Origin: Candidatus Wolfebacteria bacterium | GTDB taxonomy: Bacteria > Patescibacteriota > Minisyncoccia > Phycocordibacterales > NVSU01 | Direction: 5' to 3' | Assembly (NCBI GenBank): GCA_002401345.1 | Contig: NVSU01000007.1 | Location: forward strand, 1 to 38,736 | Length of the DNA stretch: 38,736 bases | Shown: piece by piece, positions 1 to 38,736 of the stretch | Layout of the letters: every line of letters starts with the position of its first letter | How positions within the stretch are numbered: position 1 is the stretch's first letter | Made by a program: the position numbers and the translations under genes | Notes under the pieces: model-generated | The model's input: the letters and a program-made list of their open reading frames with translations, nothing else | The model's database searches: none | Told to the model about the DNA's origin: nothing

Positions 1-110
1 GATGTTGCCAGCGAAAGTTTGGCTACGGTTTTCCCGTCTGTTAACTCCGTGATTTCTGGATCGGCTCCAAGGTGACCGATTAACTGCACTCTATTTTTCA
101 GTGTTTTCAT
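1..110 (-). CDS. ssb: Single-stranded DNA-binding protein, N-terminal part (runs off the window)
   Basis: Reading leftwards from the ATG at 110-108, the peptide begins MKTLKNRVQLIGHLGADPEI and continues TELTDGKTVAKLSLAT. This is the first OB-fold strand pair typical of bacterial SSB, where N-x-V-x-L-I-G-x-L-G-x-D-P-E is diagnostic. SSB coats single-stranded DNA during replication and repair. Only about 36 codons are present; the rest lies beyond base 1. The leader carries GAACCTTAAAA ten bases before the ATG (plus-strand 121-131), a motif shared with several leadered genes here, and has no Shine-Dalgarno. A TATAGT at about plus-strand 134-139 may be its -10 box. Confidence 0.93.
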   Translation of the reverse strand, partial: MKTLKNRVQLIGHLGADPEITELTDGKTVAKLSLAT

Positions 111-540
111 GGTATTTAGTTTTTAAGGTTCATACTATAAAGAAGCATACCGGATGCACGAAAAATGAAACGGGGGGAGAATTTATCATTAATGACACAT
201 TCTGTGGAAAACACTTTTAATCCTTAAAACAAAAAAGGGCGGTGGCCGCAAAGGTGACTACTGAACGGAGCGAAAAGAATGAATGGAGTTTTGCGATAGC
301 AAAGTGAAATGAATGATAGCAGAGCAGAGAACGGAGTTACTTTTGCACTGTTGGGCTCATGAATCTATATGTGGCACTACATCAGCTTTGTTTCATACAG
401 TACATGGAGTGGAGGAACGAAACGAATGAACTGTGTGAATCTAAGCGGTTGTAGAATAGTTTGTTTCCTTGTATATGTGATATAATATCAAAAAATGAGG
501 TATCTTTTGATTGAACAGTAAGAGCTAAAAAATAGCACGA
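111..540. other. Intergenic region with a long-range stem, possible structured RNA
   Basis: This 430-base stretch holds no convincing gene. GCAAAGGTGACT (248-259) can pair over 12 bp, including two G-U pairs, with AGTTACTTTTGC (335-346). It encloses a small hairpin, TTTGC/GCAAA (290-294 with 299-303), and GAACGGAG occurs at 263-270 and 329-336. The fragment is purine-rich. It could be a structured RNA or an eroded repeat; I recognise no family. The end (about 478-486) is the promoter of the next gene. Confidence 0.3.
478..486 (+). promoter_or_regulatory. Extended -10 promoter for the HNH-like gene
   Basis: TGATATAAT is a perfect extended -10 box, ending 54 bases before the ATG at 541. No convincing -35 box is seen. 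The short frame from the ATG at 495 ends after eight codons and is probably not a gene. Confidence 0.55.
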
Positions 541-1308
541 ATGAGAGATGATTTTACAAAAACAAATAAGGATCTCATGGCAAAAAGGGTTGGGTTTAAG
601 TGCTCAAACCCTAATTGTAGAAAGGTAACAATAGGTCCAAGTATAGATGAGGAAAAAACTGTGAACGTTGGTGTTGCAGCTCATGTGAAAGCAGCAGCGG
701 TCGGAGGGAAACGTTATGATCCAAATCAAAGTAGTAAAGAAAGGAGTTCTATTGAGAATGGTATTTGGCTGTGTCAGACATGTGCAAAATTAATTGATTC
801 TGATGAACAAAAATACTCATGCGATTTATTGGTGGAATGGAAAAGTCTTTCAGAAAATGAAGCTGCTCTAGATGTTGAAAATCCGCCTCAATCAAATTCA
901 GAAAATATTTTCATAACAGCTATTAATCCGGTTCAAAGTCAGGTAGCACATACAATAGTAAATCTGAAACCTTCTCAACGGACAATTCTTCCCATTAAAG
1001 CTAGGTTAATTGAAAGACTAAAGTTGTCACCTCAAGAATATCAACTTCATCTTTCAAGTGGAGACAGCGAAATAGAGATTCTTGCTAAAGAAATAGACCA
1101 AGCTTTTAAAGAAGCTGGTTGGGAAAACACAGGTTTCATTTATAATTTAGCTAGCTTTTATCCCCCAGGTATTACTATTGAAGTAAATGAGGTCAACGAG
1201 ATTAACCAATTTATTGCGGATATTTTCCATTCATTACGATTAACGGTTACAGCTAATAAAACACACGATTCTAAAGAATTTAGATTATATATTGGTCCGA
1301 ATAATTAA
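541..1308 (+). CDS. HNH-like nuclease-domain protein with a C-terminal alpha/beta domain; possible defence effector
   Basis: The protein has 255 residues. Residues 15-105 match the HNH/zinc-finger layout seen at the N terminus of several anti-phage effectors: CSNPNC (C21, C26), VAAHVKAA (H48), a GGKRYDP segment, then NGIWLCQTCAKLID (N73, C78, C81). C21/C26/C78/C81 probably bind zinc, and H48 and N73 would be the first H and the N of HNH. The final H is not obvious. Residues 110-165 look like a linker. Residues about 170-255 form an alpha/beta region with an AGW segment near 192 and a Pro-Gly-Ile turn, possibly a sensor or partner domain. No neighbouring nuclease, ATPase or cyclase is present, so any defence role is inferred only from the HNH subtype. 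Confidence 0.65.
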   Translation: MRDDFTKTNKDLMAKRVGFKCSNPNCRKVTIGPSIDEEKTVNVGVAAHVKAAAVGGKRYDPNQSSKERSSIENGIWLCQTCAKLIDSDEQKYSCDLLVEWKSLSENEAALDVENPPQSNSENIFITAINPVQSQVAHTIVNLKPSQRTILPIKARLIERLKLSPQEYQLHLSSGDSEIEILAKEIDQAFKEAGWENTGFIYNLASFYPPGITIEVNEVNEINQFIADIFHSLRLTVTANKTHDSKEFRLYIGPNN

Positions 1309-1459
1309 TCTCCAACAAGTATCAAAATGTTGTATTAAAAGTTCCCAGAAAACCATAATTTCTCCCCGCTTACTCGAATTCAGAAAACAGTATATTATAT
1401 TTCCATTGATCCCTTTTTAAACCAAGATTAACAAACTATTTATCCATCTTGAATAAACA

Positions 1460-1522
1460 TTGGGATCACCAACAGCTTTTTTCCAGTCAAAAGTTCGAAA
1501 CGCGTCCCGCCAAGCGAGCAAT
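1460..1522. repeat. Hairpin element family 2, copy a
   Basis: GTTCG (1493-1497) pairs with CGAGC (1515-1519). The same layout occurs at 3994-4020 with CGAAC, so the A-to-G change keeps pairing as a T-G wobble. The shared core is GTTCGAAA followed, nine or so bases later, by CCAAGCGA. Each copy is followed by a terminator hairpin. The TTCGAAA resembles a tRNA T-loop, but no T-stem or acceptor stem can be drawn. Confidence 0.4.
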
Positions 1523-1530
1523 AATAAAAA

Positions 1531-1555
1531 AATACCCATTCTAGGGTGTTTTTTT
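1531..1555 (+). terminator. Intrinsic terminator
   Basis: AATACCC and GGGTGTT form a 7-bp stem around ATTCTA, followed by a T-run. It is the first terminator downstream of the HNH-like gene, about 220 bases after its stop. Confidence 0.7.
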
Positions 1556-1564
1556 AATTATATT

Positions 1565-1682
1565 GATTGCCTCCGTTAGTAGGACGAGAACCGAAGGCGC
1601 CTATTTAAAAGGAGAAACGAGTATTTAAATAGTGCGTCTCGCAGCAAGTTTACTTGCGAGAGGCGAGTCCTACCTGCAGAGC
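1565..1682. repeat. Structured intergenic element with nested hairpins
   Basis: TAGGAC (near 1579-1584) pairs with GTCCTA (near 1667-1672). Inside, CTATTTAAA pairs with TTTAAATAG, and TCTCGC pairs with GCGAGA around GCAAG/CTTGC. The tail CCTACCTGCAGAGCATTT closely resembles the tail of the element at 5140-5158 and shorter pieces at 7090 and 7618, so all may derive from one repeat family. Function unknown; no Rfam family was recognised. Confidence 0.4.
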
Positions 1683-1694
1683 ATTTAGTAACTA

Positions 1695-1723
1695 TTGACA
1701 AAAGAAGATAAATATGTTACGCT
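1695..1723 (+). promoter_or_regulatory. -35/-10 promoter for the first Nudix gene
   Basis: A consensus TTGACA (1695-1700) is followed after 17 bases by TACGCT (1718-1723). The gene starts about 30 bases downstream. Confidence 0.7.
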
Positions 1724-1752
1724 CTTAACAGAAACTTTTAAATATATAAGAC

Positions 1753-2184
1753 GTGAACTATTATTCTCGAATAATCGCATTTAGGAAAAATAGAAAAGGC
1801 TTATATGAAGTACTTCTAGTTAAAGAAAGAGTGGGTGGTAATGTTGTCTTAGGTTTTCCAGGTGGGACTCCTGAGGATACTGATGCGACCAGTCTAGACA
1901 CAGCAAGACGTGAAACTTTTGAAGAAACAGGTCTAATTTTTCCTAAAAAGCCTCTTATGTTTTTTGAGGCAGGAAAACGTGATAAGTTAAATCATTTCTA
2001 CGTTTTTGCTGAAGAAGCGAAGTTGCGAATACCTATATTACCTACATCTGACCCTAAAATTAAAGCAGTATTTTGGTGTAGAGTTGTGGATATTGATCTT
2101 TCTAAGATGAAGAGGTCTCATAGAAAAGCCCTTCGAAAATTCTTAAGAAAATTCTTAAGAAAATTTAAAAGCCCTCAAGTTTGA
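1753..2184 (+). CDS. Nudix hydrolase, GTG start
   Basis: The protein has 143 residues. Residues about 37-61 carry a Nudix box (GG at 37-38, then ARRETFEETG), which binds divalent metal and catalyses hydrolysis of a nucleoside diphosphate linked to another group. The part between the Gly and RRE has two extra residues and lacks the usual first Glu, so substrate class is unclear. GTG is the likely start because an in-frame TAA lies two codons upstream and no ATG is nearby. The C terminus has a near-perfect tandem repeat (KFLRKFLRKF, from duplicated 12-mers). The last codons and the TGA sit inside the terminator hairpin, so those residues are encoded by terminator DNA. Confidence 0.85.
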   Translation: MNYYSRIIAFRKNRKGLYEVLLVKERVGGNVVLGFPGGTPEDTDATSLDTARRETFEETGLIFPKKPLMFFEAGKRDKLNHFYVFAEEAKLRIPILPTSDPKIKAVFWCRVVDIDLSKMKRSHRKALRKFLRKFLRKFKSPQV

Positions 2185-2197
2185 GGGCTTTTTTTAT
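2168..2197 (+). terminator. Intrinsic terminator overlapping the Nudix stop codon
   Basis: AAAGCCCTCAA and TTGAGGGCTTT form an 11-bp stem with a 2-base loop and T-run. The stop codon (2182-2184) lies within the 3-prime arm. Confidence 0.9.
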
Positions 2198-2205
2198 TCC
2201 ATATT

Positions 2206-2340
2206 AACACAGGTTCTCCGACTCGTTTCACTCCCTGGACAGGTAACTAGCCCTAAAGGACTGCGATTTCAAATGATTGAATGCAATCTAAAAAATCGGT
2301 AGTCTAAGCCCTCGGAGCAAATTGTATTTAGTTGGAACTT
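2206..2340. repeat. Structured repeat family 1, copy A
   Basis: CTCCGA (2216-2221) closes with TCGGAG (2312-2317). Inside, GGACT (2258-2262) pairs with AGTCT (2301-2305), CGATTT (2264-2269) with AAATCG (2293-2298), and GATTG (2275-2279) with CAATC (2284-2288). Two more copies lie at 3548 and 5043. It is followed by an ACCTCA/TGAGGT terminator. It may be a structured RNA with its own terminator, or a mobile repeat. Confidence 0.65.
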
Positions 2341-2342
2341 AA

Positions 2343-2364
2343 ACACCTCACATGAGGTTTTTTT
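2343..2364 (+). terminator. Terminator downstream of repeat copy A
   Basis: ACCTCA and TGAGGT flank CA, followed by T7. The Nudix gene already has its own terminator, so this one may end a transcript of the repeat element. Confidence 0.7.
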
Positions 2365-2378
2365 GTTCTGAAAGTGAA

Positions 2379-2407
2379 CCTGCCCGAACGACGTTCAGTC
2401 GGGCAGG
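2379..2407. repeat. Convergent-junction palindrome, copy 1
   Basis: CCTGCCCGA and TCGGGCAGG form a perfect 9-bp inverted repeat around an inner GAACG/CGTTC. Three further copies at 8008, 11476 and 14781 carry TCGGGCGGG instead, which keeps pairing as T-G. In all four places GAGTG(G)AAATAAAAAA and a minus-strand terminator follow. Confidence 0.85.
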
Positions 2408-2419
2408 GAGTGGAAATAA

Positions 2420-2452
2420 AAAAATCCCCCATCGTCCTAGACGTGGGGGATA
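2420..2452 (-). terminator. Terminator of the minus-strand gene at 2478-2768
   Basis: ATCCCCCA (2424-2431) pairs with TGGGGGAT (2444-2451), with an inner CGT/ACG. The A-tract to its left is the U-run on the minus strand. Confidence 0.85.
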
Positions 2453-2477
2453 ATCAAGATTGTTTCTCTCGAAGAGC

Positions 2478-2768
2478 TTATTTGAGGCAACACATGATAC
2501 ATCCTTCAGGGAATGGGCATTTACTGCAATGCCTATGGTATCCACCATCAAACTGACGATATTCTCTTCTGCTATTAGAAATCCTTATCACTCTTTCATT
2601 TTCAGGATCCTCTGGATTTACTACTTGAATATCTTTATCAGTGAGATGAACAGGTGTTGTTAATATTACCTTACCCTCTGTAGTTTTAGCATTATTTAGT
2701 ATTTCAGATTCTTTTGCCTTCTTGTAGATTTTTTCTTGACGATTTACTTCAGAGTTTTTTGTACTCAT
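2478..2768 (-). CDS. Small hypothetical protein with a Cys-rich C terminus
   Basis: The protein has 96 residues and no recognised family. The N-terminal third is Lys/Glu-rich and probably helical. The end (residues about 78-96) has five cysteines in HCSKCPFPEGCIMCCLK, plus GGYHRH just before, which suggests metal binding. It is divergent from the pyroglutamyl-peptidase gene and shares the conserved two-way promoter at 2801-2851. It ends at its own terminator. Confidence 0.65.
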   Translation of the reverse strand: MSTKNSEVNRQEKIYKKAKESEILNNAKTTEGKVILTTPVHLTDKDIQVVNPEDPENERVIRISNSRREYRQFDGGYHRHCSKCPFPEGCIMCCLK

Positions 2769-2800
2769 ATCTTTTTTTTCAACTTTATTTAACTAATTCT

Positions 2801-2851
2801 AATATATCAAAATTCTGGACTCTAGTCAATCAATGAATTTCGTGGTAGAGT
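2801..2851. promoter_or_regulatory. Divergent back-to-back promoter 1
   Basis: Minus strand: TTGACT (from AGTCAA at 2824-2829), 17 bases, TATATT (from AATATA at 2801-2806). Plus strand: TAGTCA (2823-2828), 17 bases, TAGAGT (2846-2851). The two -35 boxes overlap in CTAGTCAAT. Six other divergent pairs in this window use the same arrangement. Confidence 0.75.
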
Positions 2852-2892
2852 GTAGTTAAATAAAAAGATCTTAAACAATTTAATACTCTTGT

Positions 2893-3504
2893 ATGGAAAC
2901 AATTATTCTAACAGGATTTGAACCTTTTGGTTCTTATTCCCATAACCCAACACAACAAAGTACTCTTGATTTCCATGGGAAAATATTTGGTGATCGAAAA
3001 GTTATTGGCTTAGTGCTTCCTTGTACTTATGATGCGTGGGGTCAGCTTGCAAGTCTTATACAAAGAACAAATGCTGATAAGGTAATTAGTACAGGGTTAT
3101 CTTCGTCCGTAAAAGGTATTCGTATTGAGTCGAAGTTTCATAATGTCATGAATGGAAAATACCCTGATGCAAAAGGTTTTGATCCAAAAAATATTCCTGT
3201 CATGGAAGAAGATGCTCCGATTTCAGTTAGATCAAAAGCTGCACATAAAAAACTTTTTGATTTACTTATTAAAAAAGGTATTCCTGCAGAACTTTCAACT
3301 AATGCTGATGCTTTTATATGTAATGCACTAGGATATAAAACTTCTCTAGGTACAAGAAATCACAGATATAATACTCGAAACTTATTTATTCACGTACCAT
3401 GGACAACTGCATATAAAGATAAGGTTTCAATTGAGGAAGGAAAAATATTTCTTGATCAGAATGTTTATTACAAAGGATTAGAATTATTGATTAAAAACAT
3501 TTAA
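2893..3504 (+). CDS. pcp: Pyroglutamyl-peptidase I (peptidase family C15)
   Basis: This cytoplasmic cysteine peptidase removes N-terminal pyroglutamate from peptides. The 203-residue protein opens with ILTGFEPFG, the family signature. The catalytic triad is visible: E79 in RIES, C143 in DAFICNALGY, and H167 in LFIHVPW. Length is close to the usual 200-215. The ATG at 2893 is preceded by a leader of about 35 bases without a Shine-Dalgarno, downstream of the shared divergent promoter. It is a single-gene unit ended by a strong terminator. Confidence 0.92.
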   Translation: METIILTGFEPFGSYSHNPTQQSTLDFHGKIFGDRKVIGLVLPCTYDAWGQLASLIQRTNADKVISTGLSSSVKGIRIESKFHNVMNGKYPDAKGFDPKNIPVMEEDAPISVRSKAAHKKLFDLLIKKGIPAELSTNADAFICNALGYKTSLGTRNHRYNTRNLFIHVPWTTAYKDKVSIEEGKIFLDQNVYYKGLELLIKNI

Positions 3505-3540
3505 AGCCCTATAACCACAAGCTGGTTGTGGGCTTTTTTA
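3503..3540 (+). terminator. Terminator of pcp
   Basis: AAAGCCC pairs with GGGCTTT, with an inner AACCA/TGGTT, followed by a T-run. Confidence 0.88.
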
Positions 3541-3547
3541 TTCATCA

Positions 3548-3683
3548 ATAACACAGGTTCTCCGACTCGTTTCACTCCCTGGACAGATAACTAGCCCTAA
3601 AGGACTGCGTTTTCAAATGATTGAATATAATCTAAAAATCGGGAGTCTAAGTCCTCGGAGCAAATTGCACTTAGTTAGAACAT
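3548..3683. repeat. Structured repeat family 1, copy B
   Basis: This copy follows the pcp terminator. CTCCGA (3560-3565) pairs with TCGGAG (3655-3660). The apical stem is GATTG with TAATC where copy A has GATTG with CAATC, a change that keeps pairing through G-T. This partial compensation suggests selection on structure. Confidence 0.65.
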
Positions 3684-3684
3684 A

Positions 3685-3709
3685 AACATCTCTTAATTGA
3701 GGTGTTTTT
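3685..3709 (+). terminator. Terminator downstream of repeat copy B
   Basis: CATCTC and GAGGTG form the stem around TTAATT, followed by T5. Confidence 0.65.
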
Positions 3710-3788
3710 GTTTGGTGGAGTAAATAAAAAGAGTTTCCAACAACTAGGAAACTTTTCCCCCAGTTGTTTTAGGACTCGATTATATTTC

Positions 3789-3797
3789 TGATATAAT
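3789..3797 (+). promoter_or_regulatory. Extended -10 promoter of the 28-residue gene
   Basis: TGATATAAT ends eight bases before the ATG at 3806, so the transcript should have almost no leader. Confidence 0.6.
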
Positions 3798-3805
3798 ATA
3801 AATAT

Positions 3806-3892
3806 ATGGCAAAAAAAAGTAATAATCAAAGGAAAGAGATAAAAAAACCAAAAAAACCTAAGTCCAAAAAGGATGTAAAGAAGGATAAATAG
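3806..3892 (+). CDS. Tiny Lys-rich protein, 28 residues
   Basis: The peptide begins MAKKSNNQRKEIKKPKKPK and continues SKKDVKKDK. It is extremely basic, with about half lysine and two KKPK repeats. Support for translation: a perfect extended -10 box just upstream, a clean ATG, and a hairpin with a weak T-tract right after the stop. Small Lys-rich proteins of this shape occur in other bacteria. Nucleic-acid or ribosome binding is an inference from charge alone. Confidence 0.6.
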   Translation: MAKKSNNQRKEIKKPKKPKSKKDVKKDK

Positions 3893-3899
3893 TAAGGGA

Positions 3900-3936
3900 G
3901 GTCAGACATTTTAATGATTATCTGACCCTTTATTTC
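3900..3936 (+). terminator. Terminator of the tiny Lys-rich gene
   Basis: GGTCAGA (3900-3906) and TCTGACC (3921-3927) form a 7-bp stem with a 14-base loop, followed by CTTTATTT. Confidence 0.65.
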
Positions 3937-3949
3937 ACTTCCAACAATT

Positions 3950-4040
3950 CACCAATTTGTCCCACACCCACGACAGCATGTCTCAAATCATATGTTCGAA
4001 AGGCAGACCTCCAAGCGAACTAACTTAGACTAGTTAGAAC
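3950..4040. repeat. Hairpin element family 2, copy b
   Basis: GTTCG (3994-3998) pairs with CGAAC (4016-4020), with AGG/CCT inside. It is homologous in layout to 1460-1522 and is again followed by a terminator. Confidence 0.4.
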
Positions 4041-4042
4041 AA

Positions 4043-4068
4043 AAACACCTCTTAAGTGAGGTGTTTTT
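4043..4068. terminator. Terminator between converging units
   Basis: AACACCTC and GAGGTGTT form the stem, followed by T7 on the plus strand. The A-run on the left lets it work leftwards too, for the methyltransferase gene. Confidence 0.75.
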
Positions 4069-4094
4069 TTGATAAGTTAAAAAGGAGAGAATAT

Positions 4095-5027
4095 TTAGTC
4101 CATTCTGTATATTTCTTTTAATTTACTCCAGATATCTCCCCATCTTTCACTTACTGAATCTCGAAATCCAAACTTAAATTTCAATCGTTCATTTTCGTTT
4201 TTTGCTGTCTTTACAAAAAGACCTCTATAGACTAAATGTAGATGATGTTTAGGATCACCTCCTGGAACTAATGGATGAAAATCGGGTCGCTCACTAGTTT
4301 CTTCATCTATTAGTTGCATACCAACATTTGTAAGTATTCGTTTAGCCATCCCTGGTGGTTTAGGGAAATCTCCTAAGGTATCTTGTATTCTTAAGTCAGA
4401 TGAATTTACAAGTCTTGGTTGTAGCATTGAAACATGCCATAGATAACCCTTTTTCTTCAAAGCAGAAACGGATAACTCCAATGTTTTTTGATATGCAATA
4501 TCATTTGGTTCGTTTGAACCCGAGGCTCCATAAAGAAAAACAACGTCTGCTTTTTTGCCTGAATTTATAAATTGATTCAAATATCCATCATTGTCTATTG
4601 TATGTATTTCAATATTATCCATTACTTGAGAATCAATTGCCTTTCGTCTTGCAATATCATTACCTTGCTTAGAAAAATCTACATGATGAACAATTGTATT
4701 AGGAATATGAGCTAAATCTGAGGTGAAATCGCCTAATCCTGCACCCATATTTAATATAATAAGAGGGGAAGTAGTTTCTTTTGTCAGGTTGTATATAAAT
4801 TCAAGTGGCCCAGGTCTTGGTTTCCATGATTCTTCAAATGAATCACTTTCTTTATATTGCTCATCCCAATGAATGATTTGACCTCTTTGGTGATCTTCTG
4901 AGATATGATCTGTAATGTAACCAAAGCCTGGCTTGTAGATATTATGTTCAGAAATTTTTTCATTTGGCAAAGCTAGACTAAATGCTCCATCTGGAATTTC
5001 ATTTTTGTTATCACTTGGGAATTTCAT
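4095..5027 (-). CDS. Class I SAM-dependent methyltransferase, substrate unknown
   Basis: With the start at MKFPSD (ATG at 5027) the protein has 310 residues. Motif I is ILNMGAGLGDF (about residues 92-102), followed by an acidic strand end in HHVDFSK (motif II) and VVFLYGASGSNEP. These indicate a Rossmann-fold methyltransferase. The N-terminal 90 residues carry a WDEQYKESDSFEE segment, and the C-terminal 60 residues are basic and helical. A longer frame would start at a GTG inside repeat copy C and is unlikely: a TATAAT lies seven bases before the chosen ATG on the minus strand, which would give a nearly leaderless mRNA. No partner gene suggests the substrate. Confidence 0.8.
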   Translation of the reverse strand: MKFPSDNKNEIPDGAFSLALPNEKISEHNIYKPGFGYITDHISEDHQRGQIIHWDEQYKESDSFEESWKPRPGPLEFIYNLTKETTSPLIILNMGAGLGDFTSDLAHIPNTIVHHVDFSKQGNDIARRKAIDSQVMDNIEIHTIDNDGYLNQFINSGKKADVVFLYGASGSNEPNDIAYQKTLELSVSALKKKGYLWHVSMLQPRLVNSSDLRIQDTLGDFPKPPGMAKRILTNVGMQLIDEETSERPDFHPLVPGGDPKHHLHLVYRGLFVKTAKNENERLKFKFGFRDSVSERWGDIWSKLKEIYRMD

Positions 5028-5042
5028 AAAACTTATTATACA

Positions 5043-5158
5043 CAATATAGGTTCCCCGACTCGTTTCACTCCCTAGACAGGTAACTAACCCTAAAGGACT
5101 GCGATTTCAAATGATTGAATGCAATCTAAAAATCGGGAGTCCTACCTGAGGAGCATTT
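5043..5158. repeat. Structured repeat family 1, copy C (hybrid tail)
   Basis: GGACT (5096-5100) pairs perfectly with AGTCC (5137-5141), CGATTT with AAATCG, and GATTG with CAATC. The 3-prime end is CCTACCTGAGGAGCATTT, which belongs to the tail type of the 1565-1682 element rather than to copies A and B. This suggests recombination between repeat families. The copy overlaps the upstream flank of the methyltransferase gene. Confidence 0.6.
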
Positions 5159-5162
5159 TATA

Positions 5163-5187
5163 AAAACACCTGATGTGAGGTGTTTTT
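5163..5187 (+). terminator. Terminator downstream of repeat copy C
   Basis: AACACCT and AGGTGTT form the stem around GATGTG, followed by T5. No plus-strand gene precedes it, so it again follows a repeat element. Confidence 0.6.
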
Positions 5188-5213
5188 GTTTTGAAAGGAA
5201 AGAGTGGAAATAA

Positions 5214-5242
5214 AAAAAGCACCGAGTCACTCGGTGCTTTTT
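5214..5242 (-). terminator. Terminator of the gene at 5258-5710
   Basis: A 12-bp perfect stem, AAAAGCACCGAG with CTCGGTGCTTTT, has a 3-base loop. An A-tract on one side and a T-tract on the other make it usable in both directions. Confidence 0.9.
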
Positions 5243-5257
5243 GGTTTGAAAGAGAAT

Positions 5258-5710
5258 CTAATTTTTCTGATTAGACACACTTAGTTTTTTGTCTCTATGG
5301 TGCTGTTTTCGTCTTACATCATTCGTAGAGAGACATGGACCAAGTCTAAATATGTCGACATCTTTTTTGCCTAAAAACGCTCCCATTGACGACAAGGTAG
5401 CATATGCTTCTACAATATGGAAAGCATAAAGTTCATTGTACTTCAGTGTTCTATGAAAGCCCCAGGGCATACCAGGATTTGCATCATTATATTCCAGAAC
5501 TTCAAAGTTTGTCATATCTTCACTTATGTACACACAGAGTGCCTTTTCTGATTCTGATCCCTTTTTTCCTTTGTTGGGGTAATAAGAAAACTCATGTCTT
5601 TGACTAGATGAACCCATATAGGTAAAATCTGTGCCTGGAAAAAGTTTATCGCAAAATATTTTCAATGCTGATTCCTCAAGTGTTTCTAGTATTTTTTTAC
5701 GTTCTGACAT
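5258..5710 (-). CDS. Hypothetical protein, 150 residues
   Basis: No family is recognised. The sequence is mixed alpha/beta and soluble, with aromatic segments around 30-45 (DFTYMGSSSQRHEFSYYP) and 80-95, and ends in a basic tail (RRKQHHRDKKLSVSNQKN). It is divergent from the GNAT gene and shares the conserved two-way promoter. The minus-strand -10 TATATT lies about 40 bases upstream of the ATG. Confidence 0.7.
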   Translation of the reverse strand: MSERKKILETLEESALKIFCDKLFPGTDFTYMGSSSQRHEFSYYPNKGKKGSESEKALCVYISEDMTNFEVLEYNDANPGMPWGFHRTLKYNELYAFHIVEAYATLSSMGAFLGKKDVDIFRLGPCLSTNDVRRKQHHRDKKLSVSNQKN

Positions 5711-5750
5711 ATTGCTAGTATTTAATTGTTATAGACCGTTAACTGACTTA

Positions 5751-5801
5751 AATATACAGTAACCCTCATCTCTAGTCAATCAAAGAATGTTGTGGTAGAG
5801 T
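5751..5801. promoter_or_regulatory. Divergent back-to-back promoter 2
   Basis: Minus strand: TTGACT-N17-TATATT (AGTCAA 5774-5779, AATATA 5751-5756). Plus strand: TAGTCA (5773-5778)-N17-TAGAGT (5796-5801). Confidence 0.75.
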
Positions 5802-5911
5802 GATGGTAGTTAAATACTAAAGGAAAACATTTAAAATCAAATACTTGATGTATATAAACATTTCAACATGGAAGAGTTTCCATATTTACTTGATAATATT
5901 AAAAAGAATTT

Positions 5912-6466
5912 ATGAAAGATATAATTATAAAAAGATATACATTTAATCGATTAACGAAAAGCATAAAAGAGAAGTTGCGACAAGGGGTTCTGTTAAATTT
6001 TCCAGATGTAGAGGTTTTTAAAACAAGATTCTATTATCAGATACCACCCAATTTTATGTTTATAGCATGGCATAAAGGCGGAATTGTGGGTCAACGATAT
6101 TTAACTACTAAAGTAAGGCCGATTGATGGAAAGAAATATAAGGTCGCAGGCATAGGTATTACTATAAGCAAAGAATTTCAAGGTAAGGGATTAGGAAAAG
6201 AGCTAACAAAGGAAGTTCTCAGGTTTATCCAAAATAGTGATTATGATTTCGTTATGGCTACTACTTCAAATAAGATTGCGATACATGTTCTAAATAAATT
6301 TGGATTTACAAAGCTGAAAAGAAAAATAACATATAAAGATATTAAAACACGAAAAATCATCACAGAAGATGAAACAGTAATGGTAAAAGATTTTCAAGAC
6401 AACAGATTAATAAAAGAAATTGAAAAATCCAAGAAACCAATTTATATGGGAGTTGGTGTCTGGTAA
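5912..6466 (+). CDS. GNAT-family N-acetyltransferase
   Basis: The protein has 184 residues. GIGITISKEFQGKGLGKELT (residues about 81-100) is GNAT motif A, whose QGKGLG loop binds the pyrophosphate of acetyl-CoA. ATTSNKIAIHVLNKFGF follows as motif B, with the typical N-K-x-G-F end. The acceptor is unknown. A 15-codon frame starts at 5868 (MEEFPYLLDN) and its TGA overlaps this ATG as ATGA, so translation may be coupled. Another short frame starts at 5848, ten or so bases after an ACATTTAAAA leader motif. The unit has its own terminator. Confidence 0.85.
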   Translation: MKDIIIKRYTFNRLTKSIKEKLRQGVLLNFPDVEVFKTRFYYQIPPNFMFIAWHKGGIVGQRYLTTKVRPIDGKKYKVAGIGITISKEFQGKGLGKELTKEVLRFIQNSDYDFVMATTSNKIAIHVLNKFGFTKLKRKITYKDIKTRKIITEDETVMVKDFQDNRLIKEIEKSKKPIYMGVGVW

Positions 6467-6475
6467 TTATAGAAA

Positions 6476-6507
6476 AAAGCCTAATCAGTAATGGTTGGGC
6501 TTTTTTT
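6476..6507 (+). terminator. Terminator of the GNAT gene
   Basis: AAAGCCTAATCA pairs with TGGTTGGGCTTT over 12 bp including two G-U pairs, followed by T7. The next promoter begins right after the T-tract. Confidence 0.88.
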
Positions 6508-6515
6508 ATTTTCTT

Positions 6516-6538
6516 AAACTTCTTGGTATACTTTTAGT
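6516..6538 (+). promoter_or_regulatory. Leaderless extended -10 promoter (tandem junction, no palindrome)
   Basis: AAACTTCTTGGTATACT contains the extended -10 box TGGTATACT (6524-6532). Six bases separate it from the ATG at 6539, so transcription should start at the A of the start codon. Confidence 0.75.
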
Positions 6539-7000
6539 ATGAATGAAAAACCACCAAATATTATGAAAACTCTCGTTAGGAGACTTACAACGAAGGGAAT
6601 CGCCTTCTTCGGCACTCTCACGGTGTTCCTGCTGGTTCTTCATGCCACGGACGAGATTGCGCGCGGCGCGGCCGCCCAGCAATACGCGGGCTTTGGAGCC
6701 GGAGAGGCCGTCCTGGTCTTTATCCTACTGATGGTCCTTTACCTCTTCGGTATCGGATGGGCCTGGAAGCAACGTAGGTTGGGCTACTGGATCGTCCTCG
6801 TGGGGTCCGCCATCGCCTTTTTGCGGACGTTCTCAGTGATCCTCGGCTTGGGCAATCCGGATCTGGAGGCCCTCTTTGCTGCCTACACCAGCGAGGCCGT
6901 AGGCGTATTCTTCGTCTTTGTCTACCTGGCCATTGCTCTGACGAGCCTGATGGCTCTCTTCCTCTCCATCTACGCACTGGTTGTCCGAAAGCGGTCATAA
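6539..7000 (+). CDS. GC-rich multi-pass membrane protein, probably horizontally acquired
   Basis: The protein has 153 residues with about four membrane helices (near 20-38, 52-70, 78-98 and 120-147) and a basic end (VVRKRS). No family is recognised. From about base 6600 to 7045 the DNA is strikingly GC-rich: 6661-6720 is about 73% G+C and 6841-6900 is 65%, while flanking genes are about one third. The first 19 codons (MNEKPPNIMKTLVRRLTTK) are AT-rich like the host. The foreign body thus appears joined to a resident promoter and start. Third positions in the body are strongly G/C, unlike every neighbour. The reading frame is intact. Confidence 0.75.
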   Translation: MNEKPPNIMKTLVRRLTTKGIAFFGTLTVFLLVLHATDEIARGAAAQQYAGFGAGEAVLVFILLMVLYLFGIGWAWKQRRLGYWIVLVGSAIAFLRTFSVILGLGNPDLEALFAAYTSEAVGVFFVFVYLAIALTSLMALFLSIYALVVRKRS

Positions 7001-7108
7001 GTTTGCAGGCCGAGGCAAGCCAACCCTCATGACCAACCCCGTGTTGAATAAATAGCTTCAATACATACTGTAGCTTTAGCAAAGGAGGGCCTGAGGAGCA
7101 TCCAATAT

Positions 7109-7136
7109 AAAAAACACTTCATATGAAGTGTTTTTT
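7109..7136. terminator. Perfect palindromic two-way terminator
   Basis: A 28-bp perfect palindrome, with AAAAAACACTTC on one side and GAAGTGTTTTTT on the other, lies between converging genes. An eroded CCTGAGGAGCATCC tail of the intergenic repeat family sits just before it (7090-7103). Confidence 0.85.
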
Positions 7137-7157
7137 CTAGTTCAAAATTATTTTTTA

Positions 7158-7520
7158 TCATGATTCCATTGAGACATTTTCAAGTCTTCTTTGGATACGC
7201 TGTGCAACGATTTTCCCTTCGTCATCACCAAGATGATCAAATAGTTTAATATATAATTTGCTAATTTTATCAGAGATGGGATTAAAGCCAGTCATAGAAT
7301 CTTCAAGATAACCTCTTGTTTTACCGCCAGAATACGTATAGCTAAATGTGTTATGGTGTGTAGCATAAAATACTCCACCAAACCGTTTATCGTTAAGTGC
7401 AAATTTCGCTAGTTCACGAATAATTTCTTGAACACCGGGATCTTTATATTCTTCAAGAAGCTCTTTAATATATTCGTTATCTTCTGTATTTATGTTTTCA
7501 AATGGGTTTTTGGTCTCCAT
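7158..7520 (-). CDS. Hypothetical protein, 120 residues
   Basis: No family is recognised. It is soluble and mostly helical. It has an acidic start, a basic helix at the end (KIVAQRIQRRLENV), and a central aromatic beta segment (GGVFYATHHNTFSYTYSGGK). Its -10 box is TGATATACT (plus-strand 7528-7536), seven bases before the ATG, so the mRNA is nearly leaderless. Confidence 0.7.
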   Translation of the reverse strand: METKNPFENINTEDNEYIKELLEEYKDPGVQEIIRELAKFALNDKRFGGVFYATHHNTFSYTYSGGKTRGYLEDSMTGFNPISDKISKLYIKLFDHLGDDEGKIVAQRIQRRLENVSMES

Positions 7521-7527
7521 AGGCTAT

Positions 7528-7536
7528 AGTATATCA
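7528..7536 (-). promoter_or_regulatory. Extended -10 promoter, near-leaderless, minus strand
   Basis: On the minus strand TGATATACT ends seven bases before the ATG at 7520. Confidence 0.65.
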
Positions 7537-7692
7537 TTTCGAGTAATAATATTAATCCTTCTTTGATTCTTGACCAATCTAAAGCTCTAAACTTCTCTAA
7601 TATATAGTTCTGAACGTATCCTGCCTGCGGAGCATTTTTTGCGATACTTATCTAATAGATCGGATTGAGAGTTAGAGCTTACTATTAAATTT

Positions 7693-7707
7693 TGGTATAA
7701 TTTCGAT
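7693..7707 (+). promoter_or_regulatory. Leaderless extended -10 promoter
   Basis: TGGTATAAT (7693-7701) is followed by six bases and the ATG at 7708. Confidence 0.75.
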
Positions 7708-7962
7708 ATGAATATAGAACAAAAACCACAAGATAATCAAGAAGAAGCTGACAAAAAGCTTCTTGAAGAAGCATCAGTCTTAATCAAAAGCCTTGAGGAA
7801 ATCGAAAATCAAGATGCTGAAATTACTGGTGTGTCAGATCAGTCAATAACTATAGGAGAGATGACTGATCATATTAAAAATTTAACTCCTATTGGTAGAG
7901 AGCATATTGAGTTTTGGAAAAAGGGAAATAAGATTATTGAAGATTTGAAAAATAAAGAATAA
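7708..7962 (+). CDS. Small acidic helical hypothetical protein
   Basis: The protein has 84 residues, no Cys, and is rich in Glu, Asp, Lys and Ile. Residues about 10-40 (QEEADKKLLEEASVLIKSL) could form a coiled coil. No family is recognised. Its ATG sits exactly six bases after a consensus TATAAT with TG extension, which fixes the start. An ACACCTCA/TGAGGTGT terminator follows within a few bases of the stop. Confidence 0.7.
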   Translation: MNIEQKPQDNQEEADKKLLEEASVLIKSLEEIENQDAEITGVSDQSITIGEMTDHIKNLTPIGREHIEFWKKGNKIIEDLKNKE

Positions 7963-7967
7963 AGAAT

Positions 7968-7998
7968 AAAAAACACCTCATCACTGAGGTGTTTTTTT
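7968..7998 (+). terminator. Terminator of the gene at 7708-7962
   Basis: AAACACCTCA and TGAGGTGTTT flank TCAC, followed by T7. Confidence 0.9.
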
Positions 7999-8007
7999 GA
8001 AAGGGAA

Positions 8008-8036
8008 CCTGCCCGAACGACGTTCAGTCGGGCGGG
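8008..8036. repeat. Convergent-junction palindrome, copy 2
   Basis: CCTGCCCGA (8008-8016) pairs with TCGGGCGGG (8028-8036), with GAACG/CGTTC inside. It lies between two facing terminators. Confidence 0.85.
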
Positions 8037-8044
8037 GAGTGGAA

Positions 8045-8080
8045 ATAAAAAAAGCCCAGAGGTCATAAATGACTTGGGCT
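8045..8080 (-). terminator. Terminator of the gene at 8101-8628
   Basis: AGCCCA (8053-8058) pairs with TGGGCT (8075-8080), with GTCAT/ATGAC inside. The A-run on the left is the minus-strand U-run. Confidence 0.8.
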
Positions 8081-8100
8081 AATACTTTGACGAGAAAATG

Positions 8101-8628
8101 TCAGATCAACAAATTAACTATTTTTGTCAACGCTATTGCAATTGATGCTATTTGTAACCAGACATAATACTTTGCATCTTTTTTATTATAAAAGTATGCA
8201 AGCATTGTGTGTGATGTAAGAAGTGCAATCCATCCTAATGTGAACATATGATGTCCCAATAGAATAAATGCAGAAAGAGTAGATATGGTGATGAGTCCCT
8301 GTAAATGTCCCATTAAACCACCTTTTCTTGCTTCCTTAACATAAATAACTAAAGCGAATATAGCAGTGAGACTTAGTATGAAGTAGTCAGTTTGAAATAA
8401 ACCACTTAATTCATTAGACCACTTATACCATCCGTAAGATGACATAGCGGCTAGTCCAACGACAGTTGAGCCTAGTAGAGTGTCCCTGCGCAAAAAATTA
8501 TATACAGCAACAAGGACATAACCAAAGATTGAGAATGGCCATCCTAATAGTATTTCAAATGCCAAAAGTGCTTTTGATAAAAGTAAGCTAATTGCTGAAA
8601 TTCCTTCCAGAATTTTCAGATTTTTCAT
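8101..8628 (-). CDS. Multi-pass membrane protein, possibly PnuC-like
   Basis: The protein has 175 residues with about six hydrophobic helices. The segment SIFGYVLVAVYNFLRRDTLL followed by SSYGWYKW resembles the PnuC-type vitamin transporter pattern, in which a short loop is followed by a helix ending in YGWW-x-W. PnuC proteins are longer (about 220), and the nicotinamide-binding residues cannot be confirmed. It could be an unrelated small membrane protein. Its promoter is the minus half of a palindromic divergent promoter, giving a leader of about 20 bases. Confidence 0.65.
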   Translation of the reverse strand: MKNLKILEGISAISLLLSKALLAFEILLGWPFSIFGYVLVAVYNFLRRDTLLGSTVVGLAAMSSYGWYKWSNELSGLFQTDYFILSLTAIFALVIYVKEARKGGLMGHLQGLITISTLSAFILLGHHMFTLGWIALLTSHTMLAYFYNKKDAKYYVWLQIASIAIALTKIVNLLI

Positions 8629-8654
8629 TTTAAAGAGCTTATTTGTTCTCCATT

Positions 8655-8700
8655 AGCGTAGCACACAATACTTGACAAGTCAAGTAATATATGATATTGT
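8655..8700. promoter_or_regulatory. Divergent back-to-back promoter 3 (palindromic -35 pair)
   Basis: ACTTGAC and GTCAAGT form an inverted repeat around AA. Plus strand: TTGACA (8672-8677)-N17-TATTGT (8695-8700). Minus strand: TTGACT (AGTCAA 8678-8683)-N17-TACGCT (8655-8660). The sequence differs from the CTAGTCAAT type but the geometry is the same. Confidence 0.7.
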
Positions 8701-8738
8701 GGTTATGAAAAGTTCTTTTAACATTTAAAACCAATATT

Positions 8739-9026
8739 ATGTCAAAGCAGAAAAGGAGACATCCATTATCAATTATAGAAGGTGTTGATCTAGATTTCAA
8801 AGCCTCGATAATTTATGATGAGGTATATGCAAAGTATGCAGATGATATTCAAAAGGAAGTAAGAAAACGTATCAGACAGGAACTCGGTGATTTATTACCA
8901 ATTGGAACAGTTATAACCTTTCCTAAGGGAGATACAACTGTTAATAGTAGTGATTATACGACAGTAGGTGATTTTCGTTATCTTATATTTCGAAAGCCAT
9001 GTATAAACATCAAAACTCCTGCATAA
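8739..9026 (+). CDS. Small hypothetical protein, 95 residues
   Basis: No family is recognised. The N terminus is basic (MSKQKRRH). A helical middle (YADDIQKEVRKRIRQELGDL) is followed by a short beta region (IGTVITFPKGDTTV). The ATG is eight bases after ACATTTAAAA, a leader motif shared with other genes, and there is no Shine-Dalgarno. Confidence 0.65.
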   Translation: MSKQKRRHPLSIIEGVDLDFKASIIYDEVYAKYADDIQKEVRKRIRQELGDLLPIGTVITFPKGDTTVNSSDYTTVGDFRYLIFRKPCINIKTPA

Positions 9027-9044
9027 GATTAAATTCAAAAGTGT

Positions 9045-9076
9045 AAGCCCAACCTTTATAGGTTGGGTTTTTTTTA
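9045..9076 (+). terminator. Terminator of the gene at 8739-9026
   Basis: AAGCCCAACCT and AGGTTGGGTT flank TTAT, followed by T8; the next promoter begins right after it. Confidence 0.88.
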
Positions 9077-9083
9077 TTTCCTC

Positions 9084-9106
9084 AAACTTCTTGATATACT
9101 ACAAGA
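9084..9106 (+). promoter_or_regulatory. Leaderless extended -10 promoter (tandem junction, no palindrome)
   Basis: AAACTTCTTGATATACT contains TGATATACT (9092-9100). Six bases separate it from the ATG at 9107. Confidence 0.75.
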
Positions 9107-9658
9107 ATGAGTAGTTCAGACAAATTTCCTGAAGAGGAACAAATAATTGAAAAACCAGATATTTTGTATCATGGATCGATAATGAAGGATTTAAAAGTCA
9201 TAGAGCCAAAAGATCATAACTATAGGGATCCACACGAAGGAGCTCTTATTTTTGCAGCACCTGATTTGGCGTTGGCAACTATTTTCATAACAAAACGTCA
9301 TCACAGTGGGTATTTTAATGACGTCCCGTTTATAGTCATTGATGAACACAGAGAATCTTTTATAAAAAAAGACAAAGGAGGGGCAGTATACGTTTTGTCG
9401 TCGGAAAATTTTAAGTGTGATTCTAAAAAGGGAATGCAACACAAAGAATGGACATGTGATATTAAAGTTAAACCGAAAGAGAAAATCGATTACCCTTCAA
9501 CACTCGATGCTATGTTAGAAAATGGAGTACAGGTATATTTTGTTGATAATAAAACATATGAGCAAGTAAAGTCTTCAGATGACGGTGGGTTAGCAATACT
9601 TAAGGATCTGAAATCAGAAAATGAAGAAAGACAGTTAAACTATAAAACATTACCGTAA
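9107..9658 (+). CDS. Possible ADP-ribosyltransferase-like (ART-fold) protein
   Basis: The protein has 183 residues. ILYHGS (residues 19-24), then EPKDHN and GALIFAAPDLALATIF (45-60), resemble the first half of the ART / RNA 2'-phosphotransferase fold, where Y-H-G is followed by a V-F-A-T/S-x-D-x-x-x-A segment lining the NAD pocket. A catalytic Glu near the end cannot be assigned with certainty. Cysteines occur only at positions about 104 and 117. It could instead be an uncharacterised family with a similar opening. It is a leaderless single-gene unit with a strong terminator. Confidence 0.6.
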   Translation: MSSSDKFPEEEQIIEKPDILYHGSIMKDLKVIEPKDHNYRDPHEGALIFAAPDLALATIFITKRHHSGYFNDVPFIVIDEHRESFIKKDKGGAVYVLSSENFKCDSKKGMQHKEWTCDIKVKPKEKIDYPSTLDAMLENGVQVYFVDNKTYEQVKSSDDGGLAILKDLKSENEERQLNYKTLP

Positions 9659-9709
9659 TCTCTATTCTACTAATTTGTTAATCATTTGGTTAGGCAAATA
9701 AGTCAAAGT

Positions 9710-9740
9710 CCTCGTCCCTTTCAGGGACGAGGCATTTTTT
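9710..9740 (+). terminator. Terminator of the gene at 9107-9658
   Basis: CCTCGTCCCT (9710-9719) and AGGGACGAGG (9723-9732) form a 10-bp perfect stem, followed by CATTTTTT. Confidence 0.92.
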
Positions 9741-9755
9741 ATTTCCTCAAACTTA

Positions 9756-9791
9756 TTGCCTACCTGCCGGTAGACAGGGTATACTTTTTGT
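9756..9791 (+). promoter_or_regulatory. Leaderless promoter with palindromic 18-bp spacer, copy 1
   Basis: TTGCCT (9756-9761), 18 bases, TATACT (9780-9785), six bases, ATG (9792). A 20-nt imperfect palindrome occupies 9759-9778. Sister promoters at 6516 and 9084 lack it but share the flanks AAACTTNTTG and TATACT. Confidence 0.75.
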
Positions 9792-10211
9792 ATGAGGCAA
9801 ATCTTATCAAAAGTCGGAGATGAATATACATGTCCAGTGGCGATTATAAATCGTGATGGAAAAATATTACTGGGTTTAAGGAATTATACTGCCGATAAAT
9901 GGAAAGATATTTCTGTATGGACATGTCCTGGAGGAAGATGTGATCCAGGAGAAACTATTGAAGAAACATTAAGAAGGGAAGTATTGGAAGAAACAGGAAT
10001 AAATGATTTAAATATTATTGAATTTCTTGGGGAGGTCCCTGGGGCTAAAGAAGGAGATAATGTCTACTTATTTCATTGCTCTACAGAACAAGAATGCAGA
10101 CTTATGGAACCTGAAAAATTCTCAGAGTGGAAATGGATTAAACCAGAAGAGGCTCCCGATAATTATGTAAATAAAGATTCTTTGGAACTTATCTTGAAAT
10201 CAAATAAATAA
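9792..10211 (+). CDS. Nudix hydrolase with a complete Nudix box
   Basis: The protein has 139 residues. The box is perfect: G48-x5-E54-x7-R62-E63-V-L-E66-E67-T-G69-I70. It coordinates Mg and activates water for hydrolysis of NDP-X substrates. VWTCPGGRCDPGE and EWKWIKPEEAP are typical of small MutT/NUDT-like enzymes that clean up nucleotides, but the exact substrate is not readable. The ATG lies six bases after TATACT, so the mRNA is expected to be leaderless. It is not similar to the Nudix at 1753 outside the box. Confidence 0.9.
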   Translation: MRQILSKVGDEYTCPVAIINRDGKILLGLRNYTADKWKDISVWTCPGGRCDPGETIEETLRREVLEETGINDLNIIEFLGEVPGAKEGDNVYLFHCSTEQECRLMEPEKFSEWKWIKPEEAPDNYVNKDSLELILKSNK

Positions 10212-10212
10212 T

Positions 10213-10243
10213 AAAAACACCTCATTACTGAGGTGTTTTTTTT
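10213..10243 (+). terminator. Terminator of the second Nudix gene
   Basis: AAACACCTCA and TGAGGTGTTT flank TTAC, followed by T8. It is almost identical to the terminator at 7968. Confidence 0.9.
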
Positions 10244-10261
10244 GAAAGGGAGGAGTGGAAA

Positions 10262-10354
10262 TAAAAAAGCCCCCAATCCGTCCATCTATTTTGTCTGCTA
10301 TTCTTGTTGATAGCATTAGGACTGCTATAGTTACAGCCGGAGTTATTGGGGGCT
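10262..10354 (-). ncRNA. Candidate small structured RNA, about 93 nt
   Basis: On the minus strand an 11-bp stem, AAGCCCCCAAT with ATTGGGGGCTT, closes about 67 bases that include a TGCTAT/ATAGCA hairpin. It is followed by a U-run (A-tract at plus 10263-10268). A TAATAT (plus 10361-10366) lies six bases before the first stem base, the same spacing as between -10 and ATG in the leaderless genes here. It stands apart from the next minus-strand gene, which ends at its own terminator (10394-10422). A peptide frame exists inside but lacks a well placed start. It could also be an unusually long-looped terminator. Confidence 0.4.
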
Positions 10355-10393
10355 TATGTCATATTACCACATACCTTAAGATAAAGAATGGAA

Positions 10394-10422
10394 ATAAAAA
10401 AAGCCCCCACAGTGGAGGGCTT
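10394..10422 (-). terminator. Terminator of the gene at 10465-11001
   Basis: AAGCCC (10401-10406) pairs with GGGCTT, with CCAC/TGG inside. The A-tract to the left is the U-run. Confidence 0.8.
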
Positions 10423-10464
10423 CATATTTAATGCTGGATGACTCATGTTTAGAGTTGAAACTAA

Positions 10465-11001
10465 TTATGTTACTAAAGCATTGTGATGTATTTTAGACAA
10501 AAAGACGTAATGTGGGAGATAATTTCCACACTCTTTTCCGAATTGTCTTTTCGATCTTTTTTCTCTTTCCTTCCATAAGTCTATAATTTTTATTTCCAAG
10601 TTCCTCAGTTTTGTCTTTATTCCAACAAAAGATACCGGTAAGGAAATATGATTATTTTTATAGTACTTACTGTTCATGTAATAAGTAGCATAGGAACTAA
10701 TATCGGAAAGCATTTTACCTATCTTTAGAATTTCTAAATTAGATTTTTCCCCTCTTTTTGTGATTAATAAAGATAATTCACTTTCAATCTCATTTAAAAG
10801 GTTTATAAGTTTTTCTCCACAATAATCTTGCTTTTTTTGATCCTCGTTCTTTATTATTGATTTCCATTCCTTTTCTATTCTTAGAGCTGACTCTTTTTTC
10901 AAACGCTCCATCTTTTTCTCATAATTTTTTTTATCCGCTCTGGAATATCTTTCTTTCTCTTCGAAAAAAATTATTAGTTTATTAAGTCTATCTTCTTTCA
11001 T
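10465..11001 (-). CDS. Lys-rich coiled-coil hypothetical protein
   Basis: The protein has 178 residues and is highly charged, with long helical stretches at 1-75 (KKNYEKKMERLKKESALRIE) and 125-155 (KTKLRNLEIKIIDLWKERE). No family is recognised. The central part carries an aromatic SSYATYYMNSKYYKNN segment. It has an individual terminator and shares divergent promoter 4 with the small gene at 11134. Confidence 0.7.
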   Translation of the reverse strand: MKEDRLNKLIIFFEEKERYSRADKKNYEKKMERLKKESALRIEKEWKSIIKNEDQKKQDYCGEKLINLLNEIESELSLLITKRGEKSNLEILKIGKMLSDISSYATYYMNSKYYKNNHISLPVSFVGIKTKLRNLEIKIIDLWKEREKRSKRQFGKECGNYLPHYVFLSKIHHNALVT

Positions 11002-11034
11002 TGGTATGCAGTTTTTATTGAACTAACTATGTTC

Positions 11035-11085
11035 AATATAACAAAACACGGAACCCTAGTCAATCGATAAATTTTGTGGTAGTGT
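11035..11085. promoter_or_regulatory. Divergent back-to-back promoter 4
   Basis: Minus strand: TTGACT-N17-TATATT (AGTCAA 11058-11063, AATATA 11035-11040). Plus strand: TAGTCA (11057-11062)-N17-TAGTGT (11080-11085). Confidence 0.75.
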
Positions 11086-11133
11086 GAGGGGAGAAAGTAA
11101 TCTTAAGTTCCAACTCAAATAATAAAGAATAAG

Positions 11134-11388
11134 ATGGAAGATCAAATATCAGCAACTGAATTAGCTTTCAATGCATACGTAAAGCTAAAAAAAGTTGATC
11201 CCGATAATGAATTAGTTAAAGTTATGGACTCGGATAGTGTGACCGATGAAGACTTTATAAATCGTTTTTGGGATAAAGAAGAACCATGGGAAGGGAAGCC
11301 TGGCTCGATGGTCTCAATGAGAGTTGAGACAAACTACTTTCTTGAAGTAAAGAAAGAGTTAAAAGAAAAACATTCTGTTGAAATATAA
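11134..11388 (+). CDS. Small acidic hypothetical protein, 84 residues
   Basis: No family is recognised. It is acidic, with a central DSDSVTDEDFINRFWDKEE segment and a helical Lys/Glu end (LEVKKELKEKH). The plus-strand promoter lies about 50 bases upstream. A terminator begins six bases after the stop. Confidence 0.65.
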   Translation: MEDQISATELAFNAYVKLKKVDPDNELVKVMDSDSVTDEDFINRFWDKEEPWEGKPGSMVSMRVETNYFLEVKKELKEKHSVEI

Positions 11389-11394
11389 AACAAT

Positions 11395-11423
11395 AAAGCC
11401 CAACCGAAAGGAAGGGCTTTTTA
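11395..11423 (+). terminator. Terminator of the gene at 11134-11388
   Basis: AAAGCCC (11395-11401) pairs with GGGCTTT (11414-11420), with CC/GG inside; T-run follows. Confidence 0.8.
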
Positions 11424-11475
11424 TTTGCCGCTTAGAATACAGGTTCCAACTAAGTGTTTTTGTTTTGAAAGTGAA

Positions 11476-11504
11476 CCTGCCCGAACGACGTTCAGTCGGG
11501 CGGG
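11476..11504. repeat. Convergent-junction palindrome, copy 3
   Basis: CCTGCCCGA (11476-11484) pairs with TCGGGCGGG (11496-11504). It is preceded by a fragment (ACAGGTTC then CAACTAAGTG) that could be a deletion scar of repeat family 1. Confidence 0.82.
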
Positions 11505-11512
11505 GAGTAGAA

Positions 11513-11542
11513 ATAAAAAAAGCCCTCATGGTGGAGGGCTTT
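11513..11542 (-). terminator. Terminator of the gene at 11550-11912
   Basis: AAAGCCCTC and GAGGGCTTT flank ATGGTG. The 40 bases 11510-11549 are identical to 12601-12640, which end a different, unrelated gene. Confidence 0.88.
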
Positions 11543-11549
11543 ATGATTC

Positions 11550-11912
11550 CTAATCTATAGAAATCTTTTTTACGACATCAATATGCATGTGCCTTAAAAG
11601 ATTTTTAGCAATTAAAGCTGTATCTTTTCCATGGGTACCATCAGCAGCACTTCTTAATAAAACCATCATACTTAATTTGTTATATCCAATTGCTTCTGGA
11701 ATACCAAGATTTAATTTATGTACATCATTTCCAACGAAGACATGTCCACTTTCCCATATTTTTTTGACAATGGAACGCAAAGCTTCATTCTGGGGATTTA
11801 TTTTCCCTTCATTGGCTTCATCAAGAGTTGCTATCAAAAGCTTTTCATATGCATACTCAAGAAATGGTTTCGCTTCTCTTTCGGTATTAATCGTTATAAC
11901 TATTTGTCCCAT
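11550..11912 (-). CDS. Hypothetical protein, 120 residues
   Basis: No family is recognised. It is an alpha/beta soluble protein opening MGQIVITINTEREAKPFLEY, with a segment GHVFVGNDVHKLNLGIPEAI near the middle and a helical end. The leader has GAACATTTAAAAA eight bases before the ATG (plus 11921-11933) and no Shine-Dalgarno. Confidence 0.7.
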   Translation of the reverse strand: MGQIVITINTEREAKPFLEYAYEKLLIATLDEANEGKINPQNEALRSIVKKIWESGHVFVGNDVHKLNLGIPEAIGYNKLSMMVLLRSAADGTHGKDTALIAKNLLRHMHIDVVKKISID

Positions 11913-11952
11913 CTTTAAGGTTTTTAAATGTTCAAACTAATTTACTAACTTC

Positions 11953-12003
11953 AATATACATAAACAGAGACATCTAGTCAATCAGTAAGTTTTGTTGTAG
12001 TGT
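11953..12003. promoter_or_regulatory. Divergent back-to-back promoter 5
   Basis: Minus strand: TTGACT-N17-TATATT (AGTCAA 11976-11981, AATATA 11953-11958). Plus strand: TAGTCA (11975-11980)-N17-TAGTGT (11998-12003). Confidence 0.75.
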
Positions 12004-12046
12004 GAGAGAAGTTAAAGAGAACATAGAACATTTAAAATTTGATATT

Positions 12047-12487
12047 ATGAAAGTAAAAGTGTGGGTAACTCAAATCACAGAAGGTTTAGAGTACAATGGG
12101 TGTATTGAACTCAACGATATAAAGTTTGACTACAATGTTCTTTTCGGTGTCCATATAGATAAGTTGGATGATCAAGAAGATCCTGATGGAATAGAAGAAC
12201 TTAAAGCACAAACTAAAAAGCTTTTTCAATTTTCTCTTAAAAGAGAAAATGAGGAAATAGAAATCGATGATACATTGTTCGGTTTTTTGTTGGGGACAGT
12301 AGGAGTGCAAGTTGTTGAATTTTACAACAACCCACAAGCACAATCGTCTAATCAAGGAGTAATAGGAGAATTAGTTCGTGGTACGTCTCCGCTCCCTGGA
12401 CAAATGACAATTGGATGTAATGTTACATATGACATACCTGAGGAAGATATTCCTGGTGGACTAATGACAAATCAGACCATTCAATAA
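12047..12487 (+). CDS. Hypothetical protein, 146 residues
   Basis: No family is recognised. It is acidic, with beta-rich N- and C-terminal parts (MKVKVWVTQITEGLEY and GQMTIGCNVTYDIPEEDIPG). The ATG at 12047 is chosen over an in-frame GTG at 12002 because that GTG lies in the plus-strand -10 region. The ATG is nine bases after ACATTTAAAA, the shared leader motif. Confidence 0.7.
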   Translation: MKVKVWVTQITEGLEYNGCIELNDIKFDYNVLFGVHIDKLDDQEDPDGIEELKAQTKKLFQFSLKRENEEIEIDDTLFGFLLGTVGVQVVEFYNNPQAQSSNQGVIGELVRGTSPLPGQMTIGCNVTYDIPEEDIPGGLMTNQTIQ

Positions 12488-12508
12488 AATTTATTCCCAA
12501 TTACACTC

Positions 12509-12540
12509 AAAAGAAGTAACGAAAGTTACTTCTTTTTTTT
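12509..12540 (+). terminator. Terminator of the gene at 12047-12487
   Basis: AAGAAGTAAC and GTTACTTCTT flank GAAA, with a long T-run. Confidence 0.9.
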
Positions 12541-12603
12541 ATTTCTGCATACTATACGTTTTGCAATCTTTTATTATTCTTTTTTTTAAAAGGCGGGATG
12601 GAA

Positions 12604-12633
12604 ATAAAAAAAGCCCTCATGGTGGAGGGCTTT
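12604..12633 (-). terminator. Terminator of the gene at 12647-12889 (duplicate)
   Basis: AAAGCCCTC and GAGGGCTTT flank ATGGTG. It is part of the 40-base block identical to 11510-11549. Confidence 0.88.
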
Positions 12634-12646
12634 ATGATTCTTATTT

Positions 12647-12889
12647 CTACGCGATCAGTTTCCATTTCCTTTGATCCCAAAAGAATTTACGGTCAAAAGT
12701 GAATTGATAATTTATATTGTTCAAAAAAACAGACAGATGCATTTCACCACCAGCAACTCCAGGGATCATAAATCTTATGCAGTGTAGATTGTTTTCTTTT
12801 GCAAAATTATCAACCACTGTTAGTGCATTGATAGATTTTTTTGAATCTTTGTCATTATTAAATAACTCTACTAATTTCTGTCCATGCAT
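12647..12889 (-). CDS. Small hypothetical protein, 80 residues
   Basis: No family is recognised. The sequence is helix (QKLVELFNNDKDSKKSINAL) followed by beta (HCIRFMIPGVAGGEMHLSVF) and an aromatic basic end. It is not similar to the gene at 11550 although both have the same 3-prime flank. Confidence 0.65.
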   Translation of the reverse strand: MHGQKLVELFNNDKDSKKSINALTVVDNFAKENNLHCIRFMIPGVAGGEMHLSVFLNNINYQFTFDRKFFWDQRKWKLIA

Positions 12890-12926
12890 TTTGTGCGGGA
12901 TTAAATGGTTTAACTATAATTTCTGA

Positions 12927-12977
12927 CTTAAATGTACCCAGAGAACTCTAGTCAATCTATGAATTTTGTGGTAGTGT
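12927..12977. promoter_or_regulatory. Divergent back-to-back promoter 6
   Basis: Plus strand: TAGTCA (12949-12954)-N17-TAGTGT (12972-12977). Minus strand: TTGACT (AGTCAA 12950-12955)-N17-TTTAAG, a weak -10 compared with the other copies. Confidence 0.65.
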
Positions 12978-13006
12978 GAGGATAGAAATGTTAAAAATCC
13001 ATAGTT

Positions 13007-13363
13007 ATGCAAGGATTTGAAAAAATAGAACTACATATAGCAAAAAAGATTGGAAGTGTTCTTTGGATAACGGCAATGGAAGCAAAGTTTAACACTAAGT
13101 GGTCTAGAGAAGATTTGATTCCGGTGAGCGTCAATACACAAATTGGAGATTTTATTCTTAAAGGGGAAAATTTTATAGGGGAGATGGAATCTTTAATGAA
13201 TATAACTAAATCAGCTGACGAATTTCTAGGATCCAATGGAGCCTTAGATGACGTGCAACGATGTGTATCAAAGATGTGCTCTGGAAAAAAACTTATAACT
13301 TTGATCAAAGTTGATGATGAAATATTAAGTTCCGCTTTATGGGAGTTGCAATTTAAAGAATGA
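13007..13363 (+). CDS. Hypothetical protein, 118 residues
   Basis: No family is recognised. It opens MQGFEKIELHIAKKIGSVLW and is predicted mixed alpha/beta and soluble. It has its own terminator (13376-13407). Confidence 0.68.
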   Translation: MQGFEKIELHIAKKIGSVLWITAMEAKFNTKWSREDLIPVSVNTQIGDFILKGENFIGEMESLMNITKSADEFLGSNGALDDVQRCVSKMCSGKKLITLIKVDDEILSSALWELQFKE

Positions 13364-13375
13364 GTTTAATAATGA

Positions 13376-13407
13376 CCCGTAACTATATTTAGTTACGGGC
13401 TTTTTTT
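13376..13407 (+). terminator. Terminator of the gene at 13007-13363
   Basis: CCCGTAACT (13376-13384) and AGTTACGGG (13391-13399) form a 9-bp perfect stem, followed by T7. Confidence 0.92.
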
Positions 13408-13424
13408 ATTTCCGCTAAACTTCA

Positions 13425-13433
13425 TGGTATATT
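13425..13433 (+). promoter_or_regulatory. Extended -10 promoter (tandem junction, leadered variant)
   Basis: TGGTATATT follows AAACTTCA in the tandem-junction context, with no palindrome. Unlike the others, the ATG is about 43 bases downstream. Confidence 0.55.
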
Positions 13434-13476
13434 ATATATAGATAATTTCGATCATTAATTCTAAAATCACATAGCC

Positions 13477-13686
13477 ATGAAAGCCATTAAAGTAAACACA
13501 AGTATTGATGAAAAAGGGAATGTTGTTTTTAAAGCTGATGGGTATGTAGACATAGACCCAAAGCTTTTTAAGGAAAGAGCAGAGAAGCTGAGGAAGTTTA
13601 GAGAATCTCTCGATCACTTATTAAAAAATTGCACTTCCAGTACAAGAAGAGTGGTTAAGACATTCAGAACACCACTTTCACGATAA
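13477..13686 (+). CDS. Small basic hypothetical protein, 69 residues
   Basis: No family is recognised. It opens with a beta region (MKAIKVNTSIDEKGNVVFKA), followed by a basic helix (KLFKERAEKLRKFRESL) and an Arg-rich tail. It is flanked by terminators on both sides and stands as its own unit. Confidence 0.62.
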   Translation: MKAIKVNTSIDEKGNVVFKADGYVDIDPKLFKERAEKLRKFRESLDHLLKNCTSSTRRVVKTFRTPLSR

Positions 13687-13691
13687 GGACT

Positions 13692-13719
13692 AAAAAGATA
13701 GGAATATTCCTGTCTTTTT
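13692..13719 (+). terminator. Terminator of the gene at 13477-13686
   Basis: AAAAAGA/TCTTTTT and AGGAA/TTCCT form the stem with a T-G mismatch, followed by a T-rich tract. Confidence 0.8.
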
Positions 13720-13735
13720 CTTTTCCCTAAACTTA

Positions 13736-13771
13736 TTGCCTGCCTACCGGTAAGTAGGCTATACTTTTTAT
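13736..13771 (+). promoter_or_regulatory. Leaderless promoter with palindromic 18-bp spacer, copy 2
   Basis: TTGCCT (13736-13741)-N18-TATACT (13760-13765), six bases, ATG (13772). The palindrome is at 13739-13758. Confidence 0.75.
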
Positions 13772-14740
13772 ATGGATTTATATGAACAAATTATTGAAGA
13801 GTCGAAAAAGATTACAGAAAAAATCATGTCCTTACACAAGGAAGATCTTTATGCGTATTCAATAATTTTTTCAGTACCCACTAACCACCCTAGATCTAGG
13901 GAGCTTTCAGAATATAGATTTATGGTTACCTCAATCGATACATATGAGTTCGATGAAAATTCAATTTTTCTAGTAGATGAAGATCTAAAAAATATAGTTT
14001 TTTTGAAGGAGTTTCTTGATGGAAAAGAGATATATTTTTTGAAATCAAGCGAATTTGAAACTAAAACAAATACGTTTGCTGATGCATTTATTAGTAAAAA
14101 TTTATCTGACAAAACTAAGAAAACTGTTGTAAGTATAGGTGGGGGTTTAATTCAAAATGTAGTTGGATATATTGCCGAACACACAAAATCGGATCTTATT
14201 TATATTCCAACTACACCACTATCGATGTCAGATAGTTCAACGGGAGGAAAGATCAGACTTAATTCTATTAAAGATGGTAAATTTTTAAAGCATTCTTATA
14301 AAAGTTTCTTTGAACCTAATGCTATTGTAGTTGATCCTCGATTCCTAGACACATTTCCTGATAATGTGCTGCATGTAAATATAGCTGAAATTATTAAACA
14401 TGGATTTTATCAATCAGAAGATCTTTTTGATTATTTACTGTCGGAGAAATTTAACATTAACGATAAGACGGAGCTGCTTAGGGCTATTTTATGGACCGTT
14501 GAACTAAAACGTATTGCATGGAACATTGACTCACATGAAATGCAAAGTGCATTTAATAAAATAATCAGAGCTGGTCATGATATTTCAGATAGACTTGAAG
14601 AAGAATCTGAATTGAGTATCTCTCATGGTGAAGCTCTACTTAGAGGGTTGTACATACAGGCAACGAAAGAAAATCACCCACATCTCAAAAAAATGCGATC
14701 ACTGTATGATAAATTAGGATTAAGTAAATATTATTTATAA
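13772..14740 (+). CDS. AroB-family sugar-phosphate cyclase (3-dehydroquinate synthase-like)
   Basis: The 322-residue protein matches the AroB fold. It has SIGGGLIQNVVGY (121-133), IPTTPLSMSDSSTGGK (145-160), AEIIKHG (205-211), AGHDIS (267-272) and SHGEA (284-288). The three zinc ligands (E206, H269, H285) and Lys160 and Lys209 of the active site are present. 3-Dehydroquinate synthase uses NAD and Zn to close DAHP; related enzymes close sedoheptulose 7-phosphate or glucose 6-phosphate. No other shikimate gene is nearby, and N replaces the usual D after GGG-x-x-x, so a different cyclase role is possible. The transcript is predicted leaderless. Confidence 0.83.
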   Translation: MDLYEQIIEESKKITEKIMSLHKEDLYAYSIIFSVPTNHPRSRELSEYRFMVTSIDTYEFDENSIFLVDEDLKNIVFLKEFLDGKEIYFLKSSEFETKTNTFADAFISKNLSDKTKKTVVSIGGGLIQNVVGYIAEHTKSDLIYIPTTPLSMSDSSTGGKIRLNSIKDGKFLKHSYKSFFEPNAIVVDPRFLDTFPDNVLHVNIAEIIKHGFYQSEDLFDYLLSEKFNINDKTELLRAILWTVELKRIAWNIDSHEMQSAFNKIIRAGHDISDRLEEESELSISHGEALLRGLYIQATKENHPHLKKMRSLYDKLGLSKYYL

Positions 14741-14780
14741 TACGTTCTCTTACTCATCTTAATTGTATTTTGATTGTGAA

Positions 14781-14809
14781 CCTGCCCGAACGACGTTCAG
14801 TCGGGCGGG
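14781..14809. repeat. Convergent-junction palindrome, copy 4
   Basis: CCTGCCCGA (14781-14789) pairs with TCGGGCGGG (14801-14809). No separate plus-strand terminator precedes it here, unlike copies 2 and 3. Confidence 0.85.
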
Positions 14810-14817
14810 GAGTGTAA

Positions 14818-14848
14818 ATAAAAAAGCCCCGTCTATAGACGGGGCTTT
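14818..14848. terminator. Two-way terminator between AroB-like gene and the gene at 14866
   Basis: AAAGCCCCGTC and GACGGGGCTTT form an 11-bp stem around TATA. The A-tract on the left serves the minus-strand gene. Confidence 0.88.
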
Positions 14849-14865
14849 GATAATTATTTTATAAC

Positions 14866-15423
14866 TCACCGCACACAAATAAAAGGTTCCTTGTAGGTCA
14901 TAAATACAAATGCTGGCGGAGTAGAGCAACCATTATAGTTTAAAAACATCCAGTCATAATCTACTGTATGAACAGAGACTCCTTCTTCGGTTGGATTTTT
15001 TACATTAATCATCGGATATATCTTAGCTCCATTTGCATGATTAGGCAGGCATATATCTTCGGCTGGAGCAATAATATATTTATGATGTAAGAGTTCTTTT
15101 GGACGAAGTTCTAATAACATGAAAAGATTATCTCGTGATATTGGAAATCCATAATGCACTTTCATGAAATCAAACATCTCCGCTCTTGAACAGTGCTCAG
15201 ACATAGAAACAACAGACACATCTATTGGTCCATTGTCTAATGTATTAAGATCCCAAAGAGATGTTCCATCTGGACAATCATGGTATGAGCTAACGTTACC
15301 CCTTTTGAGATCACTGGTATTAGACCAGTCATCGGAGCAAAATAATTTCTCAAATTTCATTCCAAACATATTAAGTTCATTTCCTCGGAATTCAAAAGTG
15401 TTACAAATGTTAAATTTTTCCAT
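14866..15423 (-). CDS. Hypothetical protein, 185 residues
   Basis: No family is recognised. The protein contains seven Cys spread along its length and several His, with DDWSNTSDLKRGN near the start and VDYDWMFLNYNGCSTPPAFV near the end. It has no signal peptide or membrane helix. It shares divergent promoter 7 with the Cys-containing gene at 15545. Confidence 0.7.
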   Translation of the reverse strand: MEKFNICNTFEFRGNELNMFGMKFEKLFCSDDWSNTSDLKRGNVSSYHDCPDGTSLWDLNTLDNGPIDVSVVSMSEHCSRAEMFDFMKVHYGFPISRDNLFMLLELRPKELLHHKYIIAPAEDICLPNHANGAKIYPMINVKNPTEEGVSVHTVDYDWMFLNYNGCSTPPAFVFMTYKEPFICVR

Positions 15424-15455
15424 TTATTCAATTTTATTGGTTCATATCTGATCTC

Positions 15456-15506
15456 AATATACAGGACTCCGATACACTAGTCAATGCGCAAATTTTGTGG
15501 TAGTGT
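15456..15506. promoter_or_regulatory. Divergent back-to-back promoter 7
   Basis: Minus strand: TTGACT-N17-TATATT (AGTCAA 15479-15484, AATATA 15456-15461). Plus strand: TAGTCA (15478-15483)-N17-TAGTGT (15501-15506). Confidence 0.75.
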
Positions 15507-15544
15507 GAGGTCAGATAAATTAAGTTCACTAAAAACAAAAAGAA

Positions 15545-16033
15545 ATGCAAGAAACAATATTTAGTTCTACGAAAAGTTTTCCTCAGGACGAACACATTGA
15601 AAAAACATGTAAGCCTGGAAAAGGTAAAAAAACATGCCGATATCTAACGATGACTAGTAATGGATGGAGTTGTGCCAAATATAACTCAATTAAAGATACT
15701 ATTGATGACAGGGTATCTAAGGGCGAGATGAAGGCTGTTGGTGATAATTGCGATGGCATATTGGGGCAAATTATAGAAAACCAAGAACTTTTACAAGGCA
15801 AACGAATAGAGTATAAAGAAAGAATGCCTAGCTTTGAAACCAGTGGTGTGCTCGAAAAGGTTGAAATTAAAGATGGTGAATTGTGTTTCATTGCTGACTG
15901 GGAAGGTGAGACGGAGGGAACAATCTCCATCACTGTAGACAACCTTGATGTGAACGTCCTACTCGACAGAATAACCTTTGGTGTTCTTGGTTTGGATCAT
16001 ATTGCTGGAAGGACCACAATTTTCCTGAAATGA
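15545..16033 (+). CDS. Hypothetical protein with an N-terminal Cys cluster
   Basis: The protein has 162 residues. Four Cys in the first half (TCKPGKGKKTCRYL, GWSCAKY, DNCDG) could bind a metal. The second half is a beta-rich acidic domain (VEIKDGELCFIADWEGETEG). No family is recognised. Confidence 0.7.
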   Translation: MQETIFSSTKSFPQDEHIEKTCKPGKGKKTCRYLTMTSNGWSCAKYNSIKDTIDDRVSKGEMKAVGDNCDGILGQIIENQELLQGKRIEYKERMPSFETSGVLEKVEIKDGELCFIADWEGETEGTISITVDNLDVNVLLDRITFGVLGLDHIAGRTTIFLK

Positions 16034-16061
16034 GTCTTTTGTTCCCATGAGTATTTTCATG

Positions 16062-16090
16062 AAGCCCCTTCAATTGAAGGGGCTTTTTTT
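16062..16090 (+). terminator. Terminator of the gene at 15545-16033
   Basis: AAGCCCCTTCAA and TTGAAGGGGCTT form a near-continuous palindrome, followed by T7. Confidence 0.92.
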
Positions 16091-16105
16091 ATTTTCTAAA
16101 ACTTA

Positions 16106-16141
16106 TTACCTGTCTGCCGATGGACGGGGTATACTTAAGTA
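16106..16141 (+). promoter_or_regulatory. Leaderless promoter with palindromic 18-bp spacer, copy 3
   Basis: TTACCT (16106-16111)-N18-TATACT (16130-16135), six bases, ATG (16142). The palindrome at 16109-16128 differs in sequence from copies 1 and 2, but the 20-nt length is kept. Confidence 0.72.
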
Positions 16142-17851
16142 ATGAAGAAGGTAATAATATGTGGAGCTGGTATAGGTGGACTAACCGTAGCTCACGAATT
16201 GTCAAAGAGAAATTTCGATGTGACTGTATACGAGAGAAATGATATTGTGGGTGGGCTCGCTCGGAGTATGTATCATACCGATCCCCAGATGTCCTATAAA
16301 TATCCGGTGGAATATTCGTGGAGGATTTATGGCGCGGAGTATAAGAATCTACTGAGGATACTTAATGAAATACCGTTACGGGAAGATCAAAAGAAGACAG
16401 TATTGAGTAATTTGGTGACAGTATTTACATTTATTTTTGCCAGATTTGATAAAAAAGAAGTCATTTTTTCTAAAAATAATAACTTGGGGGAGATCACAAG
16501 GGATTTTCAGAAAGGAGACACTCGAAAGATACTCAACAAGATTTTGTATTGCATGACGATGTCAACCGCAAGAATGGATTCGCTCGACGGTTTCACATGG
16601 AAGGAATATTGCACAGATCTTTCACCTGAGGCAAATAAATACCTGGTCAGACTTATGGCACCGTTACTGGGTATGGATCCTACCTATATGAGCTTTCCCG
16701 TTATCGCTCGAATGGTCAAGATGTTACTCGGTGGAGTGTGGGGCGGAAGCAGTGCATTATATGTAATGTGCAAACCGACTAACGACGGGTGGTTTGATGA
16801 GTGGCTTGAATACTTGCAAAATAGCAGTGGTGTGAGCATTAAAATAAATAGTGAAATAAAAGATTTTAACATGCGAGATGGTAAGATCCACAGTATTACA
16901 GTTCAAGATAAAGTCACCAAGGAAGAAAAAGTAGAAGATGCGGATTATTTCGTGTGTGCTATGTCAGTTGAAGCGATTGCGGATATCGCATCAAAAAATA
17001 AAGAATTGTTAAAAGTGCCGGCATTACGGAACACTATTAACTTAGCCAAGCGTTGTAGACAGATACAATTATCTATCGGGATTTTCTTGGATCAGGGCAT
17101 TGTATATCCGACCAAAGAGAAGCTTGTATTGGCCCTGCCTGATACCCCATGGGGGATTACTATTGAGCCGGAAGATGATATATGGTGTAAGGCATATTGC
17201 ACCGATACGCGTGTCAAAACCTTTTTAGCTGTTGCAGTTTGTCAGACCGATAGCAAGGGGATTGTTCACGACAAACCGTTTATTAAGTGCACTGAAAGCG
17301 AAATACAAGATGAGGTGTGGGCTCAAATATGCCGATCATATCACATGTCCAGCATCAAAACCAAGGATGGGGGAACCATAGACACCGCGAAGATAATCCT
17401 ATTTTATATTTGGGATAGTTATAAATTTGATAAAGAAAAAGGCCTCATGGATACTTGGGAGCCTAAATTTAGTAACAATATAGATTCACTGTCTTATCAG
17501 CCAAGTACGACTACTGAAGTCCCCAATTTATTATTTGCTACGGCGTATACCAAAACAGACAGATATATTTATTGTATGGAGGCAGCGGCAGAAGCTGGCA
17601 CAAGGGCTGCAAATGAAATAATTACACAGAGCAATCAGGCAACCAATCGTAGTGAATCAGTATCTAAGATCTATCCGTATAACGCATCTTTGCCGGTTTT
17701 TTACCCATTGGTTTTAATAGACAATATTTTATATAAATTACGACTCCCTCATTTAAGTAGACTTACATTCAACAACAGTATTGGGTTAGTGGCTGTGTAT
17801 GTAATTGTAATACTGGGCTTAATTACACTGTTGTTATTGAAAATATTTTAA
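16142..17851 (+). CDS. FAD-dependent amine oxidase / phytoene desaturase-like oxidoreductase with a C-terminal membrane helix
   Basis: The protein has 569 residues. KKVIICGAGIGGLTVAHELS is a textbook dinucleotide-binding motif (G-x-G-x-x-G), followed by E at about 31 (VYERN) and GGLAR (38-42), which contact FAD. The middle (LMAPLLGMDPTYMSFPVIAR) and the late NLLFATAYTKTDRYIYCMEAA resemble the substrate and flavin-capping parts of amine-oxidase-like desaturases. Residues about 543-567 form a membrane helix followed by a short K-I-F end. Exact substrate unknown; a lipid or isoprenoid is an inference from the membrane anchor. Its G+C is visibly higher than that of its neighbours. Confidence 0.8.
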   Translation: MKKVIICGAGIGGLTVAHELSKRNFDVTVYERNDIVGGLARSMYHTDPQMSYKYPVEYSWRIYGAEYKNLLRILNEIPLREDQKKTVLSNLVTVFTFIFARFDKKEVIFSKNNNLGEITRDFQKGDTRKILNKILYCMTMSTARMDSLDGFTWKEYCTDLSPEANKYLVRLMAPLLGMDPTYMSFPVIARMVKMLLGGVWGGSSALYVMCKPTNDGWFDEWLEYLQNSSGVSIKINSEIKDFNMRDGKIHSITVQDKVTKEEKVEDADYFVCAMSVEAIADIASKNKELLKVPALRNTINLAKRCRQIQLSIGIFLDQGIVYPTKEKLVLALPDTPWGITIEPEDDIWCKAYCTDTRVKTFLAVAVCQTDSKGIVHDKPFIKCTESEIQDEVWAQICRSYHMSSIKTKDGGTIDTAKIILFYIWDSYKFDKEKGLMDTWEPKFSNNIDSLSYQPSTTTEVPNLLFATAYTKTDRYIYCMEAAAEAGTRAANEIITQSNQATNRSESVSKIYPYNASLPVFYPLVLIDNILYKLRLPHLSRLTFNNSIGLVAVYVIVILGLITLLLLKIF

Positions 17852-17861
17852 ATAATAAAAA

Positions 17862-17890
17862 AGAGCCCTTTGAATATTTCAAAGGGCTCT
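17862..17890. terminator. Terminator between converging genes
   Basis: AGAGCCCTTTG (17862-17872) pairs with CAAAGGGCTCT (17880-17890). The A-rich tract on the left is a U-run only for the minus-strand gene at 17893; on the plus strand no T-run follows. Confidence 0.8.
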
Positions 17891-17892
17891 GT

Positions 17893-18936
17893 CTATAGAG
17901 TGATCCTAAATCCGATCCCTAGAGACGGGTTAGAAAAAGTATATTTGCCTACTATGCCGAAATTTTTTATCGGTTCTACGTGCATGAGTATAGAATGATA
18001 TATGATCTCTCCAAAACCTATTTGGTATCCAATAGTAGGAAAGGGGAGTTCCTTGTTTTCAGCAAAATTATACACAAGTAATGCTCCATATGATATATCT
18101 CTTCCATATAATTTGATATTTTCATATCTCACACTTCCACCTAGGTATAATCTCTTTAATATTCGAAGGCCTACAGCTCCATCAAAGTATTCCAAATCAT
18201 GATTAATATCATCTATCTTTACTAATCCAAATCCATACACAAATTGAAAGAATACAAAACGACTATCTTTAGATACTTTTTTGTTAGTCAAAGTGTCATT
18301 TGATACGAGATGTATATCTTTCTTCACAGAGTCTATTTTGTGCTGTACTTCATCTATACGTTGATAGATAGAATCTAAATCTTTCCTCATGGAGTCTAAT
18401 TCATGCTCTTCATGACTTATGTTTTGAGACATAGAATCTAAATCTTTTTTCATATAGTCTACTTCATACTCTTCATCATTCATACTTTGACAGATAGAAT
18501 CTAAATCTTTCGCCAGCTCATTTCTTGTTTTTTGTCCAACAATGTAGTCATAGTTTTTATCTATTTTATTAGTTAAAATTATTCCCGTATGATATTTGTA
18601 GAGTTGATAGCTTCGAATCTTTTCTGAGAGTTTCCTTTCATTAGATACCATGCTGTCGTAAGGAATTCCATAGTACTCGAGAATAAATGAGAGCACAACA
18701 TTTAATCTAAATGAGGAGTGCTCCTGTATTTCTCTAGGGAGCCATTCTGATTCCTGATTAAAATCCTTTGTTTCGGAACCACTATACCATCCAACTGTTC
18801 TTTCTCCTGTGTAAATAGTATCGCCCCTACCAAAATAATTATCCACAGGAAGCTCTGTTGAGCATATAGAATTCTCCTGAGAGTAGCTTGAAGCAACTGC
18901 ACACACAAATGCGTATAGCATCAAAATTATTTTCAT
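17893..18936 (-). CDS. Secreted coiled-coil protein with a C-terminal beta-barrel-like region
   Basis: With the ATG at 18936 the protein has 347 residues. It opens with a signal peptide (MKIILMLYAFVCAVASSYSQ). Residues about 40-150 form a soluble domain. Three tandem 21-residue repeats starting LDSICQ, LDSMSQ and LDSIYQ form a coiled coil. The last 120 residues are alternating hydrophobic/aromatic strands (GFGLVKIDD, AVGLRILKRLYLGGSVRYEN) ending GIGFRITL, like a small outer-membrane barrel. The start is fixed by TTGACA-N17-TATAAA upstream. The architecture resembles Bacteroidota outer-membrane proteins and would be odd in a CPR cell envelope. Confidence 0.72.
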   Translation of the reverse strand: MKIILMLYAFVCAVASSYSQENSICSTELPVDNYFGRGDTIYTGERTVGWYSGSETKDFNQESEWLPREIQEHSSFRLNVVLSFILEYYGIPYDSMVSNERKLSEKIRSYQLYKYHTGIILTNKIDKNYDYIVGQKTRNELAKDLDSICQSMNDEEYEVDYMKKDLDSMSQNISHEEHELDSMRKDLDSIYQRIDEVQHKIDSVKKDIHLVSNDTLTNKKVSKDSRFVFFQFVYGFGLVKIDDINHDLEYFDGAVGLRILKRLYLGGSVRYENIKLYGRDISYGALLVYNFAENKELPFPTIGYQIGFGEIIYHSILMHVEPIKNFGIVGKYTFSNPSLGIGFRITL

Positions 18937-18976
18937 AGCGCTTATTTTAAGGTTCAAAATGTATATATCTATCTTA

Positions 18977-19005
18977 TTTATACAAAACTTATACATAATT
19001 GTCAA
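18977..19005 (-). promoter_or_regulatory. -35/-10 promoter of the secreted coiled-coil protein
   Basis: Minus strand: consensus TTGACA (plus TGTCAA 19000-19005), 17 bases, TATAAA (plus TTTATA 18977-18982). GAACCTTAAAAT (18944-18955) lies seven bases before the ATG. Confidence 0.75.
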
Positions 19006-19163
19006 TAGTAGTATCATGAAGATTGGAGTGTGTATGCGCACTTAAAATCATGAAGTTTGTTTTATTTCATTTTTTGAGTAAAATGAACTACCAACATTAA
19101 AAAATATAGTAACTCACATACGTAATAAGAAATTTATAAATTAAAAAATATTTAAATCATTAT

Positions 19164-20264
19164 ATGAAACACAAATTTGGACCAGAATATATTGTTGAAG
19201 TGTATGACCCTAAAATTAATATGCGGGGTTTTTTAGTAATTGATAATACTATTATGGGTCCCGGCAAGGGAGGAATCCGCATGACGGAGAATGTAACTAA
19301 GGAGGAAGTGGGAAGACTGGCACAAACTATGACATGGAAAAATGCGCTTATAGATATTCCTTTTGGTGGTGCAAAAGCGGGAATCGTATGGCCTGGAGGG
19401 TCCGAAAAATTAAAAAAACAATATATGCAAAGTTTTGCTAAAGCCATTGAGATATTTACGCCTAAAAAATATATTTCTGCACCCGATGTGAATACCGGTG
19501 AAAAGGAAATGCAATGGTTTGTTGAAGCAACTGGTAAATGGAACTCAGCAACTGGGAAACCCTCAAACTATTGCACAAAGGCATCAAATAAAAGCGCGAA
19601 AAAATGTGGCTTACCACATGAATTAGGAAGTACAGGATTTGGTGTGGCTCAGTCAGCAATTACGGCGGCGAAGCTTATGGGTCTTGATATTAAAAAGACA
19701 ACAGTTGCAATCGAAGGCTTTGGCAATGTCGGAAGTTTTGCGTTTAAATATCTTAGGGACGCAGGGGCAAAGGTCATCGCAGTCGCAAACAGAAAGGGAA
19801 CAATCGTAAATAAAAAAGGATTAAAAAAAAGAGATGTCAGTGCCGTAAATTTAAAGAAAAAGAAAAAACTTGACCATGAGTATATATTTGGTTTGGACGT
19901 TGATATTTTAATTCCTGCTTCAGTAACTGATGTAATTAATGAAAAAAATAAAAATAAAATTAAAGCAAAAATTATCATTGAAGGTGCTAATATTCCTATG
20001 AAAGATAAAATTGAAAAGGAGTTATTTAAAAAAGGAGTATTAATTGTTCCAGATTTTGTAGCAAATGCTGGTGGGGTAATTTCTTCGTATGCTGAATATC
20101 GAGGGTTCAGTCCTGATAAAATGTTTGAATTGATACGAAAGAAAGTTGTAACAATGACCACACGTGTCATTGAAGAAAGTATAAAAAATAAAAAAAATCC
20201 CAGAGATGTTGGTTTAATGATAGCGAGGGCAAAGATTGAGGCAAAAATGAATAATATGCAATAA
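19164..20264 (+). CDS. Glu/Leu/Phe/Val dehydrogenase (short form)
   Basis: This NAD(P)-dependent amino-acid dehydrogenase interconverts a 2-oxoacid and an amino acid. The 366-residue protein carries GPGKGGIRM (32-40), the catalytic-lysine motif PFGGAKAGI (K71), APDVNTGEKEMQW (the essential Asp at 108), a Rossmann IEGFGNVGSFAF, and FVANAGGVISSYAEY. It is shorter than the usual 410-450 residues, mainly in the N-terminal part. Many Lys (KNKKNPR, LKKKKKLDHEY) are typical of AT-rich genomes. Glutamate dehydrogenase is the most likely activity, but leucine dehydrogenase cannot be excluded. It has a strong terminator. Confidence 0.88.
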   Translation: MKHKFGPEYIVEVYDPKINMRGFLVIDNTIMGPGKGGIRMTENVTKEEVGRLAQTMTWKNALIDIPFGGAKAGIVWPGGSEKLKKQYMQSFAKAIEIFTPKKYISAPDVNTGEKEMQWFVEATGKWNSATGKPSNYCTKASNKSAKKCGLPHELGSTGFGVAQSAITAAKLMGLDIKKTTVAIEGFGNVGSFAFKYLRDAGAKVIAVANRKGTIVNKKGLKKRDVSAVNLKKKKKLDHEYIFGLDVDILIPASVTDVINEKNKNKIKAKIIIEGANIPMKDKIEKELFKKGVLIVPDFVANAGGVISSYAEYRGFSPDKMFELIRKKVVTMTTRVIEESIKNKKNPRDVGLMIARAKIEAKMNNMQ

Positions 20265-20300
20265 AAAATCCCCACTCATTAGAGAGTGGGGATTTTTTAT
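20263..20300 (+). terminator. Terminator of the dehydrogenase gene
   Basis: AAAAAATCCCCACTC and GAGTGGGGATTTTTT form a 15-bp stem. The gene's TAA overlaps the first A of the stem. Confidence 0.93.
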
Positions 20301-20368
20301 TGTATACAAGAGATATGTTCTATAAACAAAACGAATATTTAAATCTGAGCCTAAAAATCACATATGTA

Positions 20369-20377
20369 TGATAGAAT
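20369..20377 (+). promoter_or_regulatory. Extended -10 promoter for a 43-residue membrane peptide
   Basis: TGATAGAAT ends eight bases before the ATG at 20386. Confidence 0.5.
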
Positions 20378-20385
20378 ATTTATAT

Positions 20386-20517
20386 ATGAATATTCCTAAA
20401 AAATTTCAATCCGTATTGTTATTTATAGTGATAATCCTAATAGGAGTTGGTTTGCATATAATTCTAGACCCTGATAATGCTTCAGGAATCTTAGATGCAA
20501 CAGTACTCCTACGTTAA
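20386..20517 (+). CDS. 43-residue single-pass membrane peptide
   Basis: The peptide starts MNIPKKFQSVLLFIVIILIG and continues VGLHIILDPDNASGILDATV to LLR. One membrane helix (about residues 9-27) follows a short basic stretch, with a polar tail that may face outside. Support comes from an extended -10 box eight bases upstream and a terminator about 90 bases downstream. No family is recognised; it may be an uncharacterised small membrane protein. Confidence 0.55.
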   Translation: MNIPKKFQSVLLFIVIILIGVGLHIILDPDNASGILDATVLLR

Positions 20518-20604
20518 GTGAGCTGTACTCTATGCCTTTTAATACCAAGGGTTTTACCCAGACAAAACTTGTCACATAATTCTATAGTTTATATAATTAA
20601 AGCA

Positions 20605-20654
20605 GCGTTATAATTGTGATTAACACCAGTTATCATAGTTGTGGCGTTTTTTTT
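20605..20654 (+). terminator. Terminator downstream of the membrane peptide
   Basis: CGTTATAATT pairs with AGTTGTGGCG, largely through G-U pairs, with TTAAC/GTTA further in, followed by T8. Confidence 0.65.
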
Positions 20655-20743
20655 GTGCACGCCATTAAATATTTATCATATGGATTTTAATAAATAAAAC
20701 TCCTAATAATCCATCACGGTTAATAGTTAATGCAATAAAAAAT

Positions 20744-21754
20744 ATGAATAAAAAAATACTAATTAGAGATTTATTGATTCTTTTTTCTATTGTTTCTAGC
20801 ATTTTTGTAATTACATTTCTACGTCCTGCCCCAGAACAAGCATCCAAAAAAATAGAGAATATAACAGTAAAACTTAAATGGGTTCATCAGGCACAGTTTG
20901 CAGGTAATTATATTGCTCAAAAAAAAGGTTTTTATAAAGATGAAAGTTTACAGGTCAACCTTGTTCCGTTTTCTTTTGAGGATCCTACAATTGAAGCTGT
21001 TGCAGAAGGCAGAGCTTTGATAGGAATTTCCGGTGCTGACGAACTTCTTCTTGCACGCTCAAAAGGAGTTCCTTTACGAGCATTTGCTGTAATATTTAAA
21101 ACTAATCCCGTTGCTGCATATGCACTGAAGGAAAGTGGTATCACAAAACCACAAGATTTTATCGGAAAGACAGTTGGTTTACAAAGAGGAACGAATGTTG
21201 ATTTACTATATTTTGCAATGATGGAAAAATTAGGCATTGATCGAGAGAAAATAAATGAGGTGACGATTGGATATGATGCAACGGAGTTATTGAACGGTAC
21301 TACAGATGTTTCAACTGGATACATTATTAATGAACCATATGAAGTAATTGCAGCTGGACGTGAGGTCAATAAAATATTGATGGCGGATTATGGAGTGAAT
21401 ATGTATGCTGATGTACTTTTTGCCACTGAAGAGACAATAGAGAAACGACCAGAGCTTGTTGAAGGATTTTTACGAGCAACACTAAAAGGTTGGCAATATG
21501 CGATAGAGAATGAAGAAGAAGCTATTGATATTACGCTCACCTATGCTGCAGATAGGACACAAAGTCATGAGACGTATTTATTTACAACTTCTATACCGTT
21601 AATTCATACAGGCGATTCACCTCTTGGATGGATGGAAGAGGAAGAGTGGGATAGAATTCATGATATTTTGTTAGAACAGAATATTCTCAACAAAAAAATG
21701 AATAGCAAGGATGCATATACGATGAAGTTTTTAAAAGAAATCTACATAAACTAA
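20744..21754 (+). CDS. NMT1/THI5-like solute-binding protein, membrane-anchored
   Basis: The protein has 336 residues. An N-terminal hydrophobic helix (about 7-26) anchors or exports it; no lipobox Cys is present. From residue 40 it follows the NMT1/THI5-like binding-protein pattern: VKLKWVHQAQFAGNYIAQKK then GFYKDESL, which in relatives forms part of a pyrimidine or riboflavin-type ligand pocket, and ISGADELLLARSKGVPL. No ABC permease or ATPase gene is nearby. The next gene, seven bases downstream, is a histidine kinase, so a sensing role is more likely than transport. Confidence 0.85.
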   Translation: MNKKILIRDLLILFSIVSSIFVITFLRPAPEQASKKIENITVKLKWVHQAQFAGNYIAQKKGFYKDESLQVNLVPFSFEDPTIEAVAEGRALIGISGADELLLARSKGVPLRAFAVIFKTNPVAAYALKESGITKPQDFIGKTVGLQRGTNVDLLYFAMMEKLGIDREKINEVTIGYDATELLNGTTDVSTGYIINEPYEVIAAGREVNKILMADYGVNMYADVLFATEETIEKRPELVEGFLRATLKGWQYAIENEEEAIDITLTYAADRTQSHETYLFTTSIPLIHTGDSPLGWMEEEEWDRIHDILLEQNILNKKMNSKDAYTMKFLKEIYIN

Positions 21755-21761
21755 TAAATAA

Positions 21762-23948
21762 ATGAGAATAGGAACTAAGTTACTTTTAATAATTGGGATT
21801 GTATCCTTCATTGGTATTACAATAGGAGGAATTATTTATTATTTTATTACCAGACAAGCTATAGAAGAAAGGATAGTGGCACAGTTGGAGAGTATCACTA
21901 TATTAAAAGAGAATCAGTTGAATAATTTTATTTCAGAAGAGATGGACGATGTTATAGTTCTGAGTAGCGATGAAGCACTATTGAATAATCTGATTAATTT
22001 TAATACATATCAAAAAGACGAGCATAAAGAAGCTATACAGGACATACTAATAAATAAGCTTCAAATTGATCGTGATTTCTTGGAATTCTTTATTATGGAT
22101 TTTGAGGGGAAAGTTGTAATCTCCACAGATCCGCTTCAAGAGGGTAAAATAAAATACTCTGAACATTATTTTCGTGAGGGTAAAATAGAAGTATTTGTTC
22201 AGAGTTTTTATTACGACACTGCACTTCAGGAACCTGCAATGACAATAGGACTTCCTCTTAGAAATAAGGAGGGCGAGGTTATTAATGTGTTTGCAGGAAG
22301 AGTCAATTTAGAAGATATTTCAGAATTGATGGTAGAGAAAACGGGACTAGGAGAGACAGGAGAGACATATTTAGTCAACAAGTTTAACTTTATGGTTACA
22401 GAGTCTCGGTTTTATGAAGGGTTCGCTTTAAGAAAAGCTATTCATACAGATTCAGTGAAGAATTGTCTTAAGAAGCAAACACAACACGGCATATATAAGA
22501 ATTATCTTGATGAAGAGGTAATAGGTAGATATCGATGGATTGCACGACATGAGGTCTGTTTACTTGCAGAAATAGGGAAGAGTGAAGCATTTGAACCACT
22601 TGATAAAATAGTATTTTCCATTGCTGCACTTTCTTCTGCGTTATTGGCACTGTATATTACTTTAGGGTTTTTTGCAGGTAAAGCAGTTGCAAGGCCAATT
22701 CGCACCCTTACAGATAACGCAAGTGCGCTCTCTGGGGGTGATTTGGATATAAAGATCGATCCTTTGTTGCTTTCCAAGAAAGATGAAGTAGGACAATTAG
22801 CCATGGCATTTAATAGTATGGTAGTTAACCTGAAAAAGTCGCATGTAAATCTAGAAGAGAAGATAGCGTTACTTAAAAAAGAAAAAGAGAAGATCGGTGC
22901 TATTCTACAAAGTATTAGTGATGGAGTATTTGTTATTGATAGGAAGCATTCTGTGACGATGTTTAATAAAATAGCAGAAGAAATATCCGGGTTTAGTTCT
23001 CAAGAGGTTCTCGGTAACTCATATGAAAATGTTTTGAAATTTGTTACGGAAAAAAAAGAAAAGGCTAATGACTCTTTTCTTAGAGATGCAATGGAAACAG
23101 GTGAGATTAAGGAAGTGTTAAGTCACACACAATTAATCAGAAAAGATGGAAGTAAAGTTTCTGTTGGTGTGAGTGCTGCTCCATTGAAAGATAGTGGCGG
23201 AGGTGTTGTAGGAGCTGTTATTGTATTTCGAGATATAACAAGGGAAAGAGAGATTGATCGTGCAAAAACTGAATTTGTTTCTCTTGCATCTCATCAATTA
23301 CGTACTCCACTCTCAAGTATCAGCTGGTATACTGAGATGTTACTTGATGATGGGTCAAGTATAAATAGGGACGTTCAAAAGAAATATTTAAGAAAAATTT
23401 ATCAAAATAATAAACGAATGGTGGAACTTGTAAATGCATTCCTTGATGTGTCTAGGCTTGATATTGGGACACTTATTTTTGATATAAAACCCGTTGATTT
23501 TAAAAAGATAGCTGATAGTACAATAGATGAACTCACAACGCAGATGAGTCTAAAAAAAATAACACTGAGTACACACTATGATCAAACTCTTCCAGAAATT
23601 CAGGCTGATTCAAAGGCTATAGGAATGATTTTTCAGAATTTACTTTCAAACGCAATAAAATATAATCGCTCTGGTGGAACCATAACGCTCTCCATTGAAA
23701 AAAAAGAACCACATATTCTTATTACGGTCTCAGATACTGGATATGGTATACCTAGAAGTCATCACTCCAAAATATTTTCAAAATTCTTCAGAGTAGATAA
23801 TATAAAAAAGTATGATACTGACGGAAATGGTCTTGGTCTTTATATTGTTAAATCAATTGTCAAACAAATGAATGGAAAGATATGGTTTGAATCCATAGAA
23901 GATAAAGGATCAACATTTTATGTTCAACTTCCTCTTTCTGTGGCATGA
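21762..23948 (+). CDS. Membrane histidine kinase with dCache-like sensor, HAMP and PAS domains
   Basis: The 728-residue protein has membrane helices at about 7-28 and 284-306, enclosing a dCache-like extracellular sensor. A HAMP domain follows (about 308-360), then a PAS domain (about 375-495) with IRKDGSKVSVGVSAAPL. The HisKA H-box is FVSLASHQLRTPLSS (H511), the N-box IFQNLLSNAIKYN, G1 SDTGYGIP and G2 GNGLGLYIVKS. All catalytic boxes are intact, so it should autophosphorylate. No response regulator is present in the window. It forms a tight pair with the binding-protein gene, which may pass on ligand binding. Confidence 0.93.
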   Translation: MRIGTKLLLIIGIVSFIGITIGGIIYYFITRQAIEERIVAQLESITILKENQLNNFISEEMDDVIVLSSDEALLNNLINFNTYQKDEHKEAIQDILINKLQIDRDFLEFFIMDFEGKVVISTDPLQEGKIKYSEHYFREGKIEVFVQSFYYDTALQEPAMTIGLPLRNKEGEVINVFAGRVNLEDISELMVEKTGLGETGETYLVNKFNFMVTESRFYEGFALRKAIHTDSVKNCLKKQTQHGIYKNYLDEEVIGRYRWIARHEVCLLAEIGKSEAFEPLDKIVFSIAALSSALLALYITLGFFAGKAVARPIRTLTDNASALSGGDLDIKIDPLLLSKKDEVGQLAMAFNSMVVNLKKSHVNLEEKIALLKKEKEKIGAILQSISDGVFVIDRKHSVTMFNKIAEEISGFSSQEVLGNSYENVLKFVTEKKEKANDSFLRDAMETGEIKEVLSHTQLIRKDGSKVSVGVSAAPLKDSGGGVVGAVIVFRDITREREIDRAKTEFVSLASHQLRTPLSSISWYTEMLLDDGSSINRDVQKKYLRKIYQNNKRMVELVNAFLDVSRLDIGTLIFDIKPVDFKKIADSTIDELTTQMSLKKITLSTHYDQTLPEIQADSKAIGMIFQNLLSNAIKYNRSGGTITLSIEKKEPHILITVSDTGYGIPRSHHSKIFSKFFRVDNIKKYDTDGNGLGLYIVKSIVKQMNGKIWFESIEDKGSTFYVQLPLSVA

Positions 23949-23958
23949 AAATGAAATT

Positions 23959-23992
23959 AAAAAAAACACCTCAACGTAGAGGTGTTTTTTTT
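23959..23992. terminator. Two-way terminator between the kinase and helicase genes
   Basis: AAAACACCTC and GAGGTGTTTT flank AACGTA, with A8 on the left and T8 on the right. Confidence 0.9.
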
Positions 23993-23999
23993 GTTTAAT

Positions 24000-25379
24000 T
24001 TATCCCACAAAGGTAAGTGCCTTTCCTTCGTGCGCTCCGCGACCTGTTCGACCTATTCGGTGAATGTAATCATTATAGGTATCAGGTATATCGAAATTAA
24101 TGACGTGACTAATCTCAGAGATATCAATACCACGCGCTGCAACATCAGTTGCAATTAATACTTGCACGCGATCAGATTTAAATCTATCAAGTGACCGCTT
24201 TCGTTGGAAATGTGATTTATTGCCATGTATAGACTCAGCATTAACGCCGCCTTTGTTAAGTTTTTGACATAATTTATCCACTCCGTGCTTTGTTCGTCCA
24301 AAGACTAGTACTTTACATAGTTCTGGTTCCTTCAAGAGATCCTTGAGTACATCTACTTTGTCTCGTCCCGCAATTCTAACCACGTCTTGCGCTATATTTG
24401 TACTTATTCGAGTCTGGACAACAGACACAATTGCAGGATCACGCAGAAAATCATTAACCAATGCTTTAATATCATTTGACATAGTAGCAGAGAAGAATAA
24501 TGTATGACGAGATTCTGACATATGTGACATTACATATCGCATATCATTAATGAATCCCATATCAAGCATTCGATCTGCTTCATCAAGTACTATGGTATTT
24601 ATTTTATTGAGAATAAGAACTTTTTGTTTTACAAGATCAATAATTCTTCCAGGAGTTCCGATAATAAAATGATTATGTTGTCTTAGTGAACGAATTTGTG
24701 GACGAATAGGTGTACCACCTACACATACTGTTGAAAATATTTTAATTCGTCGAGTAAAACTTTTGAGCTCATCATTAATCTGATCAGCAAGTTCTCGAGT
24801 AGGAACCATGATAAGTGTAGTTTGTGCCTTTTTTTCAATTACTCGATTAATAAGTGGAAGAAGAAAGGCAGCAGTTTTACCTGTACCAGTATTGGCAAGA
24901 CCAATAACATCACGTCCCTTTAGGATGTGTGGAATTATTTGGTCTTGAATAGGGGAGGGCTTTACAAATCCACGTCCGTCTATTGCCTGAACTAAATCAA
25001 GTTCAAAACCAAAGTCACTGAATGTGTGTGTCACCTCAATTACAGGTGCACCTTGAGCAGCTTTAGGGTTTGTATTTATAAATTTATCTATTGGAATTCG
25101 TTCTCCACTTCGGCCTCGGCCTCCTCTGTTTCCGGATGGATTTCGTCCGTTTCGACTTCTGGATGGTCGTCCACTTCCTCCTGATCGACGACCAAACTTA
25201 CTAGATTTGAATGATGAACCGCTTCCTCCTGATCTACCAGACTTACTTGATTTGAATGAGGAACCACTTCCTCCTGATCGACGGGAAGACTTAAAAGACG
25301 AACCGCTGCCGCCTCTTGAATTTCTTTTTGATGAATTATTTTTACTGTTCGAACGTGTTCGAGATGATGTTTGAGTCAT
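24000..25379 (-). CDS. DEAD-box RNA helicase with an N-terminal Gly/Ser/Arg repeat region
   Basis: The protein has 459 residues. The helicase core starts near 115 and is complete: Q motif (FSDFGF with PSPIQ), motif I ANTGTGKT, Ia PTRELA, Ib TPGRI, II VLDEADRM, III SAT, V ATDVAARGID and VI HRIGRTGR. It unwinds RNA, for example in ribosome assembly or cold response. Residues 1-95 are disordered, with three copies of GGSGSSFKSS (about 23, 36 and 51) and Arg-Gly elements. In most bacterial members the basic tail is C-terminal, whereas here the core ends only about 15 residues after motif VI. A 140-base leader with three hairpins precedes the gene. Confidence 0.93.
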   Translation of the reverse strand: MTQTSSRTRSNSKNNSSKRNSRGGSGSSFKSSRRSGGSGSSFKSSKSGRSGGSGSSFKSSKFGRRSGGSGRPSRSRNGRNPSGNRGGRGRSGERIPIDKFINTNPKAAQGAPVIEVTHTFSDFGFELDLVQAIDGRGFVKPSPIQDQIIPHILKGRDVIGLANTGTGKTAAFLLPLINRVIEKKAQTTLIMVPTRELADQINDELKSFTRRIKIFSTVCVGGTPIRPQIRSLRQHNHFIIGTPGRIIDLVKQKVLILNKINTIVLDEADRMLDMGFINDMRYVMSHMSESRHTLFFSATMSNDIKALVNDFLRDPAIVSVVQTRISTNIAQDVVRIAGRDKVDVLKDLLKEPELCKVLVFGRTKHGVDKLCQKLNKGGVNAESIHGNKSHFQRKRSLDRFKSDRVQVLIATDVAARGIDISEISHVINFDIPDTYNDYIHRIGRTGRGAHEGKALTFVG

Positions 25380-25524
25380 ATTGAATATATAACCTATCTA
25401 CAAGAAGATAGGCTTGAATTTATTAATTATTAATTTTTTAGAGATGCGAGTGGCTATATAAGCCTTTTAAAGTCTCGCTATCTGGGTTTCACCAAGTGAT
25501 GATTGGTATACAACCCTGATGACT
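25380..25524 (-). promoter_or_regulatory. Structured leader of the DEAD-box helicase gene
   Basis: The leader has about 140 bases. From its promoter inwards there are three hairpins: GGGTT/AACCC enclosing ACCAA/TTGGT, GCGAG/CTCGC enclosing GGCT/AGCC, and CCTATCT/AGATAGG right before the ATG. Helicase leaders are often regulatory in other bacteria (autoregulation or cold response); here this is inference. Confidence 0.5.
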
Positions 25525-25529
25525 CAACT

Positions 25530-25558
25530 ATATTACTATATAAACAAAATCCTGTCAA
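25530..25558 (-). promoter_or_regulatory. -35/-10 promoter of the helicase leader
   Basis: Minus strand: TTGACA (plus TGTCAA 25553-25558), 17 bases, TAATAT (plus ATATTA 25530-25535). Confidence 0.72.
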
Positions 25559-25650
25559 TTCAAATAATGCATATATATGAAGATAACTTGTAATGAGTTT
25601 TATGGTAAGGTGAAGGTAGAAAACAGATTTAATAATTAAATAGAGGCGTT

Positions 25651-26145
25651 ATGAAAAAAAGAACTATTATTCCTAAATGCCCACAACCATTTAAGATACC
25701 TCAGTATGCAGAAAAAAATATTGCAAAATGGATTCACTATCTTAAGAATGTATCTCCTAGAATAATAATTAAAATGCCATACGACAAGGATTTAGATCTT
25801 GATGTGTTGAAGCAAAAATTTAAGGAAGGGGACTATATTGAGGAAGATATGAAAATCAGCGATTGGCCAAAGAAAGAGCAGCTTGCATTCTTACTTTCAT
25901 TTGATTCATCATTACCCGGACATAAGAGAAAATTCTTGATCGGAAATACATATTTTTTCTGCTACTATGGTATTGCTTTTGGTTTAGGTTATTTTGAATG
26001 GGATGGTGATGGGGGAGAAAATCAAAACTGTACTACTTATTCTCTACAGTCATGTCCCAAAAGTGCATTAACCTGGGAATATATAACTAAGATAATAATA
26101 GACAGAATAACAGAAATAGAAAATTCTGTAGAAAAGGCACCTTAA
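25651..26145 (+). CDS. Hypothetical protein, 164 residues
   Basis: No family is recognised. The N terminus is basic (MKKRTIIPKC) and the middle carries aromatic, Gly-rich segments (FFCYYGIAFGLGYFEWDGDG). It ends with a helix (YITKIIIDRITEIEN). GAGGC lies close before the ATG but is too near for a strong Shine-Dalgarno. It is divergent from the helicase gene and has its own terminator. Confidence 0.7.
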   Translation: MKKRTIIPKCPQPFKIPQYAEKNIAKWIHYLKNVSPRIIIKMPYDKDLDLDVLKQKFKEGDYIEEDMKISDWPKKEQLAFLLSFDSSLPGHKRKFLIGNTYFFCYYGIAFGLGYFEWDGDGGENQNCTTYSLQSCPKSALTWEYITKIIIDRITEIENSVEKAP

Positions 26146-26161
26146 ATTTTTTCATAAAATT

Positions 26162-26192
26162 AAAAGCTCTATCAAAACTGATAGAGCTTTTT
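26162..26192 (+). terminator. Terminator of the gene at 25651-26145
   Basis: AAAAGCTCTATCA and TGATAGAGCTTTT form a 13-bp stem around AAAC. Confidence 0.93.
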
Positions 26193-26216
26193 CATTTATT
26201 AAAGAATAAGGGTAGA

Positions 26217-26245
26217 TTGACAAAATCATATAAATTAGATATTAT
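26217..26245 (+). promoter_or_regulatory. -35/-10 promoter of the gene at 26282
   Basis: Consensus TTGACA (26217-26222), 17 bases, TATTAT (26240-26245). Confidence 0.75.
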
Positions 26246-26281
26246 ACAAGTGAAAAGAATTGTTCAACAAAACTTAAAGAC

Positions 26282-26551
26282 ATGCCACCAACTAAAAGAA
26301 TAGATAAGTTTTATCATTATGAGTCTGCACATTGTCCTGCTCTTAAGAATAAAATTCTTATTGGAATCAACAGTTACTATGAGGATAAATCAAAGCCCTC
26401 AGGTAAGCAAAGAAATCCTTCAATCCAAGATCTATTAGAGTATCTTAGAAAACACAAATTAGATCCTTCAAAGGTAGAGATTGCAGGAACTTTCTTTGCA
26501 ATAGTGCGGATAAACAAGAAGAAGAAAAAGAAGAAGAAGCCCGTTTCATAA
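26282..26551 (+). CDS. Small basic hypothetical protein with a poly-Lys tail
   Basis: The protein has 89 residues. It contains PSIQDLLEYLRKHKLDPSKV and a beta segment IAGTFFAIVRI. It ends in KKKKKKKKPVS, encoded by AAG/AAA repeats. No family is recognised. The TAA stop (26549-26551) lies inside the terminator hairpin, so PVS is encoded by terminator DNA. Confidence 0.65.
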   Translation: MPPTKRIDKFYHYESAHCPALKNKILIGINSYYEDKSKPSGKQRNPSIQDLLEYLRKHKLDPSKVEIAGTFFAIVRINKKKKKKKKPVS

Positions 26552-26563
26552 CGGGCTTTTTTT
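26537..26563 (+). terminator. Terminator overlapping the stop codon of the gene at 26282
   Basis: AAGCCCGTT and AACGGGCTT form the stem around a short loop containing the stop codon, followed by T7. Confidence 0.92.
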
Positions 26564-26578
26564 ATTTCTTCACACTTC

Positions 26579-26608
26579 TTGCTTGCCTGCCGGTAGACGG
26601 GGTATACT
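26579..26608 (+). promoter_or_regulatory. Promoter with palindromic 18-bp spacer, copy 4 (leadered)
   Basis: TTGCTT (26579-26584)-N18-TATACT (26603-26608). The palindrome is at 26582-26601. Unlike the other copies the ATG is about 88 bases downstream. Confidence 0.7.
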
Positions 26609-26639
26609 TAGTATATAAGTAAGTCCCAATATCGCTGAA

Positions 26640-26676
26640 CGAAATCGAGGATCCTCGATTTTCAGAAGAAAATCGG
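26640..26676 (+). promoter_or_regulatory. Leader with two overlapping hairpins before the PRTase operon
   Basis: AAATCGAGGATCCTCGATTT (26642-26661) is a perfect palindrome. CGATTTTC and GAAAATCG (26656-26675, loop AGAA) form a second hairpin. They share CGATTT, so only one can form at a time. No T-run follows. An attenuation or RNA-switch role is possible but unproven. Confidence 0.45.
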
Positions 26677-26696
26677 GAAATATTAATAGTACGCGT

Positions 26697-27332
26697 ATGC
26701 ATTTTCGAGATAGAATAGAAGCTGGAAAAAAGATAGCTGAGAAATTGGTTAAGAAATACAAAAACAGTAATACTGTTGTGTATGCGCTTCCGCGAGGCGG
26801 AGTCGTATTGGGAGTAGAGATCGCACGTGAACTTAATGCTCCACTTGACCTAGTTATCACTCGAAAAATTGGACATCCTATGCAACCTGAATATGCTGTA
26901 TGTGCTATAGGAGAAAGAGATGGACTGGTGTGTAGTGAATTAGAAAGACCAAACTTAGATCAAAAGTGGCTCGAAAGGGAGGTTGAAAAAGGGAAAAAGG
27001 AAACAAAGAGAAGAAGAGAACTATATATGAAAGGGAAGACGATTCCTGTAACTAAAGATACAATTGCTATACTTGTTGATGATGGGGTAGCCACCGGGCT
27101 TACCATGGAAGTTGCGATTGCTGAAATAGCTGCAAAAGGTGTAACGCATATTATAGTTGCAGTACCTGTTATTCCCTCTGAAATGGCGTACAAATTTAAA
27201 AAGAAAATTGAAGATCTAGTCGCACTTGATGTTCCCACTATGTATTTGGGTTCAGTTGGAGCATATTATAGTGATTTTCCTCAGGTTGAAGATAAGGAAG
27301 TAATTGAATTAATTAATACATTTAATAAATGA
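26697..27332 (+). CDS. Phosphoribosyltransferase (PRPP-binding type I fold)
   Basis: The protein has 211 residues. ILVDDGVATGLTM (about 125-137) is the PRPP-binding loop, and VYALPRGGVVLGVEIARELN is an early strand-helix typical of the family. Substrate base is unknown. The gene overlaps the PRPP synthetase gene by ATGA (27329-27332), so the two are translated together and the product of the second can be the substrate of the first. Standalone or fused PRTases next to alpha/beta hydrolases are known in other bacteria. Confidence 0.88.
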   Translation: MHFRDRIEAGKKIAEKLVKKYKNSNTVVYALPRGGVVLGVEIARELNAPLDLVITRKIGHPMQPEYAVCAIGERDGLVCSELERPNLDQKWLEREVEKGKKETKRRRELYMKGKTIPVTKDTIAILVDDGVATGLTMEVAIAEIAAKGVTHIIVAVPVIPSEMAYKFKKKIEDLVALDVPTMYLGSVGAYYSDFPQVEDKEVIELINTFNK

Positions 27333-28222
27333 TTTTATTTTCGCTCTCAACTTATGAATACATGGCCCGTTCTTTTATTAAAGAAGGAAAGGTTGTATCT
27401 GGTACGTATAGTGTTGAACGGTTTACAAATAATGAAATATCGATAACTTTAGAAACATCTGTTGAAGGACAGGAATGCATCGCGCTTGGAGGCACCACAC
27501 CGACAAATGATGAGTTATTTACGCTTCTTCTTTTGACTCATACTCTAAAGACATATGGTGCAAAAAAAATTACCGTGATAACACCGTATCTTTCGTATGC
27601 TCGGCAAGACAATAAGGGGGACAGTAAAAGCGTTGCGGCTTCGTGGATTGGAGAGACACTCAAGGCTTCTGGAGTGGATGAAGTGATTACTATTGATGTT
27701 CATAGTCCAGAGGTAGTTACACTTTTTGCAATTCCCTTGATTTCACTTTCGTCTGTAGATATATTTGCAAAAGAATTAGCTAAAGTAGTAGAGGAGGACG
27801 TTACCCTAGTTGCTCCCGACGAAGGAGCAGTGCCACTGGCCGAATCATTTAGAGAGAAACTTGGTCTTACTAAAGAGATCGCGTACTTTAAAAAAACAAG
27901 AACACAGGATGCAGTGATTCTTTCGGATCTACATGGTGAGATCGAAGATCGAGTAATTATTATTGATGATCTTCTTGATACAGGAGGTACACTTATTGAG
28001 TCAGTCAAAAAACTTAAAGAGGGTGGAGTAGACAAAATCAGTATTGTAGTAGTACACGGGCTTTTTTCCGGAACACAATGGGAAGAACTCTGGTCACTTG
28101 GAGTGAAGCACATCTATACAACTGATACTATTTCACGCACACTGAGTCTTTCTGAAGAGAGGATCACTGTCCTTTCAATTGAGTCACTTATTGCTGAGTA
28201 TATAACTACACGCGGAGCGTAG
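27329..28222 (+). CDS. prs: Ribose-phosphate pyrophosphokinase (PRPP synthetase)
   Basis: The enzyme makes PRPP from ribose 5-phosphate and ATP. The 297-residue protein has PYLSYARQD (85-93), DVHSPEVV, APDEGAVPLAES and the PRPP-binding VIIIDDLLDTGGTLIE. It is slightly shorter than the usual 310-320 and has the spacing of the archaeal-like type. It follows the PRTase with an ATGA overlap and precedes an alpha/beta hydrolase by 24 bases in the same operon. Confidence 0.92.
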   Translation: MILFSLSTYEYMARSFIKEGKVVSGTYSVERFTNNEISITLETSVEGQECIALGGTTPTNDELFTLLLLTHTLKTYGAKKITVITPYLSYARQDNKGDSKSVAASWIGETLKASGVDEVITIDVHSPEVVTLFAIPLISLSSVDIFAKELAKVVEEDVTLVAPDEGAVPLAESFREKLGLTKEIAYFKKTRTQDAVILSDLHGEIEDRVIIIDDLLDTGGTLIESVKKLKEGGVDKISIVVVHGLFSGTQWEELWSLGVKHIYTTDTISRTLSLSEERITVLSIESLIAEYITTRGA

Positions 28223-28246
28223 GTTGCCTAATGAGTTATTAAAATT

Positions 28247-28879
28247 ATGGCAGATATTGAACTAAAACTTAAAAATAATGTAGTGGTAAAAGGTATTTTA
28301 AAAGTTCCAGAAAAAGCAAAAGGATTGGTTATTTTTGCACATGGATCAGGCAGCAGCAGGCTGAGTCCCAGAAATAACTTCGTTGCGAATGTACTTCAAA
28401 AAGCAGGCTTAGCGACTCTTCTTATGGACCTTTTGACACCCGAAGAAGAGGCAGATCGATCGAATGTGTTTGATATTGACCTTCTTTCAGAAAGACTTGA
28501 ACAAGCTACAGTGTGGACTAGACAGATCCCCGAAATAAAAGACCTACCAATTGGTTATTTTGGATCCTCAACTGGTGCGGCGGCTGCACTTCAAGCTGCA
28601 GCTGTTCTAGGAGAACAAATAAAGGCAGTTGTATCTAGAGGTGGCAGGTCTGACTTGGCTATGGATCACCTTGATCATGTAATAGCAGCCACGCTTCTGA
28701 TTGTTGGAGGAGATGATGATGTGGTGATTTCATTTAATGAACAGTCATACGAGCAATTGAAAAGTAAAAAGGAGTTAAAGATAATTCCGGGTGCAGGGCA
28801 TTTATTCGAGGAATCAGGAGCACTTGAAGAGGTCGCTCGACTTGCCTCTGAGTGGTTTATTAAAAATTTAAAAGTATAA
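28247..28879 (+). CDS. Alpha/beta hydrolase, dienelactone-hydrolase type
   Basis: The protein has 210 residues. The nucleophile elbow is GYFGSSTGAAAA (Ser at about 108 or so), the acid is in VGGDDDVV, and the His is in PGAGHLFEE. VIFAHGSGSSR provides the oxyanion segment. This family hydrolyses esters or lactones; the substrate is unknown. It is the third gene of the operon with PRTase and PRPP synthetase. PRTase-hydrolase fusions known elsewhere support a shared, uncharacterised pathway. Confidence 0.88.
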   Translation: MADIELKLKNNVVVKGILKVPEKAKGLVIFAHGSGSSRLSPRNNFVANVLQKAGLATLLMDLLTPEEEADRSNVFDIDLLSERLEQATVWTRQIPEIKDLPIGYFGSSTGAAAALQAAAVLGEQIKAVVSRGGRSDLAMDHLDHVIAATLLIVGGDDDVVISFNEQSYEQLKSKKELKIIPGAGHLFEESGALEEVARLASEWFIKNLKV

Positions 28880-28885
28880 AAATAA

Positions 28886-28921
28886 TTGCCCACCTTTCGG
28901 TAGGCAATGTATACATTTACC
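28886..28921 (+). promoter_or_regulatory. Leaderless promoter with palindromic 18-bp spacer, copy 5
   Basis: TTGCCC (28886-28891)-N18-TATACA (28910-28915), six bases, ATG (28922). The palindrome is ATTGCC...GGCAAT with ACC/GGT inside; its sequence is the most diverged of the five. Confidence 0.7.
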
Positions 28922-29263
28922 ATGGAAAAAAATAGAGGAATTTCGTCATTATCAATACTCATAATAATTGCGATTCTTATTATCGGAGGAATTGTTCTGT
29001 CGCAACGCACCGCTAGTGTCCCCCTAGATACTTCAGTAGCTTTGGCTCAGGGATGTGAAGAAAGTGGAGGCGAGTGGTTGTCAGAATACAATGAATGCGA
29101 ATATGGAAGTGCAGAATGGTGTCAGGAATCCAGTGGTGAATTCTTAAGTTGTGAATCAGTGTGTCGCCATAATCCTGATCCAAATGCGATTTGTACTGAA
29201 CAATGTGTTGCTGTGTGTGTGTTTCAGGATGCCGATGTCCAAAGTGGCATAAAAATATTCTAG
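28922..29263 (+). CDS. Membrane-anchored Cys-rich extracellular protein
   Basis: Starting at the ATG at 28922 the protein has 113 residues. It has an N-terminal membrane helix (SLSILIIIAILIIGGIVL) and then about 75 residues with eight Cys (GCEESGG, YNECEYG, EWCQESS, FLSCESVC, AICTEQC, VAVCVF), enough for four disulfides outside the cell. The N terminus recalls pilin-like leaders common in CPR, but the usual Glu is missing. A longer frame from 28907 was rejected because that ATG is inside the promoter. Confidence 0.72.
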   Translation: MEKNRGISSLSILIIIAILIIGGIVLSQRTASVPLDTSVALAQGCEESGGEWLSEYNECEYGSAEWCQESSGEFLSCESVCRHNPDPNAICTEQCVAVCVFQDADVQSGIKIF

Positions 29264-29283
29264 GACCAACATTTAAAAAGTTA

Positions 29284-29317
29284 AATAAAAAAAGCATCAG
29301 CTTTCAGCTGATGCTTT
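29284..29317 (-). terminator. Terminator overlapping the stop codon of the gene at 29297
   Basis: AAAGCATCAGCT and AGCTGATGCTTT form a 12-bp stem with a 3-base loop. The A-tract on the left is the minus-strand U-run. It can also stop transcription from the left. Confidence 0.85.
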
Positions 29318-29878
29318 GTTGTCTCTTTTATCTTGTGCTTTATCCTTTTCTTCTTCTCTTAGAAATTCAGCAGGAATTTTCTTTGTCTTCCAAATTCCTT
29401 TCGTGGGATCCTCTAAGCTCATACTAATCCTAAGTAATACATACATTAGAAATGTCAGTAAAAAAATAGAGACACCTCCAGATAGCGGTGTGTCGTATTT
29501 GGTCATTACTGCTACTAAAAATAGAAGAAAACTCATTGTTCCCATAGCCAAGTGATACCACATAGGCAATCCTTGTCTTCTTGCTTTAACAAAAGCTTTT
29601 TTATCCTTGTCGAGAATACTTGCAATAATATTGTTGTATTGCGTCATATTTGCACGCAATGCTTGAACCGATGCGAGTGCGTAGATGACTCCAATATTGC
29701 CCATAAATTGTTTTGCAAGTTCTTGATTCTTCCAGCTTACCAGTATTTCTAGATTCCATAATATATAACATATAAATGCAATAAATACGGCAACAAGGGC
29801 TGATTCACACATAAGTCCAATATAGCTAAGTAAAATACGAAACTTATCTGATCTGAAATATTCCGGTATCCACTTCAT
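29297..29878 (-). CDS. Membrane protein with four helices and a basic/acidic tail
   Basis: The protein has 193 residues. Helices at about 13-40, 62-80, 110-125 and 133-152 alternate with charged loops. The tail (residues 165-193) is highly charged (EEEKDKAQDKRDNKASAES). No family is recognised. The stop codon lies within the terminator hairpin. The leader carries GAACCTTTAAAAA eight bases before the ATG. Confidence 0.75.
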   Translation of the reverse strand: MKWIPEYFRSDKFRILLSYIGLMCESALVAVFIAFICYILWNLEILVSWKNQELAKQFMGNIGVIYALASVQALRANMTQYNNIIASILDKDKKAFVKARRQGLPMWYHLAMGTMSFLLFLVAVMTKYDTPLSGGVSIFLLTFLMYVLLRISMSLEDPTKGIWKTKKIPAEFLREEEKDKAQDKRDNKASAES

Positions 29879-29919
29879 ATATATGATTTTTAAAGGTTCA
29901 TATTTTATTTTCTAATATA

Positions 29920-29948
29920 ACTATACGAAATAAATAGACCATTGTCAA
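29920..29948 (-). promoter_or_regulatory. -35/-10 promoter of the membrane protein gene
   Basis: Minus strand: TTGACA (plus TGTCAA 29943-29948), 17 bases, TATAGT (plus ACTATA 29920-29925). A plus-strand TTGTCA overlaps it, as in the divergent pairs, but its -10 partner is unclear. Confidence 0.7.
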
Positions 29949-30045
29949 TTTGTATAATGTTGCAATAAAAAAATTAGGGTTCTTTTTATTTATATAATCT
30001 ATGATACAGTAGGCTTAGAAAGTAAATTAATAAATATGAGTCGCT

Positions 30046-31269
30046 ATGAGACAGTTTAAAATCAGTAAATCTATTACTCCTCGTGATAGTATAGTAGTGA
30101 ATAAATATTTAAAAGAAGTTTCAATGTTTCCAGTACTTGAAATCAATGAAGAGGCCATTGTTGCTAGAAAAGCTAGAAATGGTGATAAGGATTCGTTTGA
30201 TTTACTGATTAATTCAAATCTTCGATTTGTTGTGTCGGTTGCGAAACAATATCAGAATCAAGGTCTTTCATTACCTGATCTAATAAATGAAGGAAATCTT
30301 GGATTAATAAAGGCTGCGCAGAGATTTGATGAGACGAGAGGTTTTAGATTTATTTCCTACGCAGTGTGGTGGATACGTCAAGGTATTCGAGCTGGATTGT
30401 ATGATATAGGAAATGCGATACGATTACCGCATAATCAAATATCCTGGTTGGTAAAAATTGAGAAGACTGATTTGTTGTTACGACATCACCTTGAAAGAGA
30501 ACCATCAACTAAAGAGATTGCAGATGAATTGGGTTGGGATGAAAATAAAATCCTAAAGACGAACAAAAGTCATCGTACTATTTTTTCATTAGAAAGTTCA
30601 CTGAATGGCAATGCTGAATATTCTGTACGGTCATTACATGATGTGATTGAGAATACTGATTCCATTCAACCTGATGATGTGCTTCTTAAGGAGTCACTAA
30701 GTAGCGAGATTGAAAAACGCGTGTCGATTTTGCCAGAACGTGACAGGAGAATACTACTTGCATACTATGGTATTAATCGTGAGTACAAACCTACACTTGA
30801 GGAAGTTGGCGAACAATTTGGCATCACTCATCAGGCAGTTGGATATATAATCACAAGATCAATACGAAGATTGAGAAGAAGAAAGGATATAGACGTAATC
30901 GATTCGGTCACCCCCATACCTCCATGTGATAACATTTTTACGCATAATGGAAATGGTAAAGATGAAGTTATGGAAGAAAAGAGTGAGCCGTTGATCGAAG
31001 CTCCTCCGAAGGAGTGTACGCTTAGAAAATCTATTAATCCAAGGAGTATATATCATGAAGGTATCTATGGTTTGATTTATAAGGATATCACATGCATCGA
31101 AAATGCTCGTGATACTCTGTATGAGTATAAATTTACCTATCTTGCAGATAAGCTCGATGAGGCTCTTAAAAAGAAGCGATTTGAGAATAGAGCAGTTAAT
31201 TATTTTCTGAAAGATAGACCTGATATTGAAGTAGAGGTAAGGTTAATAACAGAAGAAAGGGGAATATAA
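30046..31269 (+). CDS. Sigma-70 family factor of Bacteroidota type with a C-terminal extension
   Basis: The 407-residue protein begins MRQFKISKSITPRDS, nearly the opening of Bacteroidota primary sigma factors (MRQLKITKSIT). Region 2 is very strongly conserved (FVVSVAKQYQNQGLSLPDLI, then NEGNLGLIKAA and FISYAVWWIRQ). Region 3 follows, with REPSTKEIADELG, and region 4 (about 225-280). The region 4.2 helix reads FGITHQAVGYIITRSIRRLR where the family usually has TRERVRQI, so -35 recognition may differ. Residues 281-407 are an extra domain (YHEGIYGLIYKDITCIE) that I do not recognise. Its role could be an alternative sigma factor. Confidence 0.9.
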   Translation: MRQFKISKSITPRDSIVVNKYLKEVSMFPVLEINEEAIVARKARNGDKDSFDLLINSNLRFVVSVAKQYQNQGLSLPDLINEGNLGLIKAAQRFDETRGFRFISYAVWWIRQGIRAGLYDIGNAIRLPHNQISWLVKIEKTDLLLRHHLEREPSTKEIADELGWDENKILKTNKSHRTIFSLESSLNGNAEYSVRSLHDVIENTDSIQPDDVLLKESLSSEIEKRVSILPERDRRILLAYYGINREYKPTLEEVGEQFGITHQAVGYIITRSIRRLRRRKDIDVIDSVTPIPPCDNIFTHNGNGKDEVMEEKSEPLIEAPPKECTLRKSINPRSIYHEGIYGLIYKDITCIENARDTLYEYKFTYLADKLDEALKKKRFENRAVNYFLKDRPDIEVEVRLITEERGI

Positions 31270-31299
31270 AAGCCCGGAATATATATCCGGGCTTTTTTT
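31268..31299 (+). terminator. Terminator of the sigma-factor gene
   Basis: AAAAGCCCGG and CCGGGCTTTT flank an AT-rich loop, followed by T7; it starts at the stop codon. Confidence 0.9.
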
Positions 31300-31370
31300 A
31301 ATTTCCATGATATAGATTTATGAGGTTCAAGACTGAAATCACTATATATGAAGATAAACTACTGGTCAAT

Positions 31371-31398
31371 AAAAAAAGCGAGCTGTTATGCTCGCTTT
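31371..31398 (-). terminator. Terminator of the TrpF-like gene
   Basis: AAAGCGAGC (31375-31383) pairs with GCTCGCTTT (31390-31398); the A-tract on the left is the minus-strand U-run. Confidence 0.85.
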
Positions 31399-31420
31399 AA
31401 TATTCTGTATAGAATGTTAT

Positions 31421-32218
31421 CTAATAGAATATTTGGTGTGTCTGTTTTATATACAGATACGCTTTTGTGTGGTTCATAATACCATTGCTGTCGAGAATTT
31501 TAGCCTGTGCATCTATTGAAAGATGATTAAATCCCGCATTCTTGACCTCTCTTAAATGATCTAGATCACGATCGTTTGGACCGAAACCTCCCGCAATTCC
31601 AATTCCCATTTCTTTAAGAATAGTGTAATTAGAATAAATCTCCTCAAGATATGCAATTATAGTTTTCGGATCGAATGGTCTACCATATCCGCCACTCGGA
31701 TCGAGAAGCACATAGTCAACGAGGTGACTATATTCTGCAAGTCTCTCGACTAATGCACTAGGAGAATGATTGATTTTTTTAAATGCATATCCACCAATTT
31801 GAAGCACGATTTTCATTTTTCCATATGCACTCTTATATTTGACCAAAGTATCTATGTCAGGCCAGGACACATTGAGTTGAAATCCGTGAAGATTTTTACC
31901 GCCAAGCTCAGTCAGATGCATTAACTCAATATATAATTCTTCCTTTTTGCTAGAATTAAAATGAATTAAATTTAAATACCGAGAATTATCCTTAAAGATA
32001 TTACCGATATATTGAACTCGCGGGTAGAGATGTGGCCATCTATTAGTCTTCCCAGAGAGTGTAGATGTGCTTGCGAGGACACCAATCATAATTTTAGTAT
32101 TAGATTTTTCCATGTCCGCATTAATGTGCTCATTAATGTTTCTCAGACATCCTTCTAATTGATCTACTTGGCATCTTTTTGTGAATCCTGTAATTCCTAT
32201 GTAGTGTGAATGTTTCAT
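31421..32218 (-). CDS. TIM-barrel protein, phosphoribosylanthranilate-isomerase-like
   Basis: With the start at MKHSHYIGITGF the protein has 265 residues. The opening, VDYVLLDPSGGYGRPFD (about 183-199) and GIGIAGGFGPND (about 221-232) follow the TrpF barrel, whose last strands bind the substrate phosphate. The usual N-terminal catalytic Cys is missing at its place and no other Trp gene is present, so it is probably a relative with another substrate. The upstream ATG options overlap the TGGACA-N17-TATATT promoter. Confidence 0.6.
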   Translation of the reverse strand: MKHSHYIGITGFTKRCQVDQLEGCLRNINEHINADMEKSNTKIMIGVLASTSTLSGKTNRWPHLYPRVQYIGNIFKDNSRYLNLIHFNSSKKEELYIELMHLTELGGKNLHGFQLNVSWPDIDTLVKYKSAYGKMKIVLQIGGYAFKKINHSPSALVERLAEYSHLVDYVLLDPSGGYGRPFDPKTIIAYLEEIYSNYTILKEMGIGIAGGFGPNDRDLDHLREVKNAGFNHLSIDAQAKILDSNGIMNHTKAYLYIKQTHQIFY

Positions 32219-32248
32219 TTTAAATAGCTTTAGTTTATATCTGTTCAC

Positions 32249-32277
32249 AATATACATGATATGATTTTTACTGTCCA
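32249..32277 (-). promoter_or_regulatory. -35/-10 promoter of the TrpF-like gene
   Basis: Minus strand: TGGACA (plus TGTCCA 32272-32277), 17 bases, TATATT (plus AATATA 32249-32254). It places the start at 32218. Confidence 0.7.
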
Positions 32278-32311
32278 TGATGATGATTTGGAAATTCAAC
32301 AAAGAAGATAA

Positions 32312-32337
32312 ATAAAAAAGCCCTCGTGCGAGGGCTT
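32312..32337 (-). terminator. Terminator of the gene at 32358-32810
   Basis: AAGCCCTCG and CGAGGGCTT form a 9-bp stem around TG, with the A-tract on the left as the U-run. Confidence 0.88.
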
Positions 32338-32357
32338 AAATTTAAAGAGGCACTATT

Positions 32358-32810
32358 CTATTCGACAGTTTCTTCTGTTCTAAATTCTTCTGGAATATTT
32401 ATCGCATGAATAGAATCCACATCGAGATCAATAACGTCAACGTCATCATCATAGGTTTCTTCTGAAATCCAAAGTGTATGACCTGGTAAATTACATCTGA
32501 ATATCTCATTTTGGTGAAGTCCCTGACAGCAAGAGATCATTTTTAGGCTTCCCATTGCAATTATGATATCTGGAAGATGTGTTGAATGGGCATCAGCATT
32601 CAGCATAAATACTGCTTTGGCTAATGAATCATTCTTACTACTAAGGTCACTCAATGTATCAGGAATCGACACAGCAACAGAGTTTCTAAAATAGTCGGTT
32701 CTTCGAAATAACCAAATAATGAGTTGTTTTATATCATTATCAATCTCTCTTGATCTCCAAATAAGTGTTTCGAATGCATCAAATTGCTTATCTGTAATTA
32801 TAGTTCTCAT
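32358..32810 (-). CDS. Hypothetical protein, 150 residues
   Basis: No family is recognised. An N-terminal helical half (FDAFETLIWRSREIDNDIKQ) is followed by a Cys pair (ISCCQGLHQNEIFRCNLPG) and an acidic end (YDDDVDVIDLDVDSIHA). Own promoter and terminator. Confidence 0.7.
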   Translation of the reverse strand: MRTIITDKQFDAFETLIWRSREIDNDIKQLIIWLFRRTDYFRNSVAVSIPDTLSDLSSKNDSLAKAVFMLNADAHSTHLPDIIIAMGSLKMISCCQGLHQNEIFRCNLPGHTLWISEETYDDDVDVIDLDVDSIHAINIPEEFRTEETVE

Positions 32811-32839
32811 TGTAAATAGCTTTTGTGTAATCTAATCAG

Positions 32840-32868
32840 ACTATACAGTATATATATTTGTCTGTCTA
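32840..32868 (-). promoter_or_regulatory. -35/-10 promoter of the gene at 32358-32810
   Basis: Minus strand: TAGACA (plus TGTCTA 32863-32868), 17 bases, TATAGT (plus ACTATA 32840-32845). Confidence 0.68.
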
Positions 32869-32910
32869 TAAAGGTGATTTTATGAATAGGGTCATGTATG
32901 CTGATATATT

Positions 32911-32940
32911 AAAAAGGCACTAACTTAGTTAGTGCCTTTT
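32911..32940 (-). terminator. Terminator overlapping the stop codon of the gene at 32925
   Basis: AAAAGGCACTAAC and GTTAGTGCCTTTT form a 13-bp stem around TTA. That TTA, read on the minus strand as TAA, is the stop codon of the gene. Confidence 0.9.
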
Positions 32941-33311
32941 GTGAGAATCTTAATTTTAGATTGTACGTTTAACTCGTTGGATTTAGCAATGATGCCTTTA
33001 TTGATTTTGTCTGCGGATCCTTCCAGGATGCTTAGAATCTCATTGGATGTTTTTCCTTGACCTAGGAATTGATGAATTCCGCCCAGTGTAGCAAGTAATT
33101 GATCATTTTCAATAAGTACTTTTGCAATCTCTAATTGTCTATCAGAATCTACTTTTTGTTCTGCGTACATGATTAACTCCTCTAAAGAAACTTCTTCTTT
33201 ATGTCTCTCTGTTTCGTGAGCATCATTATAGGCTTCTTCACATGTATTTGTGCAAAAATCAGCTTCTTCGTCATCCGTAGGACAACCACATTTTTTACAG
33301 TAATATGACAT
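32925..33311 (-). CDS. Zinc-ribbon small protein
   Basis: The protein has 128 residues. CKKCGCPTDDEEADFCTNTC (residues 5-24) forms a C-x2-C...C-x3-C zinc-finger candidate. The rest is helical (EELIMYAEQKVDSDRQLEIA). No family is recognised. The terminator hairpin encodes the last residues (KGTN) and the stop. Confidence 0.72.
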   Translation of the reverse strand: MSYYCKKCGCPTDDEEADFCTNTCEEAYNDAHETERHKEEVSLEELIMYAEQKVDSDRQLEIAKVLIENDQLLATLGGIHQFLGQGKTSNEILSILEGSADKINKGIIAKSNELNVQSKIKILTKGTN

Positions 33312-33348
33312 TTTTTTAAATTAATTAAACAACCGATTTCTGCCTTAA

Positions 33349-33399
33349 GGTTATCACATCACAATTAAACTTGTCAATTGGTGATTTAAATGGTAGTTT
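33349..33399. promoter_or_regulatory. Divergent promoter 8 (TTGTCAA type)
   Basis: Plus strand: TTGTCA (33371-33376)-N17-TAGTTT (33394-33399). Minus strand: TTGACA (plus TGTCAA 33372-33377), then 16 bases and GATAAC or 17 and ATAACC. The -35 boxes overlap as in the CTAGTCAAT type. Confidence 0.55.
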
Positions 33400-33418
33400 A
33401 CACTAACATAAAGTAATT

Positions 33419-34165
33419 ATGAAAAAGGATATAAAACACAAAATACTTGTATATGGAGTTAATCCAGTTGCCGAATTAGTGAATAGTGGGGCAACAAATA
33501 TTACAAGGATATACATGCAGGATTCGTCAGATAAACCAATACTGCAGCAGATCAGAAGCTATGCACAGAAGCATAGTATTGGAGTTAATTCAGTTTCAAA
33601 TAAATATATAAAGAATCTAGTTGGAGATGTTGCGCATCAAGGTGTAGTAGCACTTCTGCGGTCATTTGAGTATGTCGAATTTAACAAATGGGTTGAATCA
33701 CTCGACATGTCTACTAATCCAGCAGTATTACTATTGGATGAAGTACAAGATCCACATAATGTCGGTGCAATGATTCGTTCTGCTGCAGCGTTTGGTTTAT
33801 CAGGGGTAATACTTCCATCTCATAGACAGTCTCCTGTGACAAATGCTGTATTTAAAAGTTCCGCAGGAACAGTGATGCATATACCTGTTATAAAAATAGG
33901 AAATGTAAATCAGATGTTAAAGAAGTTGAAAGAAATGGGCTTTTGGATTGTAGGAATACATCAGGATGGACATACAAAAATTAGTGAGCAGAAATTTGAT
34001 TCACCTACAGTACTAATCGTAGGAAATGAAGGATATGGAATCCGACAAAAGACACTTGAAATGTGTGACTTCACAGTACAAATTCCAATGAGCTCAGAAA
34101 TCGAATCTCTGAATGCTGCGGTGAGCACAGGTATTGCATGCTATGAATGGTCACGACAGCAATAA
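33419..34165 (+). CDS. rlmB: SpoU/TrmH-family RNA 2'-O-methyltransferase (RlmB-like)
   Basis: The protein has 248 residues. It has an N-terminal substrate-binding domain (ILVYGVNPVAELV) and a SPOUT C domain with motif 1 LDEVQDPHNVGAMIRSAAAF, motif 2 VLIVGNEGYGI and motif 3 QIPMSSEIESLNAAVSTGIA. This knotted fold binds SAM and methylates ribose in RNA. RlmB, which modifies G2251 of 23S rRNA in E. coli, is the closest match, but other TrmH-like RNAs cannot be excluded. Confidence 0.9.
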   Translation: MKKDIKHKILVYGVNPVAELVNSGATNITRIYMQDSSDKPILQQIRSYAQKHSIGVNSVSNKYIKNLVGDVAHQGVVALLRSFEYVEFNKWVESLDMSTNPAVLLLDEVQDPHNVGAMIRSAAAFGLSGVILPSHRQSPVTNAVFKSSAGTVMHIPVIKIGNVNQMLKKLKEMGFWIVGIHQDGHTKISEQKFDSPTVLIVGNEGYGIRQKTLEMCDFTVQIPMSSEIESLNAAVSTGIACYEWSRQQ

Positions 34166-34175
34166 TAAATTAAAT

Positions 34176-34204
34176 TAAAAAAGCCCCACATAACGTGGGG
34201 CTTT
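34176..34204. terminator. Two-way terminator after rlmB
   Basis: AAAGCCCCAC (34180-34189) pairs with GTGGGGCTTT (34195-34204). The A-tract on the left also serves the minus-strand gene at 34208. Confidence 0.88.
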
Positions 34205-34207
34205 GTA

Positions 34208-34825
34208 TTACAACTCATATACAATTTTCCTTTTTTGATCTATTCGCTCTTTCAATTTCTCATTTGAAAGAAGATAGGGAATAGCAGTTTCTGCTTTTCT
34301 CAAAAGAAAAAGTATATCGAGTATTTTTTGTTTTCCCTTTTTGGGAATATATGAGAGAGGTAGATATAAGTCGCAGCCTACATCGACATTCCCATTCCTC
34401 TCTATTCGCTTGTAAGCCTCTATGGATAAAGTAAATACATCCGATGAATCAAAATACGGAGACTTATGTTTTTTATTTACTATACAAAGCGACAATCCCC
34501 ACTGTAATCTTTCGAACCGTTGATAATAAAGATCACTTTTAATAAGTTTCTCATCAGCACCCTCTAGGTGTATAGTTAAATGGGTCTCATTATAATAGAA
34601 AAGACTTTGTATAAACTTTTTGAAAAGTTTATTTTTTCTATACCAACTACTAAGTACTATATTCGTCTCATCAAAAAAAGTAGTGTATGTGTCCGTAGAC
34701 GCATATCGATTTTGTAATTTCTCTTCATCAGTAAGTCTAGGTGTAATATCATTACTCAAGAATAAGAGATATTGCTGAAGCACTTCATCAACGGTCTTTG
34801 GGTGATAGTGTCGATTTCTTCTCAT
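34208..34825 (-). CDS. Hypothetical protein, 205 residues
   Basis: No family is recognised. It is basic and mixed alpha/beta (MRRNRHYHPKTVDEVLQQYL at the start, KLKERIDQKRKIVYEL at the end), with beta segments such as THLTIHLEGA in the middle. It has no signal or membrane helix. Confidence 0.7.
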   Translation of the reverse strand: MRRNRHYHPKTVDEVLQQYLLFLSNDITPRLTDEEKLQNRYASTDTYTTFFDETNIVLSSWYRKNKLFKKFIQSLFYYNETHLTIHLEGADEKLIKSDLYYQRFERLQWGLSLCIVNKKHKSPYFDSSDVFTLSIEAYKRIERNGNVDVGCDLYLPLSYIPKKGKQKILDILFLLRKAETAIPYLLSNEKLKERIDQKRKIVYEL

Positions 34826-35120
34826 AATATTTAGTTTTATGTGTACATGCTATCTAAAATATATAGAGGAAGTGTTTCATTGTCAATGACACGCTTTACG
34901 CGTGCTCTTTTTCGATTTACTACTACATTCCTTGGTATTTCTATTAATTATTGTGCCGTGTTAGAATTTCAAGGAACATAACCCCAGTGAAATGTTTTTT
35001 TTATAGAAAAAAAGTTAAAATGTATTAAAAATAAATTTTATTTCACAGGGTGATGATTTTAATATTCGTTTCCCACCTACGCTGTAGCTTCAGTGGACAG
35101 GTACTCATTAAAAATCAATC
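34826..35120. other. Intergenic region with inverted repeats
   Basis: About 295 bases, no gene seen. The minus-strand promoter TTGACA-N17-TATATT (plus 34858-34886) drives the gene at 34208. CACGC/GCGTG (about 34890-34904) with a T-rich tail, TTCCTTG/CAAGGAA with a 38-base loop, and GTGAAAT/ATTTCAC flanked by CCC/GGG (about 34984-35051) are inverted repeats. An eroded repeat near GCTGTAGCTTCAG (35080-35092) recalls 7066-7078. Confidence 0.45.
34858..34886 (-). promoter_or_regulatory. -35/-10 promoter of the gene at 34208-34825
   Basis: Minus strand: TTGACA (plus TGTCAA 34881-34886), 17 bases, TATATT (plus AATATA 34858-34863). Confidence 0.75.
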
Positions 35121-35411
35121 ATGTATGTAAAAGTGAGAATTATCTCAGGATCCAAAAAAGAGTATATTGTAAAAAAAGGCAGCTCGCTAACGCGACTGCA
35201 CTTGGATTTTCTGGGACGGAATACCGTCAAGAAAATCTCGGCGTCTGAAGATACCTATGAAGTGGCTGTAAAACTAAAGACTGAGAGAAATATGGCTAAT
35301 AAAAGACTTATTGAGATGATGGCCTCAGAACTTTGTATTCCTCAAAAGAACATTCGTATAATAAGCGGTCATCATAGTCGCAGTAAAATTCTGAGTGTTC
35401 ATGTGATATAA
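35121..35411 (+). CDS. DUF167 (YggU-family) protein
   Basis: The protein has 96 residues. MYVKVRIISGSKKEYIVKK opens with the family's first strand and basic loop, and RNMANKRLIEMMASELCIP with RIISGHHSRSKI is the conserved helix and strand. The family is widespread and its role is unclear. The stop codon overlaps the TATAAT of the next gene's promoter. Confidence 0.85.
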   Translation: MYVKVRIISGSKKEYIVKKGSSLTRLHLDFLGRNTVKKISASEDTYEVAVKLKTERNMANKRLIEMMASELCIPQKNIRIISGHHSRSKILSVHVI

Positions 35412-35412
35412 T
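35404..35412 (+). promoter_or_regulatory. Extended -10 promoter of the hibernation-factor gene
   Basis: TGATATAAT overlaps the stop codon of the DUF167 gene. Downstream, TTACAGATA (35413-35421) and TATCTGTAA (35445-35453) form a 9-bp inverted repeat around the predicted transcription start. Confidence 0.6.
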
Positions 35413-35482
35413 TTACAGATATCTTATATACATAGAGATAGTAGTATCTGTAAGGTAATTTATTCTCTATATTAATTTTTTT

Positions 35483-35860
35483 ATGAACATAAATCTAAAG
35501 GCAACAAATATGGAACTCTCGGATTCAATTCGAGACTATGTTGAAAAAAGAATAACGCATCTTGGAAAATTATTGGCGCAACATGAAGGGGAGGTTAATA
35601 TAGATTTTGAAGTAAGTAAAACTACCAATCATCATGAATCAGGAAAGATTTATCGTGCAGATTGTAATGTGACAATGTTTGGCCCTGGAGGAGGGATGTT
35701 TTATTCAAGCTCAGATCAGGAAGATCTCTATGCAGCAATTGATGATGTAAAAGATAAAATCTTTAAAGAGGTAAAGCGAACAAAAAGTAGAAAACAAGCT
35801 CTCTGGAAGAAAGGAGCGACACGACTTAAGAGTATATTGAAAGGATTAACAAAAAGATAA
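35483..35860 (+). CDS. Ribosome hibernation-promoting factor / RaiA-like, short form
   Basis: The protein has 125 residues. MNINLKATNMELSDSIRDYV and the later KLLAQHEGEVNIDFEVSKTT match the first strand-helix of the S30AE (HPF/YfiA) domain. SSDQEDLYAAIDDVKDKIFK is the second conserved helix. The protein binds the decoding site and idles ribosomes. The long-form dimerisation domain is missing. Its stop is one base from the fmt stop on the other strand, with no terminator between. Confidence 0.9.
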   Translation: MNINLKATNMELSDSIRDYVEKRITHLGKLLAQHEGEVNIDFEVSKTTNHHESGKIYRADCNVTMFGPGGGMFYSSSDQEDLYAAIDDVKDKIFKEVKRTKSRKQALWKKGATRLKSILKGLTKR

Positions 35861-35861
35861 T

Positions 35862-36722
35862 CTATAGTCCTTTTAGAAAATCCTCATACTTCATTTCTTT
35901 TTTTCCCTCAGGAAGAACTTTGTGAATACAAAGTTCTTCCTTTTCTATTGAAGCATCTTTTATAATTACTCGTATTTTTTTTCCATTTTTTTCAACAAAA
36001 AAATACGTTCCCGGCCAGATCTTATATGCACGAATTTTTCTGTAGTTCATAGTGGGATCGTCATTGAGATCTATGAGTCCATCCTCCTTAGTCATTTTTT
36101 TTGTAAATGTAGCCTTATCATGTATCTGAGCTTGTTCTTGTAACTCTCCATGTATCCAGCTAGGAATTGTTTTAGCGAGTAGTTCACCTCCAAGTTCTGC
36201 AAGGGTCATTTCGAGCTCACTGGCATTTTCATCTCCTTTCATTGGGATTATGAGTTGAGAGAGTAGTGGTCCGTGATCCATTTTTTCATCGATGAGCATG
36301 ATAGTTACACCTGTTTCAGTGGCTCCTCCGAGAATACTGGATTCGATAGGAGACGCTCCTCGGAATTTTGGTAGAAGGGAGGGATGTACATTGAGTGAAC
36401 CCTTGTGTGGTATATCGAGCACATTCTGAGGGATGATAAGACCATAGGCTGCGACTATAAATAAATCCCATGAATGCGCATTTATAGTTTCTACAAAATC
36501 CTTATCCAATTTTGTGGGTTGTGCTATATCTATAGTATTTTCAAGTGCCCATTTTTTTACTGGAGGTGCTGAAAGTATAAGTTTTCTTCCTTTTGGTTTA
36601 TCGGGTGCAGTAACAATAAGAGAGGGAAGTATATTGTTTTTCTTAAGTTGATCTAAAATGGTAACCGCAAATTCTGGGGTACCGAAAAACGCAATATTTA
36701 ATTTATGTGATGATGTCTCCAT
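35862..36722 (-). CDS. fmt: Methionyl-tRNA formyltransferase
   Basis: With the ATG at 36722 the protein has 286 residues. NIAFFGTPEFAV, then LNVHPSLLPKFRGASPIESS (catalytic Asn and His), and MDHGPLLSQ (catalytic Asp) are the family motifs. It formylates Met-tRNA for initiation using 10-formyl-THF. A short C-terminal OB part is visible. Two in-frame starts further upstream (for example 36737) lie deeper in def. The chosen start overlaps the def stop by 20 bases, which suggests coupled translation. Confidence 0.92.
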   Translation of the reverse strand: METSSHKLNIAFFGTPEFAVTILDQLKKNNILPSLIVTAPDKPKGRKLILSAPPVKKWALENTIDIAQPTKLDKDFVETINAHSWDLFIVAAYGLIIPQNVLDIPHKGSLNVHPSLLPKFRGASPIESSILGGATETGVTIMLIDEKMDHGPLLSQLIIPMKGDENASELEMTLAELGGELLAKTIPSWIHGELQEQAQIHDKATFTKKMTKEDGLIDLNDDPTMNYRKIRAYKIWPGTYFFVEKNGKKIRVIIKDASIEKEELCIHKVLPEGKKEMKYEDFLKGL

Positions 36723-37260
36723 TGTGAGTGTGGTCATGTACAGCTGGAGGAATATCTTCCATGTCTGCAGCCTTATCAATAAAAAGAATGCCATTTAGAT
36801 GATCAATTTCATGTTGAAAAATCTGCGAAATAATACCTCCTGATCCACGTTCAAATAATCTACCATGTTCATCGTAGGCACGCACTGTCGTCTTGCTAGC
36901 TCGCCACACTTTTCCATATGTGTAGCGGACGGAAAGGCATCCTTCAGGCATTAATTCCTTTTCTTTAGATTGGCTTGTTATTTCAGGATTTATAAAGACG
37001 AGGTCTTCATGAATTTGTGTATCAGAAAGTTCACGTTGAGGGTCAAATGTACTATCAAGTACCTTGCCAGATATAATGAAGATTCGTTTTGATACTCCAA
37101 TTTGAGGAGCTGCGAGTGCGACACCATCTGTTTGTGAGCTCAATGCCTCTTTCATGTCATGAATCACTTTTTTAATCTCAGGGGAGTCTATTGTATCTAA
37201 TGGGACTATTTGAGTAACTTCACGCAACACCTTCTCATTTTTTTGTAATATTTGAGTCAT
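36703..37260 (-). CDS. def: Peptide deformylase
   Basis: The 185-residue protein removes the formyl group from nascent chains. Motif 1 is GVALAAPQIG (about 46-55), motif 2 EGCLSV (Cys metal ligand), and motif 3 QHEIDHLNG (two His ligands and Glu). The ATG is exactly six bases after TATATT on the minus strand, so the mRNA is predicted leaderless. The functional link with fmt is direct: one adds and the other removes the formyl group. Confidence 0.94.
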   Translation of the reverse strand: MTQILQKNEKVLREVTQIVPLDTIDSPEIKKVIHDMKEALSSQTDGVALAAPQIGVSKRIFIISGKVLDSTFDPQRELSDTQIHEDLVFINPEITSQSKEKELMPEGCLSVRYTYGKVWRASKTTVRAYDEHGRLFERGSGGIISQIFQHEIDHLNGILFIDKAADMEDIPPAVHDHTHNGDIIT

Positions 37261-37266
37261 AATAAA

Positions 37267-37272
37267 AATATA
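37267..37272 (-). promoter_or_regulatory. Leaderless -10 box of def, overlapping the hisS terminator stem
   Basis: On the minus strand TATATT is followed by six bases and the ATG at 37260. Its last bases overlap the stem of the hairpin at 37271-37297. Confidence 0.55.
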
Positions 37273-37297
37273 TCCCGTATAGGTTTTATACAGGATA
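37271..37297 (-). terminator. Terminator of hisS
   Basis: TATCC (37271-37275) pairs with GGATA (37293-37297) and GTATA with TATAC further in. On the minus strand a T-rich tract (TATTTTTATT) follows. The stop of hisS is six bases away. Confidence 0.7.
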
Positions 37298-37303
37298 GAT
37301 TTC

Positions 37304-38677
37304 TTATTTTAGTGTTTTAATATATTTTTGCAAATCCTCTATATTGATCGTCTTTTGTGACCTGTTCTTCATATCTCTGACTATAACTGAATTGTCCATT
37401 GCCTCCTTTTGACCAAATATAATTGTATAAGGAATTTTTAATTTTTCTGCAATTGCCAGTTGGGCACCTATACTATCTTTTGTAATTGATTGAACGAGTG
37501 GAATTTTTGCCTGACGGAGAATCTCAATTATATTCAAGCTTTTTAGTTTTGCCTCAAGACCGAGCTTAATAAAGTATATCTTTGGCTTCTTCACGATTCG
37601 AGGAGAGAGCTTCTTGTACCATGAGGACATAACAATACGATCAACACCTATAGATACCCCAACAGATGGTATATCTTTTTTGTGTCCCATAGCTTTCGCA
37701 AGATAATCATATCTTCCACCTCCTGCAATTGCAAGTCCTTCTGAGAAATCTTTTTTATTCTCTATAGTGTCTGCTTTTTTATCTTCATCATTATTTTCTA
37801 TGTCTGAGTCTTCGGTCTCTTTTTCAACTTTTACTTCAAACACTGTCCGCGTGTAATAACTTAGACCACGTACAAGGTTTTTGTTAATTTGATAAGGAAC
37901 GTTCATTTCTTCTAAATATTCCAAGACCTCCTTGAAGTGTTTTTTACATTCAGGATCCAGGAAGCTCACCGAGTCGGGTGCGCCTTCCTTTATTTCTTGA
38001 CACTCTTCTTCTTTACAATCCAGTAGTCGAAGTGGATTTGTTTTAATTCTGTCTTTACAGTTTGGACAAAGATCTGCAATATGTTTTTTATAATATGAGG
38101 TAAGTTCACGAATATACACAGGACGACATTCTTTGTCTCCTATGCTGTTTACTTCAACAATAAGATCTTGTGCACCAGCTTCTTTTAAGATAAGTACCGT
38201 TGCTTGAATAATGAGTGCGTCAGCAATACTCTTATCAGTTCCCATAATTTCAAGTCCAAACTGTCGTAGTTCACGCAGTCGTCCTCGCTGTGGTTTATCA
38301 TGTCTGAAGAATGGTCCGTAGTAATAGAGCATGACTGGCTGAGGTAGTGATCGCATTCCATGTTCTATGTATGCTCTCATTGACCCTGCGGTACCTTCTG
38401 GTCTCATTGCGATCTTATCTCTACTTCGTGGTGGTTTAAGTTTGTACATTTCCTTATCTATAATATCTGTGCCAATACCTACACTTGAAGTAAAGATATC
38501 TTCATATTCTAGAATTGGGAGCTCGATAGGGTTGAATCCATAGTAAATTGCAACTTCTTGTGCTTTTTCAAAAAAACCTTGATAGTTGTAATATTCATCA
38601 CCCATAATATCTCTCATTCCTTTTAATGAGTGAAGCTTCGGAGGATTAGGTTTTGATGAAACTTTTTTCTTAGCCAT
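37304..38677 (-). CDS. hisS: Histidyl-tRNA synthetase with an acidic insertion
   Basis: The 457-residue protein charges tRNA-His. Class II motifs are present: motif 1 around LPILEYEDIF, motif 2 FFRHDKPQRGRLRELRQFGL, and motif 3 VGVSIGVDRIVMS. HisRS-specific segments are LVRGLSYYTRTVFEV and IAGGGRYD. A zinc-knuckle-like segment (CPNC...DCKEEEC, about 196-218) lies in the insertion domain. An acidic stretch of about 30 residues (EKETEDSDIENNDEDKKADT) replaces the usual short loop before IAGGGRYD. The anticodon-binding domain follows from about 370. No Shine-Dalgarno precedes the ATG at 38677. Confidence 0.95.
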   Translation of the reverse strand: MAKKKVSSKPNPPKLHSLKGMRDIMGDEYYNYQGFFEKAQEVAIYYGFNPIELPILEYEDIFTSSVGIGTDIIDKEMYKLKPPRSRDKIAMRPEGTAGSMRAYIEHGMRSLPQPVMLYYYGPFFRHDKPQRGRLRELRQFGLEIMGTDKSIADALIIQATVLILKEAGAQDLIVEVNSIGDKECRPVYIRELTSYYKKHIADLCPNCKDRIKTNPLRLLDCKEEECQEIKEGAPDSVSFLDPECKKHFKEVLEYLEEMNVPYQINKNLVRGLSYYTRTVFEVKVEKETEDSDIENNDEDKKADTIENKKDFSEGLAIAGGGRYDYLAKAMGHKKDIPSVGVSIGVDRIVMSSWYKKLSPRIVKKPKIYFIKLGLEAKLKSLNIIEILRQAKIPLVQSITKDSIGAQLAIAEKLKIPYTIIFGQKEAMDNSVIVRDMKNRSQKTINIEDLQKYIKTLK

Positions 38678-38736
38678 AAATTATGTGTTATCTAGATTAT
38701 AATTACCTGGTAAATATGAGAGTGCATTAAGTGGAA

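Follow-up and report, generated by a model that had tools for sequence, protein, structure and literature searches.

Phage morons are genes that come singly, each with a promoter and a terminator of its own, and in the boundary sequences of mosaic phages homology is limited to the gene borders. Minimal mobile elements have no mobility genes and move by transformation and by recombination in conserved flanking sequences. In Neisseria these elements are described as gene cassettes that are exchanged horizontally between genomes (Saunders and Snyder 2002, as cited in PMC2649163). The pdif (xrs) modules of Acinetobacter plasmids display adaptive genes as modules between repeated sites in a mosaic arrangement; pdif sites are Xer sites and are mostly present as inverted pairs (PMC11705084).

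The DNA analyzed here (the window) is a 38,736 nt stretch of contig C7 of Candidatus Wolfebacteria, from a draft, metagenome-type genome assembly that is 92% complete and has breaks near the locus. An array of genes and repeated intergenic joints is found at C7:2.2–17.9 kb and at the end of a second contig, C3:52–57 kb. The preliminary description had placed it at positions 2160–16145; the array is larger, i.e. it continues up to ~17.9 kb and then on C3, and remnants are present on C8, C9 and C10. A search of the rest of the genome shows the junction types to be otherwise nearly absent. The order is a convergent joint, a minus-strand gene, a divergent joint, a plus-strand gene and, optionally, a tandem joint with a further plus-strand gene. 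Joint polarity is constant throughout with no flips, a point not made previously. Neighboring genes switch strand in 21 of 32 pairs in the array, compared with 260 of 938 pairs elsewhere in the genome. The three junction types first described are present far above chance, with amendments, and they are not equivalent. The locus may be a lineage-specific island of single accessory genes where the joints double as homology and genes are swapped with kin DNA by RecA-type recombination, an explanation we hold with a confidence somewhat short of even.

The array is similar to minimal mobile elements in that the units have no mobility gene; a Pfam scan of 28 window proteins (541 to 21754) shows no recombinase or transposase, in agreement with the initial statement that the region has no integrase. 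Exchange of the array genes is something that we infer. Minimal mobile elements are solitary loci flanked by conserved genes, whereas the array has short repeated regulatory joints and approximately 20 units in a row. The array differs from phage morons in that its genes are of a chromosomal accessory type: only one of ten proteins scanned has a PHROG match, the other nine being without a phage-family match, and the joint patterns are absent from IMG/VR viral contigs except for one chance match inside a gene. These two measures do not point to a prophage or phage location, and a viral origin of the joints is rejected since viral contigs have no real match. Integron arrays, too, line up small accessory genes that are unrelated to one another, each in a unit of its own; the intergenic sequence is repeated and the polarity is constant. 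However, no integron integrase is recognized with the array (no IntI is beside it, and the genome, which is 92% complete, encodes just two PF00589 proteins, on C15 and C19) and an attC-like site recurring at every joint is not evident. In addition, the array genes are in both orientations and the units have their own promoters and terminators. With respect to attC-like folding, the only long folded repeat is a 117-bp element found three times, and dyads in the joints are significant in the variable terminator hairpins only. The pdif modules resemble the array in that genes are bounded as modules by repeated sites, but flanking 28-bp XerC/XerD-like sites (11-6-11 dyad) are not conserved in the joints, and the joints are not inverted.

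The genes had been considered unrelated, and array proteins of C7 and C3 indeed display no mutual resemblance. On the plus strand are NUDIX hydrolase genes at 1753..2184 (PF00293, 1.1e-13) and 9792..10211 (PF00293, 3.4e-22), a pyroglutamyl-peptidase-like gene at 2893..3504 (PF01470, 1.2e-24; present in 3 of the order's 246 other genomes), a GNAT acetyltransferase gene at 5912..6466 (PF00583), a 3-dehydroquinate-synthase-like gene at 13772..14740 (PF01761/PF24621) and a flavin amine oxidoreductase-like gene at 16142..17851 (PF01593), which is the last plus-strand gene of the array. The 3-dehydroquinate-synthase-like gene has one homologue, in genome G049 (41%, nearly the whole protein), in another gene context. 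Array genes are patchy across the order while the flanking gene is common: in the set of 247 genomes, four array genes are found in 11, 0, 2 and 3 other genomes, compared with 70 for the flanking gene. In codon statistics, most array genes are like the rest of the genome. An RNA family search gave nothing at its gathering score.

The core of the convergent joints, GGAAATAAAAAA, is found six times on the plus strand within the C7 array, with one-base variants GTAGAAATAAAAAA at 11.5 kb and GTGTAAATAAAAAA at 14.8 kb. The palindrome CCTGCCCGAACGACGTTCAGTCGGGCGGG is present in four convergent joints (2341..2435, 7971..8057, 11454..11552 and 14768..14837, plus strand) and at no other place in the genome. 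The four joints are alike over 58–88 bp at 91–92%, palindrome included, while the adjacent hairpins and genes differ; the joint at 2341..2435 matches 7971-8057 (88 bp, 92%), 11454-11532 (79 bp, 91%) and 14768-14825 (58 bp, 91%). Homology blocks also define plus-strand joints without the palindrome at 10211..10275 and 12580..12643, and a convergent-type joint without it is at 5160..5224 (+; 58 bp at 90% to 10211-10268). The joint at 10211..10275 is followed by a second one at 10388-10425 with no convincing gene in between, and the minus-side terminator of the 11454..11552 joint is common to 12595-12643 (50 bp, 94%). Two facing terminators, as first described for convergent pairs, are found in some joints, but those at 11.45 and 14.76 kb have no clear plus-strand hairpin, the plus-side terminator of 14768..14837 not being evident. 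Similarity declines with distance in the convergent type (Mantel r -0.32, p 0.034) and not in the other two types. The sharing of 58–88 bp at ~92%, with a palindrome restricted to these four joints, indicates copying of non-coding convergent joints between different genes. A role of the AAATAAAAAA/ATTTCC core as a DNA-uptake signal is rejected: GGAAATAAAAAA occurs 20 times in 897 kb, 9 of these in the C7 array, which is far too few.

The divergent joint has six copies in C7 (at 2822, 5772, 11056, 11974, 12948 and 15477) and two in C3, and all eight contain the CTAGTCAAT core in the same orientation. When each copy is removed from the model before its own scoring, the joints score 44–62 bits. 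The C7 copies, on the plus strand, are at 2784..2875 (45 bits), 5739..5816 (55.5 bits), 11023..11098 (53 bits), 11941..12016 (44 bits), 12917..12993 (51 bits) and 15442..15522 (49 bits). The best match outside of the array, C8:9193 (34–41 bits), is likewise between divergent genes, and the next ones are at or below 21 bits. Two divergent gene pairs inside the region, at 7521-7707 and 8629-8738, do not have the motif. Identity among the joints is 91–94% in the promoter-like blocks, 0.50 (above chance) in the spacers, and 0.33–0.35 in both 5′ UTRs compared with 0.30 by chance. Because the promoter elements are conserved and the 5′ UTRs are near chance, selection matters in these joints, and selection alone could be enough to yield the conservation. 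The divergent junction thus resembles a constrained promoter and is weak evidence for exchange.

Six tandem joints are present on the plus strand. Those at 6498..6541 (a terminator T-tract, ATTTTC and AAACTTCTTGGTATACT; 38.7 bits with model R2), 9066..9109 (42 bits, R2) and 13398..13440 (32.8 bits, R2) lack the 20-nt palindrome that is located between TTG and TATACT in the other three (9735..9795, 13715..13774 and 16081..16144). The 117-bp repeat, missed in the preliminary description, is on the plus strand in three copies of 97% identity, and the genome has no further long copy. Copy 1 (2207..2324) follows the NUDIX gene's terminator and precedes the next one, copy 2 is at 3551..3667, and copy 3 (5049..5141) is truncated and is upstream of a minus-strand gene, thus its left context is unlike that of the others. 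On C8, a kinase-gene segment is found between 108-bp direct repeats (one mismatch, one gap) consisting of the joint A-tract, the terminator and the gene 3′ end, as would be expected from the footprint of a recent duplicative insertion. This duplicated joint and gene end, together with the convergent joints that have the common palindrome, provides good evidence for exchange. The initial interpretation of the junctions is partly supported, with a correction for the divergent type.

When the intergenic sequences of the genome are all compared with one another, strong similarity (a score of at least 50) is found in 27% of array divergent and 25% of array convergent pairs, compared with 0.1–0.2% elsewhere, and in no array pair of flipped orientation. 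Median pair scores, divergent and convergent, are 38 and 29.5 in the array versus 18 and 17 elsewhere. Junction similarity is therefore above that of the genome's own promoters and terminators. Two relatives from the order, G002 (complete, one contig) and G049 (three contigs), show no such array by the same analysis. Together with the within-genome comparison, this rejects a generic promoter and terminator reading for the convergent joints and weakens it for the divergent ones. The 49 homology blocks all end at gene edges and none extends more than 30 bp into a gene, the 30-bp case being the NUDIX frame that runs up to its terminator. Several joints are just 30–60 bp long at 80–90% identity, which is short for efficient RecA recombination.

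The main rival to the gene-swapping island is a shared regulon with limited copying of junctions. Here the genes would be co-regulated accessory genes, with junctions kept alike because selection favors a single design of promoter and terminator, with gene conversion contributing; the genes would have entered by ordinary means, with no swapping at the joints. The promoter-like blocks of the divergent joints, so much more alike than their 5′ UTRs, and weaker single copies of the same promoter at C1 and C16 agree with this, but the spacers are above chance, and the most similar joints of all are the convergent ones with their palindrome, located between terminators with no evident regulatory need. 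Selection also does not explain their fixed polarity, and we regard the regulon as rather unlikely. Local segmental duplication, with joints copied along with genes in tandem and gene duplicates later lost or replaced, requires no repeated exchange. Copies near each other often have the highest similarity (the 117-bp trio at 2.2-5.1 kb, the joints at 11.5/12.6 kb and both C3 divergent joints), and C1:29-33 kb has true tandem duplicates of a gene and its junction. However, joints of 91–92% identity flank proteins without detectable similarity, thus gene replacement is needed under duplication as well; this explanation appears improbable.

An integron-like or Xer/pdif-like site-specific system of cassettes, whose recombinase is outside of the assembly or unrecognized, is suggested by the polarized array of units with one NUDIX, GNAT or hypothetical gene each, which resemble integron cassettes, and by the assembly being incomplete and broken near the array. 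As RNA, the 117-bp element folds better than its shuffled versions (z -2.4), but as single-stranded DNA it is unexceptional (z -0.96), and it is found only three times. As the two tyrosine recombinases, on other contigs, are not integron-integrase-like by eye, a conserved 11-6-11 dyad is lacking, and integrons do not usually have genes in both orientations, such a system is very improbable. Least probable, and scarcely credible, is the joining of unrelated fragments by the assembler at short repeats. The draft has several contig ends near the array, with breaks close to IS30-like elements and masked stretches; nevertheless, the joints are imperfect and shorter than typical reads, the unit order is regular with constant polarity, and codon statistics of most array genes match the genome.

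Gene contexts of array-gene homologues in seven genomes (G016, G142, G144, G006, G110, G242 and G049) show no such array, the joint models give only weak single matches outside of their own genome among 297 genomes of the order, and a GTDB r220 pattern scan gave a single match in each of three contigs, which belong to unrelated groups; these are regarded as chance. A literature search within one library gave no description of such arrays in Patescibacteria. Since these joints are in no genome or contig searched, we can only infer that genes moved by recombination in the joints and that uptake of kin DNA supplied them.

Patescibacteria are thought to acquire genes through DNA uptake. Competence for uptake has been reported in the group (PMC12455944), and the genome has ComEC and DprA genes. 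In the gene-swapping island, a unit would be one gene with its own terminator, and units would be linked by the repeated, polarized non-coding joints, i.e. divergent promoter, convergent inter-terminator and tandem terminator-promoter. DNA of a kin cell with another gene between two joints would enter, probably by the ComEC/DprA route, and would be recombined within the joints by the RecA pathway, with a gene replaced or added. As a result joints would be copied and genes swapped, and a newcomer would be transcribed and terminated on arrival. It is a more doubtful proposition that this small streamlined genome has a cassette array that works without an integrase and whose three polarized, standardized regulatory joints serve as both transcription borders and docking homology, with single genes swappable between kin. 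If true, no integrase is needed for an integron-like array to arise, and standard joints, as insulators of each gene and as a source of homology, would explain in a simple way how single genes are placed in tight genomes without disturbing neighbors. A G+C-rich hypothetical single gene at 6539..7000 (+), located between a tandem joint and an array-type terminator, counts in favor of the gene-swapping island: the order's 246 other genomes contain no homologue of it, and its GC of 0.556 and GC3 of 0.69 compare with genome gene means of 0.368 and 0.29.

The draft genome (897 kb in 24 contigs, 92% complete) was analysed with all contigs jointly, and the window takes up the first 38,736 of the 51,380 bases of contig C7. 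Genomes of the same order are likewise small (0.4–1.4 Mb), and such sizes fit Patescibacteria. On C7 an array of mostly single-gene units linked by repeated intergenic joints spans approximately 2.2–17.9 kb. The unit order is fixed, i.e. convergent joint, minus gene, divergent joint, plus gene, with an optional tandem joint and further plus gene. Joints and unit order identical in kind are found at C3:52.1–57.0 kb, and remnants are present on C8 (8.7–13.4 kb), C9 and the ends of C10. The stereotyped junctions of the preliminary description are real and extend further than the 2160–16145 it gave. IS30-like elements and masked stretches lie close to contig ends near the array, and the pieces on C3, C7, C8, C9 and C10 may therefore be one locus split by assembly. 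Of the 32 gene borders in the array, 21 are strand switches; elsewhere in the genome the figure is 260 of 938.

After gene calling, all same-type pairs of 50–500 bp intergenic regions were locally aligned. Divergent array pairs have a median score of 38 (18 for others) and 27% score at least 50 (0.09% of others). For convergent array pairs the median is 29.5 (17 for others), with 25% and 0.2%, respectively, at 50 or above. The effect is weaker in tandem joints (median 22 vs 16), and stronger, unrelated tandem-intergenic families that resemble inserted repeat elements occur elsewhere in the genome. By this comparison junction likeness is above the ordinary intergenic level, strongly for the divergent and convergent types and less for the tandem. 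Flipping one partner leaves every array pair below 50, thus joint polarity is constant. Leave-one-out profiles of the divergent joint recover each omitted copy at 44–62 bits; the next-best site is C8:9193 (34–41 bits) and the remainder are at 21 bits or less. The all-pairs comparison showed no such array in two genomes of the order, G002 (complete) and G049 (three contigs).

Four convergent joints have 58–88 bp in common at 91–92% identity and contain a palindrome with no other occurrence in the genome, while the hairpins and genes outside them differ. Other convergent joints have the terminator on the minus side in common, as far as the stop codon (11503–11552 with 12595–12643, and C3:53804–53848 with C3:55391–55434). 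These likenesses are read as copied: they appear not to be explained by regulatory need, and joint copying explains them.

In the divergent joints the overlapping -35 block displays 94% pairwise identity and AATTTTGTGGTAGTGTG 91%, compared with 50% in the spacer and 33–35% in the flanking 5′ UTRs (chance 30%). Judged from these identities, the profile is that of a promoter under constraint that also keeps some sign of shared ancestry, and promoter constraint in addition to copying is the best reading of this joint. A serious rival to exchange at the joints is a common regulon in which junctions were copied to a limited extent; the constrained promoter speaks for it and the convergent joints against it. 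Weaker single copies of the promoter are found on C1 and C16. Many plus genes have a recurrent 5′ leader motif, approximately AACATTTAAAA, between the divergent promoter and the start codon (for example at 12027–12049, 5850–5870 and 8725–8741). A smaller island at C16:70.5–76.6 kb has a related divergent promoter and its own tandem-joint variant (terminator, ACTTCTTGC, palindrome, TATACT).

The comparison of array junctions took in as much as 200 bp of every adjoining gene. Among 49 homology blocks the deepest gene entry is 30 bp, at a NUDIX stop codon, and the rest enter 16 bp or less. At C8 10397–13357 a histidine kinase gene segment lies between copies of a 108-bp direct repeat, which differ by one mismatch and one gap. 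The repeat consists of an A-tract, a terminator and the 3′ end of a minus gene, and the left copy is truncated. A recent duplicative insertion at a joint would be expected to leave such a footprint, which is the nearest approach to a caught event. Over 427 aa the kinase shares 66% identity with the one at 21762–23948.

The joined genes are unrelated, as originally described: BLASTP among the C7 and C3 array proteins shows no mutual resemblance. Recognisable products are two NUDIX hydrolases, a pyroglutamyl peptidase, a GNAT acetyltransferase, a dehydroquinate-synthase-like protein and a flavin oxidoreductase; for a methyltransferase and an NMN-transporter-like protein the matches fall below curated cut-offs, and most others show no recognised family. 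The gene at 6539–7000, which has a tandem joint on one side and a terminator of the array type on the other, has a GC of 0.556 and GC3 of 0.69 (genome means 0.368 and 0.29). In 247 genomes searched, this genome left out of the counts, homologues of four array genes are found in 11, 0, 2 and 3, those in 11 being mostly partial 26–35% matches with one near-full-length at 41%. The genomes holding homologues mostly differ between array genes, and no homologue examined lies inside such an array. A flanking glutamate-dehydrogenase-type gene has homologues in 70. The gene at 17893–19041 encodes a coiled-coil-like repeat protein with three 63-bp in-frame repeats (18310–18511). The first ~110 residues of 541–1308 (+) match the N-terminal portions of endonuclease effectors in PADLOC, SAVED/HNH among them, and also unknown phage families; the gene lies just outside the array and may have a role in defence.

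Pattern searches for the joints in 30 relatives, GTDB r220 and IMG/VR, and joint models run on 297 genomes of the order, found no relative carrying them, although very near records of this genome may lie outside what these searches covered; thus the exchange claim rests on within-genome evidence. The best reading is that the region is an accessory-gene island specific to this lineage, in which joints have been copied from one unrelated gene to another, most probably through homologous recombination. The proposed absence of an integrase at the array holds: the two tyrosine recombinases of this 92% complete genome are on C15 and C19, away from the array, and neither reads as an integron integrase. 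A conserved 11-6-11 dyad was not found in the joints. ComEC is encoded on C1 and DprA on C8. Adjoining comEC, C1:29.6–33.3 kb displays tandem duplicates of a gene with its junction, one broken by an IS30-like transposase.

A 117-bp element is present in three copies (2207–2324, 3551–3667 and 5049–5141), two behind plus genes and one upstream of a minus gene. As RNA it folds better than shuffles (z -2.4), and it may be either a small RNA or a palindromic mobile element. Dispersed intergenic repeats with ATCCCGT...ACGGGAT-type inverted ends, probably MITE-like, are found on C6, C11, C12, C16, C17 and C3. At C10 1–700 small units follow one another on the minus strand; they have a terminator and promoter and no evident ORF, and are possibly small RNA genes.

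Follow-up and report, generated by a model that had tools for sequence, protein, structure and literature searches.

One gene in the window, by which we mean the whole 38,736-nucleotide stretch of Candidatus Wolfebacteria DNA that was analysed, encodes a Bacteroidota-type sigma-70 factor whose -35 recognition helix has been replaced and whose C-terminus carries a long additional tail (Table 1). It is moderately probable, judging from the pattern of kept and changed residues, that this protein (hereafter the window sigma) is an alternative sigma factor that relies on the -10 element and has stopped reading the standard -35 box. The source genome (G000; 897 kb, 24 contigs) has a separate RpoD on contig C13, which is the main sigma of the cell, and the window sigma is an additional one.

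Table 1. Features of the window sigma gene and its surroundings (positions in the window).
Feature	Position	Strand	Basis or remark
CDS, Bacteroidota-type sigma-70 factor with C-terminal extension	30046..31269	+	407 aa, ATG start, intact ORF
Sigma regions 2.1-2.4 (residues 49-120), core-binding and -10 reading/melting module, conserved (FISYAVWWIRQ)	30190..30405	+	pLDDT mostly 90-98
Sigma region 3 (residues 121-200), partly diverged	30406..30645	+	16/30 conserved columns
Sigma region 4 (residues 221-280), helix-turn-helix predicted intact	30706..30885	+	Pfam PF04545, 38 bits; helices 251-258 and 262-279, pLDDT ~97
Altered -35 recognition helix THQAVGYI (residues 261-268)	30826..30849	+	Alignment; contacts from PMC2613000, PMC4943231
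C-terminal extension (residues 286-407): ~50-residue low-confidence linker, then predicted helical tail 339-405 (pLDDT ~45-70)	30901..31266	+	Coding by codon pattern
Intrinsic terminator directly 3' of the stop codon	31268-31300	+	-15.9 kcal/mol
SpoU-type rRNA methyltransferase; same neighbour beside the second sigma of genome G083	33419..34165	+	

A preliminary description of this DNA, made from the letters alone, had reported a sigma factor with a changed helix and extra C-terminal residues. The results confirmed this: the frame is open throughout, the extension is coding, and Pfam regions 2, 3 and 4 passed their cut-offs (Sigma70_r2, 58.6 bits against 24; Sigma70_r4, 38.2 bits against 24.1), with region 1.2 below its cut-off. 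The best NCBIfam score was to RpoS (TIGR02394; 206.8 bits), below the curated cut-off of 378.7. Structure prediction with a 64-sequence input folded regions 2 and 4 confidently, the changed helix included, and gave the tail low confidence; a single-sequence prediction, with a pLDDT of 39, was uninformative. The top matches of a fold search with the predicted structure were all sigma factors. The composition of the gene fits its genome, its neighbours are housekeeping genes, and the strong terminator at the stop codon makes it look like a single transcription unit. A seven-codon frame (MSRYETV, 30036-30059), out of register with the sigma gene, runs across its start codon and may be a leader peptide or chance. 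On the minus strand, a hairpin with a T tail (31375-31398) resembles a terminator for the convergent gene at 31421-32302, and a strong promoter-like site (29948-29920, TTGACA-17-TATAGT, 11/12 match) lies ahead of a membrane-protein gene (29297-29878).

The main change lies in region 4.2. The window sigma lacks the TRERVRQI-type recognition helix of the Bacteroidota RpoD lineage and reads THQAVGYI in its place, as the preliminary description had stated. In E. coli sigma70 numbering the changes are R584H, E585Q, R586A, R588G and Q589Y. Among 63 aligned relatives, E585 and R588 are each present in 62 and Q589 in 61. T583, I590 and L598 are unchanged, and the helix is followed by basic residues. 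In E. coli, R584 and E585 are base-contacting residues (PMC2613000, PMC4943231), and E585Q and R588H relax specificity at -33 (PMC2613000). By this analogy, a new -35 sequence would be no more likely than loss or relaxation of -35 reading.

The remaining changes are spread unevenly along the protein. The window sigma keeps 31 of 34 conserved columns in regions 2.1-2.2, 15 of 26 in the N-terminus, 16 of 30 in region 3 and 9 of 19 in region 4.2. The statement that the opening and regions 2-3 closely follow Bacteroidota RpoD thus holds for regions 2.1-2.2 and is weaker for the N-terminus and region 3. The Bacteroidota-type -10 residues (F425, F427, Y430, W433, W434 and Q437) are all present. Over 130 near-invariant columns, 40 are changed in the window sigma and 12 in a second Bacteroidota-type sigma of the same genome, encoded on contig C8.

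Bacteroidota RpoD stops about 10 residues past region 4, whereas the window sigma continues for 122 residues, close to the 125 first estimated. This frame is not a product of chance, since only 2 of 20,000 shuffles remained free of stops and the GC content at the three codon positions (0.47/0.33/0.30) matches that of the sigma part (0.47/0.34/0.26). No convincing relative of the extension was found in Pfam, PHROGs, PDB sequences, the 397 genomes of the order, viral contigs, phages or plasmids. The other second Bacteroidota-type sigmas (G083, G186, G235 and G441) lack it wherever their C-terminal end is available.

The ancestry of the window sigma was assessed by searches, diagnostic residues and trees. 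Among the best 80 matches kept from a search over 84,980 species, nearly all were from Bacteroidota or their neighbours; the peptide patterns used may favour Bacteroidota. The Bacteroidota matches had 45-51% identity over residues 1-277. Bacteroidota RpoD and CPR RpoD are each fixed for a different residue at 50 columns; there the window sigma has 28 Bacteroidota and 4 CPR states, and the genome's own RpoD has 3 and 44, respectively. At the 33 columns where neither E. coli RpoD nor RpoS has the Bacteroidota state (both score 0 by construction), the window sigma has that state at 17 and the own RpoD at 2. The trees placed the window sigma on the Bacteroidota/viral side of a branch with 100/100 support, but on a very long branch of 1.7-2.5 changes per column. 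AU tests rejected neither a link with the C8 sigma (p 0.12) nor a link with the second copy of G083 (p 0.39), nor attachment on the stem towards CPR RpoD (p 0.44-0.45). With so long a branch, these tests are compatible with several placements of the window sigma. The Bacteroidota type proposed earlier is borne out by the shared derived residues, which set the protein apart from CPR RpoD; the AU tests alone still allow the stem position. In the same comparison, records titled Polynucleobacter and Bifidobacterium breve (L054, L086) carry Bacteroidota RpoD genes and probably represent MAGs with a wrong name or with contamination.

Six proteins with sigma region 2 were found in the source genome. 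The search for a second sigma factor showed that the window sigma is not the sole sigma-70, there being the separate RpoD and four further region 2 proteins. The RpoD on C13 is of the standard kind, with a TRERIRQI helix and region 1.1, and groups with CPR RpoD in the tree. The C8 sigma (289 aa) has an intact helix (TRERIRQI). The others are a sigma-helicase fusion on contig C6 and two ECF sigmas. Relatives of the same order, with genomes of 0.4-1.1 Mb, sizes that agree with CPR/Patescibacteria, have 1-7 region 2 proteins each; six is high but not unique. The C13 RpoD (L001, G000:C13) starts with repeated KKKKNPPAGGKKKTAPARA-like units. The fusion on C6 (L230:4207-6594; G000:C6, ~19206-21593) is a single frame of ~796 aa in which a sigma-70 with regions 1.2-4 (TRERIRQI) is combined with a ResIII/SF2 helicase; long open frames containing sigma region 2 are also present in G064 and G075. 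Two proteins on contig C3 (L010 and L012, ~35.2 kb and 11.0 kb) have sigma region 4 without region 2; one carries HARE-HTH, and the other carries HTH_17 and an RNA polymerase alpha C-terminal domain.

Promoter sequences were counted in the DNA upstream of 169 genes, drawn from 352 kb of the source genome. TTGACA was seen 18 times against 7.9 expected, and TGnTATAAT 7 times against 1.7 expected. The Bacteroidota promoter class TAnnTTTG was not enriched upstream of these genes (10 seen, 17.1 expected). These counts indicate that the bulk of the promoters suit RpoD. A regulon of the Bacteroidota-type sigmas, if any, would by this count be small or differently marked.

The surroundings of the C8 sigma bear on the age of the acquisition. 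In the source genome this gene lies between a membrane-protein gene and mreD-PBP-GreA-LysS. In G083, from another family, a sigma gene occupies the same place beside mreD-PBP-GreA-LysS, and in G087, from a third family, it lies one gene away; in G219 a sigma gene lies ~4 kb from GreA-LysS. No sigma was present in the 1.5 kb examined beside PBP in 29 other sampled relatives. The best reading of the shared site is a single acquisition, passed down from a common ancestor. Its presence in three families indicates that the acquisition is old, and neither recent nor a contamination. The window gene itself was probably not newly imported but is an additional copy that has diverged. Gene flow from Bacteroidota, as first suggested, thus stands for the sigma lineage; it was not recent, and the gene is already inherited vertically in part of the order (three families). 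The Bacteroidota-like envelope protein at 17893, once cited in its support, does not help: a search of 23 Bacteroidota genomes gave no match, no Pfam family reached its cut-off, and only the coiled-coil part matched, weakly, in two relatives. Contamination as a source of the window gene and C8 was ruled out by the mraZ-LysS-GreA-PBP neighbours, the conserved synteny and the genome-like composition. Bacteroidota-type sigmas above the threshold used were rare, occurring in 8 of 397 genomes of the order, the source genome included, and in 6 of 380 genomes phylum-wide, a set that overlaps the former and includes two ordinary CPR RpoDs. One of the eight, G029 (L015, G029:C31, 3217 bases), has a sigma with all 50 of the 50 Bacteroidota states and may be contamination.

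Five genomes (G000, G083, G186, G235 and G441) each have two Bacteroidota-type sigmas. Within every pair, the helix of one copy is intact (in G441 it reads TQEKVRQI), and that of the other is altered to a degree that ranges from slight to complete. Besides THQAVGYI in G000, the altered helices read TPERVRQI in G083 (mild), TFTRVDQI in G186 and SGEVIRRI in G235, and G441 has no recognisable motif. G343 has a single altered copy that ends at the contig edge. The placement of all altered second copies in one clade was disfavoured (p 0.02), so the alteration of the helix probably arose more than once. A SpoU methyltransferase gene lies 2.1 kb from the window gene and 0.2 kb from the second copy of G083. 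This shared neighbour, with a rough chance likelihood of a few percent, hints at common descent of the two. Many IMG/VR contigs also carry Bacteroidota-type sigmas. Two adjacent genes of this type were seen in L142, L143, L144, L150, L152, L153, L154, L156, L158, L159 and L167, and several of these pairs consist of one helix-canonical and one more diverged sigma. Viral matches of 1.8 kb that appeared to be sigma genes interrupted by introns proved to be two adjacent sigma genes.

We believe that these data fit the following course of events. An ancestor of part of the order would have acquired a Bacteroidota-type sigma, directly or via phage, and in the source genome it would persist as two genes, the conservative C8 sigma and the fast-evolving window copy. 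The window sigma would bind core RNA polymerase via its intact regions 2.1-2.2 and would read and melt a -10 type element via its intact regions 2.3-2.4. The standard -35 base contacts would no longer be made. Promoter choice would depend on the -10 element together with relaxed or activator-dependent upstream contacts, or together with the new C-terminal tail. The tail would leave the complex next to the -35 region, where either it or an activator may supply the missing contact. A broader version, in which small-genome CPR bacteria have time and again retained two Bacteroidota-type sigmas, one helix-intact and one "-35-blind", and in which the tail of the blind sigma here replaces -35 reading in promoter selection, seems unlikely to us.

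Other explanations were weighed against this one. The new helix may instead read a different -35 sequence, so that a separate two-box promoter would give the window sigma a regulon of its own. We regard such retargeting as rather unlikely, even though the helix-turn-helix is predicted to be still folded (pLDDT ~97) and THQAVGYI, with T583, I590 and L598 kept and basic residues following, is plausible as a DNA-reading helix. Against it stand the simultaneous change of five contact or helix positions, the known relaxing effect of E585Q and of changes at R588 on reading, and the lack of a second promoter class upstream of the 169 genes, a count in which a small regulon would be missed. The gene may also be a spare copy under relaxed selection, decaying or antagonistic, which would retain core binding and do no more than titrate the core. 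The very long branch, the excess of changed near-invariant columns over C8, and a conserved C8 copy that could carry the function all speak for this. The 407-codon frame is nevertheless intact and has a terminator, the changes are uneven with regions 2.1-2.2 nearly untouched, and the extension retains its coding pattern; we consider decay quite improbable.

Two further explanations concern origin. A recently phage-borne sigma left in the chromosome would agree with the many IMG/VR contigs that carry such genes, some of which have two side by side, one of them with an altered helix. It is very unlikely, given the housekeeping neighbours, the genome-like composition, the sister C8 copy at a conserved chromosomal site and a C-terminal tail that was not found in the phage, plasmid and viral collections. 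The window sigma might also be a copy of the RpoD native to the CPR bacterium, so diverged that its likeness to the Bacteroidota type is only apparent; an attachment on the stem between the groups is not rejected by the AU test. The 28 to 4 split at the diagnostic columns, the presence of 17 of the 33 derived states (E. coli RpoD and RpoS have none, the own RpoD has 2), the MRQ-type N-terminus and the absence of region 1.1 all oppose this, and we hold it to be extremely improbable.

Little regulation is expected of small-genome CPR bacteria. The source genome, though small and from a CPR bacterium, has at least six sigma-70 proteins, two of which descend from a Bacteroidota-type main sigma. 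A sigma factor without its -35 contacts, but with the parts for core binding and the -10 element intact, offers a natural test of the role of region 4.2 in promoter choice, and the window sigma also offers one of whether an added tail can replace region 4.2. No paper on such a sigma was found in the literature searched. Promoter selection based on a tail, if true, would be a mode of sigma specificity without earlier description in that literature, as far as the searches show.

Compared with known systems, the window sigma is closest in body to Bacteroidota RpoD/sigma-A (~287 aa, which reads TAnnTTTG). Both have an MRQLKI-type N-terminus, no region 1.1 and the FISYAVWWIRQ -10 module; the window sigma differs in its replaced recognition helix, its 122-residue extension and its place as neither the sole nor the main sigma. 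The second sigmas of G083, G186, G235 and G441 (single in G343) share with it a Bacteroidota-type body, an altered region 4.2 and usually a helix-intact partner in the genome, but they lack the extension wherever their end is available, and a common clade is disfavoured. Like group 2 (RpoS-like) sigmas, it is a non-housekeeping relative of RpoD with regions 1.2-4; group 2 sigmas, in contrast, usually keep the RpoD recognition helix. ECF sigmas with C-terminal extensions also exist, for example ECF41 and ECF42, in which the extra domain may regulate the sigma. The window sigma resembles them in carrying an extra C-terminal domain after the sigma part; they differ in having no region 3, and the window extension has no match to a known domain.
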